Assembly (NCBI RefSeq): GCF_001050015.1
Contig: NZ_CVTB01000088.1
Location: 17,520 to 81,519, forward strand
Direction: 5' to 3'
DNA: 64,000 nt
Origin: Mycolicibacterium malmesburyense
GTDB taxonomy: Bacteria > Actinomycetota > Actinomycetes > Mycobacteriales > Mycobacteriaceae
Both the position numbers and the translations under genes were made by a program. Positions 1 through 64,000 of this stretch are shown one piece after another (position 1 is the stretch's first letter; each line of letters begins with the position of its first letter). The notes under the pieces are model-generated. The model saw only the letters and a program-made list of their open reading frames with translations, had not been told where the DNA came from and made no database searches.

Positions 1-1006
1 CGACGGGCAGGTGCTGCGGGTACGCGTAGGGGTCATTACCCAATAACAGTGCGACGTCGAGCTGCAGCGTGCGCCCGTCACCACCCCACGCGGCATAGCC
101 GCCGTTTTCCAGATACCACGTGGTGCCCTGCAGAAAGCACGTGTACACCGGGTTGTGGTGCAGCAGAAGACCGGTCGTCGGCTCCAGCACCTCGACGGCC
201 TCGACGAGATCATCCTTGCTCGAGCCGAGCAGGCTGGTGCCCGCGTCCGACAAGCCGATCACGTTCAACAACAACGCATCCAATGCGCCGGCGTGCTCGG
301 TGATCGTGGTGCTGGTGGTACTGACCGCGTCCAGCACCGCCACGATGTCCTCGGCGGCAGCACCATAGGTGTCGGTGAAGTCCTTCAACGAAACCCAGTT
401 CTGCCCGATGGTGTTACTGCGCGCGTTGAGCGCCAGCAACACCTGGTTCAGATCGGTGATCCCTTGACCCATCCGCTCGCCCTGTCCGCGCACGCCCTCG
501 GCAACCGCGGTCAGCACCGCGTTCAGCTTCAGCGGATCGACCATCTTGAGCAGCTCGACGACGTTTTCGAACACGGTGTTGATCTCGGTGCTGACCCGGT
601 CCGCATGCAACACCGCCCCGGCGGCCAGCCGTTTTGGGGTCGGATCCGACGGCATCATCAGCTCAACGAACTTCGTGCCGAACGCGGTGGTCGCACTGAT
701 CTGCGCCTCCACGTTGGCGGGGATGTAGCGGATCTGGTCGGGATCGATCTCCAACCGCAGCCTGGTCGCGTTCGCATCGCTGCCGAGCTGGCTGACCCGG
801 CCCACCCGCACCCCACGCAACATCACATCCGCGCCGGTCTCCATCACCAGCCCCGCCCGCTCCGAGGTCAACGTCACCGGCACGTACGACCGGAACGTGC
901 CCCAAAACGCCGCGGCGGACCCGAACAAGAACAACGCGATCGCCGACAGCAAGATCAGCGTCCACCACCCGGTGGAGATGCGGTATGTCCCTGCCCTGCG
1001 GTTCAT
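1..1006 (-). CDS. Mce-family protein MceA, 3' end cut by window edge
   Basis: This is the first mce gene after the two yrbE permease genes, so it is the MceA-type substrate-binding subunit of an actinobacterial Mce lipid importer. The frame stays open from the ATG at 1006 to base 1 (335 codons seen). The protein has a basic N-terminus, one membrane anchor at about residues 14-36 (WWTLILLSAIALFLFG), and then the MlaD/Mce domain around residues 40-120 (motif GVRVGRV near 65-71). A helical region follows. It starts 4 bp after the yrbEB stop, so the three genes are probably co-transcribed. Which mce operon this is cannot be told from the part visible. The family import role (sterols, fatty acids) is established knowledge; the cargo here is unknown. 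Confidence 0.9.
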   Translation of the reverse strand, partial: MNRRAGTYRISTGWWTLILLSAIALFLFGSAAAFWGTFRSYVPVTLTSERAGLVMETGADVMLRGVRVGRVSQLGSDANATRLRLEIDPDQIRYIPANVEAQISATTAFGTKFVELMMPSDPTPKRLAAGAVLHADRVSTEINTVFENVVELLKMVDPLKLNAVLTAVAEGVRGQGERMGQGITDLNQVLLALNARSNTIGQNWVSLKDFTDTYGAAAEDIVAVLDAVSTTSTTITEHAGALDALLLNVIGLSDAGTSLLGSSKDDLVEAVEVLEPTTGLLLHHNPVYTCFLQGTTWYLENGGYAAWGGDGRTLQLDVALLLGNDPYAYPQHLPV

Positions 1007-1010
1007 GCCA

Positions 1011-1865
1011 CTAAGCCGCCAGGTGGAAGTCGCCGGACCGGCCGTAGATCGCGAGCGTCATGACCAGGATCAACACGGACGCCACGACCATCGACGCCCG
1101 CACGGCCCGGCCCACCGCCTCTCCCACCCCGGCCGGCCCGCCGCTGGCCGTATAGCCGTAGTAGGTGCACATCAGCATGATCATCAGTGCCACCGCGGCC
1201 ACCTCGGCCAACGACCAGAACACGTCGGTGGGGCTGAGGTAGGTGTAGAAGTAATGGTCATAGACACCGGATCCCTGCCCATAGACGGCGGTGGTGCCTA
1301 GTCGAGCGGCGAGGAAGGCCGTCATCAGCCCCACACAGAAGAGCGGGACCGCCACGATCACTCCGGCCACCACCCGCGTCGACGCCAGGTAACTCACGGT
1401 GCGGATACCGATCGCCTCGAGCGCGTCGATCTCCTCGTTGATCCGCATCGCGCCCAACTGAGCCGTAGCGCCGGCACCAATGGTCGCCGCCAGCGCCACC
1501 ATCACCGTGCCCGGCTGGATTTCGCGGGTGTTGAAGAAGGCCGACGCGAACCCGGTCAGCGCCTCCACCCCCACCGATGCCAACTGGTTGTAACCCTGCA
1601 CCGCCACGATCGCCCCGGTGGTGATCGTCAAGAACGCGATGATCACGATCGTTCCGCCGATCACCGCCAAAGCCCCACTGCCCAAACCCATCTGGGCGAT
1701 CACCCGCAACAGCTCACTGCGGTATTTGACTATCGCATCGGGAATCCCGGCCAGCGTGGTGGCATAGAACCGCGTCTGCGCTCCGATTCGGTGCCACCCG
1801 CCCACCGCAGAGCTCGCGGTGCGCTGCACCCGCGGATGAAGCGTGCTCGGAACACTCACTGCCAT
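1011..1865 (-). CDS. YrbEB, MlaE-type permease of an Mce importer
   Basis: The 284-residue integral membrane protein belongs to the MlaE/YrbE permease family, which forms the channel part of the Mce lipid ABC-type importer. It has several hydrophobic segments and the family signature NEEIDALEAIGI at about residues 139-150, which in relatives contacts the ATPase (Mkl/MlaF). The C-terminal part carries the GGPAGVGEAVGRAVRASM block seen in YrbE proteins. It starts 4 bp after yrbEA stops and ends 4 bp before mceA, the standard yrbEA-yrbEB-mceA order. No ATPase gene is nearby, as expected, because mycobacteria use a shared Mkl encoded elsewhere. Confidence 0.93.
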   Translation of the reverse strand: MAVSVPSTLHPRVQRTASSAVGGWHRIGAQTRFYATTLAGIPDAIVKYRSELLRVIAQMGLGSGALAVIGGTIVIIAFLTITTGAIVAVQGYNQLASVGVEALTGFASAFFNTREIQPGTVMVALAATIGAGATAQLGAMRINEEIDALEAIGIRTVSYLASTRVVAGVIVAVPLFCVGLMTAFLAARLGTTAVYGQGSGVYDHYFYTYLSPTDVFWSLAEVAAVALMIMLMCTYYGYTASGGPAGVGEAVGRAVRASMVVASVLILVMTLAIYGRSGDFHLAA

Positions 1866-1869
1866 GACT

Positions 1870-2643
1870 TCACCTCACCATGAACGGAACACCGACAGCG
1901 GTGACGATGATGTTGATCAGGAACAAGACGATGAACGCGAACACCACCGTTTCGTTCACCGCGCGACCCACACCGGCCGGACCACCGCCCACCGACATGC
2001 CCTGATAGCAAGCGATCAGCCCGGCCATCAGCCCGAAAAGGGTCGCCTTGATCATCGAGATGATGACGTCGGCCAAGCCGGTCAACGTGGTCAGGCCCGC
2101 CACCCACGCGCCCGCCGAGACGTCCATGAGATACACCGAACACAGAAACGCGCCAACAAGACCCGTCACGATCAGCACCGAGTTCAGTGCCAGCGACACC
2201 GTTGTGGCCGCCAGCACTCGCGGAACAACCAAGGCCTGAATGGGGTCGATGCCCATCACCCGCAGCGCGTCGAGTTCCTCCCGAATGGTCCGCGCCCCCA
2301 GATCGGCGCACATGGCGGTGGCACCGGCGCCGGCGACGACCAACACCGTCACAATCGGACCGCTTTGGGACACAGTGAAAATCGCGGCACCCGTGCCGGA
2401 GAAATCGGCGGCACCGATGTCGGACAACAGAACGTTGAACAGAAACCCTGAGATCACCGCCCACGGGATCGTCATCAGCAGTCCCGGAAGGGTCGACACC
2501 CGCGCTACGAACCAGCACTGGATCAGATATTCGCGCCACGCGAACTGCGGGCGGAACATCATCACGAAGGTGTCCATGGACATGGCGACGAATCCACCGA
2601 CCGCGCGCACGGGCTTGGCCATCGTCTGCGCGTCGATCACCAT
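1870..2643 (-). CDS. YrbEA, MlaE-type permease of an Mce importer
   Basis: The first gene of the mce operon encodes a 257-residue MlaE/YrbE permease. The EExDALxxxG signature is present (REELDALRVMGIDPIQ, about residues 142-157), as is the GGPAGVGRAVNETVVFAF block near the C-terminus. I chose the ATG at 2643 because a strong purine-rich ribosome-binding sequence (GGAGGGAGG) sits about 10 bases upstream and the protein then begins at the usual place. The frame is open further upstream but with non-family sequence. Overall the sequence resembles YrbE4A-like permeases by eye, but a paralogue assignment would need a tree. Confidence 0.92.
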   Translation of the reverse strand: MVIDAQTMAKPVRAVGGFVAMSMDTFVMMFRPQFAWREYLIQCWFVARVSTLPGLLMTIPWAVISGFLFNVLLSDIGAADFSGTGAAIFTVSQSGPIVTVLVVAGAGATAMCADLGARTIREELDALRVMGIDPIQALVVPRVLAATTVSLALNSVLIVTGLVGAFLCSVYLMDVSAGAWVAGLTTLTGLADVIISMIKATLFGLMAGLIACYQGMSVGGGPAGVGRAVNETVVFAFIVLFLINIIVTAVGVPFMVR

Positions 2644-2832
2644 GGCGCCGTGCACCTCCCTCCGGGCAGGTCGATGTGGACGTGTGACATTCGCGAGGGT
2701 ACGCGGTCCGTCACAGTTATGTCCATAGCCAATACGCTCTCGGCGCGTATCACGAAACATTAATTGACGCTCTAACAGTCACTTATCTCAAGTCAAGTAT
2801 CTTATCGATATCGAATAATCTGAATGGCGCAG
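2644..2832. promoter_or_regulatory. mce operon leader with TCGATATCGA palindrome
   Basis: This 189-bp gap lies between the end of the P450/ferredoxin operon and the first mce gene, both on the minus strand. It is clearly more AT-rich than its surroundings. A perfect 10-bp palindrome, TCGATATCGA, sits at 2805-2814 (with flanks extending imperfectly to 2802-2817), and TA-rich stretches follow that could serve as -10 elements. It probably carries the mce promoter and may carry an operator. No intrinsic terminator for the upstream operon was recognised, so read-through is possible. Confidence 0.4.
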
Positions 2833-3027
2833 TCAAGTCGGCAACACCTGGATGGCGCCCGACGGGCACAGTCCGACGGCTAGCCGGACCCGTGCCTGCT
2901 CGTCGTCGGGCACCGCCGCGCAAGCGAGTACGACGACACCGTCTTCGTCCTGATCGAAGAACTCGCCGGCGGTCATCACGCACATCCCGGCGGACATGCA
3001 GATCTCCCGGTCGGTGGTGATTCTCAT
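2833..3027 (-). CDS. [3Fe-4S]-type P450 ferredoxin
   Basis: The 64-residue ferredoxin is of the small actinobacterial type that carries one 3Fe-4S (or 4Fe-4S) cluster and donates electrons to cytochrome P450s. Its cysteines are C10 and C16 in the CxxxxxC element (ICMSAGMC) and the later GLCPSGAI element with the CP pair near the C-terminus. The first loop has a non-cysteine residue at the usual fourth position, which fits a 3Fe-4S cluster. Its ATG overlaps the stop of the NTF2-like gene by 4 bp (ATGA), and the P450 gene lies just upstream, so the P450 is its obvious partner. No reductase gene is adjacent. Confidence 0.9.
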   Translation of the reverse strand: MRITTDREICMSAGMCVMTAGEFFDQDEDGVVVLACAAVPDDEQARVRLAVGLCPSGAIQVLPT

Positions 3028-3437
3028 CGGCTGAACGCCTCCTGGGTCAGGGCGGAGTTCATGAAGTCGCGGAAATGCAGCCAGCGCCCGCGACGGAGCG
3101 TGATGATGTGCGCGAACTCGGACTGCCATGCGTACCCGGTGTCGATCCTGCGGAAGCGCTGCCGGCCCCACACCGCGAGGTCGTCACCCTGTGCGATGAA
3201 CTTCCACGGTTCCATCTCGACGATCTCGATGGTCTGCCCGACCCTGGTGAAGAACGTCATCGCTTCGGTGATGCCGTGGTAATCACCGGCGTACGGGATC
3301 TTCTCGGTGCCGTAGTACGTGATGCGGACATCTGGATCGAGGTGCCGCAGCGCCGTGTTCAGGTCGCCCGCGGGCACCGCGGCATAGATCGCCTTCGTCG
3401 CCTCGATGTTACGTGCCTCTTCGGTGATGGCGGTCAT
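3024..3437 (-). CDS. NTF2-fold (SnoaL-like) protein of the P450 operon
   Basis: The 137-residue protein has the nuclear transport factor 2/SnoaL fold pattern: an N-terminal helix (ATKAIYAAVPAGDLNTAL), a DPDVRITYYG strand, YHGITEAMTFFTRV, and a C-terminal strand pair (HIITLRRGRWLHFRDF). Members are small polyketide cyclases, isomerases or hydrolases, and some have no known activity. It overlaps the P450 stop by 4 bp at its start and the ferredoxin ATG by 4 bp at its end, so the three genes form a tightly coupled unit. It could act on the P450 product, for example as an isomerase. That role is inference from position alone. Confidence 0.8.
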   Translation of the reverse strand: MTAITEEARNIEATKAIYAAVPAGDLNTALRHLDPDVRITYYGTEKIPYAGDYHGITEAMTFFTRVGQTIEIVEMEPWKFIAQGDDLAVWGRQRFRRIDTGYAWQSEFAHIITLRRGRWLHFRDFMNSALTQEAFSR

Positions 3438-4669
3438 GACAGGCGAAGGGGCAGACGGACATACGCGTGCGTCAGCAGACTGGCGGTCTGCTTCGTGCCT
3501 GGGTCGTCACTCAATGCGATGTGCTGATAGCGGTCGAGCACCGCGTTGAGCATCGCCGTCACCTCCAGCCGCGCCAGCGAGGAACCGAGGCAGAAGTGCA
3601 GCCCGTGGCCGAACGAGAGTTGTTTGCGCAGATTCGGCCGATCGATGTCGAGCCGCGATGGATCGGGGAACACCGCTGGATCGCGATTGGCCGAACCGAA
3701 GAACAGTGCCACCCAGTCACCCGCACGAATCAGCTTGCCCCCCACCTCCACATCGCGAGTGGCGATCCGGAACAGGCGCTGCGGAGGCCCGTCGAGCCGC
3801 ATCGTCTCTTCGATGAAGACAGTCAGCAGTGCCCGGTCGGCGCGGATGCGCGCGGCGATCTCGGGTTCGCGCGCGAGGGCATGCAACAGGTTGCCGATCA
3901 GAAACGTCGTGGTCTCACTGCCCGCGACCACCAGCGTGACGCAGAACCGGACGATCTCCTCCGGAGTCAGCCGCTGGCCGTCCACCTCGGCACGCAACAG
4001 TGCCGAGATGAGATCCTCGGCGTCGTCGATGTCTTCGCTCGTCTCCTGTCCAGCGACCCGGGCGGTGTGGTCGGCAAGCCGGGCGGCGAACGTCGCGACC
4101 ATCTCCTCGTTGCTTGCGATGCGCTCCTCGGGCGTCAGCGACGACGACAGCATGAACGCGTTGGCCCATCGCCTGAACCGGACGTGGTCGCCTTCGGGCA
4201 GACCCAGCAGGCGCACCATGGCCCGGGTGGGGATTTCGGCGGCGAACGTCATCACGTCCACTTCACCCTCGCCGAGATCCTCGAGCAGTTGCGAGATCAA
4301 CCCGTTGAGCCAGGATTCCAGCCGCTTGACGCGTCGCGGAGAGAACGCCTGCCCGACCAACTTTCGTTCCACTTCGTGCTTGGGCGGATCGGTGTTGACC
4401 AGCATCAGACTGGGCGCGGAGGAGGCCTCCTGCAGTGGATCCCGCGACGAGAACGTGGCACTGTCGCGCGCCGCCTCGAAGATCTGGTCGTAGCGGAAAA
4501 GTGCCCACGCGGTGACGGGTTCGTCGGCACCCGGCACGGTGCCCGGCGGCCAGTCTCGGTAGCCCGCGACCGGGGAGTGGGCCCGCAGCTGGTCGTACAG
4601 CGGATATGGGTCGGCGATGCCCTGCGGTGTGGTGAGCAGTTCGAGCGCCGAAAGGGTGGTAGATGACAT
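3434..4669 (-). CDS. Cytochrome P450
   Basis: The soluble class I bacterial P450 has about 411 residues. Diagnostic parts are the I-helix oxygen-binding AGSETT (about 249-254), the K-helix EETMR with the ExxR pair (about 287-291), and the heme loop [10 protein letters not shown] with the axial cysteine near residue 360. An ATG two codons upstream (4675) is also possible; I prefer 4669 because a GAGG element lies 9 bases before it. It is the first gene of the P450/NTF2/ferredoxin operon and is divergent from a GAF-LuxR regulator across about 125 bp, which suggests that regulator controls it. The substrate is not evident; its proximity to mce and fatty acid genes makes a lipid or terpenoid plausible. 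Confidence 0.95.
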
Positions 4670-4726
4670 GTCCATCAGCCTCGGGCAGCCACGACAGCAA
4701 AGCGATCCCTCGTTGGGGGCCACTCC

Positions 4727-4744
4727 TGCCCCCGTACGAGGGCA
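4727..4744. promoter_or_regulatory. 18-bp palindrome between P450 and LuxR genes
   Basis: The sequence TGCCCCCGTACGAGGGCA is an almost perfect inverted repeat with only one mismatched pair, centred on CGTACG. It lies in the 4670-4794 divergent gap between the P450 operon and the GAF-LuxR gene. The position suits an operator for the LuxR-type regulator, and LuxR-family proteins usually bind palindromes of about this size. The assignment is inference. Confidence 0.4.
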
Positions 4745-4794
4745 ATTTGCGGTTCCGCCCGCAACGAGACCGCCGCCGGAGGACAGTAGGCACC

Positions 4795-5976
4795 ATGATC
4801 ATCACCGGCGATGCACCCGAGTCCGACTCGGCCGAGTCGTTGACCGGCCATCCCGGCTGGGCCTCACGCCCGGCGCGGGAAAGCGAGGCCGCTCGCCGCT
4901 ACCGGGAGACATTTCAGGGTTGGGGTGTCGACCCCACCGACGACCCGATGTCCGTGGTGTCCGAAGCCATCGACACCAAGGCCAATGAAGTGCGAAACGC
5001 ATTGGAAGCGTGTGGCGACGAGGATGCGATCGTCGTGCTGGAGACTGTGCTCGACTTGTGTTCACTCGAGCGGGAGCTGATCGAGGATGGCGCAAGGCGG
5101 CGCACTTTCGCGCTGCTGCAAGTCCAGGAGGGCTTGAGCAAGCTGCGGGTGGTCGACGATGTCGCGACGATCGTCGACCGCGCACCACGAGAGTTGGTGG
5201 AATCGTGCGGATTTGATCGTGCCGTACTCTTCCGCGTGCACGAGGGCCGGATGTTCATGGAATCGGCGTACTTCGGTGAGGACCGCGAGGGCGCGGAGAA
5301 GATGGTCGCCTTTGCCCAATCCGTTGCGCCGCCATTGGATCACATGCTGTTGGAGACACAGATGATCCGGCGCCACGCACCGGCGATCGTGCGTGACGCC
5401 CGCAACGACCCCCGCGTCAACAGGCCGATCGTCGACTTCTCGATGACCCATTCCTATGTAGCGGCGCCGGTGATGCCGACGGGCAAGGTGATCGGCTTCC
5501 TGCATGCCGACCGGCTGTATTCGGGCCGCCTGGTCGACGACATCGACCGTGACACGGTGTGGGCATTCGCGGAGGGATTCGGGTATGCCTACGAACGCAC
5601 GGTCCTGCTGGAAAGGATGCGCCGTCAGCACGCGGAAGTACGCAACGCGCTGGCGTCGGCGGACGAGGCGGCCCGTGCGTTACAGGATGCCGATCTGGAC
5701 CTGCGCAAGATCGAGCCGCTGGAACGCAGTCCGGCGGCGAGGTCCTTGGCCGAAGTGCAGACGAGGGCGATGACCATCCTCACCCGCCGTGAGGTCGAGG
5801 TGCTTCGGCTGATGGCGGCCGGTCGCACGAACCAACAGATCGCCGACGAGCTGGTGATCTCGGCGGGCACGGTCAAATCCCATGTGAAGAGGGTGCTGCG
5901 AAAACTGCACGCGACCAACCGTGCGGAAGCCGCGTCGGCCTACGTGCGGCTGGCCAGCGTGCCCGACGTCGGCTGA
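4795..5976 (+). CDS. GAF-domain LuxR-family transcriptional regulator
   Basis: The 393-residue regulator has an N-terminal helical region, a GAF-type sensor domain at about 110-285 (including [21 protein letters not shown] and [21 protein letters not shown]), a helical linker, and a C-terminal LuxR/GerE helix-turn-helix at about 330-390 ([20 protein letters not shown], followed by a second helix with [11 protein letters not shown]). No receiver domain is present, so a small molecule bound by the GAF domain is the likely signal. The ATG at 4795 is preceded by GGAGG at 4778-4782. It is divergent from the P450 operon and most likely controls it. Confidence 0.88.
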
Positions 5977-6185
5977 TCCGAGGGCTTTCGGCGACCCGCC
6001 GCCACGCGGGTCGGCGGCGTCGACGTGCTGCCCGGTCCATTTGCCACTATGTCCACCAGCCATACTGTTATAGTGGGCCGAAAAGTAATCAATTTGCTTG
6101 TAAACTCACATGTTGTTAACTAAAAGTCTTTCGAGAGTACTGTCAATGGTCACTCGGGTTGAACGCTCGAATTAAGGAGATCCCA
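5977..6185. promoter_or_regulatory. AT-rich upstream region of the epoxide hydrolase gene
   Basis: The 209-bp gap before the LEH-type gene contains a conspicuous AT-rich stretch at about 6058-6135, unusual for this GC-rich genome, with TTATAGT and GTTAAC elements that could be promoter or regulator sites. A good ribosome-binding site (AAGGAG at 6174-6179) precedes the ATG at 6186. No gene was found here. Confidence 0.4.
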
Positions 6186-6578
6186 ATGACCGACACCGCA
6201 CAGGCCACGGAAACGCTTGTCCGCGGGTTTCTCGACGCATGGACCACGAGGGACCTCGACGCGATCTGTTCCGCGTTCGCCGACAACGCCGTCTATCACA
6301 ACGTGCCGGTCGACCCGATCGTCGGCATCCCCGCCATCCGGGGAATCTTTCAGGCGTTTCTGGACGCGTTCACCGAGGCCAAACTGGACGTCGTGACGCT
6401 CGCTGCCGCACCGGGGCTCGCGCTCGTCGAACGGGTCGACCACTTCACGCTCAACGACGGCGGCAAGGTCGAGCTGCCGGTGACGGGTGTGTTCGTGACC
6501 GAGAACGGCAAAGTCACGCGCTTCAGCGATTACTTCGACCTCGCAGACTTCGAGCGCCAAAGCGGATTCAAGCTGTAG
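6186..6578 (+). CDS. Limonene-1,2-epoxide hydrolase-type enzyme (NTF2 fold)
   Basis: The 130-residue protein matches the limonene-1,2-epoxide hydrolase (LEH) branch of the NTF2/SnoaL fold. LEH enzymes use an Asp-Arg-Asp triad plus a Tyr and Asn that hold the attacking water. Corresponding residues are visible: Y37 and N39 in AVYHNVP, R83 and D85 in LVERVDHF, and D115/D118 in RFSDYFDL. The start has a strong AAGGAG site 6 bases upstream. It would open an epoxide to a vicinal diol without a covalent intermediate. M. tuberculosis EphG is a known mycobacterial relative. SnoaL-like isomerases are the alternative, but the RxD pair favours LEH. Its neighbours include two EphB-like hydrolases. Confidence 0.75.
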   Translation: MTDTAQATETLVRGFLDAWTTRDLDAICSAFADNAVYHNVPVDPIVGIPAIRGIFQAFLDAFTEAKLDVVTLAAAPGLALVERVDHFTLNDGGKVELPVTGVFVTENGKVTRFSDYFDLADFERQSGFKL

Positions 6579-6662
6579 CAGATTTCGCAATCACCGACAT
6601 CTGGCAGGATTGAAGCCGCTCGCGTTGCGCCGGTTGCGAAAACGAGGAAGGGGCCTCCGGAC

Positions 6663-7847
6663 ATGGAACCCGTCGTCGGCACGGTCAAACGCCGGCCGAA
6701 GGATCGCAAGAAGCAGATCCTGCAGCAGGCGGTGCGACTCTTCACCGAACGCGGCTTTCACTCGGTCCGGTTGGAGGAGATCGCCGAGGCGGCCGGTGTC
6801 ACCGCACGCGCCCTGTACCGACACTACGAGAACAAGCAGGCACTGCTTGCCGCGACGATCATCACCGCGCAGGAGGAGTACCAGAGTGTCCTCGGCCGGG
6901 ATTCGGACTCGACGGATCAACCACTGCGAGAAGAATTACCGGACCTGATCGCCGCCGCCGTGGCCACCCGCGCGCTGACGGTGTTATGGCAGCGCGAGGC
7001 ACGCTACCTCAACGCCGACGACCGTGCCCAGGTGCGGGGCAGGATCAACGCCATCGTCGCGGGCATGCAGGCCGGCGTCCGGTTGGAAGTGCCCGAGTTG
7101 GGTGACCGCCATTCCGAACTCCGCGCCTGGGCGGTGTCCAGCACCCTGACCAGCCTCGGCCGCCATTCCCTCACGCTACCGCGAGAAGAGCTCAAAGACG
7201 TTCTCTACCAAGCATGCATGGCCGCGGCACGGACTCCCCCAGTCAGCGACCTGACTCCTGACGCTGCGCCGCGGCATGACGAACGGGCGTTGTTCTCCAG
7301 GCACGAAACGCTGTTGGCGGCGGGCGCGCGGCTGTTTCGGGCCAAGGGCTACCAGGCCGTCAGCACCAGCGAGATCGGAAAGTCGGTCGGCATCGCGGGC
7401 CCGGGTCTGTACCGGTCGTTCTCCTCAAAACAGGCGATTCTGGACACGCTGATCCGCCGCCTCGACGATTGGTGGACCCTCGAATGCGTCCGCGCGCTGC
7501 GGGCCGACGGTGACGAGGCCGAGAGGCTGCGTCGACTCGTTGCGGGACGGGTCCGGATCTGCCTGGACGATCCGGATCTGGTGTCGGTGTCGATCACCGA
7601 ACTCGCCCATGCCTCCGAGGAGGTGCGCGACGGCTACCTCCGGAGCCAAGCCGACCGTGAGGCGGTGTGGACCGAAACCATCCGCAAGCTGGTACCCGAA
7701 ACGACCACCGCCCAAGCGCGCCTTCTGGTAGCGGCAGCCGACAGTTTCATCGACGACGTTGCTCGCACATGGCATCTCACGCGCTATGGCGGAGTCGCCG
7801 AAGAGATCACTGCCCTCGCACTGTCCATTCTGACCAGTAGGCGCTGA
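6663..7847 (+). CDS. Double TetR-domain transcriptional regulator
   Basis: The 394-residue protein holds two complete TetR-type units in tandem. The first DNA-binding domain is at about residues 15-62 ([20 protein letters not shown], then [13 protein letters not shown]) and the second at about 213-260 ([20 protein letters not shown], then [13 protein letters not shown]), each followed by its own helical ligand-binding region. Ordinary TetR proteins are near 200 residues and bind as dimers, so this is roughly a covalent dimer of diverged halves. The ATG at 6663 has AGGAAGGGG about 9 bases upstream. It follows the LEH-type gene on the same strand and is likely a local repressor; its ligand is unknown. 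Confidence 0.88.
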
Positions 7848-7865
7848 CGCCGTCACCATTGCCGT

Positions 7866-9245
7866 TCATGCCCGGACCGGCCGAGTCTGGTGGGCGGCCG
7901 CAGACGACGGCATGAGGGCCTTCAGCGCAACGGAGGGCCGCATGAGCGAGGTGGGCGCACGCTGAAGATGCATGACATCGATGAACTCACGCGCGACGCC
8001 GGCGTCCCGCCAGGTCATCTCCGTCACCTTCCCCAGATACCAACTCGCGGCCTTCGACACCAACCTGCCACCACCATTCGCAGACACCGCACCGTAGTCC
8101 TCCACGGTCGAGGTGAACCAGCACTCGTCGAGGAATCGACTATAAGCCCGGTGAAAGCGCTTGGAAAGGCCCACAATTCGGGACGGCGCTACCGCGTCCC
8201 GTTGCTCGCTCAGACATCTGTCCAGGATGGTCGTGCCGATGGCACCGTGCGACATGCCCTGTGCGTACAGTGGGTTCAGCGAGGTGTTCGCGTCGCCGAC
8301 GACGACGAAACCTTCCGGTAGCGACGCCAGCTTGTCGTAGTGGCGGCGTAGATTGGCCGGGAACCGCCACCGGTGCACCTCCTCCAGGCAGGTCGCCTCG
8401 CGCAATGCCTCGTACAGATCCGGTACCGGCAATCCTTTCGTCCATTCGAGGAAGCTTTCGAGGTCTCCGCCAGCGTAGTCACCCTGCCACCCGAGTAGCG
8501 TCACGATCCATCGGCCACCCTCGGTGGGGAGCAGCGCCGCGGTTCGGGTGGCAGGCGGCCTCGAATGAATCAACATCCCCTTCCAGTCACGAAAATCATC
8601 GGGTGGACTGAAAAGTGTTGTGGAGTATCCGATATCGACCTTCAGCTCGCTGACTTCCGGCGACCCGAAACCCATCGCAGACAGGTGTCGGGGTGTCTCG
8701 GAGTTGCGACCGCTCGCGTCGATCACCAGGTCTGCGTCCAGTGTCGTCCCGCCGGCGAGTTCCACTCCGGTGATCCGCTTGCCAGTGGCTTGGTAGCCGG
8801 TCACCTTGGTGTTTTGCAGCAGCGACACGTTCGGCAGCTGAAGAAGCCGCTCGCGGAGGTAGAACTCCAGGAAGCCCCGGGTCTGGCACAACATCGTCAG
8901 CCCGCTGTCGAAGCGTTTCTTCCAGCCCCCGGAGTGGTACCAACAGATGTCGTTGGCCATGTCCACCTCAACCGAGCCCTGGCCGAGCAGGTCGGTGGTC
9001 AGACCGGGAAAGTAGTGGTTGAACACGTTCTGTCCGCCGCGCAACAGAATATGGCCGTGGTGGGATTGCGGCGCACCCTTACGCCACGTGGGGCCATCCG
9101 GAAGGCGGTCCCGGTCAATGGTCGTGACCCTGTCGAAATGGCGCGCGGCCACGGCCGATGCAGCCAGGCCCGTGGTGCTTGCACCGATCACAACGGCATG
9201 TCGGCCCTCAAAGCTGCCGAACCGGACCGCATCTTTTGCATTCAT
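7866..9245 (-). CDS. FAD-dependent monooxygenase, epoxidase-like
   Basis: This is a 459-residue flavoprotein of the p-hydroxybenzoate hydroxylase/squalene epoxidase-like class. It shows the N-terminal FAD dinucleotide motif VVIGASTTGLAAS (about 18-30), a middle DLVIDASGRNSETP element, and the second FAD motif GFVVVGDANTSLNPLYAQGM near the C-terminus. Its C-terminal region resembles the third module of the fusion protein at 15754-18288 (both have the GDA/NP/GM pattern and an REF-V-LxxAP-like tail), so the two are probably paralogues. The ATG at 9245 fits the family start. Squalene-epoxidase-type activity is inferred from the neighbouring epoxide hydrolases. It would need a flavin reductase or ferredoxin reductase for electrons. 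Confidence 0.82.
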   Translation of the reverse strand: MNAKDAVRFGSFEGRHAVVIGASTTGLAASAVAARHFDRVTTIDRDRLPDGPTWRKGAPQSHHGHILLRGGQNVFNHYFPGLTTDLLGQGSVEVDMANDICWYHSGGWKKRFDSGLTMLCQTRGFLEFYLRERLLQLPNVSLLQNTKVTGYQATGKRITGVELAGGTTLDADLVIDASGRNSETPRHLSAMGFGSPEVSELKVDIGYSTTLFSPPDDFRDWKGMLIHSRPPATRTAALLPTEGGRWIVTLLGWQGDYAGGDLESFLEWTKGLPVPDLYEALREATCLEEVHRWRFPANLRRHYDKLASLPEGFVVVGDANTSLNPLYAQGMSHGAIGTTILDRCLSEQRDAVAPSRIVGLSKRFHRAYSRFLDECWFTSTVEDYGAVSANGGGRLVSKAASWYLGKVTEMTWRDAGVAREFIDVMHLQRAPTSLMRPSVALKALMPSSAAAHQTRPVRA

Positions 9246-9322
9246 GCCCGAAAGTGTGCGACCAGCGCGGCGGCACCGTCTTGGATGCTCTTGCGCTGTT
9301 CTCGGTGCAGGCTTGCTCGGGA

Positions 9323-10219
9323 CTAAGCTCCCGAAGGCGCTCGACGCAGCTCCGCCGGCGTCGTGTCGAAGGCCCGCTTGAACGATTTGGTCAGATGGCT
9401 CTGGTCGCAGAACCCCGTCGCCCCGACGATTTCCTTGAGCTCCATTTCGCTGTGCAGGATCAGGTAACGCGCGCGTTCCACTCGCCGTCGCTGGACGTAC
9501 GCATGCGGTGGCACGCCGAACCGCTTCTTGAACAGCCGCGCAAAGTGATACCGGCTCATCCCCGCGACCCCGGCCAGCGACTCCAGTCGTAGGTCGGCGG
9601 CGAGGTTGTCGTCGATGTACTCCTCGACCTGGCGGGCATGAACTGCGCTCAGCGCTCCGGGGCACCGGGGGGCACGAACACGCGATTCGGCGTGGTGGCG
9701 CAGTAATTGCACACTGAGCTGAGTGATCACTGCATCCCGGTAGAGGGCGCCGCCGAACGCGTCGCGCCGCAACTCCGTTGCCAGCGTGATGATCCCCTGT
9801 TGGATGACGGGATCCCGAACCTGAAAGCATTCCTGAATCGCGACGCTGTCGACATGCCGGTCGTAGACCTCGGACGCGAAATCTGCCAGCCGGTGTGCAT
9901 TGAGGTAGAGCACCGTGGCCTGAAACCCTCTGCTCCACTGCCAGGCCGATTCGTAGCCGGGCCGAAGTATCGAGAAGTCTCCCGGACTCATCAGTGTCTT
10001 GCTACGGATCGCACCGCATTTGAGCGCGATCTGGGCGCGGGTCTGCCACGCGATGACAGCGACGTCGCGCAGTGGCGGAACCTGCGTCCGGTGTGAATGG
10101 AATTGATAGATACGCAGATCGGCTCCCGGAAGCTGCCCATCACTGGTGGCCAGCACACACTTCGCAGGGACCGCACGGTCAACCCCGGTGGCGTCGACGT
10201 TCTTCGGCGGCTTCACCAT
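9323..10219 (-). CDS. AraC-family transcriptional regulator
   Basis: The 298-residue regulator has an AraC-binding-like N-terminal domain (about 1-190, similar in layout to AraC/OxyR-type ligand-binding regulators) and a typical double helix-turn-helix C-terminus (about 195-295; LESLAGVAGMSRYHFARLFK, then EIVGATGFCDQSHLTKSFKR). It sits between the FAD monooxygenase (downstream, same strand, 77-bp gap) and a divergent SDR/epoxide hydrolase pair, and probably activates one or both. The ligand is unknown. Confidence 0.9.
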   Translation of the reverse strand: MVKPPKNVDATGVDRAVPAKCVLATSDGQLPGADLRIYQFHSHRTQVPPLRDVAVIAWQTRAQIALKCGAIRSKTLMSPGDFSILRPGYESAWQWSRGFQATVLYLNAHRLADFASEVYDRHVDSVAIQECFQVRDPVIQQGIITLATELRRDAFGGALYRDAVITQLSVQLLRHHAESRVRAPRCPGALSAVHARQVEEYIDDNLAADLRLESLAGVAGMSRYHFARLFKKRFGVPPHAYVQRRRVERARYLILHSEMELKEIVGATGFCDQSHLTKSFKRAFDTTPAELRRAPSGA

Positions 10220-10401
10220 CGCACCTCCGATGGAGTTCTCGTGGACCTGGCACAGTGTATGCGCATCGATCCGGCTGGCTGAACGGTTCTTTGGACGTGC
10301 TTGCGCGAAATGTTGGATGTCCTTGCCATCGCGCGTATCGGCAGCAGTTCGAGGGCTAACGTCTGTTCCGCTTGTAACTGACGTGGGCGACCAGGACGGT
10401 G
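10220..10401. promoter_or_regulatory. Divergent promoter region, AraC gene / SDR-epoxide hydrolase pair
   Basis: The 182-bp region separates the AraC-type gene (minus) from the SDR gene (plus). It should carry both promoters and the AraC-type half-sites. I saw no convincing long palindrome, which fits AraC regulators because they bind direct repeats. A short AGGA ribosome-binding element lies 5 bases before the SDR ATG at 10402. Confidence 0.4.
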
Positions 10402-11166
10402 ATGGTGAGCGAACGGTATCTCGGTAAGACGGTGCTGGTGACCGGCGCGGCTTCGGGTATCGGCCGAGCCATCGTCATGGGGGCCGCCGGCGAGGGGGCG
10501 CGGTTGATCCTCGGCGACATTCAAACCGATCGCTTGAGCGACCTCGCCGCGCTGTTGAAGAGACAGGGGACCGACGTCTACGCCACGCACTGCGACGTGA
10601 CGAGCACGGCCGCGGTCGAGGAACTTGTTGCCAATGGCTCGCATACGTTGGGAGAAATCGATGTCGCGTTTGCGAACGCAGGTATTCTCGGCACGCCAGG
10701 CGACATATGGACGTATTCCGAAGCGGAATTCACCAAGATCCTCGACGTCAATGTCACCGGCACGTGGCGAACCTTGCGGGCGGTCCTGCCGGGGATGATC
10801 GAGCGCCGAAGCGGCAACGTCGTCGCAACGGCGTCGGCGGCAGGTCTCATCGGGCCGGCCGGCCTGCCGGCCTACGTCGCGAGCAAGCACGCAGTCGTCG
10901 GCTTGGTGAAGTCGACCGCGATGAACGTCGCACCGTACGGGATACGCGTCAACGCGTTCTGCCCACACATGGTCGACACCCCGATGCTCGACAAGGTGTC
11001 CGACGAGATTCCTGGACTCCGAGAGTCCCTGGATCAGCAGACGCCGCTCGGTCGCGTGGCGACCGCCGAGGAAGTGGCCCGGTCCGCTCTGTGGCTGGGT
11101 TCGGACGAGTCGAGCTTCGTCACCGGCCACCCGCTGCTCGTCGACGGCGGACTCGTCGCTCAGTAA
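10402..11166 (+). CDS. Short-chain dehydrogenase/reductase
   Basis: The classical SDR of 254 residues has the NAD(P)-binding GAASGIG motif (about 16-22), an acidic residue after the second strand (GDIQ) that favours NAD, the NAG motif (FANAG), and the catalytic Tyr-x-x-x-Lys (YVASK) with a preceding serine (ATASAAG). The end has the usual TGHPLLVDGG block. It starts at ATG 10402; a GTG one codon earlier is too close to the AGGA element. It lies 24 bp upstream of an EphB-like gene and is probably its partner, oxidising the diol produced by the hydrolase. That coupling is inferred. Confidence 0.9.
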   Translation: MVSERYLGKTVLVTGAASGIGRAIVMGAAGEGARLILGDIQTDRLSDLAALLKRQGTDVYATHCDVTSTAAVEELVANGSHTLGEIDVAFANAGILGTPGDIWTYSEAEFTKILDVNVTGTWRTLRAVLPGMIERRSGNVVATASAAGLIGPAGLPAYVASKHAVVGLVKSTAMNVAPYGIRVNAFCPHMVDTPMLDKVSDEIPGLRESLDQQTPLGRVATAEEVARSALWLGSDESSFVTGHPLLVDGGLVAQ

Positions 11167-11190
11167 CCGTGCACGGCTGATACCAGGAGT

Positions 11191-12240
11191 GTGAAATTGA
11201 TTCACCGACAGATCAACTGCAACGGCGCCCGTATACACGCGGTTGAACAGGGATGTGGTCCGCTGGTCATTCTCATCCACGGGTTCCCGGAGTCGTGGTA
11301 CTCCTGGCGGCATCAAATTCCGGTGCTGGCCGACGCCGGATACAAGGTGGTGGCGATCGATCAACGCGGCTTTGGCCGCTCGTCGAAGTTCAGGGTGAAC
11401 TCCGCGTACCGTATCGACCGCGTCGTTGCCGACATCGAGGCGCTGATCGACGCATACGGCGAACAACAGGCGGTGGTGATCGGCCACGATTGGGGCGCTC
11501 CCGTCGCGTGGACGTTCGCCTGGCTTCATCCGGATCGCTGCGCCGGCGTCGTCGGAATGAGTGTCCCGTTCGCGGGACGGGGCCTGATCGGCTTGCCGGG
11601 CTGCCCTTTCGGCGAAGTGCGTCCTCGTGACTATCATGTCGAACTCGCCGGCCCGGGCCGAACCTTCTACCAGGACTACTTCTCCGAGCAGGACGCGATC
11701 ATCGGCGAAATTGAAGAAGACCTTCGGCGGTGGCTCCTGGGCCTCGTCTACACCGTCTCCGGAGAAGCGGCCGCCGCCGCGGTCGCGGCCGGCGGGGTAC
11801 CTGAGGATCCCGTCGAGGCGTTGCGCTACGGGCCGCTCTGTATGGCCGACGGGGCGCGGCTGTCGGATGCGTTCGTATATCCCGAAGCGACGCCGGAATG
11901 GTTCACCGACCAGGATCTGGACTTCTATTCCGACGAGTTCCAGCGCGCCGGATTCGCCGGTGGTCTGGCGTTCTATCACAACGTCGATGCGGGATGGCAG
12001 GTGCTGGAGGACGTCGCGAACGAACCGTTGACGCCGCCCGCGATGTTCATCGGCGGTGAATACGACATCGCCACGGTGTGGGGAGCCGAGGCGATGGAAC
12101 GGGCGGACGAGAAAATGTCTGACTATCGTGGCGGCCGAGTGATCTCCTCCGCAGGTCACTGGATTCAGCAGGAGTGTCCCGGCGAAACGAATCGGCTGTT
12201 GCTCGAGTTTCTCGGTCAATTGCCCACTGCCGCATCATGA
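11191..12240 (+). CDS. EphB-like alpha/beta-hydrolase epoxide hydrolase (second copy)
   Basis: The alpha/beta-hydrolase epoxide hydrolase of up to 349 residues is a close paralogue of the EphB at 14667-15740. It has the oxyanion motif HGFPESWYSWRHQ (about 30-42), the nucleophile in GHDWGAP (D100), the acid in GGEYDIAT, the base in SSAGHWIQQE, and family tyrosines in the cap. Substrate epoxides are opened to diols through an ester on the aspartate. GTG 11191 follows AGGAG by only one base, so the TTG at 11197 (7 bases after AGGAG) may be the true start, which would remove two residues. It forms a two-gene unit with the upstream SDR. Confidence 0.92.
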   Translation: MKLIHRQINCNGARIHAVEQGCGPLVILIHGFPESWYSWRHQIPVLADAGYKVVAIDQRGFGRSSKFRVNSAYRIDRVVADIEALIDAYGEQQAVVIGHDWGAPVAWTFAWLHPDRCAGVVGMSVPFAGRGLIGLPGCPFGEVRPRDYHVELAGPGRTFYQDYFSEQDAIIGEIEEDLRRWLLGLVYTVSGEAAAAAVAAGGVPEDPVEALRYGPLCMADGARLSDAFVYPEATPEWFTDQDLDFYSDEFQRAGFAGGLAFYHNVDAGWQVLEDVANEPLTPPAMFIGGEYDIATVWGAEAMERADEKMSDYRGGRVISSAGHWIQQECPGETNRLLLEFLGQLPTAAS

Positions 12241-12255
12241 GTAAGGGCGCCGGCT

Positions 12256-13026
12256 TCACCACAGCGCGGCGCGGGTACCGCCGTCGGCCAGCTGCGCGGT
12301 GCCGTTGACCATCGACGCGTCGTCGGACAGCAGGAAGGCAACCACCCCGGCCATCTCCTCGGGCCCGGCCATCCGGCCCTGCAGACGGCCGATCATGGTG
12401 TCCGCCCCGCCTTCGCCGAGCACCTCGTCGAACGTCGTCATCGCGGTCCGCTGCATCGGAGTGTCGACGAACGCCGGCAGCACCGCGTTGGATCGCACGC
12501 CGGCCGAACGTAATTCGGCCGCGGTGATGCGACTCAGATGGATGATTCCCGCCTTCGACATGCCGTACGCTGCGGTGCCCGCGGCGGCCACCAGTCCCGC
12601 CAGCGAGGACATGTTGACGATGGCGCCGCCACCGCGTTCGATCATCTTCGGCGCGGCGTGCTTGGTGCACAACCACGCGCCGCGCAGGTTGATCCGCACC
12701 ACCCGGTCGAAATCCTCGACCGTGGTGTCGAGCAGCGACGCGAAGTGCACCACACCAGCATTGGCGACCAGCTTGTCGACGCCTCCGAACGCTGCCGTAC
12801 AGGCGTCGATCATGCCGATCACCTGCTGCTCGTCGCTGATGTCGACGCGATGCCCGACGGCACCGCCGCCGATCTTGGCCGCCGCAGCCTCGGCCGACCC
12901 GCCGTCGATGTCGGCACACAGCACCCGACAACCCTCGACGGCAAGCCGTTCCGCGATAGCGAGGCCAATGCCCGCGCCGGCTCCCGTGACGATCGCCGCC
13001 TTGCCGGCGAGATCTGGATGTGTCAT
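12256..13026 (-). CDS. Short-chain dehydrogenase/reductase (Rv1941-like)
   Basis: The 256-residue classical SDR has GAGAGIG (about 16-22) for cofactor, CADID giving an acidic residue that favours NAD, NAG at about 89-91, serine in NMSSLAG, and YGMSK for the catalytic Tyr/Lys. It is the last gene of the minus-strand operon that begins with the LLM monooxygenase. From memory, M. tuberculosis Rv1941 is a 256-residue SDR in the same place after ribA1. It probably oxidises an alcohol or diol made by the upstream oxygenase and epoxide hydrolase. It starts 49 bp after the RibBA-like gene ends and is convergent with the second ephB-like gene. Confidence 0.92.
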   Translation of the reverse strand: MTHPDLAGKAAIVTGAGAGIGLAIAERLAVEGCRVLCADIDGGSAEAAAAKIGGGAVGHRVDISDEQQVIGMIDACTAAFGGVDKLVANAGVVHFASLLDTTVEDFDRVVRINLRGAWLCTKHAAPKMIERGGGAIVNMSSLAGLVAAAGTAAYGMSKAGIIHLSRITAAELRSAGVRSNAVLPAFVDTPMQRTAMTTFDEVLGEGGADTMIGRLQGRMAGPEEMAGVVAFLLSDDASMVNGTAQLADGGTRAALW

Positions 13027-13075
13027 CGAGTCACCTTGAGTCGTGCCGCCGCCCCTGCCACGTCACCCTGCCATG

Positions 13076-14158
13076 TCACCCGGCGACCCGTAGCCCATGC
13101 TCGCGAATCGCCCCGAAGATCACCAGGCCGAATCCCGGTGCGTCATCGGACAGCCGGACGGTGTAGACGCCCAGATCGCGCAGAACCCACCCCACCGTCT
13201 GCGAGACCGCTTCCGAATCAAAATCTTCGGTGTTCGTCAGGCCGCAGGCGCGCATCGGACCGGGCGGGCGCAGGTAGATGACGACCCCGCCGTCCTGCGC
13301 CCTCATATCGCTTAACGCGCGGTCCAGATCGGTACCGCATCGGCAGGCGGTCGAGCCGAAGACATCCGACGTCAGACACTCGACGTGGACGTGGAGCGGT
13401 ACCGGCACCCCGGCGCCGACATCACCGATGATGACGGCCAGGTGCTCACCGTCGCCGTGTGCGTCACGGAACCCGATGGCACGGAACGCGCTGCCCCGGT
13501 TCGGCAGCACCGTCTCGGCCATTCGCACGACCTGGGGCTCGATGCGCCGCCGATAGCTGACGAGTTCCGCGACGGAGACGACGGCCAATCCGTGCTCGAG
13601 GGCGAATTCGAGCAGTTCGCCACCTCGCGCCATCGCGCTGGGCCGGTGGCGGGACACGATGTCGCACATCCCCGCGGCCTCTCGCCGGCCTGCGAGGCGG
13701 GCGAGGTCGAGGGCTGCCTCGGCAGGACCCGGCCGTCCCAGCACGCCGTCCGGGGCCACCTCGACCGGAACCACATGCCCGGGCCGACGAAAGTCCGATG
13801 TCTCAGAACTTTTCGCCGCCAGCGCGGCGATGGTCGCCGCCCGGTCGGTCGCCGATATCCCGGTGCCGGTACCCCGCCAATCGACCGCCACCCGATGGGC
13901 GCCCGCATCGGAGTGGGTGTCGCCGCGGTGGCAGATCGGCGGCAGGTTCAGCCGCTCACACTCGGCGGTCGGCAGCGCGACCCTGACATAGCCCGAGGAA
14001 TGCCGGACCGTGAAGGCCAGTAACTGGGGCGTGGCTGCTTCGGCAGCGAAAGCGAGATATCCCTCATGGTCGTTCTCCGGGCCCATCGTGATGACCACGG
14101 GGCGCCCGGCGCCCACCGCTGTGATTGCGCGACGGACCCTGGTGTCGGTCGTCTTCAT
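13076..14158 (-). CDS. ribA1: Degenerate RibBA-like protein (Rv1940/RibA1 type)
   Basis: The 360-residue protein has the two-domain plan of RibBA: a DHBP synthase-like part (about 1-200) and a GTP cyclohydrolase II-like part (about 200-360). Conserved pieces are TGISATDRAATI, FRRPGHVVP, and the zinc cysteines of ECLTSDVFGSTACRCG. Key catalytic pieces look changed: the DExRENEGDL acidic loop reads GPENDHEGYL, the GHTEA histidine site reads GPAEA, and the GRGIGL arginine loop reads GPMRACGL. Ordinary riboflavin synthesis is therefore doubtful. Its start overlaps the flavin reductase stop by 4 bp. M. tuberculosis has the same gene (annotated ribA1) in the same order. It may supply or bind a modified flavin for the local oxygenases; that is a guess. 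Confidence 0.8.
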   Translation of the reverse strand: MKTTDTRVRRAITAVGAGRPVVITMGPENDHEGYLAFAAEAATPQLLAFTVRHSSGYVRVALPTAECERLNLPPICHRGDTHSDAGAHRVAVDWRGTGTGISATDRAATIAALAAKSSETSDFRRPGHVVPVEVAPDGVLGRPGPAEAALDLARLAGRREAAGMCDIVSRHRPSAMARGGELLEFALEHGLAVVSVAELVSYRRRIEPQVVRMAETVLPNRGSAFRAIGFRDAHGDGEHLAVIIGDVGAGVPVPLHVHVECLTSDVFGSTACRCGTDLDRALSDMRAQDGGVVIYLRPPGPMRACGLTNTEDFDSEAVSQTVGWVLRDLGVYTVRLSDDAPGFGLVIFGAIREHGLRVAG

Positions 14159-14667
14159 ATCTGCTCCTGTAAGTCCGCGCGGGCGATCCGGTGAAACCGG
14201 CTGCCGTGAAACACAAGTGGCGGCATGGCGGCATCTGCGTCCAAGGCACAGACCTCGAGAACTGCGATCGTGTGATCACCCGCTCGTACCTCGCTGCGTA
14301 ATCGGCAATCCAGCCAGGCACTGGCCCTGGACACGACCACCGCTCCGGTCGCCAGCTCCGTCCAGGGCACACCGGCGAACCGGTCACCCTCTTTGCGCGA
14401 CAGACTGCGACAAGCATCGCCGTGGTCCTCGGCCAGCACACTCAGGCCCAGCCGCGCAGCCTTCTTCAGCCGTGGCCACGTCCTGGAGTCGTTTTGGATA
14501 CAGATCGAGACGAGCGGCGGTTCGACCGAAACCGACGTGAACGAACTCGCCGCCATCCCCACCGGCTCTCCGTCGACCATCGCGCACACGGCGGTCACCC
14601 CCGACGGGTAGCAGCCGTAAACCCGTCGCAGTTCGGCGCCGTCAATGGGTGGGGGGCGCAGTTCCAC
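14155..14667 (-). CDS. Flavin reductase domain protein (Rv1939-like)
   Basis: The 170-residue protein belongs to the flavin reductase-like (HpaC/FMN-binding split-barrel) family. Typical blocks are YPSGVTAVCA (about 17-26), GMAASSFTSVSVEPPLVSIC (about 36-55) and the C-terminal GDHTIAVLEV. Members reduce free FMN or FAD with NAD(P)H and supply two-component monooxygenases. I place the start at GTG 14667 because it shares its first base with the ephB stop (TAGTG), a translational coupling, and because the length then fits. It should feed the LLM or FAD monooxygenases of this operon. Confidence 0.88.
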   Translation of the reverse strand: MELRPPPIDGAELRRVYGCYPSGVTAVCAMVDGEPVGMAASSFTSVSVEPPLVSICIQNDSRTWPRLKKAARLGLSVLAEDHGDACRSLSRKEGDRFAGVPWTELATGAVVVSRASAWLDCRLRSEVRAGDHTIAVLEVCALDADAAMPPLVFHGSRFHRIARADLQEQI

Positions 14668-15740
14668 TAGTGCAGTCCCGCCAGGAAATCGAGCAGCAGC
14701 CGGTTGGTCTCCTTGGGCTCTTCTTGTTGGATCCAGTGCCCGACATCGGCGATCATGTGGGTGCCGCAGTAATTGGGCATCACCTCGTGGGCGCGTTCGA
14801 CCGCCTCGGCCCCCCATGTCGTCCCGACGTCGTACTGGCCCCCGATGAACAGCGCCGGTGGGGTCAGCGGCGTGCCTTCCTGCTCGGCGAGGTCGCACCA
14901 GTCGTTGTCGATGTTGTGGTAGAAGCTCAACGGCCCGCCGAACCCGGATCGTTCGAACTCTGCGGTGTAGAAGTCGAGATCGGCATCGGTGAACCAGTCC
15001 GGCATCGTTTCCGGGTAGCTGAACGCGTCCTTGAGGCGCGCCCCTTCCGGTAGGCACAGCGGACCGGAGCGGATCACCTCGACGGGATCCATTGACGCCA
15101 GGTCGACGCCGGCGGCCACCGCCGCCTGGGTGGCCGCGATCATTCCCTGACCCGACACGGTGTAGGTCAGGCCGAGCAGCCAGCCGCGGAGATCCTCTTC
15201 GATCTCGGCGATGATCGCGTCTTGTTCGGAGAAGTAATCCTGATACCACAGCTTCCCGGGGCCGGCCAGCTCGAGGTGGTAATCGTTGGGCCTGCGCTCA
15301 CCGAATGGGCTACCGGGCAGGCCGATCACCCCGCGACCGGCGAACGGAACACTGATGCCGACGACGCCGCGGCACCGGTCCGGATGCAGCCAGGCCGACG
15401 TCCACGCCACCGGGGCGCCCCAGTCGTGACCGACCACGACCGCCTGCTTCTCGCCGTAGGCGTCGATGACTCCCACGATGTCGCCGACCAATTCCTTGAT
15501 GCGGTACGCCTTTTGCACCCGGTACTTCGACGAGCGCCCGTAGCCACGCTGATCGATCGCCACCACCCGGTATCCCGCGTTGGCCAGCGCGGGAATCTGG
15601 TGGCGCCACGAGTACCACGACTCCGGGAAGCCGTGCACCAGGATCACCAGCGGTCCCTCACCCTGCTCCACGGCGTGGATGCGGGTTCCGCGGCAGTCGA
15701 GCAACCGATGGGTTGGCGACATCTGCGTCATGTGCGACAT
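14667..15740 (-). CDS. ephB: Epoxide hydrolase EphB
   Basis: The 357-residue alpha/beta-hydrolase epoxide hydrolase is very close, as far as I recall, to the crystallised M. tuberculosis EphB (Rv1938). It has HGFPESWYSWRHQ (about 36-48), nucleophile D106 in GHDWGAPVAW, the charge-relay acid in GGQYDVGT, and the catalytic histidine in DVGHWIQQE. The first ATG at 15740 has an AAGGGG element about 7 bases upstream; ATGs four and seven codons in are alternatives. It converts epoxides to vicinal diols. It lies 13 bp after the fusion oxygenase gene, so the product of that enzyme is its probable substrate. Confidence 0.95.
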   Translation of the reverse strand: MSHMTQMSPTHRLLDCRGTRIHAVEQGEGPLVILVHGFPESWYSWRHQIPALANAGYRVVAIDQRGYGRSSKYRVQKAYRIKELVGDIVGVIDAYGEKQAVVVGHDWGAPVAWTSAWLHPDRCRGVVGISVPFAGRGVIGLPGSPFGERRPNDYHLELAGPGKLWYQDYFSEQDAIIAEIEEDLRGWLLGLTYTVSGQGMIAATQAAVAAGVDLASMDPVEVIRSGPLCLPEGARLKDAFSYPETMPDWFTDADLDFYTAEFERSGFGGPLSFYHNIDNDWCDLAEQEGTPLTPPALFIGGQYDVGTTWGAEAVERAHEVMPNYCGTHMIADVGHWIQQEEPKETNRLLLDFLAGLH

Positions 15741-15753
15741 GTGAGCCCCTTCT

Positions 15754-18288
15754 CTAGCGGGAATGGCTTGCGGCGAAACCGACTGCCGGTTCCTCGGATT
15801 GCTCCAGATGGTCGGGAGGCGGGATGGTGCGGTTCTGGTAGTTGCGGGCGATCAACGTCTGCTGGCCCGAAAGCCTGGTCCGCGCCCACTTGCCCAGGAC
15901 CCGCCCGGCGACCCTCGGCGACATCAACGCCGCAGGCGGCTTGACCAAATGGACGACCGCCAAGAATTCCCGGTAGGTATCTGGGTCGTCGTGAACCAGT
16001 TCCATCACCCGATCCATGTACCAGGTCAGCGCGCGGAAGTAGAACGGGCGCTTCTTGGTCACGTCCTTCACCCAGTCGAACCGGAGGTTCTGCTCCCTGA
16101 TCACGAACCAGGCCGTGTCGGCCAGCTTCGCGATCCGGCGGTAGTACCGCCGCGGCAGCTCAGGGTCATTGGATCCGCGTCTCGCGAGTAGCGTCTGCAT
16201 CTCACGGACTTCCTTGAGCGCCAATGTCATACCGAGCCCCGAGACCGGGTCGGCGCTGGTGTAAGCGTCGCCCACCGCCAGCAGTCCGCGCGGCAGGTTG
16301 CGCTTCTTCTCGTAACGCAGCCTCAGCATGTTGGGATAGCGGAAGTTGTAAATCGGCGACGCCGGCTCCAGCCCGTCGATGTTCTCGCCGACAACCGGTG
16401 AGGGCATCAGGTCGGCGAATCGGCGGAACTCCTCGGCGGTCCGTGGTGGCGAATAGCAGTTGTAGGCGACCAGTGTGGTGGACAGGATCGTGCGCGAGCT
16501 GTCGGTGTAGTACTGCGCCGCGTAGGTGTCCTCGTACGGTCGGTACGCGTAGCAGATCATCATCACCTTGTCCCGCCACTGCCGTTCGGGCGGCACTCGG
16601 TGAAGCATGGTCGAGTAGAAGCAGTTGATGATGTCCTGCTCGACCTCGGGCGCCCCGATCCCTACGTGCTCGAGGAACTCCGGCACACGGGTGTTCTTGC
16701 CCGAGGCGTCCACCACGAATTCGGCGGGTATGACCTCCAATTCACCGCGCCGGTCCACCGCAACCCCGATCACGGTGTTGGCCTTGCTGTCGTAGACCAG
16801 ATCGGCGACCTCTGCCTCGTAATGGAAGTCGACGCGCGGTTCGTCGTCCAAACGACGGCGCACGCACCACTCGAGCAGTGGACGACCGGCGCAGACGATC
16901 TGGATGTCGCCGGTTCCCGGCTTCTTCCAGGTGCCGCCCAGGCGGATGCGGTACTGGGCGGCCATGTCGACGTCGAATGCGCCTTCGCGCACCATATCGT
17001 CGATGATGCCGGGAAAGATGCGCTCCAACTCGATGCGCCCCGCGGTGAGCAGATGGTGCAGGTGCCAGCCCTGCGCCGCGCCCGGCCGGCCCTCGCGGCG
17101 GCGGTGCGGGTCATCCTTCTCCAGCACGATCACCCGCTCGAAGAACTCGGTCAGCATCTTGGCAGCGGTGATGCCGGCGATGCTGCCTCCGATGACCACG
17201 GCGGTGCCGCGACCCCGGTGCCGCACGTCGGCCATGTCGACATCGGCATAGTCCAGCCGCAGCGGGGTGCGCCGCCTTGCGGCGCCGCTCGGCACGAACT
17301 TCTCGTAGTAGAGGCCGACGCGATGAATATTGCGGTTGTCCAACCAGGTCCGAACCGCCTCCACCATCCCGGCGGGTCCGCACAGGTACACGTCGGCATC
17401 GCCGCCGCCGAACATGGCCTCGTCCAGCAGGTCGGTCACCAGCCCCACCGGTCCGGACCAGTCGGCGTCCGGGCGCGACACGATGGTGTGCACATGCAGG
17501 TCGGGGATCAGACGCTGCAGCCGGTCGAGTTCGTCGATTTTGCAGAGATCCGCGACGTCGGTCACCCCGTACAGCAGGTGGACGGGCTGACCGGCATTGT
17601 GCGCCATGCTCTGCGCCATCGCCAGGATCGCCGACAACCCGGTGCCACCGGCGACCAGCACCACCGGCCGCTGCACCGGCCTCAGATGGAAGCTGCCCTT
17701 GCTGCCCCGCAGCGCGATTCGGTCGCCCGGCTTCGCCCGGTCGCGCAGGTAGTCCGACATCACCCCGCTAGGGAGCAACCGGATGATGAACTCGAGTTCA
17801 TCGCGCCCGTCTGCGGGGTGCGCGTAGGAGTAGTTGCGCCATGCCCCGCTGCCGGGGACCTGCAGCTGCGCGAACTGGCCGGCCTTGAACGTCAGCGGCG
17901 GCATACCCGAAACATCCAGCCGCAGAAGTGCCGTGGTGGACGAGACCAGTTCTACCCCGGTCACCGTCGCGTGCCCCGTCACCAGGCTGGCCGCGTTGCC
18001 GTCCATCGGATACTGCAGTTCGATCAGGCATTCGGAGTTGGCGAAGGTCTGACAGGTCAATACCTTTCGTGCGTCGCGTTCGACCTCGGACAGTCCCTCG
18101 GTGCGGCCCATCTCGTAATCACCCGACCGGCAGGTGGCCACGCAGGTGCCGCAGATCCCGCTCTGGCACTCGTTGACGATTGCGATGCCGTTTTCCTCGG
18201 CCGCCTCCAGAATGGACTGGTCGGGCTGCGCGGTCATCGTCTTGCACGTTCCGTCCGAATACCGAACGGTGATCTTCTGCGCCTCCAT
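15754..18288 (-). CDS. Ferredoxin-reductase-FAD monooxygenase fusion (Rv1937-like)
   Basis: The 844-residue protein fuses a complete electron-transfer chain to an oxygenase. Residues 1-90 form a plant-type [2Fe-2S] ferredoxin with C41, C46, C49 and C79. Residues about 105-335 form a ferredoxin-NAD(P) reductase-like unit with the flavin motif RNYSYA (151-156), GGTGLS (214-219) and CGPAGM (303-308). Residues about 360-844 form an FAD monooxygenase with VVIGGSIAGI (365-374), VVDASGKNTR and LAVGDAYTSADPVSGLGM. The ATG at 18288 starts exactly at the ferredoxin domain. M. tuberculosis Rv1937 (possible oxygenase, about 840 residues) sits in the same order before ephB. It could epoxidise an alkene using NAD(P)H alone. 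Confidence 0.92.
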   Translation of the reverse strand: MEAQKITVRYSDGTCKTMTAQPDQSILEAAEENGIAIVNECQSGICGTCVATCRSGDYEMGRTEGLSEVERDARKVLTCQTFANSECLIELQYPMDGNAASLVTGHATVTGVELVSSTTALLRLDVSGMPPLTFKAGQFAQLQVPGSGAWRNYSYAHPADGRDELEFIIRLLPSGVMSDYLRDRAKPGDRIALRGSKGSFHLRPVQRPVVLVAGGTGLSAILAMAQSMAHNAGQPVHLLYGVTDVADLCKIDELDRLQRLIPDLHVHTIVSRPDADWSGPVGLVTDLLDEAMFGGGDADVYLCGPAGMVEAVRTWLDNRNIHRVGLYYEKFVPSGAARRRTPLRLDYADVDMADVRHRGRGTAVVIGGSIAGITAAKMLTEFFERVIVLEKDDPHRRREGRPGAAQGWHLHHLLTAGRIELERIFPGIIDDMVREGAFDVDMAAQYRIRLGGTWKKPGTGDIQIVCAGRPLLEWCVRRRLDDEPRVDFHYEAEVADLVYDSKANTVIGVAVDRRGELEVIPAEFVVDASGKNTRVPEFLEHVGIGAPEVEQDIINCFYSTMLHRVPPERQWRDKVMMICYAYRPYEDTYAAQYYTDSSRTILSTTLVAYNCYSPPRTAEEFRRFADLMPSPVVGENIDGLEPASPIYNFRYPNMLRLRYEKKRNLPRGLLAVGDAYTSADPVSGLGMTLALKEVREMQTLLARRGSNDPELPRRYYRRIAKLADTAWFVIREQNLRFDWVKDVTKKRPFYFRALTWYMDRVMELVHDDPDTYREFLAVVHLVKPPAALMSPRVAGRVLGKWARTRLSGQQTLIARNYQNRTIPPPDHLEQSEEPAVGFAASHSR

Positions 18289-18310
18289 CGGGATGTCCTT
18301 CGAATGAGCG

Positions 18311-19420
18311 CTAGGCGATGGCGACCGTGGACTTCTTGTCGATGCGAGCGTTGAGCTTGGGCATAACCTCCTCGGCAAGCAGCCGCATCGACTCCTTCCA
18401 CGGTCCGGGGTTGTCGCTGTAATCGCAGCCGAGGATCAACAGGTGACCGAAGCCCCCGACCTGGTCATAGGTGGCCTCCAGCTTGTCGACCACCGTCTCG
18501 ACGGAGCCGACCACAAAGGTGTTCTCCGCCAGGTATTCCGGTGTTACGTCCTCATCGGGAACCGAGGGGTTGTGCTTGTAGAACTTGGTCATGCCGAACA
18601 TCCGGAACGTCGGCAAGACGTACTCGCGCATGAAGCGGCCGATCATGCCGTCGACGGCGTACCGGAATGCCTGTTCGTCGGTTTCGGCGACGACGACCTC
18701 GCGCACCAGGCGCCAATCGCGGCGGTCCGGAGTGCGGCCGCTGCGCGCGGCACCCTCGAGCACTGCGTCCCAGTGCGTAGCGACGTACTCGGTGTTCAGA
18801 TCGAGGCTCATCGGGAGATAGCCGCGCTCACCGGCAAGCTTGAGCGTTTCGGAGCCGGCGCTGAACCCCGTGACCCCGATCGGCGGGTGAGGCGCCTGGA
18901 AGGGCTTGATGTGCCGATGCATCAGGCCTTCGAACATCGGGGCGATCCCGTTGGCATTCCAGTATTTTCCGCGGTACTCCCACGGGTCGTCCTCGGTCCA
19001 GACCTTGAGCATGATCTCGAGTGCTTCCCGGGTCATCTCGCGGTGCTCACCGTTCTGTCCGTCGACATCGAACAGCGCCCAGTCGCCGGGGATGCCGCTG
19101 GCACCCACCCCGAGCATGAAGCGGCCTTGGGCAAGGTGGTCGAAATAGGCCACGCGGTGGGCCAGCTCCACCGGATGGTGGTACGGAAGCAGATGGGCCC
19201 CGGGCGCCAGCTTGATCGACTTCGTCCGCAGTAGCGCCTGAGCCAGCAGCAGGTCCGGTGCGCAGATCGGCTCCCAGGGCACGGTGAAGTGCTCGCCGAC
19301 CCACGCCTCGACGTAACCCAGTTCGTCGGCGAGTTGGATCAGCTCCAGATCCCACTGGGTTGCGTCGTACAGGCTGCGCTCCGGCGGGTGCGCCGGCATC
19401 AGGAAAAGTCCCAGTTCCAT
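18311..19420 (-). CDS. Luciferase-like monooxygenase (Rv1936-like)
   Basis: The 369-residue protein is a bacterial luciferase-like flavin monooxygenase with the TIM-barrel pattern: LGLFLMPAHPPERSLYDATQ at the start, VEAWVGEHFTVPWEP, KLAPGAHLLPYHHPVELAHR, GRFMLGVGASGIPGDWALFD and the late GSVETVVDKLEATYDQVGGF. I chose ATG 19420 over the TTG two codons earlier because AGAGGG lies 6 bases before it, and the length then equals that of Rv1936 as I remember it. It is the promoter-proximal gene of the operon and would use reduced FMN from the local flavin reductase, or F420. The substrate is unknown. Confidence 0.9.
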   Translation of the reverse strand: MELGLFLMPAHPPERSLYDATQWDLELIQLADELGYVEAWVGEHFTVPWEPICAPDLLLAQALLRTKSIKLAPGAHLLPYHHPVELAHRVAYFDHLAQGRFMLGVGASGIPGDWALFDVDGQNGEHREMTREALEIMLKVWTEDDPWEYRGKYWNANGIAPMFEGLMHRHIKPFQAPHPPIGVTGFSAGSETLKLAGERGYLPMSLDLNTEYVATHWDAVLEGAARSGRTPDRRDWRLVREVVVAETDEQAFRYAVDGMIGRFMREYVLPTFRMFGMTKFYKHNPSVPDEDVTPEYLAENTFVVGSVETVVDKLEATYDQVGGFGHLLILGCDYSDNPGPWKESMRLLAEEVMPKLNARIDKKSTVAIA

Positions 19421-19650
19421 CTTCAACCCTCTCAGTAGTGGTCGCTCGCCCGACGGCTTGCTGCGATGTGCACCACAGTACTAGCAAGATACTTCATTGT
19501 GCGCAAGTAGGCTACTGTCTTGGTGATTTACTCGGACAAAAGTTTCACTATTGCCGTACTGACTATGGACATTTTGGTTTCGCGCCGCGTAGCCTGCAGC
19601 TCAGCAGCGTGACCGCGCGCCGAGCGGTGACGACCTGAAGGGAGCACTTC
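19421..19650. promoter_or_regulatory. Divergent control region with overlapping palindromes
   Basis: The 230-bp region lies between the LLM-fusion-ephB operon and the echA13-fadE17-fadE18 operon. Around 19476-19527 it becomes AT-rich and holds several symmetric elements: TACTT-N10-AAGTA at 19490-19509, AGTAG-G-CTACT at 19506-19516, and flanking CAAGATA/TGTCTTG halves (one mismatch). This looks like an operator for a shared regulator of both arms. A GGGAG element 6 bases before GTG 19651 serves the enoyl-CoA hydratase gene. Confidence 0.5.
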
Positions 19651-20547
19651 GTGCAGCATTTCGACTACATCGACTACGAACTGCTCGATGACGGCCGAAT
19701 CGCCGTGATCACGCTCGATCGCCCGAAACAGCGCAATGCGCAGAACCGCGGGCTGCTGGTCGAGCTTGGAGCGGCGTTCGAACTCGCCGAAGAGGACGAC
19801 ACCGTGCGGGTGGTCATCCTGCGCGGCGCAGGACCATGCTTCTCGGCGGGCCATGACCTGGGTTCCGCCGACGACATCCGCGAGCGATCGTCGGGCCCCG
19901 GTCAGCACCCGACCTATCACTGCAACGGCGGGACGTTAGGCGGGGTGGCGACGCGCCATCGCCAGGAGTGGCACTACTTCTTCCAGAACACCAAACGCTG
20001 GCGCAACCTGCGCAAGATCACCATCGCCGAGGTGCACGGGATGGTTCTGTCGGCCGGCCTGATGCTGGCATGGTGCTGCGACCTGATCGTCGCCGCCGAC
20101 GACACGATCTTCGCCGACGTCGTGGGCACCCGCCTGGGAATGTGCGGAGTGGAGTATTTCGGCCATCCCTGGGAGTTCGGTCCCCGCAAGGCCAAGGAGC
20201 TGTTGCTCACCGGGGACGCCCTGACCGCCGACGACGCGCATGCCCTCGGTATGGTCAGCAAGGTGTTCGGCAACGACGAACTACCCGACGCCACAGTCGA
20301 ATTCGCCCGCCGGATCGCCAAGCTACCGCCACTCACCGCGTTGCTGATCAAGGAGTCGGTGAACCAGACCGTCGATGCCATGGGGTTCGGCGCCGCACTC
20401 GACGCCTGCTTCTCGCTGCACCAGCTCAACCACGCCCATTGGGCCGACGTGACCGGCAACCCCTTGGGCATCGGCAGCGTCGAATACGGACTCGAGGACT
20501 GGCGGCTGACACCGGAGATCCTGCCCGCGGCCAAGCGGCGGCCCTGA
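19651..20547 (+). CDS. echA13: Enoyl-CoA hydratase/isomerase family protein (EchA13-like)
   Basis: The 298-residue crotonase-fold protein has [15 protein letters not shown] (about 13-27) and the oxyanion-hole block [14 protein letters not shown] (about 64-77). Then comes a family-specific insert and the second oxyanion region [20 protein letters not shown]. The usual catalytic glutamate position after GMCGVEY is not obvious, so hydratase activity is not certain; isomerase or hydrolase activity is possible. It heads the plus-strand operon with two acyl-CoA dehydrogenases. M. tuberculosis Rv1935c (echA13) has the same place. It starts at GTG with AAGGGAG upstream. Confidence 0.88.
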
Positions 20548-20561
20548 CCGGGAGACGAGAC

Positions 20562-21776
20562 GTGGACGTCGACTACCCGTCCGAGGCGATCGCCTTTCGC
20601 GATCAGATCAGGGCGTTTCTGGCCGAACACCTGCCCAGCGACTGGGGTGGCGCCGGCGCGCTGCCGCCAGAGGAGCGCGAACAGCTCGGGGCGCGGTGGC
20701 GCAAGATCCTCGCCGACCGGGGCCTGATCGCGGTGTCCTGGCCGAATGAGTACGGCGGTGGCGGGCTTTCGGTGATCGAACAATTGGTGGTCGCCGAGGA
20801 GTTCGCCCGTGCCGGTGCGCCGGACCGCGTGGAGAACGATCTGCTGGGCATCGACCTGCTGGGCAACACGATGATCGCCGTGGGCTCCGAGGAACAGAAA
20901 CGCCACTTCCTGCCGCGCATCCTCTCCGGTGAGGACCGCTGGTGCCAGGGATTCTCCGAACCCGACGCCGGCTCGGATCTGGCATCGGTACGGACGAAGG
21001 CCGTTCTCGACGACGACGAGTGGGTGATCAACGGGCAGAAGATCTGGACGTCGGCGGGGCCGACGGCGAATTGGATCTTCGTGCTCGCCCGCACCGATTC
21101 CGCCGCACCGAAGCACAAGGGCTTGTCGATACTGCTGGTGCCGATCGACCAACCCGGCGTGGTGGTCCGGCCGATCGTCAACGCCGCGGGGTACGCCTCG
21201 TTCAGTGAGGTCTTCTTCACCGATGCCCGCGCACGGGCTGCTGACGTGCTCGGCGGGGTCGGTGGCGGGTGGCGGACCGCCATGACACTGCTCGGTTTCG
21301 AGCGCGGTTCGCAGATCACCACCGCCGCAGTGGAGTTCGGCAGGGACCTGGAGCGGCTGCTAGCCCTGGCCCGCGACCGCGGACGGCACACCGATCCCCA
21401 CATCCGCGACGAGCTTGCGTGGTGCTACTCACGCGTCCAGATTCTGCGGTATCAGGGCTACCGTGGCCTGACCGCGCTGCTGCGCGGCGAACTTCCGGGC
21501 GCCGATGCCGCGATCAACAAGGTGATCTGGAGTGAGTACTTCCGGCGCTACACCGAGCTCGCCGTCGAGATCCTCGGACTGGACGCGCTCAGCCCGCACG
21601 GCCCGGGAAACGGTGCGGCACTGCTCGTTCCGGTGGCGGGGACACCGAACTCCGCCAGCTGCTGGATGGACGAACTGCTGTACGCGCGGGCCGCCACGAT
21701 CTATGCGGGCAGTTCGCAGATCCAGCGTAACGTGATCGGCGAGCAACTGTTAGGGCTTCCCAAGGAAGCGCGCTGA
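20562..21776 (+). CDS. fadE17: Acyl-CoA dehydrogenase FadE17-like
   Basis: The 404-residue acyl-CoA dehydrogenase is the larger partner of an adjacent pair. It has [16 protein letters not shown] (FAD/substrate motif, about 127-142), [18 protein letters not shown], and the C-terminal [20 protein letters not shown]. Mycobacterial FadE pairs encoded side by side, including FadE17-FadE18, have been reported to form alpha2beta2 heterotetramers in which each subunit supplies part of the active site. GTG 20562 has GGGAG about 7 bases upstream and lies 14 bp after echA13. It would introduce a 2,3 double bond into a CoA ester, possibly a bulky one. Confidence 0.92.
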
Positions 21777-21777
21777 G

Positions 21778-22869
21778 ATGGATTTCCGCTACAACACCGA
21801 ACAGGTCGACTTCCGCGCCTCACTGCGCGACTTCCTCGCCGAGACGGCGCCCCTGTCGCGGGTACGTGACATCGCGGTCGAGGGCGGCCACGACCAGCGC
21901 CTGTGGCAGCGCATCTGCAGCGAGTTGGAACTACCCGCACTTCACCTTCCGCCTGAGCACGGCGGGGCCGGCGGCACCCTGGTGGAGGCCGCCATCGCCT
22001 TCGAGGAGCTCGGCCGGGCGCTGACGCCGGTTCCGCTGGCGGGCAGTGTCTTCGCGATTGAGTCGGTGCTGCGGATGGGCAATGCGGAGCAACGGCAGCG
22101 CTTGCTGCCCGGATTGGTCAGCGGTGAGCGAATCGGAACGTTCACCGCCGTCGGACCCGATGCCGCCGATCCCACGACGGCCACCGTGCGAGCCGACCTC
22201 CACGGTGGCCGCCCCGTCCTGCACGGTGAGTGCTCACCGGTGCTATACGGGCACGTCGCGGACCTGTTCGTTGTAGCTGCCGAAACCGGTGGCACCGTCT
22301 CCCCCTTTGTCGTGACCGCCGATACGCCTGGGCTCACCGTGGAACCGCTGCCCTCGTTCGACACCACTCGACCGGTGGCCCGGTTGAGGTTCGCGCACAC
22401 CCCGGCAGAGGCACTGCCCGGTTCGGACGGATTGGATGGTGTGCTCGACGTGGCGCGGGTGCTGTTGGCCGCCGACATGCTCGGCGGCGCCGAAGCGTGT
22501 CTAGCGCTATCCGTCGAATACGCCAGCAGCAGAATGCAATTCGACCGCCCGATCGGCTCGTTTCAGGCTGTGAAGCACGCGTGCGCGGAGATGATGATCG
22601 AAATCGATGCCACCCGCGTCGCCGTCATGTTCGCCGCGATGAGCGCCACCGACCCCGACGAGCTAGCGATCACCGCGCCTCTGGTCAAGGCGCAGGCCGC
22701 AGACACCTTCGCGCTGTGCGCCGGTTCGGCGATCCAGGTGCACGGTGGCATCGCCTTCACCTGGGAACACGACATCCACCTGTATTACCGCCGCGCCAAG
22801 ACCACCGAGGCACTGTTCGGCAGCAGCACCCACCACCGCGCGCTGCTCGCCGACCGTGCCGGTTTGTAG
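21778..22869 (+). CDS. fadE18: Acyl-CoA dehydrogenase FadE18-like
   Basis: The 363-residue protein is the short partner of FadE17, starting one base after its stop. It keeps the ACAD fold (LPPEHGGAGGTLVEAAIAFE, RPIGSFQAVKHACAEMMIEI, and the C-terminal IQVHGGIAFTWEHDIHLYYR block) but has an abbreviated middle domain and lacks the SEPxAGSD motif present in FadE17. This is the typical split of labour in heterotetrameric mycobacterial ACADs. It should not be active alone. Confidence 0.92.
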   Translation: MDFRYNTEQVDFRASLRDFLAETAPLSRVRDIAVEGGHDQRLWQRICSELELPALHLPPEHGGAGGTLVEAAIAFEELGRALTPVPLAGSVFAIESVLRMGNAEQRQRLLPGLVSGERIGTFTAVGPDAADPTTATVRADLHGGRPVLHGECSPVLYGHVADLFVVAAETGGTVSPFVVTADTPGLTVEPLPSFDTTRPVARLRFAHTPAEALPGSDGLDGVLDVARVLLAADMLGGAEACLALSVEYASSRMQFDRPIGSFQAVKHACAEMMIEIDATRVAVMFAAMSATDPDELAITAPLVKAQAADTFALCAGSAIQVHGGIAFTWEHDIHLYYRRAKTTEALFGSSTHHRALLADRAGL

Positions 22870-22892
22870 CCCGCATCACCGAGGAGCCGACG

Positions 22893-25800
22893 ATGACCAG
22901 CACGCCAACCGTGGCAGTTCCCTCGCCGTCCACGGGAATCACCCTCAGCGACGTTCTCACTCGGCATACCCGGGTGCGTCCCAGCGACGTCGCGTTCGTC
23001 GACTCCCGGCGCCGATGCACCTTCGGCGAACTGGACGGTCGGGTGACCCGGTTGGCCGATGCGCTGTCGGCACGTGGCATCGGCCAAGGCGACCGGGTCG
23101 CGGTGCTGGGGACCAACAGCCTGGAGATCGTCGAAACCTGGTTCGCTGCAATGCGTGTCGGCGCGATCGTGGTGCCGGTGAACTTCCGGTTCGTCGCCGA
23201 TGAGGTCGGCTACGTGCTCTCCGACAGCGGTTCAGCGGCGCTGGTCGTCGACCTGACCCTGGCGGGCGTGGCCGACCAGGCACGCAGCGCGGCGCCGTCG
23301 GTGCACACCGTCCTGACGATCGGTGGCGACTTCGAGGAAGCCGTCGCCGGTGCCGCCCCCGGCTGCGCGCCCGACATCCGCGTCGCGGTCGCCGACGAGG
23401 ACCCGGCGTTCCTGGTGTACACCTCGGGTACCACGGGTTTCCCGAAAGGCGCGGTGCTCACTCACCGCAACCTCTACCTGCACGCGTTCAGTTCGATTGC
23501 CAGCCTCGGCCACCGCGAGGATGACGACTGCTGGATGGGGGTGGCCCCGCTGTTCCACACCGCGGGCATCTCGGGAATGTTGCCGACGTTTTTGACCGGC
23601 GGCAAGGTGGTGATTGCGCCGTCGGGCGGCTTCGACGCCGAGACCACGATCCGCACGATGGTCGACGAGCGGGTGTCGTCGTGCTTCATGACTCCGACGC
23701 AGTGGCAGAGCGTCTGCGCGATGGACGACCTCGCGTCCTGGGATCTGTCTTGTCTGCGCCGCGTGTGGTGGGGTGCGGCGCCGGCTTCGACGACGTTGCT
23801 GCAGAACATGATCGACGCGTTTCCCCAGGCCGAGGTCATCGCGGCGTTCGGGCAGACCGAGTGCAGCCCCATCACATGCCTGCTGCGGGGCGAGGACTCG
23901 ATCCGCAAGATCGGCTCGGTGGGCAGGCCGATGCTCAACGTCGAGGTGCGCATCGTCGACGAGGACATGAACGACGTGGCCCCCGGCACCGTCGGCGAGA
24001 TCGTCTATCTGGGCCCGCTGGTGATGAAGGAGTACTGGAACAAGCCCAAGGAGACCGCCGAAGCCTTCCGCGGCGGCTGGTTCCACTCCGGCGACCTCGT
24101 CCGCCAAGACGACGACGGCTACATTTACGTGGTCGACCGAAAAAAGGACATGATCATCTCGGGCGGAGAGAACATCTACAGCGCCGAGGTCGAGAACGCG
24201 CTGGCGGCCCAACCGAAGGTCGCCGAGGTAGCCGTGATCGGCGTGCCCGACCAACAGTGGGGCGAGACACCGCTGGCGGTGATCGTCGCGCGCGATCCCG
24301 CGGATCCGCCGACCACGGCCGAGGTCGAGTCGCACTGCCGTGCGCACCTGGCCGCCTACAAGCTGCCGCGGCGCATCGTGATCGTCGACGAGCTGCCCCG
24401 CAATGCCGCGGGCAAGGTCTTGAAGAACGTGCTGCGCGACGCGTATGGCGCACCGCTGTCCCATGCGGCGGGGCCGACCGATGCACCGCTGCTGGAGGAA
24501 ACCATCGGGCACAACCTCGAGCGAACAGCCGCGGCCCACCCCGACGTCGATGCCCTCGTCGATATTCGCTCTGGCCGTCGTTGGACATACGCCGAGTTGA
24601 ATTCTGAAATCGAGGTTGTTGCAAGAGGTTTGATCGCCAGTGGTATCGAGAAGGGTGACCGGGTCGGTATCTGGGCGCCGAACTGTGCCGAATGGACGAT
24701 TCTGCAGTACGCCACGGCGAAAGCCGGTGCGATCCTGGTCACCGTCAATCCCGCGTACCGCACACACGAGTTGGCGTACGTCTTGCGACATTCGAGCATG
24801 CGGATGTTGGTGTCGGCGACCGAGTTCAAGACCTCCGATTACCGAGCAATGGTCACAGAGGTGCGGCCCGAGGTTCCCGACCTGACCGAGGTGGTGTTCC
24901 TCGGCACCGACGACTGGCAGCGACTCCGGCAGCGCGCGGACGAAGTGTCGCACGATGAGCTCCGATCGCGAATGGGCGCCTTAGCTTCGACTGATCCGAT
25001 CAATATTCAATACACCTCGGGCACAACGGGATCCCCGAAAGGGGCCGTGCTGTCACACCGCAACATCTTGAACAACGGATACTTCGTCACCGAGCTGATC
25101 AATCTGAGAGAAAGCGATCGGCTGTGTATACCGGTGCCGTTCTATCACTGCTTCGGCATGGTGATGGGCAATCTGGGGTGCACCACCCACGGTGCCACCA
25201 TGGTGATCCCGTCTCCCGGCTTCGACCCCGCGGCGACGTTGGCGGCGATCGAGGCCGAACGGTGCACCGGCGTGTACGGCGTTCCGACCATGTTCGTCGC
25301 GATGCTGGCCCACCCTGATATGGCCGACCGAGATCTGTCGTCTCTGCGAACCGGCATCATGGCGGGGGCGACCTGCCCGATGGAACTCATGAAGCGCTGC
25401 ATCAACGAGCTGAACATGTCGGAGGTGGCGATCGCCTACGGCATGACCGAGACGTCTCCGGTGTCGTGCCAGACCCGAATCGACGATGACCTTGACCGGC
25501 GCACCGCCACCGTCGGACGGGTCCATCCGCACGTCGAGATCAAGATCGTCGACACCAGCAGCGGTGAGACGGTCAAACGCGGTGTGCCCGGGGAGTTCTG
25601 CACCCGCGGCTACTCGGTGATGACCGGCTACTGGGACGACGAGGTCAAGACCCGCGAGGCCGTCGACGCCGACGGCTGGATGCACACCGGCGATCTCGCC
25701 GTGATGCGCGACGACGGGTACTGCCAGATCGTCGGGCGCATCAAGGACATGGTGATCCGCGGCGGCGAGAACGTCTACCCCCGCGAGGTCGAGGATTTCC

Positions 25801-26066
25801 TGCACTCCCACCCGGACATCGAGGACGCCCAGGTGGTCGGCGTGCCCGACGATAAGTACGGCGAGGAGATCTGCGCCTGGATCAAGATGCGTTCGGGCCG
25901 TGCTCCGCTGGACGCCGCGGCGGTGCGCGCATATGCGACCGACAAGCTCGCGCATTACAAGATTCCCCGTTATGTCCATATCGTCGAGGAGTTTCCGATG
26001 ACGGTGACCGGGAAGGTGCGCAAGGTGGATATGCGGGCCGAGAGCATCCGGTTACTGGGGCTCTAG
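22893..26066 (+). CDS. Tandem fusion of two acyl-CoA synthetases (FadD-FadD)
   Basis: A single 1057-residue reading frame holds two complete ANL-family acyl-CoA/acyl-ACP ligases. Unit one (about 1-515) has YTSGTTGFPKG at 176-186, a DGYIYVVDRKKDMIISGGEN hinge and the catalytic lysine in NAAGKVLK. Unit two (about 525-1057) has YTSGTTGSPKG near 707-717, DGYCQIVGRIKDMVIRGGEN and TVTGKVRK. The junction (near base 24440-24480) joins the natural C-terminus of one enzyme to the natural N-terminus of the next with no stop. ATG 22893 has GAGGAG upstream. It should activate two acids, or one acid twice, for the FadE17/18-EchA13 arm. An assembly error removing a stop is the alternative. Confidence 0.9.
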   Translation: MTSTPTVAVPSPSTGITLSDVLTRHTRVRPSDVAFVDSRRRCTFGELDGRVTRLADALSARGIGQGDRVAVLGTNSLEIVETWFAAMRVGAIVVPVNFRFVADEVGYVLSDSGSAALVVDLTLAGVADQARSAAPSVHTVLTIGGDFEEAVAGAAPGCAPDIRVAVADEDPAFLVYTSGTTGFPKGAVLTHRNLYLHAFSSIASLGHREDDDCWMGVAPLFHTAGISGMLPTFLTGGKVVIAPSGGFDAETTIRTMVDERVSSCFMTPTQWQSVCAMDDLASWDLSCLRRVWWGAAPASTTLLQNMIDAFPQAEVIAAFGQTECSPITCLLRGEDSIRKIGSVGRPMLNVEVRIVDEDMNDVAPGTVGEIVYLGPLVMKEYWNKPKETAEAFRGGWFHSGDLVRQDDDGYIYVVDRKKDMIISGGENIYSAEVENALAAQPKVAEVAVIGVPDQQWGETPLAVIVARDPADPPTTAEVESHCRAHLAAYKLPRRIVIVDELPRNAAGKVLKNVLRDAYGAPLSHAAGPTDAPLLEETIGHNLERTAAAHPDVDALVDIRSGRRWTYAELNSEIEVVARGLIASGIEKGDRVGIWAPNCAEWTILQYATAKAGAILVTVNPAYRTHELAYVLRHSSMRMLVSATEFKTSDYRAMVTEVRPEVPDLTEVVFLGTDDWQRLRQRADEVSHDELRSRMGALASTDPINIQYTSGTTGSPKGAVLSHRNILNNGYFVTELINLRESDRLCIPVPFYHCFGMVMGNLGCTTHGATMVIPSPGFDPAATLAAIEAERCTGVYGVPTMFVAMLAHPDMADRDLSSLRTGIMAGATCPMELMKRCINELNMSEVAIAYGMTETSPVSCQTRIDDDLDRRTATVGRVHPHVEIKIVDTSSGETVKRGVPGEFCTRGYSVMTGYWDDEVKTREAVDADGWMHTGDLAVMRDDGYCQIVGRIKDMVIRGGENVYPREVEDFLHSHPDIEDAQVVGVPDDKYGEEICAWIKMRSGRAPLDAAAVRAYATDKLAHYKIPRYVHIVEEFPMTVTGKVRKVDMRAESIRLLGL

Positions 26067-26115
26067 CACCCTCTCGCGCACGGGCCGAAGCCCCTTGCGT
26101 CACGTGCTGCCGCAT

Positions 26116-26140
26116 TACTAGGATATCCAACTATCTAGTA
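26116..26140. promoter_or_regulatory. Inverted repeat upstream of mmsA
   Basis: TACTAG (26116-26121) and CTAGTA (26135-26140) form a perfect 6-bp inverted repeat with a 13-bp spacer, and the symmetry extends imperfectly on both sides. It lies 16-40 bp before the mmsA ATG, in the 26067-26155 gap, directly upstream of the ribosome-binding site GAGGGG. It is a plausible TetR/GntR-type operator for the valine degradation operon. No adjacent regulator gene is present to support this. Confidence 0.4.
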
Positions 26141-26155
26141 GTGAGGGGCACGCTC

Positions 26156-27676
26156 ATGACCACCCAGGTTCCGCATTTCATCGACGGCAAGCGCACCAAC
26201 GGACAGTCGGGCCGCACCGCCGACGTCTTCAACCCCAGCACCGGCGCGGTGCAGGCGCAGGTGTCGATGGCCTCGGCCGCGGACGTCGACGCGGCGGTCG
26301 CCGGTGCGGCCAAGGCGCAGAAGGAGTGGGCGGCCTGGAACCCCCAGCGCCGCGCGCGCGTGCTGATGAAGTTCATCAATCTGGTCAATCAGAACGCCGA
26401 CGAACTCGCCCAACTGCTGTCGCTCGAGCACGGCAAGACCCACGCCGACTCCCTCGGCGACATCCAGCGCGGCCTCGAGGTGATCGAGTTCTCGGTCGGC
26501 ATTCCGCACCTGCTCAAGGGTGAGTTCACCGAGGGCGCGGGCCCCGGCATCGACGTCTACTCACTGCGGCAGCCGCTCGGTGTCGTCGCGGGCATCACGC
26601 CGTTCAACTTCCCGGCGATGATCCCTCTGTGGAAGGCCGGCCCCGCGTTGGCGTGCGGCAACGCGTTCGTCCTCAAGCCCTCCGAACGAGACCCCTCGGT
26701 CCCGGTCCGGCTGGCCGAGCTGTTCCTCGAGGCCGGCCTGCCCCCCGGCGTCTTCCAGGTCGTGCAGGGCGATAAGGAAGCCGTCGACGCCATCCTCGAA
26801 CACCCCGTGATCCAGGCGGTCGGCTTCGTCGGCAGCTCCGACATCGCCCAGTACATCTATTCGACCGCAACCGCCAGCGGTAAGCGCGCGCAGTGCTTCG
26901 GCGGCGCGAAGAACCACATGATCGTGATGCCCGACGCCGATCTCGACCAGGCCGTCGACGCGCTGATCGGCGCCGGATACGGCAGTGCGGGCGAGCGGTG
27001 CATGGCGATCAGCGTGGCCGTACCCGTCGGCGAAGAGACCGCAGATCGCTTGCGGGCCAGGCTCGTCGAACGGATCAACAACCTGCGGGTGGGCCACAGC
27101 CTGGACCCGAAGGCCGATTACGGGCCGCTGGTGACCGAGGCGGCGCTTCAGCGGGTGCGCGGCTACATCGACGCCGGCGTCGAGGCAGGCGCCGAGATCG
27201 TCGTCGACGGCCGCGAACGCGCCAGCAACGAACTGCAGTTCGGCGACGACAGCCTGGAGAACGGCTGGTTCATCGGACCCACCCTGTTCGACCACGTCAC
27301 CACCGACATGTCCATCTACACCGATGAGATCTTCGGGCCGGTGCTGTGCATCGTGCGCGCGAAGGACTACGAAGAGGCTTTGGCGCTGCCCTCGGAGCAC
27401 GAATACGGCAATGGCGTAGCGATCTTCACCCGTGACGGCGATGCGGCCCGCGACTTCGTGTCACGGGTGCAGGCAGGCATGGTGGGGGTCAACGTGCCGA
27501 TCCCGGTGCCGGTGGCCTACCACACCTTCGGCGGCTGGAAGCGATCCGGTTTCGGAGACCTCAACCAGCACGGTCCGCATTCGATCCTGTTCTACACCAA
27601 GACCAAGACCGTCACGCAGCGCTGGCCGTCGGGCATCAAGGACGGCGCGGAGTTCGTCCTGCCGACCATGAAGTAG
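26156..27676 (+). CDS. mmsA: Methylmalonate-semialdehyde dehydrogenase (CoA-acylating)
   Basis: The 506-residue aldehyde dehydrogenase is of the MmsA type. It oxidises (methyl)malonate semialdehyde to propionyl- or acetyl-CoA with NAD and CoA in valine catabolism. Features are ITPFNFPAMIPLWKAGPALA (about 147-166), the FGGAKNHMIVMPDAD block with asparagine in place of the usual ALDH glutamate (about 248-262), and the catalytic cysteine C282 in GSAGERCMAIS. Downstream lie fadE9 and mmsB, the next two enzymes of the same pathway, in the same order as I recall for Rv0753c-Rv0751c. The ATG has GAGGGG 7 bases upstream. Confidence 0.95.
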   Translation: MTTQVPHFIDGKRTNGQSGRTADVFNPSTGAVQAQVSMASAADVDAAVAGAAKAQKEWAAWNPQRRARVLMKFINLVNQNADELAQLLSLEHGKTHADSLGDIQRGLEVIEFSVGIPHLLKGEFTEGAGPGIDVYSLRQPLGVVAGITPFNFPAMIPLWKAGPALACGNAFVLKPSERDPSVPVRLAELFLEAGLPPGVFQVVQGDKEAVDAILEHPVIQAVGFVGSSDIAQYIYSTATASGKRAQCFGGAKNHMIVMPDADLDQAVDALIGAGYGSAGERCMAISVAVPVGEETADRLRARLVERINNLRVGHSLDPKADYGPLVTEAALQRVRGYIDAGVEAGAEIVVDGRERASNELQFGDDSLENGWFIGPTLFDHVTTDMSIYTDEIFGPVLCIVRAKDYEEALALPSEHEYGNGVAIFTRDGDAARDFVSRVQAGMVGVNVPIPVPVAYHTFGGWKRSGFGDLNQHGPHSILFYTKTKTVTQRWPSGIKDGAEFVLPTMK

Positions 27677-27696
27677 CGGGCGAAAAGCCAGCCACC

Positions 27697-28875
27697 ATGC
27701 AGTATTTCGGGCTCGAGGACGACGAGCGAGTGATCGCCGAGACGGCCGCCGCGTTCGCCGAGAAGCGGCTCGCGCCGTTCGCGCTGGAGTGGGACAAGAC
27801 GCACCACTTCCCCACCGACGTGCTCCGCGAGGCCGCCGAACTCGGAATGGCCGCGGTGTACTGCAACGAGGACGTCGGCGGCAGCGGGTTGCGCCGACTT
27901 GACGGTGTGCGGATCTTCGAACAGCTCGCGACGGCGGACCCGACAGTGGCGGCGTTTCTGTCCATCCACAACATGTGCACGTGGATGGTCGACACCTACG
28001 GCACCCCCGAGCAACGCAAGAGCCTGGTGCCGCGGTTGGCGTCGATGGAACTGATCGCCAGCTACTGCCTGACCGAACCCGGTGCCGGTTCCGATGCGAG
28101 CGCGTTGCGCACCAGGGCCGTTCGGGACGGCGACTTCTACGTGCTCGACGGGGTCAAGCAGTTCATCTCCGGCGCCGGATCCTCCGACGTGTACGTGGTG
28201 ATGGCGCGCACCGGCGGCGACGGGCTGCATCCGAAAAGCAAGGGCATCTCCACGTTCATCGTCGAAAAAGACACCCCCGGACTGACGTTCGGCGCCGACG
28301 AGGAGAAGATGGGTTGGCATGCCCAGCCCACCGCCCAGGTGATCTTCGAGGGCGTGCGGATACCCGCCGACGCGATGCTCGGCGGCGCCGACGGGGAGGG
28401 TACCGGTTTCGGGATCGCGATGAACGGGCTCAACGGCGGACGCATCAACATCGCCGCGTGCTCGCTGGGCGGCGCCCAGGCGGCCTACGACAAGGCCGTC
28501 GCCTATGTGCGTGACCGCGAGGCGTTCGGCGGCGCACTGCTCGACGAACCCACGATCCGGTTCACCATCGCCGATATGGCCACCGCGCTCGAGACGTCGC
28601 GAAACCTGTTGTGGCGCGCGGCGACCGCGCTGGATGAGAACCATCCGGACAAGGTCGAACTGTGCGCGATGGCCAAGCTTCACGTCACCGAGGCCTGCTT
28701 CACCGTGGCCGACCAGGCGTTGCAACTGCACGGCGGCTACGGCTACCTCAACGAGTACGGCCTGGAGAAGATCGTCCGCGACCTGCGGGTGCACCGAATC
28801 CTCGAGGGAACCAACGAGATCATGCGCGTCGTCATCGGGCGGTCGCAGGCCGCCAAGGTGCGAGCGTCCACATAA
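27697..28875 (+). CDS. fadE9: Acyl-CoA dehydrogenase FadE9-like (isobutyryl-CoA dehydrogenase)
   Basis: The 392-residue acyl-CoA dehydrogenase has YCLTEPGAGSDASALRTRA (about 125-143), FISGAGSSDVYVVMART, and QLHGGYGYLNEYGLEKIVRD, with the catalytic glutamate in the RILEGTNEIMR block (E near residue 372). The position between mmsA and mmsB points to isobutyryl-CoA dehydrogenation in valine degradation, as for Rv0752c. It starts 20 bp after mmsA. Confidence 0.93.
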   Translation: MQYFGLEDDERVIAETAAAFAEKRLAPFALEWDKTHHFPTDVLREAAELGMAAVYCNEDVGGSGLRRLDGVRIFEQLATADPTVAAFLSIHNMCTWMVDTYGTPEQRKSLVPRLASMELIASYCLTEPGAGSDASALRTRAVRDGDFYVLDGVKQFISGAGSSDVYVVMARTGGDGLHPKSKGISTFIVEKDTPGLTFGADEEKMGWHAQPTAQVIFEGVRIPADAMLGGADGEGTGFGIAMNGLNGGRINIAACSLGGAQAAYDKAVAYVRDREAFGGALLDEPTIRFTIADMATALETSRNLLWRAATALDENHPDKVELCAMAKLHVTEACFTVADQALQLHGGYGYLNEYGLEKIVRDLRVHRILEGTNEIMRVVIGRSQAAKVRAST

Positions 28876-28892
28876 CGCGGAAAGGGCTGTTG

Positions 28893-29768
28893 ATGACGAC
28901 GATCGCGTTCCTGGGGCTGGGCAACATGGGCGGTCCGATGGCGGCCAACCTGGTTGCGGCGGGCCATACGGTCCGCGGGTTCGATCCCGTGCCCACACTG
29001 AAATCCGCCGCCGCCGAAAAGGGGATCTCCGTATTCGACAGCGGCGCCGAGGCGGTCGGCGGCGCCGAGGTCGTGATCACCTCGCTGCCCAACGGCGACA
29101 TCGTCAAGGCGTGTTATTCCGAGGTGCTGCCGGCCGCCTCCGACAACGCGCTGTTCATCGACACCTCCACCATCTCGGTCGACGACGCCCGCGGCATCCA
29201 CCAGCAGGCGGTCGACCGCGGGTTCGCGCAACTCGACGCCCCGGTCTCGGGCGGGGTGAAGGGCGCGACCGCGGGCACGCTGGCGTTCATGGTCGGCGGC
29301 GAGGACGCCGCGGTGGAGCGCGCCCGACCGGTGCTCGAGCCGTTGGCGGGCAAGATCATTCACTGCGGCGCTTCCGGCACCGGCCAGGCGGCCAAACTGT
29401 GCAACAACATGGTGCTCGCGGTGCAGCAGATCGCGATCGGCGAGGCATTCGTTCTCGCGGAGAAGTTGGGCCTCCCGGCGCAGTCATTGTTCGATGTGAT
29501 CACCGGGGCCACCGGCAACTGCTGGTCGGTGCACACCAATTGCCCCGTTCCGGGCCCGGTCCCGACGTCGCCGGCCAACAACGACTTCAAGCCGGGATTC
29601 GCCACCGCGTTGATGAACAAGGACCTCGGCCTGGCCATGGCCGCGGTCGAGTCGGCGGGCGCGAACGCACCGCTGGGCAGCCACGCCGCGGAGATCTACA
29701 AGAAGTTCGCCGCCGACCACGCGGACAAGGACTTCAGCGCGGTGATCGAGCTGCTGCGCGGCAACTGA
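28893..29768 (+). CDS. mmsB: 3-hydroxyisobutyrate dehydrogenase
   Basis: The 291-residue beta-hydroxyacid dehydrogenase has the NAD motif FLGLGNMGGPMAANL (about 6-20), the substrate motif DAPVSGGVKGATAGTL (about 116-131) and the catalytic lysine in GQAAKLCNNM. It oxidises 3-hydroxyisobutyrate to methylmalonate semialdehyde, the substrate of MmsA. It follows fadE9 by 17 bp, and the ATG at 28893 is preceded by AAAGGG. Confidence 0.94.
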   Translation: MTTIAFLGLGNMGGPMAANLVAAGHTVRGFDPVPTLKSAAAEKGISVFDSGAEAVGGAEVVITSLPNGDIVKACYSEVLPAASDNALFIDTSTISVDDARGIHQQAVDRGFAQLDAPVSGGVKGATAGTLAFMVGGEDAAVERARPVLEPLAGKIIHCGASGTGQAAKLCNNMVLAVQQIAIGEAFVLAEKLGLPAQSLFDVITGATGNCWSVHTNCPVPGPVPTSPANNDFKPGFATALMNKDLGLAMAAVESAGANAPLGSHAAEIYKKFAADHADKDFSAVIELLRGN

Positions 29769-29777
29769 TTTCGCGCC

Positions 29778-30473
29778 TCACCGCGCGCCGGCGTCAAGCC
29801 AGGCGCGGTCGCCGTACCGGTCGAGGTGGGCCACCTGCCCCACCGGCTTGCGGGTCGTCGGCCCGTACCGGCCGCGCGGCCAGCCCATCGGCACGACGCA
29901 GACCGGTGTCACCGTCAGCGGCAGGCCCAGGGCTCGCCGGGCGGAGGTCACGCTCCACAGCGGCAGGGTGATCAGCGACGCGCCGAGCCCCATCGCCCGC
30001 GCGGCCAGCAGCAGGTTCTGCACGCTGGGATAGATCGACCCGAAGAACGACGACTCGCCAACGAACGGCGAGGGCATATACGGCAACCGCATACCGCCGC
30101 GCAGACACGGCACGACGAGCACCGGAATCTCGCTGAAGTGGTCGACCTGCCATTGCACGGCCCGCAGGATCTTCTGCATCGATTCGTCGCCGGCGGTGAG
30201 GCGTCGGCCGATCCCGCCGTACAGCGACCACGCCTGCCGATAGCGCTTGCCGAGCTGATCCTTGACGGCCTGGTCCTTCACCACGATGAATTCCCAGTTC
30301 TGCCCGTTCGATCCGGTCGGGGCCCGAAGCGCGAGCTCGATGCATTTCAAGACGACGGCGTCGTCGACGGGGTCGGCAAGGACGCGGCGCACGGCGCGCT
30401 GGGTCATCATCGCGTCGACGAGCGGAATGTCGAGGCGGGCGAGCGCCTCTTCGGTGCTGGGTATCTCGGCCAT
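29778..30473 (-). CDS. Nitroreductase-family protein
   Basis: The 231-residue FMN-dependent nitroreductase-like oxidoreductase has RAVRRVLADPVDD at the start (the usual RRSxRxF region), the APTGSNGQNWEFIVVKD block (about 51-67), and SVQNLLLAARAMGLGASLIT in the second half. Such enzymes reduce nitro groups, quinones or flavins, and some act on F420 or heme cofactors. It is convergent with mmsB (9-bp gap) and has no operon partners, so no specific role can be proposed. Confidence 0.88.
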   Translation of the reverse strand: MAEIPSTEEALARLDIPLVDAMMTQRAVRRVLADPVDDAVVLKCIELALRAPTGSNGQNWEFIVVKDQAVKDQLGKRYRQAWSLYGGIGRRLTAGDESMQKILRAVQWQVDHFSEIPVLVVPCLRGGMRLPYMPSPFVGESSFFGSIYPSVQNLLLAARAMGLGASLITLPLWSVTSARRALGLPLTVTPVCVVPMGWPRGRYGPTTRKPVGQVAHLDRYGDRAWLDAGAR

Positions 30474-30537
30474 GACTGAAAAACTACCCAGCGTCGGGCC
30501 CCGCGCGGCGGAGTCGCGGAGAAGGGCCCGGTCGGCG

Positions 30538-31350
30538 CTAGGCGGCCGTCGGCTTGCGGGTGCGTGACCAGTTGGCGTGCAGGCGCCGGCAATCGGCGAA
30601 CAGCAGCGGATCGGGGCCGCCGAAGTCCGGGCGCACCGCCACCGCGGACGGGATGTCTGGAGTGCCCTCCCCCGTGATCACCAGGGTGGGCATGCCCGCG
30701 GTGGTGGCCGCGCGCAGCCCGGACGCCGAACCGCTGATCGCGAACGCCTCGTCGGCCGACACGCCGAGTTCCCACAGCGCGTGCCGGTGGGCCTCCGGAT
30801 CGGGCATCGGCTTGACGACGTCCTCGGCGGCGACCACGACCTCGACGAGCCCCTCGCCGACCAGCTGGCGCACCAGCGGCTCGGCCCATCCACGCTGCCC
30901 GTTGACCACGACGGCCACCTGCACCCCGGAGCCGACGGCGTCCATCACGAAGTCGACGAGGCCGGCGCGCGGCGCCAGGTCACGCTCGAGGATCAGCTCG
31001 TCGAACAGCATCGTCTTGGTCGTGTAGATCTCGTCGGCCAGCAGCTTGGTCAGCACGTCGGCCTCGGTGGCCACACACCGTTTGCGGAGTTCGGCCGCGA
31101 CGCGCTGCCGTTCGTCGGTGAGTGCGAGCAGTTGCCGATAGCGCGGCACCGACCACTGGAAATCCAGGCCGTGCGCCGCGAAGGCCGCGTTGTAGGCGAC
31201 CCGGTGGCCGTCACACTCGATGTCGGTCAGCGCGTCGAGGTCGAAGACCAGAGCCCGCACCGCACCCCTCGAACCGGGCCCGGAGCCAGGAGGGGCGCAG
31301 TCCCACCAGAACCGGCCCGCCCGCCACGTCGTCTCCTGCGTTGTCGGCAT
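30538..31350 (-). CDS. HAD-superfamily (CbbY-like) protein with altered motifs
   Basis: The 270-residue protein is built like a beta-phosphoglucomutase/CbbY-type HAD phosphatase. Motif I DLD is present (VFDLDALTD, near residue 35) but lacks the usual GT. The motif II Ser/Thr position reads VVVNGQRG. The motif III lysine is present in EDVVKPMPDPEAH. Motif IV reads ISGSASGLRAAT, where relatives have the acidic EDSxxG. Catalysis may therefore be impaired, or the substrate may differ. I chose ATG 31350; upstream codons give unrelated sequence. It is divergent from a two-component system, with 125 bp between. Confidence 0.75.
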   Translation of the reverse strand: MPTTQETTWRAGRFWWDCAPPGSGPGSRGAVRALVFDLDALTDIECDGHRVAYNAAFAAHGLDFQWSVPRYRQLLALTDERQRVAAELRKRCVATEADVLTKLLADEIYTTKTMLFDELILERDLAPRAGLVDFVMDAVGSGVQVAVVVNGQRGWAEPLVRQLVGEGLVEVVVAAEDVVKPMPDPEAHRHALWELGVSADEAFAISGSASGLRAATTAGMPTLVITGEGTPDIPSAVAVRPDFGGPDPLLFADCRRLHANWSRTRKPTAA

Positions 31351-31475
31351 ACGTAGAGAGTGGCCCTCATCACAACCGACGTCCTCCCCCAATCGGGGGA
31401 TCATCGGTGGCGATTCGCCGCGCCGTACCCCGGCAACCTCCTTTACCTGCGAAATGACGCCTCTAAGGTAGGTGC

Positions 31476-32138
31476 ATGCCGAGCAGCCCACCGGTGCGTC
31501 TTGTGCTGGTCGACGATCACGAAATGGTCATCGAGGGCCTCAAGGCGATGCTGGCGGCGTTCTCCGACCGGGTGCAGGTCGTCGGGCAAGCCGTCGGCGC
31601 CGAACGCGCGGTCGCGGTCGTCGAGGAACTCGACCCCGACATCGTGCTGTGCGACGTGCGGATGCAGGGGGCCAGCGGCCTCGACCTGTGCGCCGACCTA
31701 CGCCAGCGCAACTCCGACCGCAAGGTCGTCATGTTGTCGGTCTACGACGACGAGCAATACCTGTTCCAGGCACTGCGCGTCGGGGCGTCCGGCTACCTGC
31801 TCAAGAGCATCAGCAGCGACGAGCTCGTCCGTCAGCTGGAGTTCGTGCGCCGCGGCGAAACCGCGATCGACCCGGGCATGGCGGCCAGGGCCGTCGACAC
31901 CGCGGCGCGGCTGCAACGCGACGAGTTCTGGCCGGGCGCGCGCCAAGGGCTGACCCAGCGTGAGAGCGAGATCCTCTCACTCGTCGTCAACGGGTTGTCC
32001 AACCGCGCCATCGCCGCCAAGCTGGTGATCGGCGACGAGACGGTCAAGACGCACCTCAGCTCGATCTACCGCAAGCTCGGCGTCAGCGACCGCACCGGCG
32101 CCGTCGCGACGGCCCTGCGCGAGGGAATCTTCAAGTGA
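31476..32138 (+). CDS. NarL/FixJ-family response regulator
   Basis: The 220-residue response regulator has a receiver domain (about 7-125) with acidic pocket DD at 13-14, phosphoacceptor D60 in IVLCDVRM, threonine/serine switch S in VVMLSVYDD and lysine in GYLLKS. The C-terminal LuxR-type HTH follows (about 155-218; LTQRESEILSLVVNGLSNRA, then ETVKTHLSSIYRKLGVSDRT). Its stop overlaps the kinase GTG by 4 bp, so the pair is translated together. Targets are unknown. Confidence 0.94.
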   Translation: MPSSPPVRLVLVDDHEMVIEGLKAMLAAFSDRVQVVGQAVGAERAVAVVEELDPDIVLCDVRMQGASGLDLCADLRQRNSDRKVVMLSVYDDEQYLFQALRVGASGYLLKSISSDELVRQLEFVRRGETAIDPGMAARAVDTAARLQRDEFWPGARQGLTQRESEILSLVVNGLSNRAIAAKLVIGDETVKTHLSSIYRKLGVSDRTGAVATALREGIFK

Positions 32139-33373
32139 CGACCGATTCGGGCCACTCCGACGCCGTACGCGATCTCAGCCAGTACGCACTGGCCGTCGAC
32201 CGCGAGCTCGCGCTGCTGCGCGAGTTGATCCAGGCAGCGTCCACGGGGCCGGGCGTCGAACCGCTGGCGGCCGCCGCCGCGCGCATGATCACGGCCGCGA
32301 CGGCCAGCGATGTCTGCTTCGTCCACGTGCTCGACGACAGCGACCGCTCCCTCACCCTGGCGGGCGCCACACCGCCCTTCGACGCCGAGATCGGCAAAAT
32401 CAGACTCCCGCTGGGACAAGGCATCTCGGGTTGGGTTGCCAGCCACCGCGAACCCGTGGTGATCACGCAGGACAAGGAGTCCGACCCGCGGTACATGCCG
32501 TTCCAGTCGCTGCGGGGTTCGGATTTCACCTCGATGGTGTCGGTGCCGATGGAGACCGACCCCGGTGGTCTGGTCGGCGTGCTGAACGTGCACACCGTCG
32601 AGCGCCGCGAGTTCACCGAGCGCGACGTCGAGCTGCTGGTGGTGATCGGCAGGCTCATCGCCGGGGCCATGCATCAGGCCCGGCTGCACCGGCAGCTGGT
32701 CGCCCGTGAGCGCGCCCATGAGAACTTCGTCGAGCAGGTGATCGAGGCCCAGGAGCTCGAAAGGCGCCGTCTCGCAGGCGATATTCACGATGGCATCTCA
32801 CAGCGGCTGGTGACGTTGTCCTATCGGTTGGATGCCGCCACCCGATCCGACGACCCCGCCATCGTCGCCGAACAACTCGGCAAGGCGCGCGAACTGGTTG
32901 ACCTGACGCTGGGGGAAGCGCGTGCGGCGATCAGCGGCCTGCGGCCCCCGGTTCTCGACGACCTCGGGCTGGCCGGCGGGCTGGCCAGCCTCGCGCGGTC
33001 GATCCCACAGATCGGCATCGAGGTCGACCTCGCCGAACGGCGCCTACCCGACCACATCGAACTCGCGCTGTACCGGATCGCCCAGGAATGCCTGCAGAAC
33101 GTCGTCAAACACGCCAAGGCCACGTCGGCGCGTCTGACGTTCACCGTCGACTCCGGCGACAACGGCGACATCGCTCGTCTCGAAATCATCGACGACGGAG
33201 TCGGTTTCGACACCTTCGAGCATCCGCTGGGCGGTGACGACATGGGCGGCTACGGCCTGTTGTCGATGGCCGAGCGCGCCGAGATCGTCGGCGGCCGGCT
33301 CAACATCCGGTCGCGCCCCGGAGCGGGCACCGCGGTGACGGCGACCATCCCGCTACCGTCCGTACCGGAGTAG
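32135..33373 (+). CDS. GAF-domain sensor histidine kinase (NarL-pair type)
   Basis: The 412-residue soluble histidine kinase has a GAF sensor (about 35-180, including LPLGQGISGWVASHREPVVI), a HisKA_3 dimerisation domain with phosphorylated H218 in RRRLAGDIHDGISQRL, and a HATPase_c domain (about 300-410; QECLQNVVKHAKA, DDGVGFD, GYGLLSMAERAEIVGG). It has no transmembrane segments, so it senses a cytoplasmic signal. It starts with GTG inside the stop of its response regulator. The arrangement recalls the DosS type, but only one GAF is present and no heme histidine was identified. Confidence 0.93.
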   Translation: MTTDSGHSDAVRDLSQYALAVDRELALLRELIQAASTGPGVEPLAAAAARMITAATASDVCFVHVLDDSDRSLTLAGATPPFDAEIGKIRLPLGQGISGWVASHREPVVITQDKESDPRYMPFQSLRGSDFTSMVSVPMETDPGGLVGVLNVHTVERREFTERDVELLVVIGRLIAGAMHQARLHRQLVARERAHENFVEQVIEAQELERRRLAGDIHDGISQRLVTLSYRLDAATRSDDPAIVAEQLGKARELVDLTLGEARAAISGLRPPVLDDLGLAGGLASLARSIPQIGIEVDLAERRLPDHIELALYRIAQECLQNVVKHAKATSARLTFTVDSGDNGDIARLEIIDDGVGFDTFEHPLGGDDMGGYGLLSMAERAEIVGGRLNIRSRPGAGTAVTATIPLPSVPE

Positions 33374-33377
33374 CGCG

Positions 33378-33845
33378 TCAGTCGAGGGTGCAGTCCTCGG
33401 CGACGTGGTGCTCGATCGCGGCGAGTACGTCCTCTGATATTTCGCGAAGCGCCGCGAGACGCTTCGGACCCAGCACATCGACGAACAGCTCTCGCACCCG
33501 GGCGGCGTTGGCCGGCGCCGAGTTCTTGATCGCGTCGCGACCGATCTTGGTCAGCACGATGTCCGGGTAGCGGCCCGCCGACTCCTCGCGGCGGACCAGC
33601 CCGCGCTTCTCCATGCGGCTCAGGTGGTGCGACAACCGGGTCTTCTCCCAGTGAGTCGCCTTCCCCAGCTCGTACGCGCGCATCCGGCCCTTCGGCGCCT
33701 CGGACAGGTTGACCAAGATTTCGAAATCGGAATCCGACAGCCCGAATTCGCGCTGCAGATGCATCACCAGGTGACGCTCCAGCAAGTGCCTCATCGCCAC
33801 GAACGCGCGCCAGGCTTCGAGTTCTTCCTCGGTCAGCCGTCCCAT
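33378..33845 (-). CDS. MarR-family regulator
   Basis: The MarR-type winged-helix repressor has about 155 residues. The HTH lies at about 60-110 (KATHWEKTRLSHHLSRMEKR) with wing RREESAGRYPDIVLT. I prefer ATG 33845 (MGRLTEEELEAW) because an AGG element lies 9 bases before it. ATGs at 33854, 33875 and 33911 are in frame, but the last two fall inside the two operator palindromes. It is divergent from an NmrA-family gene whose promoter carries both palindromes, so it likely represses that gene and itself. Confidence 0.88.
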   Translation of the reverse strand: MGRLTEEELEAWRAFVAMRHLLERHLVMHLQREFGLSDSDFEILVNLSEAPKGRMRAYELGKATHWEKTRLSHHLSRMEKRGLVRREESAGRYPDIVLTKIGRDAIKNSAPANAARVRELFVDVLGPKRLAALREISEDVLAAIEHHVAEDCTLD

Positions 33846-33865
33846 GCTGGCCATCCTACCGCTTT

Positions 33866-33883
33866 GGGTTGACATATCAACCC
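33866..33883. promoter_or_regulatory. MarR operator 1, overlapping the NmrA-gene -35 box
   Basis: GGGTTGACATATCAACCC is a palindrome with 7-bp perfect arms (GGGTTGA/TCAACCC) around CATA. It contains TTGACA at 33869-33874, which forms a good promoter with TACCCT at 33891-33896 (16-bp spacer) reading toward the NmrA-like gene. Binding here would block RNA polymerase. Confidence 0.75.
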
Positions 33884-33901
33884 AAGGGGCTACCCTGGAT
33901 T

Positions 33902-33919
33902 GGGTTGACATATCAACCT
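33902..33919. promoter_or_regulatory. MarR operator 2, between promoter and ribosome-binding site
   Basis: GGGTTGACATATCAACCT repeats operator 1 in 17 of 18 positions, with centres 36 bp apart. It sits just downstream of the predicted transcription start and immediately before the AAAGGAG ribosome-binding site of the NmrA-like gene, so two repressor dimers would bracket the start site. The duplicated palindrome next to a MarR gene is strong evidence for an autoregulated repressor circuit. Confidence 0.75.
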
Positions 33920-33932
33920 AAAGGAGAAGACC

Positions 33933-34889
33933 GTGACTGAGCACGTGATCGCCGTCGTCGGGGCCACCGGTAAGCAGGGCGGTGGGCTGGCAAGAGCGAT
34001 CCTCGCCGATCCGGGCGAGAGCTTGCGGCTGCGCGCGGTGACGCGCGACCCGCGGTCCGCACAGGCCGAGCAGCTTGCCGCGGCCGGTGCGGACATCGTC
34101 GAGGCCAACCTCGACGACCGGGCGAGCATGGAGCGCGCTTTCGACGGCGCCCGGGCGGCGTTCGTCGTCACGAATTACTGGGCAGACCGGACGCCGGAGG
34201 AGGAGGCCGCACGCAGCAGGGCCGAATCCGAGCTGCATCAAGCCGAAACGGCGGCACGGGCGGCGAAGTCGGCCGGCGTCGCGCACGTCGTCTGGTCGAC
34301 GCTCGAGGACACCCGCGACCACTTCGGCGACGACGACCGGGTGCCGACGGTCGAGGGACGCTACAAGGTGCCGCACTTCGACGCGAAGGCCGAAGCGGAC
34401 AACTTCTTCGCCGAACACGGTGTCCCGACGACGTTTCTGCGCACCGCAGGCTTCTACGAGGGCTTCCTGTCGGACCTGCAACCGGTGCGCGATCCGAGCG
34501 GCCGACTCGTGCTGACACTGCCGATGGCGGACCGGCCGATGGCCGCGATCGCGGTGGAAGACATAGGCCGAACCGCTCTGGGCATCATCAAGCGCGGTGC
34601 GGAGTTCATCGGCGAGACGGTGAGCATCGCCGGTGACCATCTGACCGGCGACGAGTTCGCCGCCGAACTGTCGGCATTGCACGGCGAACCGGTGATCTAC
34701 CGGCCCCAAACCTGGGACGAGTTGCGTGGGCTCGGCTTCCCCGGCGCCGTCGAGATGGGCAACATGTTCCAGTACTACGCCGAGGATTCCGAACGCTTCA
34801 CCGCCGTGCGCGATCTGGCGTTCGTGCGGACGCTGAATCCCGGACTGCAGTCCTTCCGCGAGTGGGTGGCACACCAGAGAGCGACATGA
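33933..34889 (+). CDS. NmrA-family NAD(P)-binding protein
   Basis: The 318-residue atypical SDR has the NmrA/isoflavone-reductase cofactor motif VVGATGKQGGGLARAIL (about 8-24), RAVTRDP after the second strand (arginine favours NADP), and AAFVVTNYW. The classical YxxxK pair is not evident, as expected for NmrA-like redox sensors or quinone/azo-type reductases. It starts at GTG with AAAGGAG upstream. Control by the divergent MarR regulator suggests induction by an aromatic or electrophilic compound. Confidence 0.9.
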   Translation: MTEHVIAVVGATGKQGGGLARAILADPGESLRLRAVTRDPRSAQAEQLAAAGADIVEANLDDRASMERAFDGARAAFVVTNYWADRTPEEEAARSRAESELHQAETAARAAKSAGVAHVVWSTLEDTRDHFGDDDRVPTVEGRYKVPHFDAKAEADNFFAEHGVPTTFLRTAGFYEGFLSDLQPVRDPSGRLVLTLPMADRPMAAIAVEDIGRTALGIIKRGAEFIGETVSIAGDHLTGDEFAAELSALHGEPVIYRPQTWDELRGLGFPGAVEMGNMFQYYAEDSERFTAVRDLAFVRTLNPGLQSFREWVAHQRAT

Positions 34890-34900
34890 CTAAGACCCGC

Positions 34901-34930
34901 GCCCCGGATCCGAGCACGGACCGGGCCTAG
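34901..34930. terminator. Bidirectional hairpin between convergent genes
   Basis: A GC-rich inverted repeat, with left arm CCCCGGATCCG and right arm CGGACCGGGCC around an AGCA loop, lies between the NmrA-like gene and the convergent MarR gene. Its right arm overlaps the MarR stop codon. There is no clear T-run, so it would be a mycobacterial-type stem terminator at best. Confidence 0.4.
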
Positions 34931-35448
34931 AAGTCCCCGGAGGTGCGCCGCAGCGTCTGGATCGAGTCGGCCAGCGCCCGCGATTCGTCGGTCGACATCC
35001 CGATGTCGGCGAAGACCTCGTTGTTCAGCGTCACCGTGGCGTCCTCGACCGTCGAGCGGCCGAGGTCGGTGATCTGCACCAGCGTGGTGCGACCGTCGGT
35101 GGGATGCGGAATCCGCTCGACCAGACCGTCGGCCTCCAGCCGCCTGATCGCATGGGTGACGCTGGTGACGTGCACCTGCAGCCGATCGGAGGCCTTGGTG
35201 ATCGGTAAGGCGCCGTTGCGGCTGAACGCCAGCAGCCGAAGCAACTCGAACCGCGAGAAGCTCAGGTCGTAGGGCCGCAGGGCGCTCTCGACGCGCGCCA
35301 GCAGGATCTGGTGAGCCCGCATCACCGACGTCACCGCGACCATGCCGTCGGCGACGTCGCCCCACCCGGAACGCTCCCAGTTGGCCCGGGCGAGCGCGAT
35401 CGGGTCGTGTTCGTCCTGCCCCGGGTGTGGTGACGGTTCGGAGGGCAC
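34927..35448 (-). CDS. MarR-family regulator
   Basis: The 173-residue MarR protein has an N-terminal dimerisation helix, YDLSFSRFELLRLLAFSRNG, recognition helix region ASDRLQVHVTSVTHAIRRLE (about 83-102) and wing RIPHPTDGRTTLVQITDLG. The ATG at 35448 is the first of the frame. It lies downstream (same strand) of the four-gene TPP/KAS III/aminotransferase operon and could regulate it or be unrelated; the gap to that operon is 39 bp. Confidence 0.88.
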   Translation of the reverse strand: MPSEPSPHPGQDEHDPIALARANWERSGWGDVADGMVAVTSVMRAHQILLARVESALRPYDLSFSRFELLRLLAFSRNGALPITKASDRLQVHVTSVTHAIRRLEADGLVERIPHPTDGRTTLVQITDLGRSTVEDATVTLNNEVFADIGMSTDESRALADSIQTLRRTSGDF

Positions 35449-35487
35449 GCCTCTTCATACCGCATCGGCCGACGCGGTCAGCAGATT

Positions 35488-36522
35488 TCAGCGCAGGGCC
35501 CGGTCCACCGCCGCCACCACGGCGCGGGTCGATCGCCGATCGCCCACGGTGATGCGCACACCACCGTCGGCGTACTGGCGCACCCGCACTCCGGTCGACG
35601 CGAACGCCTGCCCCCAGTCGCGGCCGCAGTCCGGCACGTACACGAAGTTGGCGTGGCTCTCGGCGCTGTACACCCCCATCGACCGCAACCGCATGCGCAG
35701 GTACCGACGCTCGTTGGTGATCGCCCGGATGCGTTGGTACAGCTCGGCTTCCGCATCGAACGACGCCGCGACCGCGACGAACGCGGTGATCGCGACACCG
35801 AACGGCAGCTGCATGGTCCACAGCTGCCGGGCGAGCCGGGGAGCGCAGAAGCCGTAGCCGATGCGCAGTCCGGCCAACCCGTAGGCCTTCGAAAACGTCC
35901 GCACCACCACGACATTGGGGTGTCGCGCGACCAGTTGCACGGCGTCGACCCGGCACTCGGGCGCCAGGAACTCGGCGTAGGCCTCATCGAGGAGCACCAC
36001 GGTCTCCCGCGGCACCCGCCGCAGAAACCGCTCGAGATCGGCGGCGGGTTCGATCGTGCCGGTCGGATTGTGCGGGCGGCACATCACCACGATCCTGGCG
36101 TCGGCTGCCGCAGCTGCCATCGCGTCGAGATCGTGGTGACCGTGCGCATCCAACGCCACGGTCACGGACCTGAGCCGGGCCATCTGCGCGAAGATCGGAT
36201 ACCCGTCGAACGTCGGCGATGCCATCACGACCGTGTCGCCGGGGCCCGTCACGGCGTGCAGCACCTGCATGATCACGCCGGTCGCCCCCGCCCCGATCAC
36301 CACCTGTTCGTCGCACAGACCCATCCGATCGGCGATCAGCGCACGCAGCCGCTCGGGCAGGTATTCCGGATATCGGTTGGCCGCCTCGATCGACGCGCTC
36401 AGCGCCGACCGCACCGACGGCAGCGGCGGGAAGGGGTTCTCGTTGAGCGACAACGCTGTCGGGTCCAAGGCGGTGGGCAGCGCTTCGACGGCCTGCGCGC
36501 CGCTACGCGTCGGGGCCACCAT
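35488..36522 (-). CDS. PLP aminotransferase, HisC-like (class I/II)
   Basis: The 344-residue aminotransferase resembles histidinol-phosphate or aromatic aminotransferases. It has LSLNENPFPPLP (about 25-36), YPEYLPERLRALIA, CRPHNPTGTIE (about 148-158), LLDEAYAEF and the PLP lysine K212 in TFSKAYGLAGLRIGYG. The start at ATG 36522 shares a base with the KAS III-like stop (TGATG), a coupling overlap; a start at 36540 is also open. It is the last gene of an operon with a TPP enzyme and a KAS III-like protein, so it probably aminates a keto intermediate of that pathway rather than serving histidine synthesis. Confidence in the family is high and in the role low. Confidence 0.88.
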   Translation of the reverse strand: MVAPTRSGAQAVEALPTALDPTALSLNENPFPPLPSVRSALSASIEAANRYPEYLPERLRALIADRMGLCDEQVVIGAGATGVIMQVLHAVTGPGDTVVMASPTFDGYPIFAQMARLRSVTVALDAHGHHDLDAMAAAAADARIVVMCRPHNPTGTIEPAADLERFLRRVPRETVVLLDEAYAEFLAPECRVDAVQLVARHPNVVVVRTFSKAYGLAGLRIGYGFCAPRLARQLWTMQLPFGVAITAFVAVAASFDAEAELYQRIRAITNERRYLRMRLRSMGVYSAESHANFVYVPDCGRDWGQAFASTGVRVRQYADGGVRITVGDRRSTRAVVAAVDRALR

Positions 36523-37532
36523 CAGCCGCGCCCGCCCCACCGCACCACGGCCGCGCCCGCGAAGTCACCCGCGTGAGCGAACGCGGCCATCAGAACGACA
36601 TCGCCCGACGTGAGCCTCCCGCTGTCGATGGCGCGGTCGAGATTGATCGGAATGCCCGCGGCGAACAGGTTTCCGCACTCGTCGAAGGTGTCGACGTGAC
36701 GTTCCGGCGGGAGTTCGAGGGCTTCACGCCAGTTGCGCAGGAACACACGATTCGGCTGGTTGGTGACGAACAGATCCAGGTCGGGTGGCTTGACGCCGAT
36801 GCGGTCGCAGACGGCGTACGACACCTCGGGAACCTGGCGGTTGCCCCGCGCCAGCACCTTGGTGATCTTGCTTTCGGTAAAACCGATGTAACCCTCACCG
36901 GGCCCCGGCTGCCACCACTTGCGCGGTGGGTCGGAGGCGACGGTCATATCACCCGCGAACTCGCCGTAGGTGCGGCATTCGACGTCGAGGATCGGTGACC
37001 GGTCGGAGACCGACACCAGGCCGACCGCCGCACCGTCACCGGGCACCGCCGCCTGCGCCTTGCGCCGCACCCCGGGCTGGTCGAACGCCTGGCCCGCGGC
37101 GTTCTGCGCGACGGCGATCAACGCCGTGCGGCCCGCGCCGGACGACAACAGCTGCCGGGCCACCTGCAGGCCGAACACGAATGCCGCGCAACCGCCGTTG
37201 TGCAGGTCGAGCACCCAGGACGGTTTCATGCCGAGCCGGTGCGCCATCGCCCCGCCGCCGCCGTAGAACGGCACATCGGGCATCTGGGTGTGGGTGATCA
37301 ACACGTCCGCGCCGGCGACCGCGTCCTGGCCGTGCCGCTCAATCAGGCCGGCCGCCGCGCGCTCGACCATGTCGACGGCGGTCTCGTCGGGGGCGACGTG
37401 GTGACGGAACCTGGGGGCGCGGAACATCAGGTTGTCCCGCAGATCGTCGGATTCGGCGAACTGCGCATAGTATTCGGCGCCGATCGGCTCGCCCGGCAGA
37501 TAGGTCGAGACGTCCAAGAGGCTGACGGTCAT
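36522..37532 (-). CDS. KAS III-like (thiolase-fold) protein with altered catalytic triad
   Basis: The 336-residue protein is related to 3-oxoacyl-ACP synthase III. It keeps the nucleophilic cysteine (C115 in DLHNGGCAAFVFGLQ) and an asparagine in the last element (N288 in FDECGNLFAAGIPINLD). In FabH enzymes the middle catalytic residue is the histidine of the HQAN motif; here the matching stretch reads VTNQPNR, with asparagine near 258. Such triad-altered homologues are often acyl or aminoacyl transferases, or condense unusual starters. ATG 37532 lies 6 bp after the SRPBCC gene. It is translationally coupled to the aminotransferase. Confidence 0.85.
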   Translation of the reverse strand: MTVSLLDVSTYLPGEPIGAEYYAQFAESDDLRDNLMFRAPRFRHHVAPDETAVDMVERAAAGLIERHGQDAVAGADVLITHTQMPDVPFYGGGGAMAHRLGMKPSWVLDLHNGGCAAFVFGLQVARQLLSSGAGRTALIAVAQNAAGQAFDQPGVRRKAQAAVPGDGAAVGLVSVSDRSPILDVECRTYGEFAGDMTVASDPPRKWWQPGPGEGYIGFTESKITKVLARGNRQVPEVSYAVCDRIGVKPPDLDLFVTNQPNRVFLRNWREALELPPERHVDTFDECGNLFAAGIPINLDRAIDSGRLTSGDVVLMAAFAHAGDFAGAAVVRWGGRG

Positions 37533-37537
37533 CGGGC

Positions 37538-38203
37538 TCACCTCATCCAATCCGGTGTCACGGGAAGGCCGTTGCGGTGCCGGTATTCGGCGATCGCTTT
37601 GAGATTGCGCAACTCGAGCAGATGGCCGGGACCGAACATGTCCCAGAAGTCGCCGACCCAGACCGGCCGCTCGGGCGGGGCGGTCTCCGGATAGGGGTTG
37701 CGGTCGTAGAAGGGGTGACGGCAGTTGGTCCACAACACCACCGAGCCGGGCTTGTCGAGGACGACCTGTGCGTCCACGACGCGCATCAGGTAGATCATCC
37801 ACAGATGTCTGCCCTGATCCCAGGCGCAGTGGTAGTCCACCGTCATGGCGGCCTCGTTGGCCACGGTTCGGGTGAAAATCCGTGTCTGCGAACCCAGTCG
37901 GTCATAGGCCACCCACAGTCCCGGCTCCTCGGTGGGCGTGAAGCCGCGCAGGCTGTACGTCCATTCCTCCAGGCACCGCGTGTCGGACAGGTATGCGAAC
38001 AACGCGTCGGGCGGACAATCGATGTAGTCGTTGACGGTGCAGTACTGACCGTAGACGTGATCGTGCGGATAGACCGACCGCATCATCTCCATGATGATCG
38101 GAGTTGCCTTTTCGCGCGGGGAGGTCTCCACTCGGATCAGGCCGTCGAGCGGCTCGGCAGTGCCCCGGTGGGCGGTGATGTCGTCAAGGGCGCGCAGCGA
38201 CAT
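37538..38203 (-). CDS. SRPBCC-family (polyketide cyclase-like) protein
   Basis: The 221-residue protein has the SRPBCC/START-like helix-grip pattern in its central part (YCTVNDYIDCPPDALFAYLS, about 53-72, followed by LEEWTYSLRGF and late HLLELRNLKAIAEYR). Such proteins bind hydrophobic ligands, and some act as cyclases or aromatases on polyketide-like chains. The N-terminal 50 residues are unusual and may be extra. It overlaps the TPP enzyme stop by 20 bp and precedes the KAS III-like gene by 5 bp, which ties it to the same pathway. Confidence 0.72.
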   Translation of the reverse strand: MSLRALDDITAHRGTAEPLDGLIRVETSPREKATPIIMEMMRSVYPHDHVYGQYCTVNDYIDCPPDALFAYLSDTRCLEEWTYSLRGFTPTEEPGLWVAYDRLGSQTRIFTRTVANEAAMTVDYHCAWDQGRHLWMIYLMRVVDAQVVLDKPGSVVLWTNCRHPFYDRNPYPETAPPERPVWVGDFWDMFGPGHLLELRNLKAIAEYRHRNGLPVTPDWMR

Positions 38204-39890
38204 GGGACTGGATCTCCTCTGCGGCAGTGGGTTTGGCGGCTTGGTCGAAAAACGCCGCGAACGGCGGGATCTCGTCGGCAGAACATTCGACGCTGATCAC
38301 CGAGGGGCCGTCGGTTTCCAACGCGGCGGTGATCGCGGCCGGAAGCGACGTGATGTCGTCGATGTCGGCCGTGGGCAGTCCGGGGAACATCGCATCCAGT
38401 CCGGCGCCCAGGCGGCTCGGGCCGAACCGGTTGTAGCTGTAGCGATCTCCGTAGAAGCGCTGCTCGCGGGTGACGCACATGGCGTGCGCGTGGTTGTCGA
38501 ACAGGAGGAACGTCACCGGCAGCCGGTACTCGCGCGCGGTGTGGATCTCCATGCCGTGCATGAGGAAGCTGCCGTCGCCGGCGATCACCACCGTCCGCCT
38601 GCCGCGGCCGAAGGCCATCCCGATTCCGGCGCCGAAGCTGTATCCCATTCCCCCCATGCCGAGCGCGACGACGAAGCGGCCGTCGCGCCGCACCGCCAGA
38701 TGGTGAATGGTCGCGGCCCCGATGTTGCCGGCGTCGACCACGATGTCCACCCCGTCGGGCAGCGTTGCGTCGAGCGCGGCCATCGCGTCGCGGTACCGGA
38801 TTCCGGGCCCGTCATGGAGCGGCGGGCGCAACTCGGGACGGACCACGGTGTCGGCGGGCACCCGCACGTGCGCGGGCCGACCCGCACCCGACAACGACTG
38901 GGCGAGGTTCGCCAGCGAGGCGCGGAGATCATCGGTGTGCACGTGGGTGCACGCGAGATACGGTGGCGCGGAACCGATCGAGTACACGGGAACCGACGCC
39001 AGCGCGTCGTCGAGTCCGGCGCGCGCCGTCACGGTCATCCTGGTTCCGATCAGCAGGCACATCGCGCTGTCGGCGAGGGCCGAGGCGATGTGCGGATGGC
39101 CCATCACGCCGGTCACACCCAGCGCCGACGACGAACCCATCCCCGGCGTGCCCGCCACGTCCTTCGCGTCGGGCACCGTGGCCACCCGCGCACGCAGCAG
39201 CGCGCGCAGCGCCTCGAGTTCGGCGCGGGCGTCGTCCCGCGCCACTTGTTCGCCCGCGATGATCGTGACGGGACCCGCCGCGCGGCGCAGCGCCCGCGCG
39301 ATCGCATGGGCGTTGCCGAATTGCGGGTCGACGTGCTCGCCGACCACCACCCCTCCGTTGGCCGGCACTTCTGCTTGCTGAATGTCTTTGGGCAGCAACA
39401 ACACCGAGGGACCCCGACGCGTCCGCGCGGCCTCGATCGCGGCGGGCAGCGCAGTCACGATGTCGTCCCCGGTGAGCACCCGCCGGCCGTGCACCGACAC
39501 CGCCGAGAACAGTGCCTGTGCGTCGAGTGCCCCGTTGCGGCCGCTGGTGTCCTGGAACGCGCCGCGCCCTTCGAGCGCGGTCGGCGGTTGTCCGATCAGC
39601 GCGAGCACCGGCACCCGGCTGGCGAGGGCCTCCCCCAGCGCGGGAACGGTGTTCAGGGCGCCGCCACCCGACGTCGCGGCCACCACGCCGATGCCGCAAC
39701 CGCCGCGGCTGTATCCGTCGGCCATGGTGGCCGCGGAGAACTCGTGTTTGGCGAGCACGGCGTCGATGTCGGAGCGGAAGTACGCCGCGTCGTAGAGATC
39801 TTCGATGTTGGCGCCGTCGACACCGAAGACGAAGCGCACGCCGATCGCCGCGAGGTACTCGACGATGTGATCGACGACCCGATGGCCCAT
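38184..39890 (-). CDS. Thiamine-diphosphate enzyme, acetolactate synthase-like
   Basis: The 568-residue ThDP-dependent enzyme has the acetolactate synthase/benzoylformate decarboxylase plan. The conserved ThDP-activating glutamate is E50 (LAKHEFSAATMADGYSRG), the middle domain has the altered nucleotide-binding region, and the ThDP/Mg motif is VVIAGDGSFLMHGMEIHTAR then FLLFDNHAH near 430-465. No regulatory subunit gene is adjacent, and the operon partners are not branched-chain genes, so this is probably a carboligase or decarboxylase of a special pathway. It is the first gene of the operon 39890-35488. The substrate is unknown. Confidence 0.88.
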   Translation of the reverse strand: MGHRVVDHIVEYLAAIGVRFVFGVDGANIEDLYDAAYFRSDIDAVLAKHEFSAATMADGYSRGGCGIGVVAATSGGGALNTVPALGEALASRVPVLALIGQPPTALEGRGAFQDTSGRNGALDAQALFSAVSVHGRRVLTGDDIVTALPAAIEAARTRRGPSVLLLPKDIQQAEVPANGGVVVGEHVDPQFGNAHAIARALRRAAGPVTIIAGEQVARDDARAELEALRALLRARVATVPDAKDVAGTPGMGSSSALGVTGVMGHPHIASALADSAMCLLIGTRMTVTARAGLDDALASVPVYSIGSAPPYLACTHVHTDDLRASLANLAQSLSGAGRPAHVRVPADTVVRPELRPPLHDGPGIRYRDAMAALDATLPDGVDIVVDAGNIGAATIHHLAVRRDGRFVVALGMGGMGYSFGAGIGMAFGRGRRTVVIAGDGSFLMHGMEIHTAREYRLPVTFLLFDNHAHAMCVTREQRFYGDRYSYNRFGPSRLGAGLDAMFPGLPTADIDDITSLPAAITAALETDGPSVISVECSADEIPPFAAFFDQAAKPTAAEEIQSHVAARP

Positions 39891-39960
39891 TGCTCACCTG
39901 CTTTCGGACTTCACGAGTAACACGGTGTGCGGGCCCGTGGAGTTCATCCGCTGCGCAGAT

Positions 39961-40686
39961 TCACAGCGAACGTTCGAGGAGCACTTCACCGGAGTCGGGT
40001 GAAACCAGTTGCACGGCAGCGATTTCATTCATCTGCATCGGCGTGGTGGCGCTGGGCAATGCGGTCGCCCCGGAGAGCCCCAACCAGGTCGCCACCTGGT
40101 CGCGGCTGCCGTCGTGGCCCACCACGACCATTCCCAGGTTCTGCGGCGGCGCATCGCGTCGGCCCCAGTCTCCGTAGGTGCATGCCATGTCGATCCGGGT
40201 GCCCCAGCCATACCCCGTCATCGAGATCGTCGCATTGATCGGCGTATCGGAGGTTTTGGTCATCTCCAGCTGTTGACCCGCCGCCTGCGGTGGCGCACCG
40301 GTCTGCAGGCCGAACGTCTCGGGTCGGATCGCGATCACGACGCCGATCGCCAGCACCGCGGCGGCCAGGCCGACAGCGGCCGACGCCATCCAGCGCGAGC
40401 GCCGACGTCGCGTACGCACCTTGTCGAGCAGACCGTTCAGCAGTTGCGCCGGCGGTTCGGCCTGCCCCGGGTCGGACCCGTCGAACTCGGCGGGCTCGAC
40501 CTCGCTCAGCAGCGTGGGGATATCGCGCAGTTCGGCCACGGCGGCCGTGCAGCGCGCACACTGCGAAAGATGTGCCTCGTACTCGCGGCGCTCCCCGTCG
40601 GAGAGCGAACCCAGAACGTAGGCGGCGTCCCACATTGCGTACCGATCGTCGCCCGCTCGGCCGAGGACCGGTTCGAATGCCGTCAC
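39961..40686 (-). CDS. rslA: Anti-sigma factor RslA (zinc-binding)
   Basis: The 241-residue ZAS-type anti-sigma factor has an N-terminal zinc motif HLSQCARC (H39, C43, C46), one transmembrane segment at about 99-120 (WMASAAVGLAAAVLAIGVVIAI) and an extracytoplasmic RskA-type C-terminal domain. It binds and holds SigL until released. The ATG overlaps the sigL stop by 4 bp. Same order as Rv0735-Rv0736. In M. tuberculosis RslA the zinc site is reported to respond to redox. Confidence 0.93.
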   Translation of the reverse strand: MTAFEPVLGRAGDDRYAMWDAAYVLGSLSDGERREYEAHLSQCARCTAAVAELRDIPTLLSEVEPAEFDGSDPGQAEPPAQLLNGLLDKVRTRRRRSRWMASAAVGLAAAVLAIGVVIAIRPETFGLQTGAPPQAAGQQLEMTKTSDTPINATISMTGYGWGTRIDMACTYGDWGRRDAPPQNLGMVVVGHDGSRDQVATWLGLSGATALPSATTPMQMNEIAAVQLVSPDSGEVLLERSL

Positions 40687-41198
40687 CGTGTCACCCCCAT
40701 CTCCTCCAACTTGAGCTTGAGCGCCCGCACCCCGTAGTGGAGTCGCGACTTCACGGTTCCCTCCGCGATGTGCAGGTCGGATGCGATCTGCGCGGTGGTC
40801 CAGCCTTGGTAGTACGCGCGCCTGATGACGGCGCGATGCTCTTCGGACAGCGCACCGATGGCCTCGCCGAGCATCATTCGGTTCAACGCAGCCTCCACCT
40901 CGTCGGGCCCGGCCCGGTCCGCGGTCGTCTCCATGTCGGCGGTGCGGGACTCACTGCGGAAGCGGGCGCTGCGCGTCTCGTCGATGATCAGGTTGCGAGC
41001 CACGGTGAACAGCCACGCCCGCGCCGACCGCGAGCCGTCGGCCGTGACCTCGGGGTGCCGCCACGCCCGCAGTAGCGTCTCCTGCACGACATCCTCCGCC
41101 CGGGCGGTGTCGCCCGTCAGTCGAACCGCATAGCGCCAGATCGCGGCGGCGTGCTCCGCGTAGAACACCCGCATGACGGTCGCTTCCGGATCGTCCAA
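40683..41198 (-). CDS. sigL: ECF sigma factor SigL
   Basis: The ECF sigma factor of about 171 residues is very similar to my recollection of M. tuberculosis SigL (WRYAVRLTGDTARAEDVVQE for region 2; TTAQIASDLHIAEGTVKSRL for region 4). The start is uncertain. TTG 41198 has GGAGG 6 bases upstream; TTG 41204 touches that element; ATG 41174 (MRVFYAEH) has GGAAG 8 bases upstream and would suit a transcript starting near 41209 from the promoter at 41216-41243. SigL is known to control secreted or membrane proteins and polyketide synthases in M. tuberculosis. It is co-translated with rslA. Confidence 0.94.
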   Translation of the reverse strand: MDDPEATVMRVFYAEHAAAIWRYAVRLTGDTARAEDVVQETLLRAWRHPEVTADGSRSARAWLFTVARNLIIDETRSARFRSESRTADMETTADRAGPDEVEAALNRMMLGEAIGALSEEHRAVIRRAYYQGWTTAQIASDLHIAEGTVKSRLHYGVRALKLKLEEMGVTR

Positions 41199-41215
41199 TA
41201 TCAACCTCCGCTTTA

Positions 41216-41243
41216 GACACGAGGTTGGCGGTCGTCCGGTTCA
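41216..41243 (-). promoter_or_regulatory. Predicted SigL-type promoter of sigL-rslA
   Basis: Read on the minus strand, TGAACC (41243-41238) is followed by a 16-bp spacer and CGTGTC (41221-41216). This matches the SigL consensus I remember for M. tuberculosis (TGAACC / CGTgtc) and lies directly upstream of sigL. It implies positive autoregulation. Transcription would begin near 41209, leaving little or no leader before the TTG start candidates. Confidence 0.7.
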
Positions 41244-41256
41244 GTATTCGCGCTTG

Positions 41257-42057
41257 TCAGCGCTGGCGGGTGAGGATGCGCGGCCCGTCTTCGGTGACGG
41301 CCACGGTGTGCTCCCAGTGTGCCGCCCGTGAGCCGTCCGCGGTGACGACGGTCCATTCGTCGTCGAGCACCACCGTCTTGGTGGTGCCCAGAGTGAGCAT
41401 CGGCTCGATGGCCAGCACCGAGCCGACCGCGAGATACGGTCCGCGGCCCGGGGCGCCCTCGTTGGGCAGGAACGGATCCATGTGCATCTGCCGTCCGATG
41501 CCGTGACCGCCGTAGCCGTCGACGATGGCGAACGCGCGACCGTACCGCTTCTCGGCGGCGCGCGTCGCGGTCTCGATGGCGTGCGAGACGTCGGTGAGCC
41601 GGTTGCCGGGCACCATCGCCGCGGCGCCGGCCTCCATGGCCTCCTTGGTCGCCTGCGACAACGTCTCGTCGACCGGGATCAGGGTGCCGACACCGAACGT
41701 GATCGCCGAGTCCCCGTGCCAGCCGTCGACGATCGCTCCACAGTCGATGGACACCAGGTCACCCGGGGCCAGGATCTCCTCCGCGGACGGAATGCCATGC
41801 ACCACACGGTCATTGACCGAGGAGCAGATGCTTGCCGGGTACCCGTGGTAGCCGAGGAAGGACGGCACGCCGCCGCCGTCGCGGATCACCGACTCGGCGA
41901 CCTCGTCGAGTGCCTGCGTGGAGACCCCGGGAACCGCGGCCTCGCGCACCGCGGCCAGCGCCGAGGCGACCAGGGCTCCGGCGACCGCCATCGCGTCGAG
42001 TTCACCGGGGGTGCGCTGCGGGACGACCTTGCGGCCGCGCAGGCCCATCAGGCCCAT
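41257..42057 (-). CDS. map: Methionine aminopeptidase, type I
   Basis: The 266-residue type I methionine aminopeptidase removes the initiator methionine from new proteins. The metal ligands are visible in the usual order: D in [19 protein letters not shown] (two aspartates), H in [13 protein letters not shown] in [11 protein letters not shown] and the last E in [13 protein letters not shown]. It lies 5 bp after adk in the secY-adk-map cluster, which is conserved across mycobacteria. Confidence 0.96.
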
Positions 42058-42062
42058 ACCGA

Positions 42063-42611
42063 CTACTTACCGAGGGCCTGCAGCGCCCGCGCGAAGACCT
42101 CGTCCAGGCCGCCGACCGCGTCGACCTGCTGCAGATTGTTGTTGCGGTAGTACTCGAGCAGCGGATAGGTCTCGTCGCGGTAGACCTGCATGCGGTTGCG
42201 GATCACGTCTTCGGTGTCGTCCTCGCGGCCGCGGGACTTGAGCCGCTTGAACAGTTCGTCCTCAGAGACCTTGAACTCCAGGACCGCGTCGAGCTTGGTG
42301 TTGTGGCGTTTGAGCATCTCGTCGAGCGCCTTGGCCTGCTCCACGGAGCGGGGATAGCCGTCGAGGATGAAGCCGTCGGCGGCGTCGGATTGTTCGACGC
42401 GGTCCTCGACCAACTTGTTCGTCAGCTCCGAGGGCACCAGATCGCCGGCGTCGAGGTACCTCTTGGCTTCCAGGCCCAGGGGCGTGCCGTCGCCGATGTT
42501 CTTCCGGAAGAGGTCACCTGTCGAGATCTGCGGAATTCCGAGCTTCTCGGAGAGCTTCTGAGCCTGTGTGCCCTTGCCGGCACCGGGCGGTCCGAGCAGA
42601 ACGACTCTCAC
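42063..42611 (-). CDS. adk: Adenylate kinase
   Basis: The 182-residue short-form adenylate kinase (no LID zinc insert) interconverts ATP + AMP and 2 ADP. P-loop [10 protein letters not shown] is at 7-16, the AMP-binding [10 protein letters not shown] follows near 30, and [13 protein letters not shown] is at about 80-92. It starts with GTG inside the secY stop (GTGA overlap). Confidence 0.96.
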
Positions 42612-43948
42612 TTCAGGAACCCTTCGTAATTACGCTGCATCAACTGGCTTTCGATCTGTTTCACGGTATCCAAGCCGACGCCGACGAGGATCAGAACGCC
42701 GACACCGCCGAACGGCAGGTTCTGCACCGGACCACTGCTGCCGACGGACAGGAACAGGTTGGGCAGGACGGCGATCAGGCCCAGGTAGATCGAACCTGGC
42801 AGGGTGATCCGGCTCAGCACGTAGCGCAGATAGTCCGCGGTCGGCTTGCCTGGCCGGATGCCGGGGATGAAACCGCCGAACTTCTTCATCTCGTCGGCTC
42901 GCTCATCGGGATTGAACGTGATGGAGACGTAGAAGTAGGTGAAGAACACGATCAACCCGAAGTAGACCGCGATATAGGCCAGGCTGCTGGGATCGGTCAG
43001 GTAACTCGCGACGAAGCGACTCCACCAGTTGTTGCTGTTCGGGTTGGAACTCCCGCTCTGGATCAGCTGCGTGATGAGCTGCGGGATGTAGATCAGCGAC
43101 GAGGCGAAGATCACCGGGATGACGCCGGCCTGGTTGACCTTCAACGGTAGATACGTCGAGGTGCCGCCGTACATCTTGCGGCCGACCATCCGCTTGGCGT
43201 ACTGGACCGGGATCCGGCGCTGGCCCTGCTCGACGAACACCACGCCGATGATGATCGCCAGTGCTCCCGCACAGACCAGGGCGAACACCAGGCCGCCGCG
43301 GCTGTCGAGGATGGTCTTGCCCTCGCCCGGAATCGCCGAGGCGATGCTGGCGAAGATGATCAGGGACATGCCGTTGCCGATACCGCGCTCGGTGACCAGC
43401 TCGCCCATCCACATCACCAACGCCGCGCCGGCGGTCATCACCAGCACCATCACCACGAGCGTGAAGATGTTCAGCCCCTCGTTCTGACCCTGGATGATGT
43501 CCAGCGTGCAGCCCTGGAGCAGGCCGCCGTTGGCGGCCAACGCCACGATGCTGGTGCTCTGGAGGATCGCGAGCGCGATGGCCAGATACCGCGTGTACTG
43601 CGTCATCTTGGCCTGGCCGGACTGCCCCTCTTTGCGCAGCTGCTCGAACCGCGGGATCACCACGGTCAACAGCTGCACGATGATGCTCGCGGTGATGTAG
43701 GGCATCACACCGACGGCGAACACCGACAGCTGCAGCAGCGCGCCGCCGGAGAAGAGGTTGATCAGCGAATAGATCTGACCGGACTCACCGCCCGTGACCT
43801 CAGAGATGCACTGCTGCACGTTCGGGTAGTTCACCCCGGGAGACGGGATCGAGGCGCCGACCCGGTAGAGGATGACAATCCCCAGGGTGAACAGGATCTT
43901 TCGCCTCAGGTCGACCGTCCTGAGTGAAGAGATGAAAGCCGAAAGCAC
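42608..43948 (-). CDS. secY: Preprotein translocase subunit SecY
   Basis: The 446-residue SecY, central channel of the Sec translocon, has ten predicted membrane spans, the N-terminal [20 protein letters not shown], the plug region, [14 protein letters not shown] and [20 protein letters not shown] near the C-terminus. The GTG start at 43948 has GGAGGAA immediately upstream. In this genome it is separated from the spc ribosomal genes by 6.6 kb and so needs its own promoter in 43949-44215. Confidence 0.97.
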
Positions 43949-44215
43949 TCTTCCTCCTGCGCAGCCGGCCTGTTGATCGCGGCGTGCGGATGGGGCTGGA
44001 TTCGACCAGCGTCTTGGTTAAGTCGTGTGCGGAACCCCCGTCAAGCGCGCAGCCTGCGAAGTTAACCGTCAAACAGTCTACGAGAGTAACAGTTGGGACC
44101 CCGTTGGCCCGCATCCGCTGATCGTCCGGTCCCTCACAGCGTCTTCTCAGCCCGGGAACATACCGTCGGTCCAATCTCGTTATATCCACTAATCAATAAA
44201 CGTCAGGAGCGACAG
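43949..44215. promoter_or_regulatory. Divergent promoter region secY / methyltransferase
   Basis: The 267-bp gap lies between divergent secY and the first methyltransferase. Both promoters must be here. The right-hand part (about 44175-44205) is AT-rich with TTATAT and AATCAATAAA, suitable as a -10 region for the methyltransferase gene, followed by the AGGAG ribosome-binding site 7 bases before ATG 44216. No palindrome or gene was recognised. Confidence 0.4.
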
Positions 44216-45160
44216 ATGCCACGCACGGAGAACGACACCTGGGATCTCGCGTCGAGCGTCGGCGCCACGGCGACGATGGTCGCGGCCGCACGGGCGATCG
44301 CCAGCACCGTCGAGGACCCGTTGATCTCCGATCCCTACGCCGAGCCGTTGGTGCGCGCGGTGGGTGTGGACTTCTTCAGCCGCCTCGCCAGCGGCGAGCT
44401 CAAGCTCGAGGACCTCGACACGGAACCTTCAGATTCAGGGGCGGCGGTCGGCATGGCACGGATGACCGACAACATGGCCGTGCGCACGCGATTCTTCGAC
44501 GAATTCTTTCTAGCCGCGGGCGAGGCGGGCATCCGGCAGGCGGTGATCCTCGCCTCGGGCCTCGACGCGCGGGCGTATCGGTTGGCCTGGCCCGCGGGGA
44601 CAACGGTGTACGAGATCGACCAGCCCGAGGTCATCGCGTTCAAGACCCAGACGCTTGCCGAGTTGGGCGCCGAGCCCACCGCGCAGCGACGGACCGTGGC
44701 GATCGACCTTCGCTTCGACTGGCCGGCGGCGTTGAAGGCCGCCGGTTTCGATCCGACCGCACCGACCGCCTGGAGCGCCGAGGGTCTGTTGGGCTATCTG
44801 CCGCCGGAGGCGCAGGACAAGCTGCTCGACACCATCACCGAGTTGAGCGCTCCCGGCAGCCGGGTCGCGGTCGAGAGCGGCCCGTCCGGCGTCGATCCCG
44901 CCGACCGCGAGAAGGTGTTGGCACGGATGCAGGAATCGGCGCGGCGGTGGCGCGAGCACGGTTTCGAGCTCGACTTCGCCGAGCTGATCTACCTCGGCGA
45001 CCGCAACGAGGCCGGTACTTACCTGGAGGAGCGGGGTTGGCGCCTGGCGCGGCGGACTGTCGGTGAACTGTTGGCCGAAAGCGGTCTGCCGCAGCTGCCC
45101 GACGATGACGAGGTCAGGTTCGGCGACCTGCAGTACGTCACGGGGATACTCGAGGGATGA
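44216..45160 (+). CDS. SAM-dependent methyltransferase, TIGR00027 type (copy 1)
   Basis: The 314-residue protein belongs to the mycobacterial TIGR00027/leucine carboxyl methyltransferase-like family. Shared features are [20 protein letters not shown] at the start, [16 protein letters not shown], the SAM pocket [20 protein letters not shown] (about 103-122), [13 protein letters not shown] and [18 protein letters not shown]. It is the first of three tandem copies and the most divergent, with a longer acidic insert near residue 75. Substrates in this family are mostly unknown. Confidence 0.92.
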
Positions 45161-46059
45161 GCCGGACGGATTCGGACAGCTGGGATCTGGCGTCGAGCGT
45201 GGGCACCACGGCCACGATGGTCGCGGCCGCCCGCGCCATCGCCAGCCGCGAGGACGACCCGCTCTTCGACGATCCGTATGCCGCTCCCCTGGTGCGCGCG
45301 GTCGGCATCGACTTCTTCACCGGCCTGATCGACGGGGGCATCGAGGGGCGGGACATCGACGGTGCCGGGGCCGACTTCATGGCGAGGATGATCGCGGTGC
45401 GGACGCGGTTCTTCGACGACTTCTTCGTCAACTCGACGACCGCGGGCGTGCGGCAGGCGGTGATCCTGGCCTCCGGATTGGACTCGCGGTCCTATCGGTT
45501 GCCGTGGCCCGACGGGACCGTCGTCTACGAGATCGACCAGCCGCAGGTCATCGAGTTCAAGACCGCGACGCTGGCCTCACTGGGGGCCAGCCCGTCGGCG
45601 CAGCTGCGCACCGTCGGTATCGATTTGCGTGAGGACTGGCCGAAAGCGTTGCAAGACAGCGGTTTCGATCCGGCACAGCCGACCGCGTGGAGCGCCGAGG
45701 GGCTGCTCGTCTATCTGCCACCCGACGCCCAGGACCGGCTGTTCGACGACATCGGGGCGCTGAGCGCGCCGGGCAGCAAGTTGGCCACCGAATACCATCC
45801 GGACGCCGCGGCGACGATCGGCGAACGCAGCAAGGCGATCAGCGAGCAGTGGGGCGACAACGGCGCCCATCTCGACATCTCGCACCTCTTCTACGCCGGC
45901 GAGCGCCGGCATGTCGGCGACTATCTCACCGAGCACGGCTGGCGGGTGTCGGCGCGGAACCGCCCCGAGGTCTTCGCCGCATACGGCCGGATCTTTCCCG
46001 ACACCGATCTGCTTGCACCCATGCGCGATTCGCTCGCGATCATCGCGACCCGAAACTGA
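45157..46059 (+). CDS. SAM-dependent methyltransferase, TIGR00027 type (copy 2)
   Basis: The 300-residue paralogue has the same blocks ([76 protein letters not shown]). It overlaps copy 1 by 4 bp (ATGA). Tandem duplication is clear from near-identical motifs at the same spacing, but the C-terminal substrate-binding part differs, which suggests different acceptors. Confidence 0.92.
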
Positions 46060-46067
46060 GGAGCACC

Positions 46068-46967
46068 ATGGCACGCAGCGACAACGACACCTGGGATCTG
46101 GCCTCCAGCGTCGGCTCGACCGCGACGATGGTCGCCGCGCAGCGCGTCCTGAGCCACCGCGAGGGCCTGATCGACGACCCGTACGCCGAACCGTTGGTGC
46201 GCGCGGTCGGGCTGGACTTTTTCGTGCGCGCGCTCGACGGCGAGATCTCGCTCGACGCCATCGACCCTCGGTTCAACACCCGCCGAGCGGCCGAGGGTAT
46301 GGCCGTGCGCACCCGCCATTTCGATCGGATGTTCGCCGACGCCAGCGCCGCGGGTGTACGCCAGGCGGTGATCTTGGCCTCCGGACTCGACGCCCGCGCC
46401 TACCGCCTGGCGTGGCCGGCGGGCACCACCGTCTACGAACTCGATCAGCCGGACGTGATCGCCTTTAAGAGCAACACGCTGGCGGCGCTGGGTGCCGAAC
46501 CGACCGCCGAGCGGCGTGCGGTGGCGATCGATTTGCGCGAGGACTGGCCGAAAGCGCTGCTGGACAACGGTTTCGATCCGACGAGGCCGACGGCATGGAG
46601 CGCCGAGGGGCTACTGATCTACCTGCCACCGGAGGCGCAGGATCTGCTGTTCGACCGGATCGACGAGCTGAGCGCGCCGGGTAGCCGGATCGCGACCGAG
46701 CACATCCCCGACGTCAGCATGTTCGCCGACGAACGCTCACGAGAGATCGCCGAGCGGTTACAGGCCTACGGACAGAACATCGAGATGGGCGAGCTCATCT
46801 ACCACGGCGCGCGTAACGACGTCGTCGACTACCTCACCGACCGCGGCTGGGACGTCACCACACAGAAGATGCCAGACGCGTACGCCGCCAACGGTTTCAC
46901 GTTCGACGAGGAGAGCACGATCGGCTTGTTCACCGACATGAGTTACCTGTCGGCCGTCAAGCGCTGA
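46068..46967 (+). CDS. SAM-dependent methyltransferase, TIGR00027 type (copy 3)
   Basis: The 299-residue third paralogue begins 8 bp after copy 2 with GAGGAG as the ribosome-binding site. Family blocks are [69 protein letters not shown] and [20 protein letters not shown]. It is convergent with sppA. Confidence 0.92.
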   Translation: MARSDNDTWDLASSVGSTATMVAAQRVLSHREGLIDDPYAEPLVRAVGLDFFVRALDGEISLDAIDPRFNTRRAAEGMAVRTRHFDRMFADASAAGVRQAVILASGLDARAYRLAWPAGTTVYELDQPDVIAFKSNTLAALGAEPTAERRAVAIDLREDWPKALLDNGFDPTRPTAWSAEGLLIYLPPEAQDLLFDRIDELSAPGSRIATEHIPDVSMFADERSREIAERLQAYGQNIEMGELIYHGARNDVVDYLTDRGWDVTTQKMPDAYAANGFTFDEESTIGLFTDMSYLSAVKR

Positions 46968-46976
46968 CCCGGTCGC

Positions 46977-48773
46977 TCAGAACCGGTGCTCGCCGAGCCA
47001 CAGTGCGCTGAGGCCCCCCAGCGAGCGCTCCGTCTGGTCGATCAACTGCGCCACCGATCGCCCCACCATCCCGACGACGGCGTCGGGCAGCGATGCCGCC
47101 GGCTGCGACGACGGCTTGGGCCGCAACCGGTCCATCAGCGACGAACCGGGATAGGAGACGATGCGCGCCTCGGCGTCGGCGTCCAACCCCGCCAGCACCT
47201 TGGCCCGCGTGATCGCGGTGCGCAGCCCGCCGAGGTGGTCGACCAACCCGCGATCGTGTGCGTCGGCACCGGTCCAAACCCGGCCGCGCGCAACGGCATC
47301 GACGGCCTCGACGCTCAATTTGCGGCTCACCGCGACCCGCTCGATGAAATCCGTGTAGAGCAGGTCGGCCTCGGCCTCCACGAGCGCGCGCTGTTCGTCG
47401 GTGAAGGGCTCGTTGAGCGACCAGGCGTCGGCGTTGCGGTTGGTGCGCACCCTGCCGGACCCGACGCCGAGCCGACTCTTGAGCTCACGGGCCACCAGCT
47501 TGCCGGCCAGCACGCCGATCGACCCGGTGATGGTGCCGGGATTCGCGACGATCTCGTCGGCGGCCATCGCCACGTAGTAGCCGCCCGACGCCGCGACCGC
47601 ACCCATCGACGCGACGACCGGCTTGCCCTTGTCGCGCGCCCGATGCACCTCGCGCCAGATGGTTTCCGATCCGGTGACCGAACCGCCGGGGCTGTCCACC
47701 CGCACCACGATCGCCGAAACCTCGTCGGATGCCGCGGCCTCGCGCAGCGCGGCGGCGATCGTGTCCCCGCCCGCGCTCGAGCTACCCAGAGGCAGCGGTT
47801 GGCTGCCGCCACGACCGCTCACGATCTCGCCGTGCACGGTCACGACCGCGATGGTCGCCTTCCTCCGACCGGGGATCGGCGGGGTCGGCAGGGCCTGACG
47901 GCCGGCCGTCGCCCGCGCATACCGGGACAGGAACAACCGCGGCGGCGCGTCCTCGGAGTCCGCGTCCGACCCAGGCGTGAAGTCCGGTGCGCCAACCAGT
48001 TCGGCGATGCGCGTGTAGGCCTCGTCACGGAAACCGACGTGGTCGATCAACCTGCCGGCCAAGGCGTCGTCGCGTAACAGCGGCGCCTTGTCGGCGAGGG
48101 CGTCGACCTCCTCGGGGTCGATGTGACGCGACTGGGCCACCGCCTCCACCACCTGGGCGTGCAGGCTTTGGATCAACCGCTCGTCCGCTTCGCGATGGGC
48201 CTCGGTATAGCCGTCCTCGGTGAAACGGTTTGCCGCTGACTTGTATTCGCCGCGCGCGATGAACTGGGCCTCGACTCCGATCTTGTCGAGCGCACCGCGC
48301 AGGAACATCGCGTTGGTCGCGAATCCCACCAGGCCCACCGTGCCCGCCGGCTGCATCCAGACCTCCCGGAACGCCGACGCCAGGTAGTACGACAGCGTGC
48401 CGGGGTAGGTCTCGGCCCACGCGAGTGAGGGCTTGGCGTCGCTGAACGCGGCGATGGCCGAACGCAATTCCTGCACCGCGCCCGGTGATGCGGCCGGCAA
48501 CTGCACCCGCGCGACCAGCCCGGCCACCCGGTCGTCCCTTGCCGCCCGGTGGATCGCCGCGACGGCCTCGCCCAACAGCAGCGGCTTTCCCACCCCGGAG
48601 ATCAGCGCGAGCGGGTCGAACCCGCCGGTCTCGTTCGGCACCGACGTCAGATCGAGCTCGAGCACGCAGCCGTTCGGCACACCGTTGTGGCGGGCGGTGT
48701 CGATGCGCCGGGCCAGCGCGCGGGCGTCGGCCAGACCGGGGAGTCCGGACATGCCGGGCAGGAAGGCGAACAT
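46977..48773 (-). CDS. sppA: Signal peptide peptidase SppA (protease IV)
   Basis: The 598-residue protein has two S49 domains in tandem, the long SppA type. The general-base lysine K178 is in the N-terminal half (ARGEYKSAANRFTED) and the nucleophilic serine S396 in the C-terminal half (MGAVAASGGYYVAMAADEI), preceded by VRVDSPGGSVTGSE. It degrades leftover signal peptides at the membrane. A strong N-terminal membrane anchor is not evident, as in some mycobacterial relatives. It lies between the methyltransferases and the ribosomal operon, like Rv0724. Confidence 0.94.
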   Translation of the reverse strand: MFAFLPGMSGLPGLADARALARRIDTARHNGVPNGCVLELDLTSVPNETGGFDPLALISGVGKPLLLGEAVAAIHRAARDDRVAGLVARVQLPAASPGAVQELRSAIAAFSDAKPSLAWAETYPGTLSYYLASAFREVWMQPAGTVGLVGFATNAMFLRGALDKIGVEAQFIARGEYKSAANRFTEDGYTEAHREADERLIQSLHAQVVEAVAQSRHIDPEEVDALADKAPLLRDDALAGRLIDHVGFRDEAYTRIAELVGAPDFTPGSDADSEDAPPRLFLSRYARATAGRQALPTPPIPGRRKATIAVVTVHGEIVSGRGGSQPLPLGSSSAGGDTIAAALREAAASDEVSAIVVRVDSPGGSVTGSETIWREVHRARDKGKPVVASMGAVAASGGYYVAMAADEIVANPGTITGSIGVLAGKLVARELKSRLGVGSGRVRTNRNADAWSLNEPFTDEQRALVEAEADLLYTDFIERVAVSRKLSVEAVDAVARGRVWTGADAHDRGLVDHLGGLRTAITRAKVLAGLDADAEARIVSYPGSSLMDRLRPKPSSQPAASLPDAVVGMVGRSVAQLIDQTERSLGGLSALWLGEHRF

Positions 48774-48825
48774 GGTTCGAGCGTACCGATGCCGCCCCGC
48801 GCCTCGCCCCGTCTACCGTGAGGCC

Positions 48826-49752
48826 GTGCGATTCGACATCTCCCTCCCCCAGCGCGTGGCGGCCGGGTTCGACGCCGAGGGCACTCGCGCCTACCTGGCC
48901 CGGGCCGAGGAGTTGGGCTTCACGGGTGGGTGGACGCTCGAGCAGACGATCGGCCCTTCGCCGCTGCTGGCACCGCTGGAACTGCTCGCCTGGGCCGCGG
49001 GGAACACCGAGCGGATCCGCCTGGGGGTGGCCGTGCTGGTCACCACGTTGCACGACCCGCTGCAACTGGCGTCGGCGGTGACGGCCGTCGACCAACTCAG
49101 CCATGGACGCCTCGACTTGGGCGTGGCCCCGGGCGGTGGCACCCGCAAGTTCGCCGCCTTCGGCGTCGAACCCGCGACCTTCATCCGCACCTTCACCGAG
49201 GGACTCGAGTTGATGAAGGCGGCGTGGAAGGACGAACCCAAGGTGACGTACCGCGGCCGCTTTCGAGACCTCGACGAGCTGCCGATCCAACCCAAGCCCG
49301 TACAACGACCACACCCGCCGATCTGGTTCGGCGCCAACGCTCCTCGCGCCATCGCGAGGGCGGTGCGGCACGGCGACGCGTTTCTGGGAGCGGGCTCCTC
49401 CACGACGGCCGCGTTCAGCGGCGCGGTCACGACCGTGCGTCGCGAACTCGACGAGCAGGGCCGGGACGCAACGGCTTTCACGATCGGCAAGCGAGTGTAC
49501 CTGATCGTCGACGACGACCCCGCACGCGCCAGGGAGCGGGTGCTGGCCGGCCTGCACCGCATCTACGGCGGCATGGCAGGCATCGACGCCGTTCCGGTCT
49601 CGGGCACACCGGCCGACGTCGCCCGCGGGTTGCGGGGAGTCATCGACGCGGGCGCCGAGATGCTGCTGCTCAACCCGGTCGGGGAGAACGTCGCCGAAGA
49701 CCGCGAACAGATGGAACGGCTGGCGGCAGAGGTGATCCCGCAATTGGGATGA
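48826..49752 (+). CDS. Luciferase-like (LLM class) oxidoreductase
   Basis: The 308-residue TIM-barrel flavin/F420 oxidoreductase has LPQRVAAGFDAEGTRAYLAR, GGWTLEQTIGPSPLLAPLEL, RIRLGVAVLVTTLHDPLQLA, HGRLDLGVAPGGG and PHPPIWFGANAPRAIARAVR. GTG 48826 is the likely start. It is divergent from sppA across 52 bp. F420 use is common in mycobacterial members but cannot be read from the sequence here. Confidence 0.88.
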   Translation: MRFDISLPQRVAAGFDAEGTRAYLARAEELGFTGGWTLEQTIGPSPLLAPLELLAWAAGNTERIRLGVAVLVTTLHDPLQLASAVTAVDQLSHGRLDLGVAPGGGTRKFAAFGVEPATFIRTFTEGLELMKAAWKDEPKVTYRGRFRDLDELPIQPKPVQRPHPPIWFGANAPRAIARAVRHGDAFLGAGSSTTAAFSGAVTTVRRELDEQGRDATAFTIGKRVYLIVDDDPARARERVLAGLHRIYGGMAGIDAVPVSGTPADVARGLRGVIDAGAEMLLLNPVGENVAEDREQMERLAAEVIPQLG

Positions 49753-49816
49753 TGCCGAAGGTTTGCTGACGGTTAGCTGATTTAACATTTATTGATCTTG
49801 GTGGTAAACCGGAATC

Positions 49817-50101
49817 ATGATCGCGAAACTGAGAACCCTCGCCCCGCTGCTGATGGCGGGCGCGGCCGCGACGGCGATCGCCGCGGCTCCGATTGCCGTC
49901 GCCCAGAGCTACCCGGGCGCGCCATCCCATTACGTCACGCAGGGACCCGATTACGGCGGTTGCACCGCCGACGGCACGTGCGGCCGCGGCGGTCCGGACG
50001 GCGGCGGGGGCTGCACCGCCGACGGGGTCTGCGGTCACGGCGGCCCGTGGGGTGGCGGTGGCTGCGTGCCCGGCGTCGGATGCTTCGAGTGGCGGCAGTA
50101 G
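49817..50101 (+). CDS. Small exported Cys/Gly-rich repeat protein
   Basis: The 94-residue protein has a clear Sec signal peptide (KLRTLAPLLMAGAAATAIAA, cleavage likely after AVAQS near residue 30). The mature part is dominated by GGCTADGTCGRGGPDGGGG and a second copy GGCTADGVCGHGGPWGGGG, then a third shortened unit GGCVPGVGCFEW. Six cysteines pair naturally as three CxxxxC units. The family was not recognised; it looks like a small cell-envelope or secreted disulfide-rich protein. Translation start ATG 49817; no good ribosome-binding site was seen. Confidence 0.72.
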   Translation: MIAKLRTLAPLLMAGAAATAIAAAPIAVAQSYPGAPSHYVTQGPDYGGCTADGTCGRGGPDGGGGCTADGVCGHGGPWGGGGCVPGVGCFEWRQ

Positions 50102-50102
50102 C

Positions 50103-50456
50103 TCAGCGGCCCATGAAGCGGGCGTGCTGTGGGCAGTAGACGCCGACCGCTGCGCGCATCAGGCCGGCGGCCTGCCCACGGTCGATTCCGGTGCTCGTGA
50201 GGCGATTGACCACCCCGCGCACCACGGGAACGGGGTTGGCGGTACCGGTCAACCCGGTGGTGAGCATGTCGCAGATCCCGTGGCCCAACGCCGGCAGGTC
50301 CGTTTCGCCGAGCGGGATGTCCAGCGCGGCGACCTGATCGGCGAACTTCGCGTCCACGGCGGCGTTCTCATCCTGGGCATGCGCGGTCGCCGTGCCCGCG
50401 GACAACGCCAGACCGGCGGCCACGGCGGCGAAGGTGAGCCGGCGGATGGGGGTCAT
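50103..50456 (-). CDS. DUF732 secreted protein
   Basis: The 117-residue protein is of the mycobacterial DUF732 type. A signal peptide covers about residues 1-28 (RRLTFAAVAAGLALSAGTAT), and the mature domain has the family pattern of small helices with two cysteines (HGICDMLTTG and GVYCPQHARF) that probably form a disulfide. ATG 50456 has AGGAG 5 bases upstream. The function is unknown in the family. It is convergent with the Cys/Gly-rich gene (1-bp gap). Confidence 0.88.
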   Translation of the reverse strand: MTPIRRLTFAAVAAGLALSAGTATAHAQDENAAVDAKFADQVAALDIPLGETDLPALGHGICDMLTTGLTGTANPVPVVRGVVNRLTSTGIDRGQAAGLMRAAVGVYCPQHARFMGR

Positions 50457-50530
50457 GTCTGCTCCTGAGGGTTCGCGCCTACGCACAATATCGGTCGACG
50501 CCTCACGGCGTTACGCCCACCCGAACAGGA

Positions 50531-50557
50531 AAGCCCCCGCCGTGATGGCAGGGGCTT
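50531..50557 (-). terminator. Terminator of the spc ribosomal operon
   Basis: A strong hairpin follows rplO on the minus strand: an 11-bp stem from AAGCCCCTGCC and GGCGGGGGCTT with a 5-base loop, starting about 15 bases after the rplO stop. The T-run after it is weak (TCCTGTTC), as is common in mycobacteria. Confidence 0.75.
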
Positions 50558-50571
50558 CCGGTCGACAGGGG

Positions 50572-51015
50572 TTACAGCTCGGTCACCGAACCGCCCGCGG
50601 ATGTGATCTTCTCGCGGGCGCTGCCGCTGAACTTGTGCGCGGTGACGTTCACCTTGACGGTGAGCTTGCCGTCGCCGAGCACCTTCACCAGCGTGTTCTT
50701 GCGTACCGCACCCGCGGCCACCAGTTCGTCGACGCCGACATCGCCGCCCTTGGGGAAGAGCTTGTTGATGTCGCCGACGTTGACGACCTCGTACTCGGTG
50801 CGGAAGCGGTTGCGGAAGCCCTTGAGCTTCGGCAGCCGCATGTGGATCGGCATCTGGCCGCCCTCGAACGTCGCGGGGACGTTCTTGCGGGCCTTGGTGC
50901 CCTTGGTGCCGCGACCCGCGGTCTTACCCTTCGAACCCTCACCGCGACCCACCCGGGTCTTGGCGGTCTTCGAGCCGGGCGCCGGCTTCAGGTCGTGCAG
51001 TTTGATAGGTGTCAT
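50572..51015 (-). CDS. rplO: 50S ribosomal protein L15
   Basis: The 147-residue L15 begins [20 protein letters not shown], with the glycine/basic [20 protein letters not shown] region and the [20 protein letters not shown] block. It is the last gene of the spc operon here and overlaps the rpmD stop by 4 bp; secY does not follow directly. Confidence 0.97.
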
Positions 51016-51236
51016 GCTTTAGCCTTCCGCTCTTCGCGCGAGCGCTCATCGCCGGCCTCCACTGCTTCTACTTTTACGAGGTGATGCACGGTCTTGATCA
51101 GGCCGCGCGTCTGCGCGTTGTCCTCGCGGACGACGGACTGGCGGATCTTGCGCAGCCCCAACGACCGCAGGCTCTCACGCTGCTTCCACCGCGCACCGAT
51201 GGTGCTGCGCACCTGGGTGATCCTCAGTTCTGCCAT
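51012..51236 (-). CDS. rpmD: 50S ribosomal protein L30 with repeat-derived tail
   Basis: L30 with 74 residues has the core [20 protein letters not shown] and [20 protein letters not shown], typical of mycobacteria. Known L30 proteins are near 60-65 residues. The extra C-terminal [13 protein letters not shown] is encoded by a short dispersed repeat (51030-51052) that is also found upstream of rpsN, so the tail appears to have been added by a repeat insertion. Confidence 0.95.
51030..51052. repeat. Short dispersed repeat, copy 1 (inside rpmD 3' end)
   Basis: A 23-bp sequence, starting CTCTTCGCGC and ending CGCTCATCGC on the plus strand, recurs at 53458-53480 with one difference. It has partial internal symmetry (GCGCGAGCGC region) and adds a charged tail to L30. 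Confidence 0.65.
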
Positions 51237-51238
51237 GG

Positions 51239-51898
51239 TTACGACCCCTCACGCGCAGCCGACGCGGCGAGCGCCTCGGCCTCTCGGCGCGCCCGCAGCA
51301 TGCCCGCGGGCGCCACGTCCTCGATCGGCAGGCCACGCCGGGCCGCGACCTCTTCGGGCCGCTGCAGCAGCTTCAGCGCGGCAACGGTGGCGTGCACCAC
51401 GTTGATCGCGTTGTCGCTGCCCAGCGACTTGGCCAGGATGTCGTGCACGCCGGCACATTCCAGCACCGCACGGGCTGCACCGCCGGCGATCACACCGGTA
51501 CCGGGGCTGGCCGGACGCAACATCACGACACCGGCGGCGGCTTCGCCCTGGACCGGGTGGGTGATGGTGCCGCCGATGAGCGGAACACGGAAGAAGTTCT
51601 TGCGGGCCTCTTCGACGCCCTTGGCGATGGCGGCCGGAACCTCCTTGGCCTTGCCGTAGCCGACGCCGACCATGCCCTTGCCGTCGCCGACGATCACCAG
51701 CGCAGTGAAGCTGAACCGGCGACCACCCTTGACCACCTTGGACACGCGGTTGATCGACACGACGCGCTCGAGGTAGTTGCTCTTGTCGCCGCCGTCGCGG
51801 CCACGACCGCCGCGATCGTCGCGGCGGCCACGTCCGTCGCGGTCGCCTCGCGAGCCGCGGCCGTCCTGGGGGCCGCCGGCTGTTGCCTGTTCGGCCAT
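51239..51898 (-). CDS. rpsE: 30S ribosomal protein S5
   Basis: S5 of about 219 residues has an N-terminal mycobacterial extension rich in Arg, Asp and Gly ([20 protein letters not shown]), then [40 protein letters not shown] and the C-terminal [20 protein letters not shown]. An ATG one codon upstream (51901) is equally possible; AAGGA lies just before. Confidence 0.97.
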
Positions 51899-51932
51899 CA
51901 TGCAGTCCTTCCCATTGTGTTGAAGTCAGTCA

Positions 51933-52352
51933 TCAGAATTGCAGTCCGCCCTCGCGCGCCGCGTCGGCCAGCGCCGCGATCCGTCCACCGTAGGTGTAGC
52001 CACCGCGGTCGAACACGACCTTGTCGATACCTGCGGCCTTCGCGCGCTCGGCGATCAGCTGACCGACCCGCACGCTGTGGGCCTTCTTGTCGCCGTCGAC
52101 CGCGCGCACATCGGCCTCGATCGACGACGCGGCGGCCAGCGTGGTGCCGTTGAGGTCGTTCACCAGTTGCACGTGAATGTGCCGCGACGAACGGTTGACC
52201 ACCAACCGCGGCACCTCTGCGGTGCCGGAGATCTTCTTGCGCAACCGCGCGTGACGACGCAGTCGAGCCACCCTGCGGGCCTCGGAGATGTTGCGGCCCA
52301 CGGGCCTGTGCGTCGGCGCTGCCGAAGCCGATTCCTTTGTGGTTGAAGCCAT
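51933..52352 (-). CDS. rplR: 50S ribosomal protein L18
   Basis: The 139-residue L18 binds 5S rRNA. It has [40 protein letters not shown] and the C-terminal [20 protein letters not shown]. It starts 2 bp after rplF ends. Confidence 0.97.
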
Positions 52353-52354
52353 GT

Positions 52355-52894
52355 CTACTTACCTGTCTTTCCGACCTTGCGGCGGATCTGCTCGCCCTCG
52401 TAGCGGATCCCCTTGCCCTTGTAGGGGTCGCTCTTGCGCAGGCGGCGGATGTTCGCCGCGACCTGGCCGACCTTCTGCTTGTCGATGCCGGAGATCGAGA
52501 ACTTCGTCGGCGTCTCCACCGCGAACGTCACACCCTCGGGCGCGTTGATCGTCACCGGATGGCTGTAACCCAACGCGAACTCGAGGTTGGAACCCTTGAG
52601 CTGCACGCGGTAACCGACACCGAAGATCTCCATCTTGGTGGTGTACCCCTCGGTGACCCCGGTGATCAGGTTCGACACCAGCGTGCGGGACAGCCCGTGC
52701 AGCGAACGGCTGTGCCGATCGTCGTCGGGACGCGTCACCACGATGGCACCGTCGTCGTCACGGGACACCCGAATCGGTTCGGCCACCTGAAGTTCCAGGG
52801 TGCCCTTGGGCCCCTTGACCGACACGTTCTGTCCCTCGATCGACACGTCGACCCCGCTGGGGACCGGGACCGGCTGCTTTCCAATACGCGACAT
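52355..52894 (-). CDS. rplF: 50S ribosomal protein L6
   Basis: The 179-residue L6 begins [20 protein letters not shown] and ends with the [20 protein letters not shown] signature near the C-terminus. It lies between rpsH (21-bp gap) and rplR. Confidence 0.97.
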
Positions 52895-52915
52895 TTGAGC
52901 TCTACTCCTTCTCGC

Positions 52916-53314
52916 CTACCACACGTACGCGAGGACTTCGCCGCCCACGCCCTCTTGGGACGCCTGGCGGTCGGTTCGCAGGCCCGACGACGTGGAGATG
53001 ATGGCCACGCCGAGGCCGCCGAGAACCCGCGGCAGGTTGGTGGATTTCGCGTACACCCGCAGACCGGGCTTGGACACGCGGCGCAGACCGGCGATGCTTC
53101 GCTCCCGGCTGGGGCCGTACTTCAGTTGCACGACAAGCGACTTGCCGACCCGAGCATCCTCGGTGTGGTAATCGGCGATGTAGCCCTCGCGCTTCAAGAT
53201 CTCGGCGATGTTGGCCTTGATCTTGGAGTGGGGCAGTGTCACCTCATCGTGGTACGCCGAATTGGCGTTGCGCAGACGTGTCAAGAAGTCTGCGATCGGG
53301 TCCGTCATAGTCAT
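52916..53314 (-). CDS. rpsH: 30S ribosomal protein S8
   Basis: The 132-residue S8 has [20 protein letters not shown] and the C-terminal signature [20 protein letters not shown]. The start may be either of two ATGs (53314 or 53308). A GAGGAG ribosome-binding site is present, lying inside a repeat-like stretch. Confidence 0.97.
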
Positions 53315-53482
53315 CGAGCGCTGCTCCTCTTCGTCGCTGCGCTCCGCATCGTCGTCATCGCGGTCATGACAGCGGTCTCACCTTTCTCGCGGTGGTTCCC
53401 GGTATCCGGGCCTGCCGCAACCTGTTTGGTTGGTCTGGTCTGTTGGCGTGCTCGCGACTCTTCGCGCAAGCGCTCATCGCTG
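53315..53482. other. Gap between rpsN and rpsH with repeat-like sequence
   Basis: This 168-bp spacer is unusually long for the spc operon. It has no credible gene. It holds GC-rich repetitive sequence near 53318-53352 (alternating GAGCGC, CTTCGTCGC, GCGCTCC) and the second copy of the short dispersed repeat at 53458-53480. Confidence 0.5.
53458..53480. repeat. Short dispersed repeat, copy 2 (downstream of rpsN)
   Basis: This is 22 of 23 bases identical to the repeat at 51030-51052 and lies immediately after the rpsN stop on the minus strand, again at a gene 3' end. It supports a mobile or recombining small element in this operon. Confidence 0.65.
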
Positions 53483-53668
53483 TTACCAGCTGCTCTTCTG
53501 CACGCCGGGCAGTTCGCCGGCGTGCGCCATCTCGCGCAGGCAGATCCGGCACAGGCCGAACTTGCGGAAGACGGCGTGTGGACGCCCGCAGCGCTGGCAG
53601 CGGGTGTATGCGCGCACCTTGAACTTCGGCTTCTTGTTGGCCTTGTTGACCAGTGCCTTCTTTGCCAT
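53483..53668 (-). CDS. rpsN: 30S ribosomal protein S14, zinc-binding type
   Basis: The 61-residue type Z S14 has the four-cysteine zinc motif in [20 protein letters not shown] then C (two CxxC pairs). This is the short zinc-requiring S14; mycobacteria also carry a zinc-independent paralogue elsewhere for zinc limitation. It follows rplE by 3 bp. Confidence 0.97.
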
Positions 53669-53671
53669 TAC

Positions 53672-54235
53672 TCAGTTCTCCTTGAACGGAAAGCCCAGCG
53701 CCCGCAACAGCGCTCGCCCTTCGTCGTCGTTCGTCGCCGAGGTGACGACGGTGATGTCCATGCCACGGGGGCGGTCGATGGAGTCCACGTCGATCTCGTG
53801 GAACACCGACTGCTCGGTGAGACCGAAGGTGTAGTTGCCCGTGCCGTCGAACTGCTTGGGCGACAGGCCGCGGAAGTCGCGGATACGGGGCAGCGCGATC
53901 GAGATCAACCGGTCGAGGAACTCCCACATCCGGTCGCCGCGCAGCGTGACGCGGGCACCGATCGGCATGCCCTCGCGAAGCTTGAACTGCGCGATGGACT
54001 TACGGGCCCGGCGGATCTCCGGCTTCTGGCCGGTGATCAGCGCGAGGTCGTTGACCGCACCGTTGATCAGCTTCGCGTCACGGGCGGCGTCGCCGACACC
54101 CATGTTGACGACCACCTTGACCACGCCAGGAATCTGCATGATGTTCGCGTAGCCGAACTCCTTGGCCAGCGCGTCGCGGATCTCCTCGCGGTAGCGCTGC
54201 TTGAGGCGCGGCAGTGTTTTCTCAGCTGTAGTCAT
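53672..54235 (-). CDS. rplE: 50S ribosomal protein L5
   Basis: The 187-residue L5 binds 5S rRNA. It has [40 protein letters not shown] and [20 protein letters not shown]. It starts 1 bp after rplX ends. Confidence 0.97.
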
Positions 54236-54236
54236 C

Positions 54237-54554
54237 TCAGATGTCCTTGCCGTTGGTCTTGGCGATCCGGACCTTCTTGCCCGTCTCCTCGTCGATGCGG
54301 TATCCGACGCGGGTGGGCTTGCCGTCGGAGTCGACGACCATCACGTTCGAGACGTCGATCGGCGCCTCCTGGGTGACGATGCCGCCGGACTTGGCGCCGC
54401 GCTCAGTGCTCGACACCGCCGTGTGCTTCTTGATCCGGTTGACGCCCTCGACGAGCACCTTGTTGCGGGTCGGGTAGGCGACCAGCACCTTGCCCTTGGC
54501 GCCCTTGTCCTTACCGGAGATGACCAGGACGGTGTCGCCCTTGTGGACCTTCAT
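54237..54554 (-). CDS. rplX: 50S ribosomal protein L24
   Basis: The 105-residue L24 has the KOW motif [20 protein letters not shown] at the N-terminus and [20 protein letters not shown] near the end. It is directly adjacent to rplN. Confidence 0.97.
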
Positions 54555-54923
54555 CTACAACACCTCCGGAGCGAGCGAGACGATCTTCATGAAGCGCTTC
54601 TCGCGCAGTTCCCGGCCGACCGGCCCGAAGATGCGCGTACCACGCGGGTCGTTGTCGGGCTTGATGATGACGGCGGCGTTCTCGTCGAACTTGATGTAGC
54701 TGCCGTCGGCCCGGCGGCGCTCCTTGACGGTGCGCACGACGACGGCCTTCACGATCTCGCCGCGCTTGACGTTGCCGCCGGGGATGGCTTCCTTGACGGT
54801 CGCCACGATGACATCGCCGATGCCGGCATAGCGCCGCGACGAGCCGCCGAGCACGCGGATGCACAGGATCTCCCTGGCGCCCGTGTTGTCGGCGACCTTG
54901 AGCCGCGATTCCTGCTGAATCAC
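54555..54923 (-). CDS. rplN: 50S ribosomal protein L14
   Basis: The 122-residue L14 begins [18 protein letters not shown] (GTG start) and has [20 protein letters not shown] and the end IVSLAPEVL. It is the first gene of this part of the operon; GAGGAG lies 8 bases upstream. Confidence 0.97.
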
Positions 54924-55107
54924 TCGATCTCCTCGACCTGGTTTTTGTATGCACGCCAGATACCGACCTGGACGTGCGCGGTCTTGCTGTCACCTATGAG
55001 CACGCGGGGCCTGCCGGAGAGGCTGGCCGAGGTCTGCCCAAGGCAACCGCCTGATTCTATGGGAGGACCTGCGGGAAACCAAATCGCCGCTGATCAGCGC
55101 CCCGGAC
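54924..55107 (-). promoter_or_regulatory. Presumed spc operon promoter region
   Basis: The 184-bp gap separates rplN from the lipoprotein gene, both on the minus strand. A growth-rate promoter for rplN-rplO should be here. A TACAAA-like -10 candidate lies near 54945-54950 on the minus strand (GCATACAAAAACC). No terminator for the upstream sulfatase/lipoprotein pair was recognised. Confidence 0.4.
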
Positions 55108-55803
55108 TCAGGGGATGACGATGCCGAACTCCCCCAGCAGCGGCGAGGTCAGCGGGTCGAAGTCCGGCGTGCGTGCCGGCGCCTCGACGTGCACCGCCAC
55201 CAGATAGTCCCCGGTTGCGGTCGGGATGTGCGCGAGTCGGTCTCCGTATTCCACCGCGTGCTCCGGCGAGTCCGCCCACGATCCGAGCAACTTCTGGCCG
55301 CTGTAGCCACACTGTTCGGCCGGAAGCACGCTCAGGGTGCTGACGTCGGAAGATGCCATGGCGTCGTCGGCATATCGTTCGAACGCCTCGGCGGGCGGCA
55401 GCGTCGTCTTGGCGATAGTGACCGAGGCCCACATCCCGTCCGGTCCCGTGAGCCGTAGGCCGACGTCGCCCTGGCCCGCGGCCGTCGACCATCCGGCGGG
55501 CACCGCCACGGAGATCCTGGGTGCCGCCGGGTCGGGGACCGACGCCACAGCGTCGGACGGCGTCGGGTTCGGCATATCGCACGCGGCACCCGCGGGCGAC
55601 GGTGTCGCGTCTGTCGGCACGATGCCGGGTTGTGCGGAATCGACTTCCGGATCGGAACTGGTGATCGGCGACGGAGTCGGGGTGGCGGTGATGGTCGTCT
55701 CGGAGACGACGGCCTCTTCCGCGATAGGCGTGCCCTCGCTGTTGTCGACGCACGCGCTCAGCAGGCACGCCAGAGCGATCGTCGGCACCGCGGCGTATTG
55801 CAT
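55108..55803 (-). CDS. Putative lipoprotein
   Basis: The 231-residue protein has a lipoprotein signal (IALACLLSAC lipobox with C18), a Ser/Thr/Pro-rich linker (about 20-75) and a C-terminal domain of LpqN/PsbP-like look (RISVAVPAGWSTAAGQGDVG; GYSGQKLLGSWADSPEHAVE). It would sit on the outer face of the cytoplasmic membrane. It follows the arylsulfatase gene by 20 bp. Ligand unknown. Confidence 0.82.
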   Translation of the reverse strand: MQYAAVPTIALACLLSACVDNSEGTPIAEEAVVSETTITATPTPSPITSSDPEVDSAQPGIVPTDATPSPAGAACDMPNPTPSDAVASVPDPAAPRISVAVPAGWSTAAGQGDVGLRLTGPDGMWASVTIAKTTLPPAEAFERYADDAMASSDVSTLSVLPAEQCGYSGQKLLGSWADSPEHAVEYGDRLAHIPTATGDYLVAVHVEAPARTPDFDPLTSPLLGEFGIVIP

Positions 55804-55823
55804 TGGTCCTCTGTCCCCGTCCC

Positions 55824-58175
55824 CTAGTCCTGGGCGAAAGCGCGTGCGAACTCCCTTTCCAGGTCCACGTACGGCTTGCCCGAGACGTCGATGTTCACCT
55901 GAGCGATGGTGCCACCGGTGAAGACGAACGGCGGCTTGTACGACCGCGAGACAGGGGAACCCGCGTTCTTTCCGATGCTCAAGCCAGCGGCCGCCAGGCC
56001 GAACGTCCCCGGATGCACACGCATACCGCTGAGCGTCGCGACCTCCTGGTCGTCGATGTAGAGCGCGGCGTCTCCAACGGGGGTGTGGCTGCCTTCCGCG
56101 GTTCCGGTGCGCACATAGGCGATCCCGAATGTATGCCGCCCCAGCGGCACCGGATCCGGCGACGAGAGTTGCTGCTCCTCTTCTCCGAGGAAGTTGTAGA
56201 CGTAGTGAAGCCGCCCGTCCTGAACGAACAATGCGTGTCCACCGTGTGCGCCACCGTGTTTGAAGATCACGCCTTCCGCGCCAGAGGTGTCGATCGTGAT
56301 CTCGGCCAAGGCCGAGAACGACCGCCCCGATATCTCGACCGCCGCGCCCATGCCGACGTCGGCGGTGCCCGGGTAGTAGACGTACGATTCGCGCTGGCCG
56401 GCAATGTGGGGTCGCCACCGCGAAATGGTGTCGAAGATGTTGAGGTCGCCCAGCGGCAGGCCGTTGTATTTGTCGGCCTCGGCGAACCACAGCTTCTTGA
56501 GTTCTTCGAGTTTGTCCGAGTTTTCCGCGGCCAGATCGTGGCACTGGCTCCGATCGGCCTCGATGTGGAACAGCTCCCATCGGTCCTTGTCGAAATGCGA
56601 CCAACCGGCCGGGGATGCCGCGTGGACCGTGTTTGCGAACCAGCCGTCGTGCCAGATCCCCCGCGTACCGAGCATCGTGTAGAACTGGGTGTGCTTGTCG
56701 GTCGCCGCCGACGAGTCCTTGAGCGCCGCTTCGAAACTGACGCCGTCGAGCGGCTTTTGCGGCATTCCCCTGACCGTCTCGGGTGGAGTGATCCCCAGGA
56801 GTTCGTAGATGGTCGGGGTGACGTCGCAGACGTTGACGTAGCCGTCCAACACCTCGCCGTGTGCGCCGATCCCATTGGGCCAGGAGATGATTGCGGGGTC
56901 GGCGATCCCGCCTTCGTGCGACGCGTATCGCTTGAAGAGTTTGTAGGGCGTATTGAATGCCATCGCCCAACCGGTCGGATAATGGTTGTAGGTCTCCGGC
57001 CCACCGAGGTTGTCCAGGAGTCGCAGACCGTCCTCGACGGTGTCGATGTATCCGTTGAAGAACTTGACCTCGTTGACCGAACCGTTCGGGCCGCCTTCCC
57101 CACTCGCACCGTTGTCGGAGATGACGACGATGATCGTGTTGTCCAGCTGACCCGACTCCTCGAGATAGTCGAGGATGCGGCCGATCTGCGCGTCGGTGTA
57201 GGACAGAAAGCCGGCGAACACTTCGGCCATGCGGGCGAACAGCCGCTTCTCGTCGTCGCCGAGTTCGTCCCACGGGCGCACCGTGTCCTGCGCCGGCCAC
57301 GGCTCACCGCTGGGCCCGGCGACGTCGGCGTACGGATTGATCGGCGACAGTTCGGTGTCGGCGGGGACGATGCCGAGCTTCTTCTGGTTCTCGAGCACGA
57401 TCTCGCGATACCGCTCGTAACCCATGTCGAACTTGCCGGCGTAGCGGTCGGACCACTCCTTGAAGACATGGTGCGGGGCGTGCCCCGCCCCGGGACAGAC
57501 GTAGGAGAACCATGGCTTGTCGGGTGCGATGACCTTCGCGTCGCGGATGAACTCGATCGTCTTGTCCGCCAGGTCCTTCGACAGGTGATAGCCCTCCTCC
57601 GGCGCTGCGGGCGGCGCGACGGGGTGGTTGTCGTAGACCAGTTCCGGATACCACTGATCGGTCTCGCCGCCCATGAACCCGTAGAACCGCTCGAAGCCGC
57701 GCGACAGGGGCCAATGTCGTTTTGTCGACGCCAGATTCGATTCCTCGAGCGGCGTCAGGTGCCACTTTCCGACGCAGTAGGTGTTGTATCCGTGTTCGAC
57801 GAGGACCTCCGACAGCAGCGCGGTGTCGAACGGAATCCGGCCGTTGCAGCCGGGAAAGCCGTCGGTGAACTCCTCGATGGTCGCCATGCCGACCGTGGTC
57901 GGATTGCGTCCGGTCAGCAGCGAGGCCCGAGTCGGCGAGCAAAGCGCGGTGGTGTGGAACTGCGACAGTCGAACGCCGCGATCGGCGATACGGCTCATCG
58001 TCGGCATCTCGACCAGTCCCCCGAAGCAGTCCCATGTGGCGATACCGATGTCGTCCCACACGAGGTACAAGATGTTGGGCGCGCCCTCGGGGGCGGTCGG
58101 CGGGGCGTAGGGCTTCCAGTCCGGCTCGGAGTCTCTGATGTCGAGTTCGATCTTGCCGTTGAATTCGGTCGCCAT
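55824..58175 (-). CDS. atsA: Arylsulfatase AtsA-like
   Basis: The 783-residue type I sulfatase has the formylglycine signature CSPTRASLLTGR with C79 as the residue to be oxidised, metal-binding DD at 41-42 (YLVWDDIG), and the later ISDNGASGEGG metal site. The length fits M. tuberculosis AtsA (Rv0711). No signal peptide is seen, so it is probably cytoplasmic. It needs a formylglycine-generating enzyme; in M. tuberculosis one (Rv0712) is adjacent, but none is in this window. The ATG is at 58175. Confidence 0.94.
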   Translation of the reverse strand: MATEFNGKIELDIRDSEPDWKPYAPPTAPEGAPNILYLVWDDIGIATWDCFGGLVEMPTMSRIADRGVRLSQFHTTALCSPTRASLLTGRNPTTVGMATIEEFTDGFPGCNGRIPFDTALLSEVLVEHGYNTYCVGKWHLTPLEESNLASTKRHWPLSRGFERFYGFMGGETDQWYPELVYDNHPVAPPAAPEEGYHLSKDLADKTIEFIRDAKVIAPDKPWFSYVCPGAGHAPHHVFKEWSDRYAGKFDMGYERYREIVLENQKKLGIVPADTELSPINPYADVAGPSGEPWPAQDTVRPWDELGDDEKRLFARMAEVFAGFLSYTDAQIGRILDYLEESGQLDNTIIVVISDNGASGEGGPNGSVNEVKFFNGYIDTVEDGLRLLDNLGGPETYNHYPTGWAMAFNTPYKLFKRYASHEGGIADPAIISWPNGIGAHGEVLDGYVNVCDVTPTIYELLGITPPETVRGMPQKPLDGVSFEAALKDSSAATDKHTQFYTMLGTRGIWHDGWFANTVHAASPAGWSHFDKDRWELFHIEADRSQCHDLAAENSDKLEELKKLWFAEADKYNGLPLGDLNIFDTISRWRPHIAGQRESYVYYPGTADVGMGAAVEISGRSFSALAEITIDTSGAEGVIFKHGGAHGGHALFVQDGRLHYVYNFLGEEEQQLSSPDPVPLGRHTFGIAYVRTGTAEGSHTPVGDAALYIDDQEVATLSGMRVHPGTFGLAAAGLSIGKNAGSPVSRSYKPPFVFTGGTIAQVNIDVSGKPYVDLEREFARAFAQD

Positions 58176-58212
58176 ATCCGCCTCGGTGTCGCGTCGCAGG
58201 TTGGCCCGGAGA

Positions 58213-58896
58213 TTACACCCGGGGAGTCTCGGTTAGCTGACGATTTGACGACGACGTCATCGCGGGTCGCTTGACCAGCCACCACTGGACGATTCCGAGG
58301 GGAACCGTCCAACCCAGCCATGCACCCACTCCGGCGACGAACCATTCGAAACGTTCCGGATCACCGCCAAAGACATTGTCCTGCAACGGTTGAAACGAGA
58401 CGTAGAGGATAGGTGTCCAGATCCGGTTGGTGATGACGGACAGCGCCAGCACCGCGCTGCGCGCCATGTGCCGCCGGTGTTCCGACATCCGTCGGGCCCG
58501 GCCCGCGAGGTAGCCCATGACGGTGAACCACAGCCACAATGCGCCGAGCGTCACGTTGCTGACGGCGAGAACCGGCCCGAACGGGGTGAGGGCGCCGATC
58601 ACCATCGCGGACGCGGCAGCGGGAAGTGCGGCAACGACATAGACGCGGCCGCAGCGCCGGTGCACCGCGGGGCGGCACACCCGCAGCCGGGGCCAGATCT
58701 GCACGACGGCGGCAACCATCGCAACACTCGCGAACAACACGTGAGCCACCAGCAGCGGGTAGTGCAGCGCGAAGGTAGCGGGCACACGGGTACCGCCGGT
58801 GAGATAGGGCGGCACCGAGAACCCCAGAAAGCACGCGACGACGACCGCGAGTCCAAGAGCCCATCTCTTCGTATCGGTAACGTTTGCGTATGACAT
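58213..58896 (-). CDS. DUF2306-like membrane protein
   Basis: The 227-residue integral membrane protein has several hydrophobic segments (WALGLAVVVACFLGFSVPPY; VAHVLFASVAMVAAVVQIWP; AALPAAASAMVIGALTPFGP; NVTLGALWLWFTVMGYLAGR) and the conserved EHRRHMARSAVLALSVITNR pattern of DUF2306 proteins. The function is unknown. The start lies inside a 17-bp operator, so the transcript may be leaderless, or the true start may be GTG 58902. It is divergent from a TetR regulator that probably represses it. Confidence 0.8.
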   Translation of the reverse strand: MSYANVTDTKRWALGLAVVVACFLGFSVPPYLTGGTRVPATFALHYPLLVAHVLFASVAMVAAVVQIWPRLRVCRPAVHRRCGRVYVVAALPAAASAMVIGALTPFGPVLAVSNVTLGALWLWFTVMGYLAGRARRMSEHRRHMARSAVLALSVITNRIWTPILYVSFQPLQDNVFGGDPERFEWFVAGVGAWLGWTVPLGIVQWWLVKRPAMTSSSNRQLTETPRV

Positions 58897-58921
58897 ACGC
58901 ACTAAGCGTACGGCATACGCA
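58885..58921. promoter_or_regulatory. Two tandem TetR operators
   Basis: Operator 1 (58885-58901) is TGCGTATGACATACGCA, a perfect 8-bp inverted repeat around one base. Operator 2 (58905-58921) is AGCGTACGGCATACGCA, the same element with minor changes. Their centres are 20 bp apart, about two helical turns, so two dimers could bind the same face. They lie between the DUF2306-like gene and a TetR gene, the most likely binder. Operator 1 covers the start codon of the membrane protein. Confidence 0.8.
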
Positions 58922-58952
58922 ACCGATGTCGAGTCGATTAGGCTGACGACCG

Positions 58953-59642
58953 ATGAGCAACTCTCTGCCTCGGGCGCTGGACCTCCTGTGGCACGAGCCG
59001 GGCGAGCCCGGCCGGGCCAAGGGGCTGAACCGGGAGCGCATCGTGCGCGCGGCGATCGAGCTGGCCGATGCCGAGGGGCTGGGTGCGCTGTCGATGGCCC
59101 GGCTGGCCGAGCGCCTGGGCTGCGGCACCATGTCGCTGTATCGGCATGTCGCCAACAAGGACGAGCTGGTGATATTCATGTCGGCCGCCGCCGTCGGCCG
59201 ACCGTCCACCGTCGATTCCACCAATTGGGCTGGCGCCCTGACGGATTGGGCGATCGGATTGTGGGACGTGTACCACCGCCACCCGTGGGTGCTGCAGGCG
59301 GTGTCCGGGGGGCCGCCGGCCGACCCCGGGCAGATTGCGTGGCTGGACGCAGGGTTGGCCGCGCTTGCCCGCACCGGGCTCGCCGAGCGGGAGAAGCTCA
59401 CCGCGGTCATGGCGATCCTGCATTTCGTCCGCGGCGCGGCGGCGGTGGACATCGAGGCGGGGCAGACCGACTGGCCGGATTATCCGGCGCTGCTTCGCCG
59501 ACTGATCGACCCTGAGAGGTTCCCTTCGCTCGCCGCGGCGCTTGCCGACGGTGTCTTCGACCGCGCCGACAACGATCCGTACGCGGAATTCCGCAGCGGG
59601 TTGGGCCAACTGCTCGACGGCATCGCCACGAGGATCGGTTAG
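58953..59642 (+). CDS. TetR-family regulator
   Basis: The 229-residue TetR protein has DNA-binding helices at about 27-75 (RERIVRAAIELADAEGLGAL, LAERLGCGTMSLYRHVANKD) and a TetR_C-type ligand domain (TNWAGALTDWAIGLWDVYHR). It should bind the paired palindromes directly upstream and repress the divergent DUF2306-like membrane protein, which may export or modify the inducer. No ribosome-binding site is obvious. Confidence 0.9.
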   Translation: MSNSLPRALDLLWHEPGEPGRAKGLNRERIVRAAIELADAEGLGALSMARLAERLGCGTMSLYRHVANKDELVIFMSAAAVGRPSTVDSTNWAGALTDWAIGLWDVYHRHPWVLQAVSGGPPADPGQIAWLDAGLAALARTGLAEREKLTAVMAILHFVRGAAAVDIEAGQTDWPDYPALLRRLIDPERFPSLAAALADGVFDRADNDPYAEFRSGLGQLLDGIATRIG

Positions 59643-61606
59643 CGGGGACGACGACGGCGGCGCAGACCGAGCGCCACACCAATCGCCAAGACGGCGAGAG
59701 CGACGGCCCCTACCGCGACCCCGACCACCAGGGACCGGTCCGTCGCGCCTTCGTCGTCGGTCGGGGACGAATCGCCGGGACCGATCGAGACGTTGGTGAC
59801 GACGCCGTCCGGTCCTGCGGCCAGGACGTCACCTTGCAGGTTCGACCATCCGTCCTGCAGCTGATCGATATAGCTGAAGAGAGGCTCAACGAGGGTCCAG
59901 GCGCCACTGGTGGTGACCGTCACGACGGTCCGATCGCGCGGCGGGTCGGCAAAGACCTGGATCGTTCCCAGGCCCTCGTTGATGTCGGCCTGCAATTCGC
60001 TCCGCAGATCGAATTGGATGCCGGAACTCTCTCCGCCGACGGGCATATGCAGCGACGTGAGCTCGAGCGTCTTCGCGTTGGCGACGATCAGTGCCCCGCT
60101 ACGCGCCTCGGCGGCGGCCTTCACGTCTACGACGACACGCGGTGTCAGCGGCGACACCGTCAGTCGCGCGATGTCGGCCACGACCCGGGTCGCGTAATCA
60201 AGCTGGTTGGGGCTGCTTCCGTCGAGCGCAACGATAAACTCCGGGCTCAGCTCCGATGGCACGCCGCCGAAGCCGCCGAGCGGCGGGCCGCCGCGTCGCA
60301 TCGTCAGCGTCGAACGGGGATCCAACTGGAAGGTCACGGGGGCAAGCGTCGGCGTGCAGAGCTGGCGGGGACTGAACGTCAAATCGAACGTGAAGTTGAT
60401 CCGCTGGCGCAGGAATTCGCCAGGCACATCGAACTTGGCGTCGATCTGTCCGTCCGCACCTATCTGGGTGGTGTAGACGGGTTGCCCATTCGCGCTGACC
60501 GTCATGCTGGCCGAGTCCGTCGAGACGACCGGAGTGTGCGTGGCGAGTAGATGAACCTGAAGCCCGTGCACGCGTCCCTTACCCAACGCCGACCTGTCGA
60601 CACCCACGGTGAGTTGGGCGGTACGCAACACCGAGGTCTTGCCGCTGATACCCAGTTGGCCGAAGCTCATCTCGTCCGAACCGGATTCTTCTTGTGCACC
60701 GGCCTTGTCGACACGCGCACTCGGAACCTGCACGAGAGCCTGCAACTCGTTGGCCACGAGTGACACCTGGTCGGCGAGTTGGTCTCCCCTGCCGGTCATC
60801 TCGAGGTAGGCATCGGGAGTGCCGGGGTTGAGGACGTTCAATCCGGCGTCTCCGCTTTCGACCACGACGGCCCGGGTGAATTGAGGCGACGGCGGGGGCG
60901 CGGCGCCGCGTGCCTGATTCACAACCGTGATTTCCGGGGTCTGCCGTCCGTAAGTTTTCGCTACGGCCGACGTGAGCGTAAGGACCGCCTGCTGTTCGGC
61001 TCGATCGGCGTTATTCGGCGCATAGATCGTGAGGCGCTGTAAGACGGGCGGAAAGAAACTCGCGATCGTCGTGGGTGCGGGCTCGCTCCCGACGAACACG
61101 GCAGCGAGATCGCTCATGACCACGCGCTGCCCGAGTCCGCAGCGCAGCTCGGGTGGCAGCGGCGCCTCTCGCACGGTGAATGACAGCCCCACGGACGTGC
61201 GATCGGCCTGTGCTGCCGAGATATCGACGTCGAACGGCACCACCGCTTGGTCCGGGGTCACTTCAGGCAGGCTGACCGTCGCCAGGACTCGACCCTTGCT
61301 GTCACTGATTTCGACGAAGCCGGCCCCGAAATCGACCGGTGCATGGATCAGTCCGCGAAGGCGCGTGACGTTGAAACCGGACGGCAACGGCAGCGTGAAG
61401 TCCTGATTGATGTTGCCGTCCACCAAGGTGATCTCCCCCGGCAGGCCGAGCGAAGTCCAGTCCAGCGTCACCTCGGTGCCGGGCGGGGTAACCGTATTCG
61501 GCGGCTGGGCACCTGCGGAGCCGTTCACTGTCGCCGCGACAAACAACATCGTTAACAGCAGGCAAGCGGCTTTAGCGACCGCTCTTCGGACGAACCTGCG
61601 GCTCAT
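59639..61606 (-). CDS. BcsB-like exported, membrane-anchored protein
   Basis: The 655-residue protein has a signal peptide (about 1-33, ending in GSAGAQ), a long beta-rich extracytoplasmic region, and a C-terminal transmembrane helix (about 626-648) with basic tail RRRRRPR. The order of elements (SLGLPGEITL start, FTLPLPSGFNVTRLRGLIHA, later SASMTVSANGQPVYTTQIGA, and QINFTFD-like block NFTFDLTFSPRQLCTP) resembles the actinobacterial BcsB-like cellulose synthase accessory subunit. That fit is by eye only. Next to it are a glycosyltransferase and a beta-helix protein, which supports a polysaccharide role. No synthase is in the window; it may lie beyond the right edge. Confidence 0.65.
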   Translation of the reverse strand: MSRRFVRRAVAKAACLLLTMLFVAATVNGSAGAQPPNTVTPPGTEVTLDWTSLGLPGEITLVDGNINQDFTLPLPSGFNVTRLRGLIHAPVDFGAGFVEISDSKGRVLATVSLPEVTPDQAVVPFDVDISAAQADRTSVGLSFTVREAPLPPELRCGLGQRVVMSDLAAVFVGSEPAPTTIASFFPPVLQRLTIYAPNNADRAEQQAVLTLTSAVAKTYGRQTPEITVVNQARGAAPPPSPQFTRAVVVESGDAGLNVLNPGTPDAYLEMTGRGDQLADQVSLVANELQALVQVPSARVDKAGAQEESGSDEMSFGQLGISGKTSVLRTAQLTVGVDRSALGKGRVHGLQVHLLATHTPVVSTDSASMTVSANGQPVYTTQIGADGQIDAKFDVPGEFLRQRINFTFDLTFSPRQLCTPTLAPVTFQLDPRSTLTMRRGGPPLGGFGGVPSELSPEFIVALDGSSPNQLDYATRVVADIARLTVSPLTPRVVVDVKAAAEARSGALIVANAKTLELTSLHMPVGGESSGIQFDLRSELQADINEGLGTIQVFADPPRDRTVVTVTTSGAWTLVEPLFSYIDQLQDGWSNLQGDVLAAGPDGVVTNVSIGPGDSSPTDDEGATDRSLVVGVAVGAVALAVLAIGVALGLRRRRRPR

Positions 61607-61886
61607 CGGGACCCGATACGTCCGTTGGCCCGATCACGTTGCACACCGAGAGCACGAACACATATCGAAGACATCGTCGCTCCCGCCTTGCCCCAATGCG
61701 TTCGAATCACATCCTGGCGTGGCACGCTACTGGTAAACGGCGCTTTTTCGGGGGCGGCGCGCCGCCGAACTTCTGACCAGTTCGGGCACGGCAACTTCGT
61801 ATCGGCGTGGCCGCGCGCATGCAGCGCGACGGTAGCCTTCGAACAACCGGGACGAGACCAAGGGGCGCGAGGATGCCGGCAACACG
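61607..61886. promoter_or_regulatory. Divergent region between BcsB-like and glycosyltransferase genes
   Basis: The 280-bp gap has no gene. It contains a perfect 14-bp GC palindrome, GGCGGCGCGCCGCC, at 61753-61766 next to a run of five T (61744-61748). It must hold promoters for both directions. The palindrome could be an operator or a stem in RNA. Confidence 0.45.
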
Positions 61887-63032
61887 ATGAAGGGCCGCGA
61901 CACTGACCGGTCCGTCGATCTGCTGTTCGATGCCAGGCATATCGATCAGAGCGGAATCGGCACCTACATCGGCGTACAGATTCGCGCTCTGGAGGACGGC
62001 TTCGCACAACATCGCCGCACCCTTGCCGTCCTAGCCGATCGCGACAGCGTCCCTTCTGTCCGCGAAAGCACCAAGATCGTCTTCTCGGAGCCGTCCGACG
62101 CACCGATGTACTCCGTTGCGGAACAGCGCGTGTGGGATCGCGCCGTCCGGGAAACCCGTCCGCGGGCCATCTGGGTTCCCCACTACCCGCTTCCGTTCAC
62201 CCTCTTGTGCCCCGATCACCGCGGGATCATCACGTTCAGCACCGTTCACGACGACACCCATCTCTTACCGCAGAGCATCAGCGGTATCGCTCCGGTGCGG
62301 CGACTGTACGCACGCGCGATGCTAAGCATCGTTGCTCGTCGGGCGTGCACCATCTTCACCCCTTCGCAGGCAGCCGCCGACGCGTTGGCGAAGCACGCAC
62401 GTACCGCGCAGTTCGTCGTCACTCCGATTCCCGTCAGCGACACCTGGTTCGAACCGGCCGATCCCCGCAAGCGGCCAGTCCAAGGCAGATATGTCCTCTA
62501 TCTCGGAAACGTCAAGCGGCACAAGAACCTCCCAACACTTCTAGCGGCGTATGAGGAGGTGCAGCATACGATCCCGCAGAAACTCGTCCTCGCCGGCAGC
62601 GGGGCCTCCGTCCGGATGCTCGATGAACGGGTCCGAACCAAGGCGGCGGAATTGGGTGATCGCGTACAGATGATCGGCCGCCTCGAGTTCGACGACCTGC
62701 GGTCGCTGGTCGCAGGTGCAGACCTTCTGGTGATGCCGTCCTTCAACGAGGGCGCGGGGCTTCCGCCGCTGGAGGCGATGGCCTCGCACACCGCCGTCCT
62801 GTGTTCGGACATCCCCTCCTTACGAGAAACCTGCGGCGACGGAGCCGAATTCTTCGATCCGCACCAGCCGCGGAAGCTGGCGAAACTGATGGTCGCCTAT
62901 TGTCGCGACGACTCGGCGCGAGCCGACCTCGCGGCAAGAGGTTGGGCTCACGTCACCGGTCGCCAAGGGCACATTTCAGCCGGCGCCGCCGCGGACGCGA
63001 TCCTTGCGAAACTTGAGCAATGTCCGGCTTGA
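61887..63032 (+). CDS. Glycosyltransferase family 4
   Basis: The 381-residue GT-B glycosyltransferase has an N-terminal acceptor domain (DARHIDQSGIGTYIGVQIRA, about 16-35) and a GT4 donor domain with GRYVLYLGNVKRHKNLPTLL (about 199-218), KLVLAGSG, VQMIGRLEFDDLRSLVAGAD and the EGAGLPPLEAMA box with the ExxxxxxxE pattern (E near 289 and 297). It transfers a sugar from an NDP or lipid donor. It overlaps the Tat lipoprotein gene by 13 bp, and both probably belong to one exopolysaccharide or glycolipid locus. Confidence 0.9.
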   Translation: MKGRDTDRSVDLLFDARHIDQSGIGTYIGVQIRALEDGFAQHRRTLAVLADRDSVPSVRESTKIVFSEPSDAPMYSVAEQRVWDRAVRETRPRAIWVPHYPLPFTLLCPDHRGIITFSTVHDDTHLLPQSISGIAPVRRLYARAMLSIVARRACTIFTPSQAAADALAKHARTAQFVVTPIPVSDTWFEPADPRKRPVQGRYVLYLGNVKRHKNLPTLLAAYEEVQHTIPQKLVLAGSGASVRMLDERVRTKAAELGDRVQMIGRLEFDDLRSLVAGADLLVMPSFNEGAGLPPLEAMASHTAVLCSDIPSLRETCGDGAEFFDPHQPRKLAKLMVAYCRDDSARADLAARGWAHVTGRQGHISAGAAADAILAKLEQCPA

Positions 63033-64000
63033 CCATCTCCAGGCGACGATTCCTCGTCGCCCTCCCAGCGGCGATCACGCTGGCGGGTTGTTCCGACACC
63101 GGGCGGAATACGAACGTCGATGTGCGTGATCACGGCGCTGTCGGCGATGGAATAGCCGACGATTCAGCGGCTATCGCGTCCGCTGTCGCCGCCCTGAAGA
63201 CTGGCAGCACCTTGCATTTCCCCGCCGGGCGCTACCGATTCGCTCAGCGCAACCCCAGACAAGCCGCCGCCATAGCCATCACGGGCTTGTCCGATATCGG
63301 TATCGAGTTCGCGCCGGACGCCGAACTCGTGATGGACAACGTGGACCCGGGTACCAATACCGGAACCAGTCACGGCATCTTCATCCGCGGGCCGGCCTCC
63401 GGCATCGCGTTGCGCAATATCCGGATCCGGTGGACGAAGCGGACGAAGCGCTCGATGGGCGACGGCATCAGGATCCTCGGCTTCCCCGAGGGCTTGAACA
63501 CGTCTTTGAGTGGCTGGCAGGGAAATGCTGCCCCGGTCAGTGGCGTCACCATCGCCGACTGCGTCATCCAGTCAGCCCCCCAGGCCGGGGTCGTGATGAT
63601 GGGCGTCTCCGACATCACGGTTACGAATCTGCAGTCGGAGGACACACAGGCGGATGGACTGCACTTCAACGGCTGTCGTCGAGCCAAGATCAGCGGCCAC
63701 ACCGCTGTCAACACAGGCGACGACGGCCTCGCGCTCGTGACTTACTTCTCCGACACGCCGTCCTACGATCCTGCCGCCCAGACGTTCGCGTTTCCGGGGC
63801 TCAACGAATGGTCGAATGCCGACTTCACTATCTCGAACGTCGACGTGTCCGGGGGGCGAGCCAACGGCGTGCGCTTGGCCGGCGCCATCCGCGTCGACAT
63901 CGACGGGTTGAAGGTCGCCGATGTGCAGCACGGAGCGGCGGTCATGATCGACTCCGCGACAGCGGGCCACGACGTCGACTGGGAATACGTCAGCGCCCGC
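63020..64000 (+). CDS. Tat-exported lipoprotein, beta-helix (pectate-lyase-like), 3' end cut
   Basis: This frame is open from ATG 63020 to the window end (327 codons seen). The N-terminus has a twin-arginine signal (SRRRFLVALPA) that also ends in a lipobox (ITLAGC), so it is exported folded and anchored. Then comes the DVRDHGAVGDGIADDSAAIA start of a pectate-lyase-3-type right-handed beta-helix, with repeated coils such as GVTIADCVIQSAPQAGVVMM, ITVTNLQSEDTQADGLHFNG and TAVNTGDDGLALV. It may cut or modify a polysaccharide. It overlaps the glycosyltransferase gene by 13 bp; TTG 63029 is an alternative start. Confidence 0.85.
   Translation, partial: MSGLTISRRRFLVALPAAITLAGCSDTGRNTNVDVRDHGAVGDGIADDSAAIASAVAALKTGSTLHFPAGRYRFAQRNPRQAAAIAITGLSDIGIEFAPDAELVMDNVDPGTNTGTSHGIFIRGPASGIALRNIRIRWTKRTKRSMGDGIRILGFPEGLNTSLSGWQGNAAPVSGVTIADCVIQSAPQAGVVMMGVSDITVTNLQSEDTQADGLHFNGCRRAKISGHTAVNTGDDGLALVTYFSDTPSYDPAAQTFAFPGLNEWSNADFTISNVDVSGGRANGVRLAGAIRVDIDGLKVADVQHGAAVMIDSATAGHDVDWEYVSAR

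What the first reader, a model, noticed from the sequence alone, without database searches (positions are those of the whole stretch)
6186..26066. Epoxide-centred lipid oxidation system with two parallel modules
Within 20 kb there are three epoxide hydrolases of two unrelated folds (LEH type at 6186, EphB type at 11191 and 14667), two related FAD monooxygenases (7866 and the third module of 15754-18288), a flavin reductase, an LLM monooxygenase, two SDRs, a RibBA homologue, and a divergent arm of EchA13, a FadE17/18 pair and a double acyl-CoA synthetase. The 12.3-22.9 kb core matches my memory of the unassigned M. tuberculosis genes Rv1933c-Rv1941. The simplest reading is epoxidation of a double bond, hydrolysis to a diol, oxidation by SDR, then CoA activation and beta-oxidation of an unsaturated lipid or terpenoid. 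The second module (monooxygenase, AraC, SDR, EphB copy) looks like a local expansion.
Basis: partly seen in the sequence, partly recalled or inferred. Interest (0 to 1): 0.75.

Follow-up and report, generated by a model that had tools for sequence, protein, structure and literature searches.

The report
Mce3R-controlled lipid uptake and oxidation island
In an environmental mycobacterium, genes known from the tuberculosis bacillus as the mel2 locus and the Mce3R regulon lie together as one block that looks like a lipid importer plus an oxidation pathway, including a fused protein that closely resembles an antibiotic-pathway epoxidase, which gives a testable role to genes usually described as stress defence.

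Summary
The 12.3-22.9 kb core is the known mel2 locus (melF-K) with echA13-fadE17-fadE18. Operator pairs learned from the echA13-melF promoter of 72 sequences recur, with the published spacing of about 53 bp, before yrbE and before LEH-mce3R: one regulon and, here, one island.

The second module is a rare insert (intact in 6 of 394) without the operator pair; only its epoxide hydrolase is a near duplicate, so 'local expansion' is half right.

The parts
2..1006 (-). Mce-type importer subunit (first Mce gene), cut by the window's left end
   Evidence: Pfam Mce4_CUP1 229.5 bits and MlaD 56.7 bits
1011..1865 (-). YrbE-B permease (MlaE family)
   Evidence: Pfam MlaE 177.9 bits
1870..2760 (-). YrbE-A permease (MlaE family); true start probably below 2716, because an operator site lies at 2716-2740
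   Evidence: Pfam MlaE 183.1 bits; operator
2716..2818 (-). Predicted Mce3R operator pair before the importer operon (sites 2716-2740 and 2794-2818, 53 bp apart)
   Evidence: pair score 31.2 (38.4 and -7.2 for the two sites), best of 60 shuffled windows 1.2
3024..3437 (-). SnoaL-like protein
   Evidence: Pfam SnoaL_2 40.6 bits
3434..4723 (-). Cytochrome P450
   Evidence: Pfam p450 118.7 bits
4663..5976 (+). GAF-LuxR type regulator
   Evidence: Pfam GerE 73.3 bits, GAF 29.3 bits
6046..6147 (+). Predicted Mce3R operator pair before LEH-mce3R (sites 6046-6070 and 6123-6147, 52 bp apart)
   Evidence: pair score 12.7 (5.7 and 7.0), best of 60 shuffled windows 1.2
6186..6578 (+). LEH-type epoxide hydrolase
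   Evidence: PDB limonene-1,2-epoxide hydrolases, best E 1.6e-18
6663..7847 (+). Mce3R, tandem TetR repressor
   Evidence: PDB 9b7y Mce3R over residues 4-392, E 1.1e-176
7866..9245 (-). FMO2: stand-alone flavin monooxygenase of the Lsd18/MonCI family (module 2)
   Evidence: PDB Lsd18/LasC E 3.9e-61, MonCI E 8.2e-56
9323..10219 (-). AraC-type regulator (module 2)
   Evidence: Pfam HTH_18 85.8 bits
10405..11166 (+). SDR2, short-chain dehydrogenase (module 2)
   Evidence: Pfam adh_short_C2 209.3 bits
11191..12240 (+). Eph2, second EphB-type epoxide hydrolase (module 2)
   Evidence: PDB EphB E 3e-166
12256..13026 (-). MelK (Rv1941 type) SDR
   Evidence: Pfam adh_short_C2 189.2 bits; match in 70 of 71 loci
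13076..14158 (-). MelJ (Rv1940/RibA1 type), RibBA-like with altered catalytic loops
   Evidence: Pfam DHBP_synthase 186.4 bits and part of GTP_cyclohydro2; loop columns over orthologues
14155..14667 (-). MelI flavin reductase
   Evidence: Pfam Flavin_Reduct 132.3 bits; match in 35 of 71 loci
14667..15740 (-). MelH/EphB epoxide hydrolase
   Evidence: PDB 2zjf EphB E 1.1e-213
15754..18288 (-). MelG: 2Fe-2S/FAD/NAD reductase fused to an Lsd18/MonCI-like flavin monooxygenase
18311..19420 (-). MelF, LLM flavin monooxygenase, probably a type II Baeyer-Villiger enzyme
   Evidence: PDB 4uwm 3,6-diketocamphane monooxygenase E 2.4e-70, next hit 1.6e-18
19471..19575 (.). Mce3R operator pair between the divergent arms (sites 19471-19495 and 19551-19575, 55 bp apart)
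   Evidence: conserved blocks in 72 aligned intergenic regions
19651..20547 (+). EchA13, crotonase family
   Evidence: NCBIfam NF006140 407.8 bits, cut-off 280
20565..21776 (+). FadE17 acyl-CoA dehydrogenase (start uncertain)
   Evidence: three Pfam acyl-CoA dehydrogenase domains
21778..22869 (+). FadE18 acyl-CoA dehydrogenase
   Evidence: Pfam Acyl-CoA_dh_1 108.6 bits
22890..26066 (+). Double acyl-CoA synthetase, two AMP-binding modules in one frame (start uncertain)
   Evidence: Pfam AMP-binding and AMP-binding_C, two stretches each; match in 59 of 71 loci

Best explanation
This is a contiguous Mce3R regulon: a lipid uptake and oxidative degradation island. Mce3R sits on paired 25-bp operators before the YrbE/Mce importer, before its own LEH-mce3R unit and between the mel2 and echA13 arms, and is released by a hydrophobic inducer derived from the substrate. 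The importer brings in an unsaturated, probably cyclic, isoprenoid or other hydrophobic compound. MelG, whose own NADH:2Fe-2S:FAD reductase feeds electrons to its fused Lsd18/MonCI-like domain, epoxidises a C=C bond. MelH (and LEH, where present) hydrolyses the epoxide to a diol. MelK oxidises the diol to a hydroxyketone. MelF, a type II Baeyer-Villiger-like FMN monooxygenase fed by MelI or another flavin reductase, inserts oxygen beside the ketone so that the ring or chain opens to an acid. The double acyl-CoA synthetase, FadE17/FadE18 and EchA13 then process the acid as CoA ester. Shown here by sequence and model: gene content, orthology, co-occurrence, shared operator pairs, folds. Inferred: binding by Mce3R, each catalytic step, their order, and the substrate. 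Module 2 (FMO2, AraC, SDR2, Eph2) is a second epoxidation-hydrolysis-oxidation set, inserted between melK and mce3R and probably under its AraC protein.
Against: No substrate and no activity is shown for MelG, MelK, FMO2 or the synthetase. The family of FMO2 is broad (832 proteins at E <= 0.001 in a capped candidate list, among the 120 listed several named from cyanobacteria, Parvibaculum or Brevibacillus). MelG lies on a long separate branch and has neither polyether signature motif even in relaxed form (0 of 120 MelG relatives), so homology does not fix epoxidation. Of seven Lsd18 substrate contacts MelG keeps two, FMO2 three. EchA13 lacks both glutamates that I recall as catalytic in enoyl-CoA hydratases, in 72 of 72. 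MelI is absent in 35 of the 70 loci that could be judged. 8 of 40 loci have no YrbE/Mce match within 20 kb of mce3R; 13 of 40 have no pair labelled as before LEH/mce3R and 2 of 32 none before yrbE-A (a pair in a shared promoter was labelled once only, as yrbE-A). In the window the two weaker pairs rest on one strong and one poor site (yrbE-A) or two weak sites (LEH). Melg is in two pieces in L076, L077 and L078 and melF in L031, L069 and L072, so the locus decays in some species.
Confidence: 0.55

Rival explanations
1. [quoted passage not shown]
For: Published model and mutant phenotypes: an M. marinum melF mutant is more sensitive to ROS and RNS (PMC1793995, passages), and a melH mutant to oxidants (PMC11036813, abstract and passages). 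MelF belongs to the luciferase-like family.
Against: The LuxG comparison fits only MelG's N-terminal reductase; its C-terminal part is an Lsd18/MonCI-like monooxygenase. MelF is far closer to 3,6-diketocamphane monooxygenase (E 2.4e-70) than to luciferase alpha chains (E 5e-18 and 1.7e-8). The steady partners are acyl-CoA dehydrogenases, a crotonase and, in most loci, a double acyl-CoA synthetase and a lipid importer. Under oxidants the M. tuberculosis melH mutant was affected more than melF and melG mutants and wild type (PMC11036813, passage), which fits epoxide build-up. The locus is in 71 of 394 species of the genus, including ones that I recall as environmental (M. austroafricanum, M. lehmannii).
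Confidence: 0.2
2. A steroid or sterol side branch: the island degrades a sterol-like ring or side chain, with P450, SnoaL-like and FadE17/18 as the main catalysts and the epoxide enzymes serving detoxification of by-products.
For: The Mce subunit's best Pfam hit is Mce4_CUP1; FadE18's best NCBIfam hit is IpdE2, below cut-off, 211.7 against 450 bits; [quoted passage not shown] SnoaL-like and P450 genes within 20 kb of mce3R in 23 of 40 loci.
Against: MelG, MelH and MelF, not the P450, are the constant genes (71 of 71 loci against 23 of 40). Nothing here identifies a sterol.
Confidence: 0.2
3. Biosynthesis instead of degradation: MelG and FMO2 epoxidise an endogenous polyene lipid, as Lsd18 and MonCI do for polyethers, and the Mce system moves the product.
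For: Closest solved homologues of both monooxygenases are biosynthetic epoxidases.
Against: No polyketide synthase or carrier protein domain among the frames that I scanned with Pfam up to 34.9 kb; partner genes are those of acyl-CoA oxidation; polyether signature motifs are not met in full.
Confidence: 0.08

Closest known systems
mel2 locus (melF-melK, Rv1936-Rv1941) of M. marinum and M. tuberculosis
   Same: Same six kinds of genes in the same order, with echA13-fadE17-fadE18 divergent from them (gene names from PMC1793995 and PMC5584760; the M. tuberculosis order partly recalled).
   Different: Here Mce3R, LEH and an importer adjoin the locus, a double acyl-CoA synthetase follows fadE18, and a second monooxygenase-SDR-epoxide hydrolase module is inserted.
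Mce3R regulon of M. tuberculosis
   Same: Tandem TetR repressor, paired asymmetric 25-bp sites about 53 bp apart, targets mce importer, own gene and both arms (PMC11667970).
   Different: One contiguous island; in M. tuberculosis mce3R is Rv1963c and mel2 Rv1936-1941, so that other genes lie between (from the gene numbers).
Limonene 1,2-epoxide pathway of Rhodococcus erythropolis DCL14
   Same: Proposed order epoxidation, LEH-type hydrolysis, diol dehydrogenation, Baeyer-Villiger oxidation, CoA activation, beta-oxidation (PMC7794910, passage).
   Different: The presumed epoxidase here is a fused Lsd18-like enzyme; main hydrolase is EphB type; substrate unknown.
Polyether epoxidases Lsd18/LasC and MonCI
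   Same: Fold and 23-27% identity over 434-440 residues for the MelG domain; FMO2 E 3.9e-61.
   Different: No polyketide cluster seen; MelG carries its own reductase; signature motifs not met (MelG) or only in relaxed form (FMO2).
3,6-diketocamphane 1,6-monooxygenase (camphor degradation, Pseudomonas putida)
   Same: Best solved relative of MelF by far; type II Baeyer-Villiger enzyme (PMC4631483, abstract passages).
   Different: MelF's substrate is unknown; its flavin reductase partner is variably present.

Membership tests
Mce3R | Tandem TetR protein with two HTH units | tested here: met
   Two TetR_N stretches; full-length match to PDB 9b7y
Mce3R | Arg53 and Lys262 for DNA contact | tested here: met
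   Both aligned and identical in the window protein (alignment; residues named in PMC11667970). Motif strings intact in 55 of 66 orthologues, the other 11 not inspected
Mce3R | Paired asymmetric sites about 53 bp apart before the yrbE-mce operon | tested here: met
   2716-2740 and 2794-2818, 53 bp, the second site weak; pair in 30 of 32 genomes. By sequence only, binding not testable here
mel2 locus | melF-G-H-I-J-K order | tested here: met
   12256-19420, all on one strand
Polyether epoxidase (MonCI/Lsd18 clade), MelG domain | Fold | tested here: met
Polyether epoxidase (MonCI/Lsd18 clade), MelG domain | Signature motifs of PMC10560226 | tested here: not met
   0 of 120 relatives and not in the window protein, even in relaxed form
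Polyether epoxidase (MonCI/Lsd18 clade), FMO2 | Signature motifs of PMC10560226 | tested here: not met
   Full motifs 0 of 120 relatives; relaxed cores present in FMO2 and in 86 and 100 of 120 relatives. Works-like claim only
Polyether epoxidase (MonCI/Lsd18 clade) | Epoxide formation | not testable with these tools
   needs enzyme assay
Type II Baeyer-Villiger monooxygenase, MelF | Luciferase-like sequence family with diketocamphane monooxygenase as nearest solved relative | tested here: met
   E 2.4e-70
Type II Baeyer-Villiger monooxygenase, MelF | Ketone to ester or lactone activity | not testable with these tools
   needs enzyme assay
EphB-type epoxide hydrolase | Full-length homology to EphB with the GHDW and GHW regions (roles recalled) | tested here: met
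   Both copies align over full length; GHDWGAP and GHWIQQE present in both
Canonical riboflavin enzyme RibBA, MelJ | Acidic loop DDEDRENEGD of the first domain and a complete second domain | tested here: not met
   Window reads MGPENDHEGY against M. tuberculosis RibBA; in the orthologue alignment 52 of 71 rows have a gap at window residue 27; second domain matches only positions 3-85 of 165. Role of the loop recalled

The most novel reading that the evidence does not exclude
MelG is a self-sufficient member of the Lsd18/MonCI epoxidase superfamily (an iron-sulfur NADH reductase fused to the epoxidase), a kind that I did not find described, and the Mce3 importer with mel2 is a dedicated uptake and Baeyer-Villiger ring-cleavage pathway for a cyclic isoprenoid; oxidant sensitivity of mel2 mutants is a side effect of epoxide build-up.
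Probability: 0.4. Interest if true: 0.75.

Novelty: new variant of a known kind. Interest (0 to 1): 0.6.

Why it matters
The natural substrate of MelH is stated to be unknown (PMC11036813), and I know of none established for Mce3 (recalled). If importer, repressor and oxidation enzymes are one regulon with a fixed chemical logic, the search narrows to an imported unsaturated compound that is epoxidised, opened and Baeyer-Villiger cleaved, and environmental mycobacteria become the place to test it. The distribution found here also speaks against two printed statements: that mel2 is specific to M. marinum and M. tuberculosis (PMC5584760) and that mce3R orthologues are exclusive to a subset of pathogenic species (PMC11667970).

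Tried and rejected
Styrene monooxygenase (StyA) as the model for the two flavin monooxygenases: my first thought, dropped because the solved-structure and fold searches put Lsd18/MonCI first. F420-dependent enzyme for MelF: the NCBIfam F420 models listed are all below cut-off; diketocamphane monooxygenase is the best match. Local duplication as origin of module 2: only Eph2 fits. Common operator for module 2: best scores in its divergent promoter (10200-10405) were about -11; a lone B-type score of 4.5 lies at 10413-10437 inside the first codons of SDR2, below the shuffle maximum of 11.6. A combined A+B matrix was less specific than the pair search, its third and fourth hits (17.1 and 16.1) being near the shuffle maximum of 15.6. 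Whole-MelG structure: model too poor to use (pLDDT 50.8), so nothing is said about packing of reductase and monooxygenase. Frames between melK and mce3R in eight loci were listed; by reading only, some look like repeat-family and transposase-type genes; they were not scanned. Shuffles keep base composition, not dinucleotides. A MelJ loop pattern was badly chosen and replaced by the alignment. Counts depend on a 50% identity cut-off, count partial matches, and are limited by contig ends: of the five loci without Mce3R four are cut short (L008, L026, L046, L056) and in L042 mce3R lies farther off on the same contig. Five of the 72 match rows carry one internal stop. Papers on MelG as an epoxidase: none seen (95 papers, 30 listed) and none with Rv1937, epoxid and monooxygenase together; one search was swamped by other words. 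The library holds open-licence papers only.
Full report
What is in the window. The window is mycobacterial DNA (66% G+C). Its MelG is 97% identical to a protein named from Mycolicibacterium novocastrense, its MelG and EchA13 are 97% and 99% identical to M. lehmannii (L007), and its FMO2 is 97% identical to a protein named from M. elephantis. No whole genome is held for it.

The locus is known. EphB orthology, Mce3R orthology and gene order make 12256-19420 the mel2 locus, melK to melF, with echA13-fadE17-fadE18 divergent from it. The names and the published views come from PMC1793995 (passages), PMC5584760 (abstract in a listing, passages) and PMC11667970 (abstract, sections 15, 17, 18, passages). 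The published view of mel2 is resistance to reactive oxygen and nitrogen species by a lux-like system. Rv numbers of single genes are partly recalled.

6663-7847 matches solved Mce3R from end to end (E 1.1e-176). The left end carries MlaE/YrbE twice and a Mce protein with Mce4_CUP1, all on the minus strand and running off the window. A P450 and a SnoaL-like gene lie in the same direction before them, and a GAF-LuxR regulator diverges. To the right, the genes from 26141 match methylmalonate-semialdehyde dehydrogenase, an acyl-CoA dehydrogenase and 3-hydroxyisobutyrate dehydrogenase, which looks like valine catabolism and a boundary.

Conservation. MelG orthologues (E <= 1e-150) occur in 71 of 394 genus genomes, and Mce3R (E <= 1e-80) in the same 71. 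MelF passes its cut-off (1e-130) in 70 of these and in no other; the missing one has melF in two pieces, as have two more (L031, L069, L072). MelG is in two pieces in L076-L078. Matches of 50% identity or more, partial ones included, in 71 fetched loci: MelF, MelG, MelH, EchA13 and FadE17 71, MelJ and MelK 70, FadE18 69, Mce3R 66, the synthetase 59, LEH 37, MelI 35. Of 40 loci followed for 20 kb beyond mce3R, 32 have YrbE-A, YrbE-B and Mce, 23 LEH, 23 the P450 and 23 the SnoaL-like gene. The 40 were chosen by me from the 71, favouring long contigs. Phylogenetic dependence means that these counts are not independent events.

Regulation. Alignment of the echA13-melF intergenic region from 71 loci and the window shows two asymmetric conserved blocks. 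Matrices from these blocks alone were used to scan the window. As pairs with the arrangement seen there, they find the training site (score 85.2, gap 55), a site at yrbE-A (31.2, gap 53; one strong and one poor half) and one before LEH-mce3R (12.7, gap 52; two weak halves). The best of 60 shuffled windows scored 1.2. In other genomes pairs above 0 lie before yrbE-A in 30 of 32 and before LEH or mce3R in 27 of 40, none lay elsewhere in these 40 loci, and the best shuffled locus scored -9.6. A pair in a promoter shared by LEH and yrbE-A was labelled yrbE-A only. The published sites before yrbE3A are 25-bp, asymmetric and 53 bp apart (PMC11667970). That the three promoters answer to Mce3R is thus strongly supported by sequence; binding was not tested. 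The promoter of module 2 shows no pair.

FMO2 and module 2. FMO2 is nearer to Lsd18 (E 3.9e-61), and in a tree of 52 rows the two polyether enzymes nest inside its broad bacterial family. Full-length FMO2 is in 6 of 394 genomes and in part in one more at E <= 1e-100; a smaller remnant is in L065. The module lies between melK and mce3R in five of the six and is split over two contigs in the sixth. In M. lehmannii FMO2 is in pieces, Eph2 is cut, and no SDR2 or AraC match was found. Eph2 is 80-90% identical between genomes and 64-71% to MelH, so the duplication is probably older than these species. SDR2 and MelK are 31-38% identical.

MelF and the pathway. [quoted passage not shown] the MelF modelling paper already cites that structure (PMC5584760, reference list passage). 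With MelH shown in print to be an epoxide hydrolase, the simplest order is epoxide, diol, ketol, ester or lactone, acid, CoA ester. This is the order given for limonene in R. erythropolis DCL14 (PMC7794910, passage). I rate the regulon identity at about 0.97, the epoxidase fold of MelG at 0.95, its epoxidase function at about 0.65, MelF as Baeyer-Villiger enzyme at about 0.6, and the whole order at about 0.45.

Loose ends. MelJ keeps several motifs of RibBA but not the acidic loop, and its second domain is incomplete, in the window and with related changes across orthologues. EchA13 lacks the two glutamates that I recall for hydratases in 72 of 72, so its reaction may be another one. MelI is missing in 35 of 70 loci that could be judged, so MelF must then be served by another reductase. 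Drug-resistance reports (contezolid, benzoxaboroles) are cited only as hints to MelF activity (PMC10720489, PMC5854369, passages).

Noticed in passing
13076-14158: MelJ is a RibBA relative with a degenerate acidic loop and an incomplete second domain, conserved with the locus; probably not an ordinary riboflavin enzyme.
   Followed up: partly
19651-20547: EchA13 lacks both recalled catalytic glutamates of enoyl-CoA hydratase in 72 of 72 sequences.
   Followed up: partly
22890-26066: Two acyl-CoA synthetase modules fused in one frame; stop-to-stop frames of 1018 residues or more in 42 of 59 loci with a match.
   Followed up: partly
L009: In M. lehmannii module 2 is decaying: FMO2 in pieces, Eph2 cut, SDR2 and AraC not found.
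   Followed up: no
between melK and mce3R in L047, L048, L058, L063, L066, L072: Other frames of 1.5 to 6 kb in all lie at the same place as module 2, so it may be an insertion-prone spot.
   Followed up: partly
29778-33373: Nitroreductase, HAD hydrolase, response regulator and GAF histidine kinase next to each other, reminiscent of a DosRS-type set (resemblance recalled).
   Followed up: no
26141-29768: Methylmalonate-semialdehyde dehydrogenase, acyl-CoA dehydrogenase and 3-hydroxyisobutyrate dehydrogenase: a valine catabolism set flanking the island.
   Followed up: no
48433-49752: Another luciferase-like monooxygenase (Bac_luciferase 180.4 bits).
   Followed up: no
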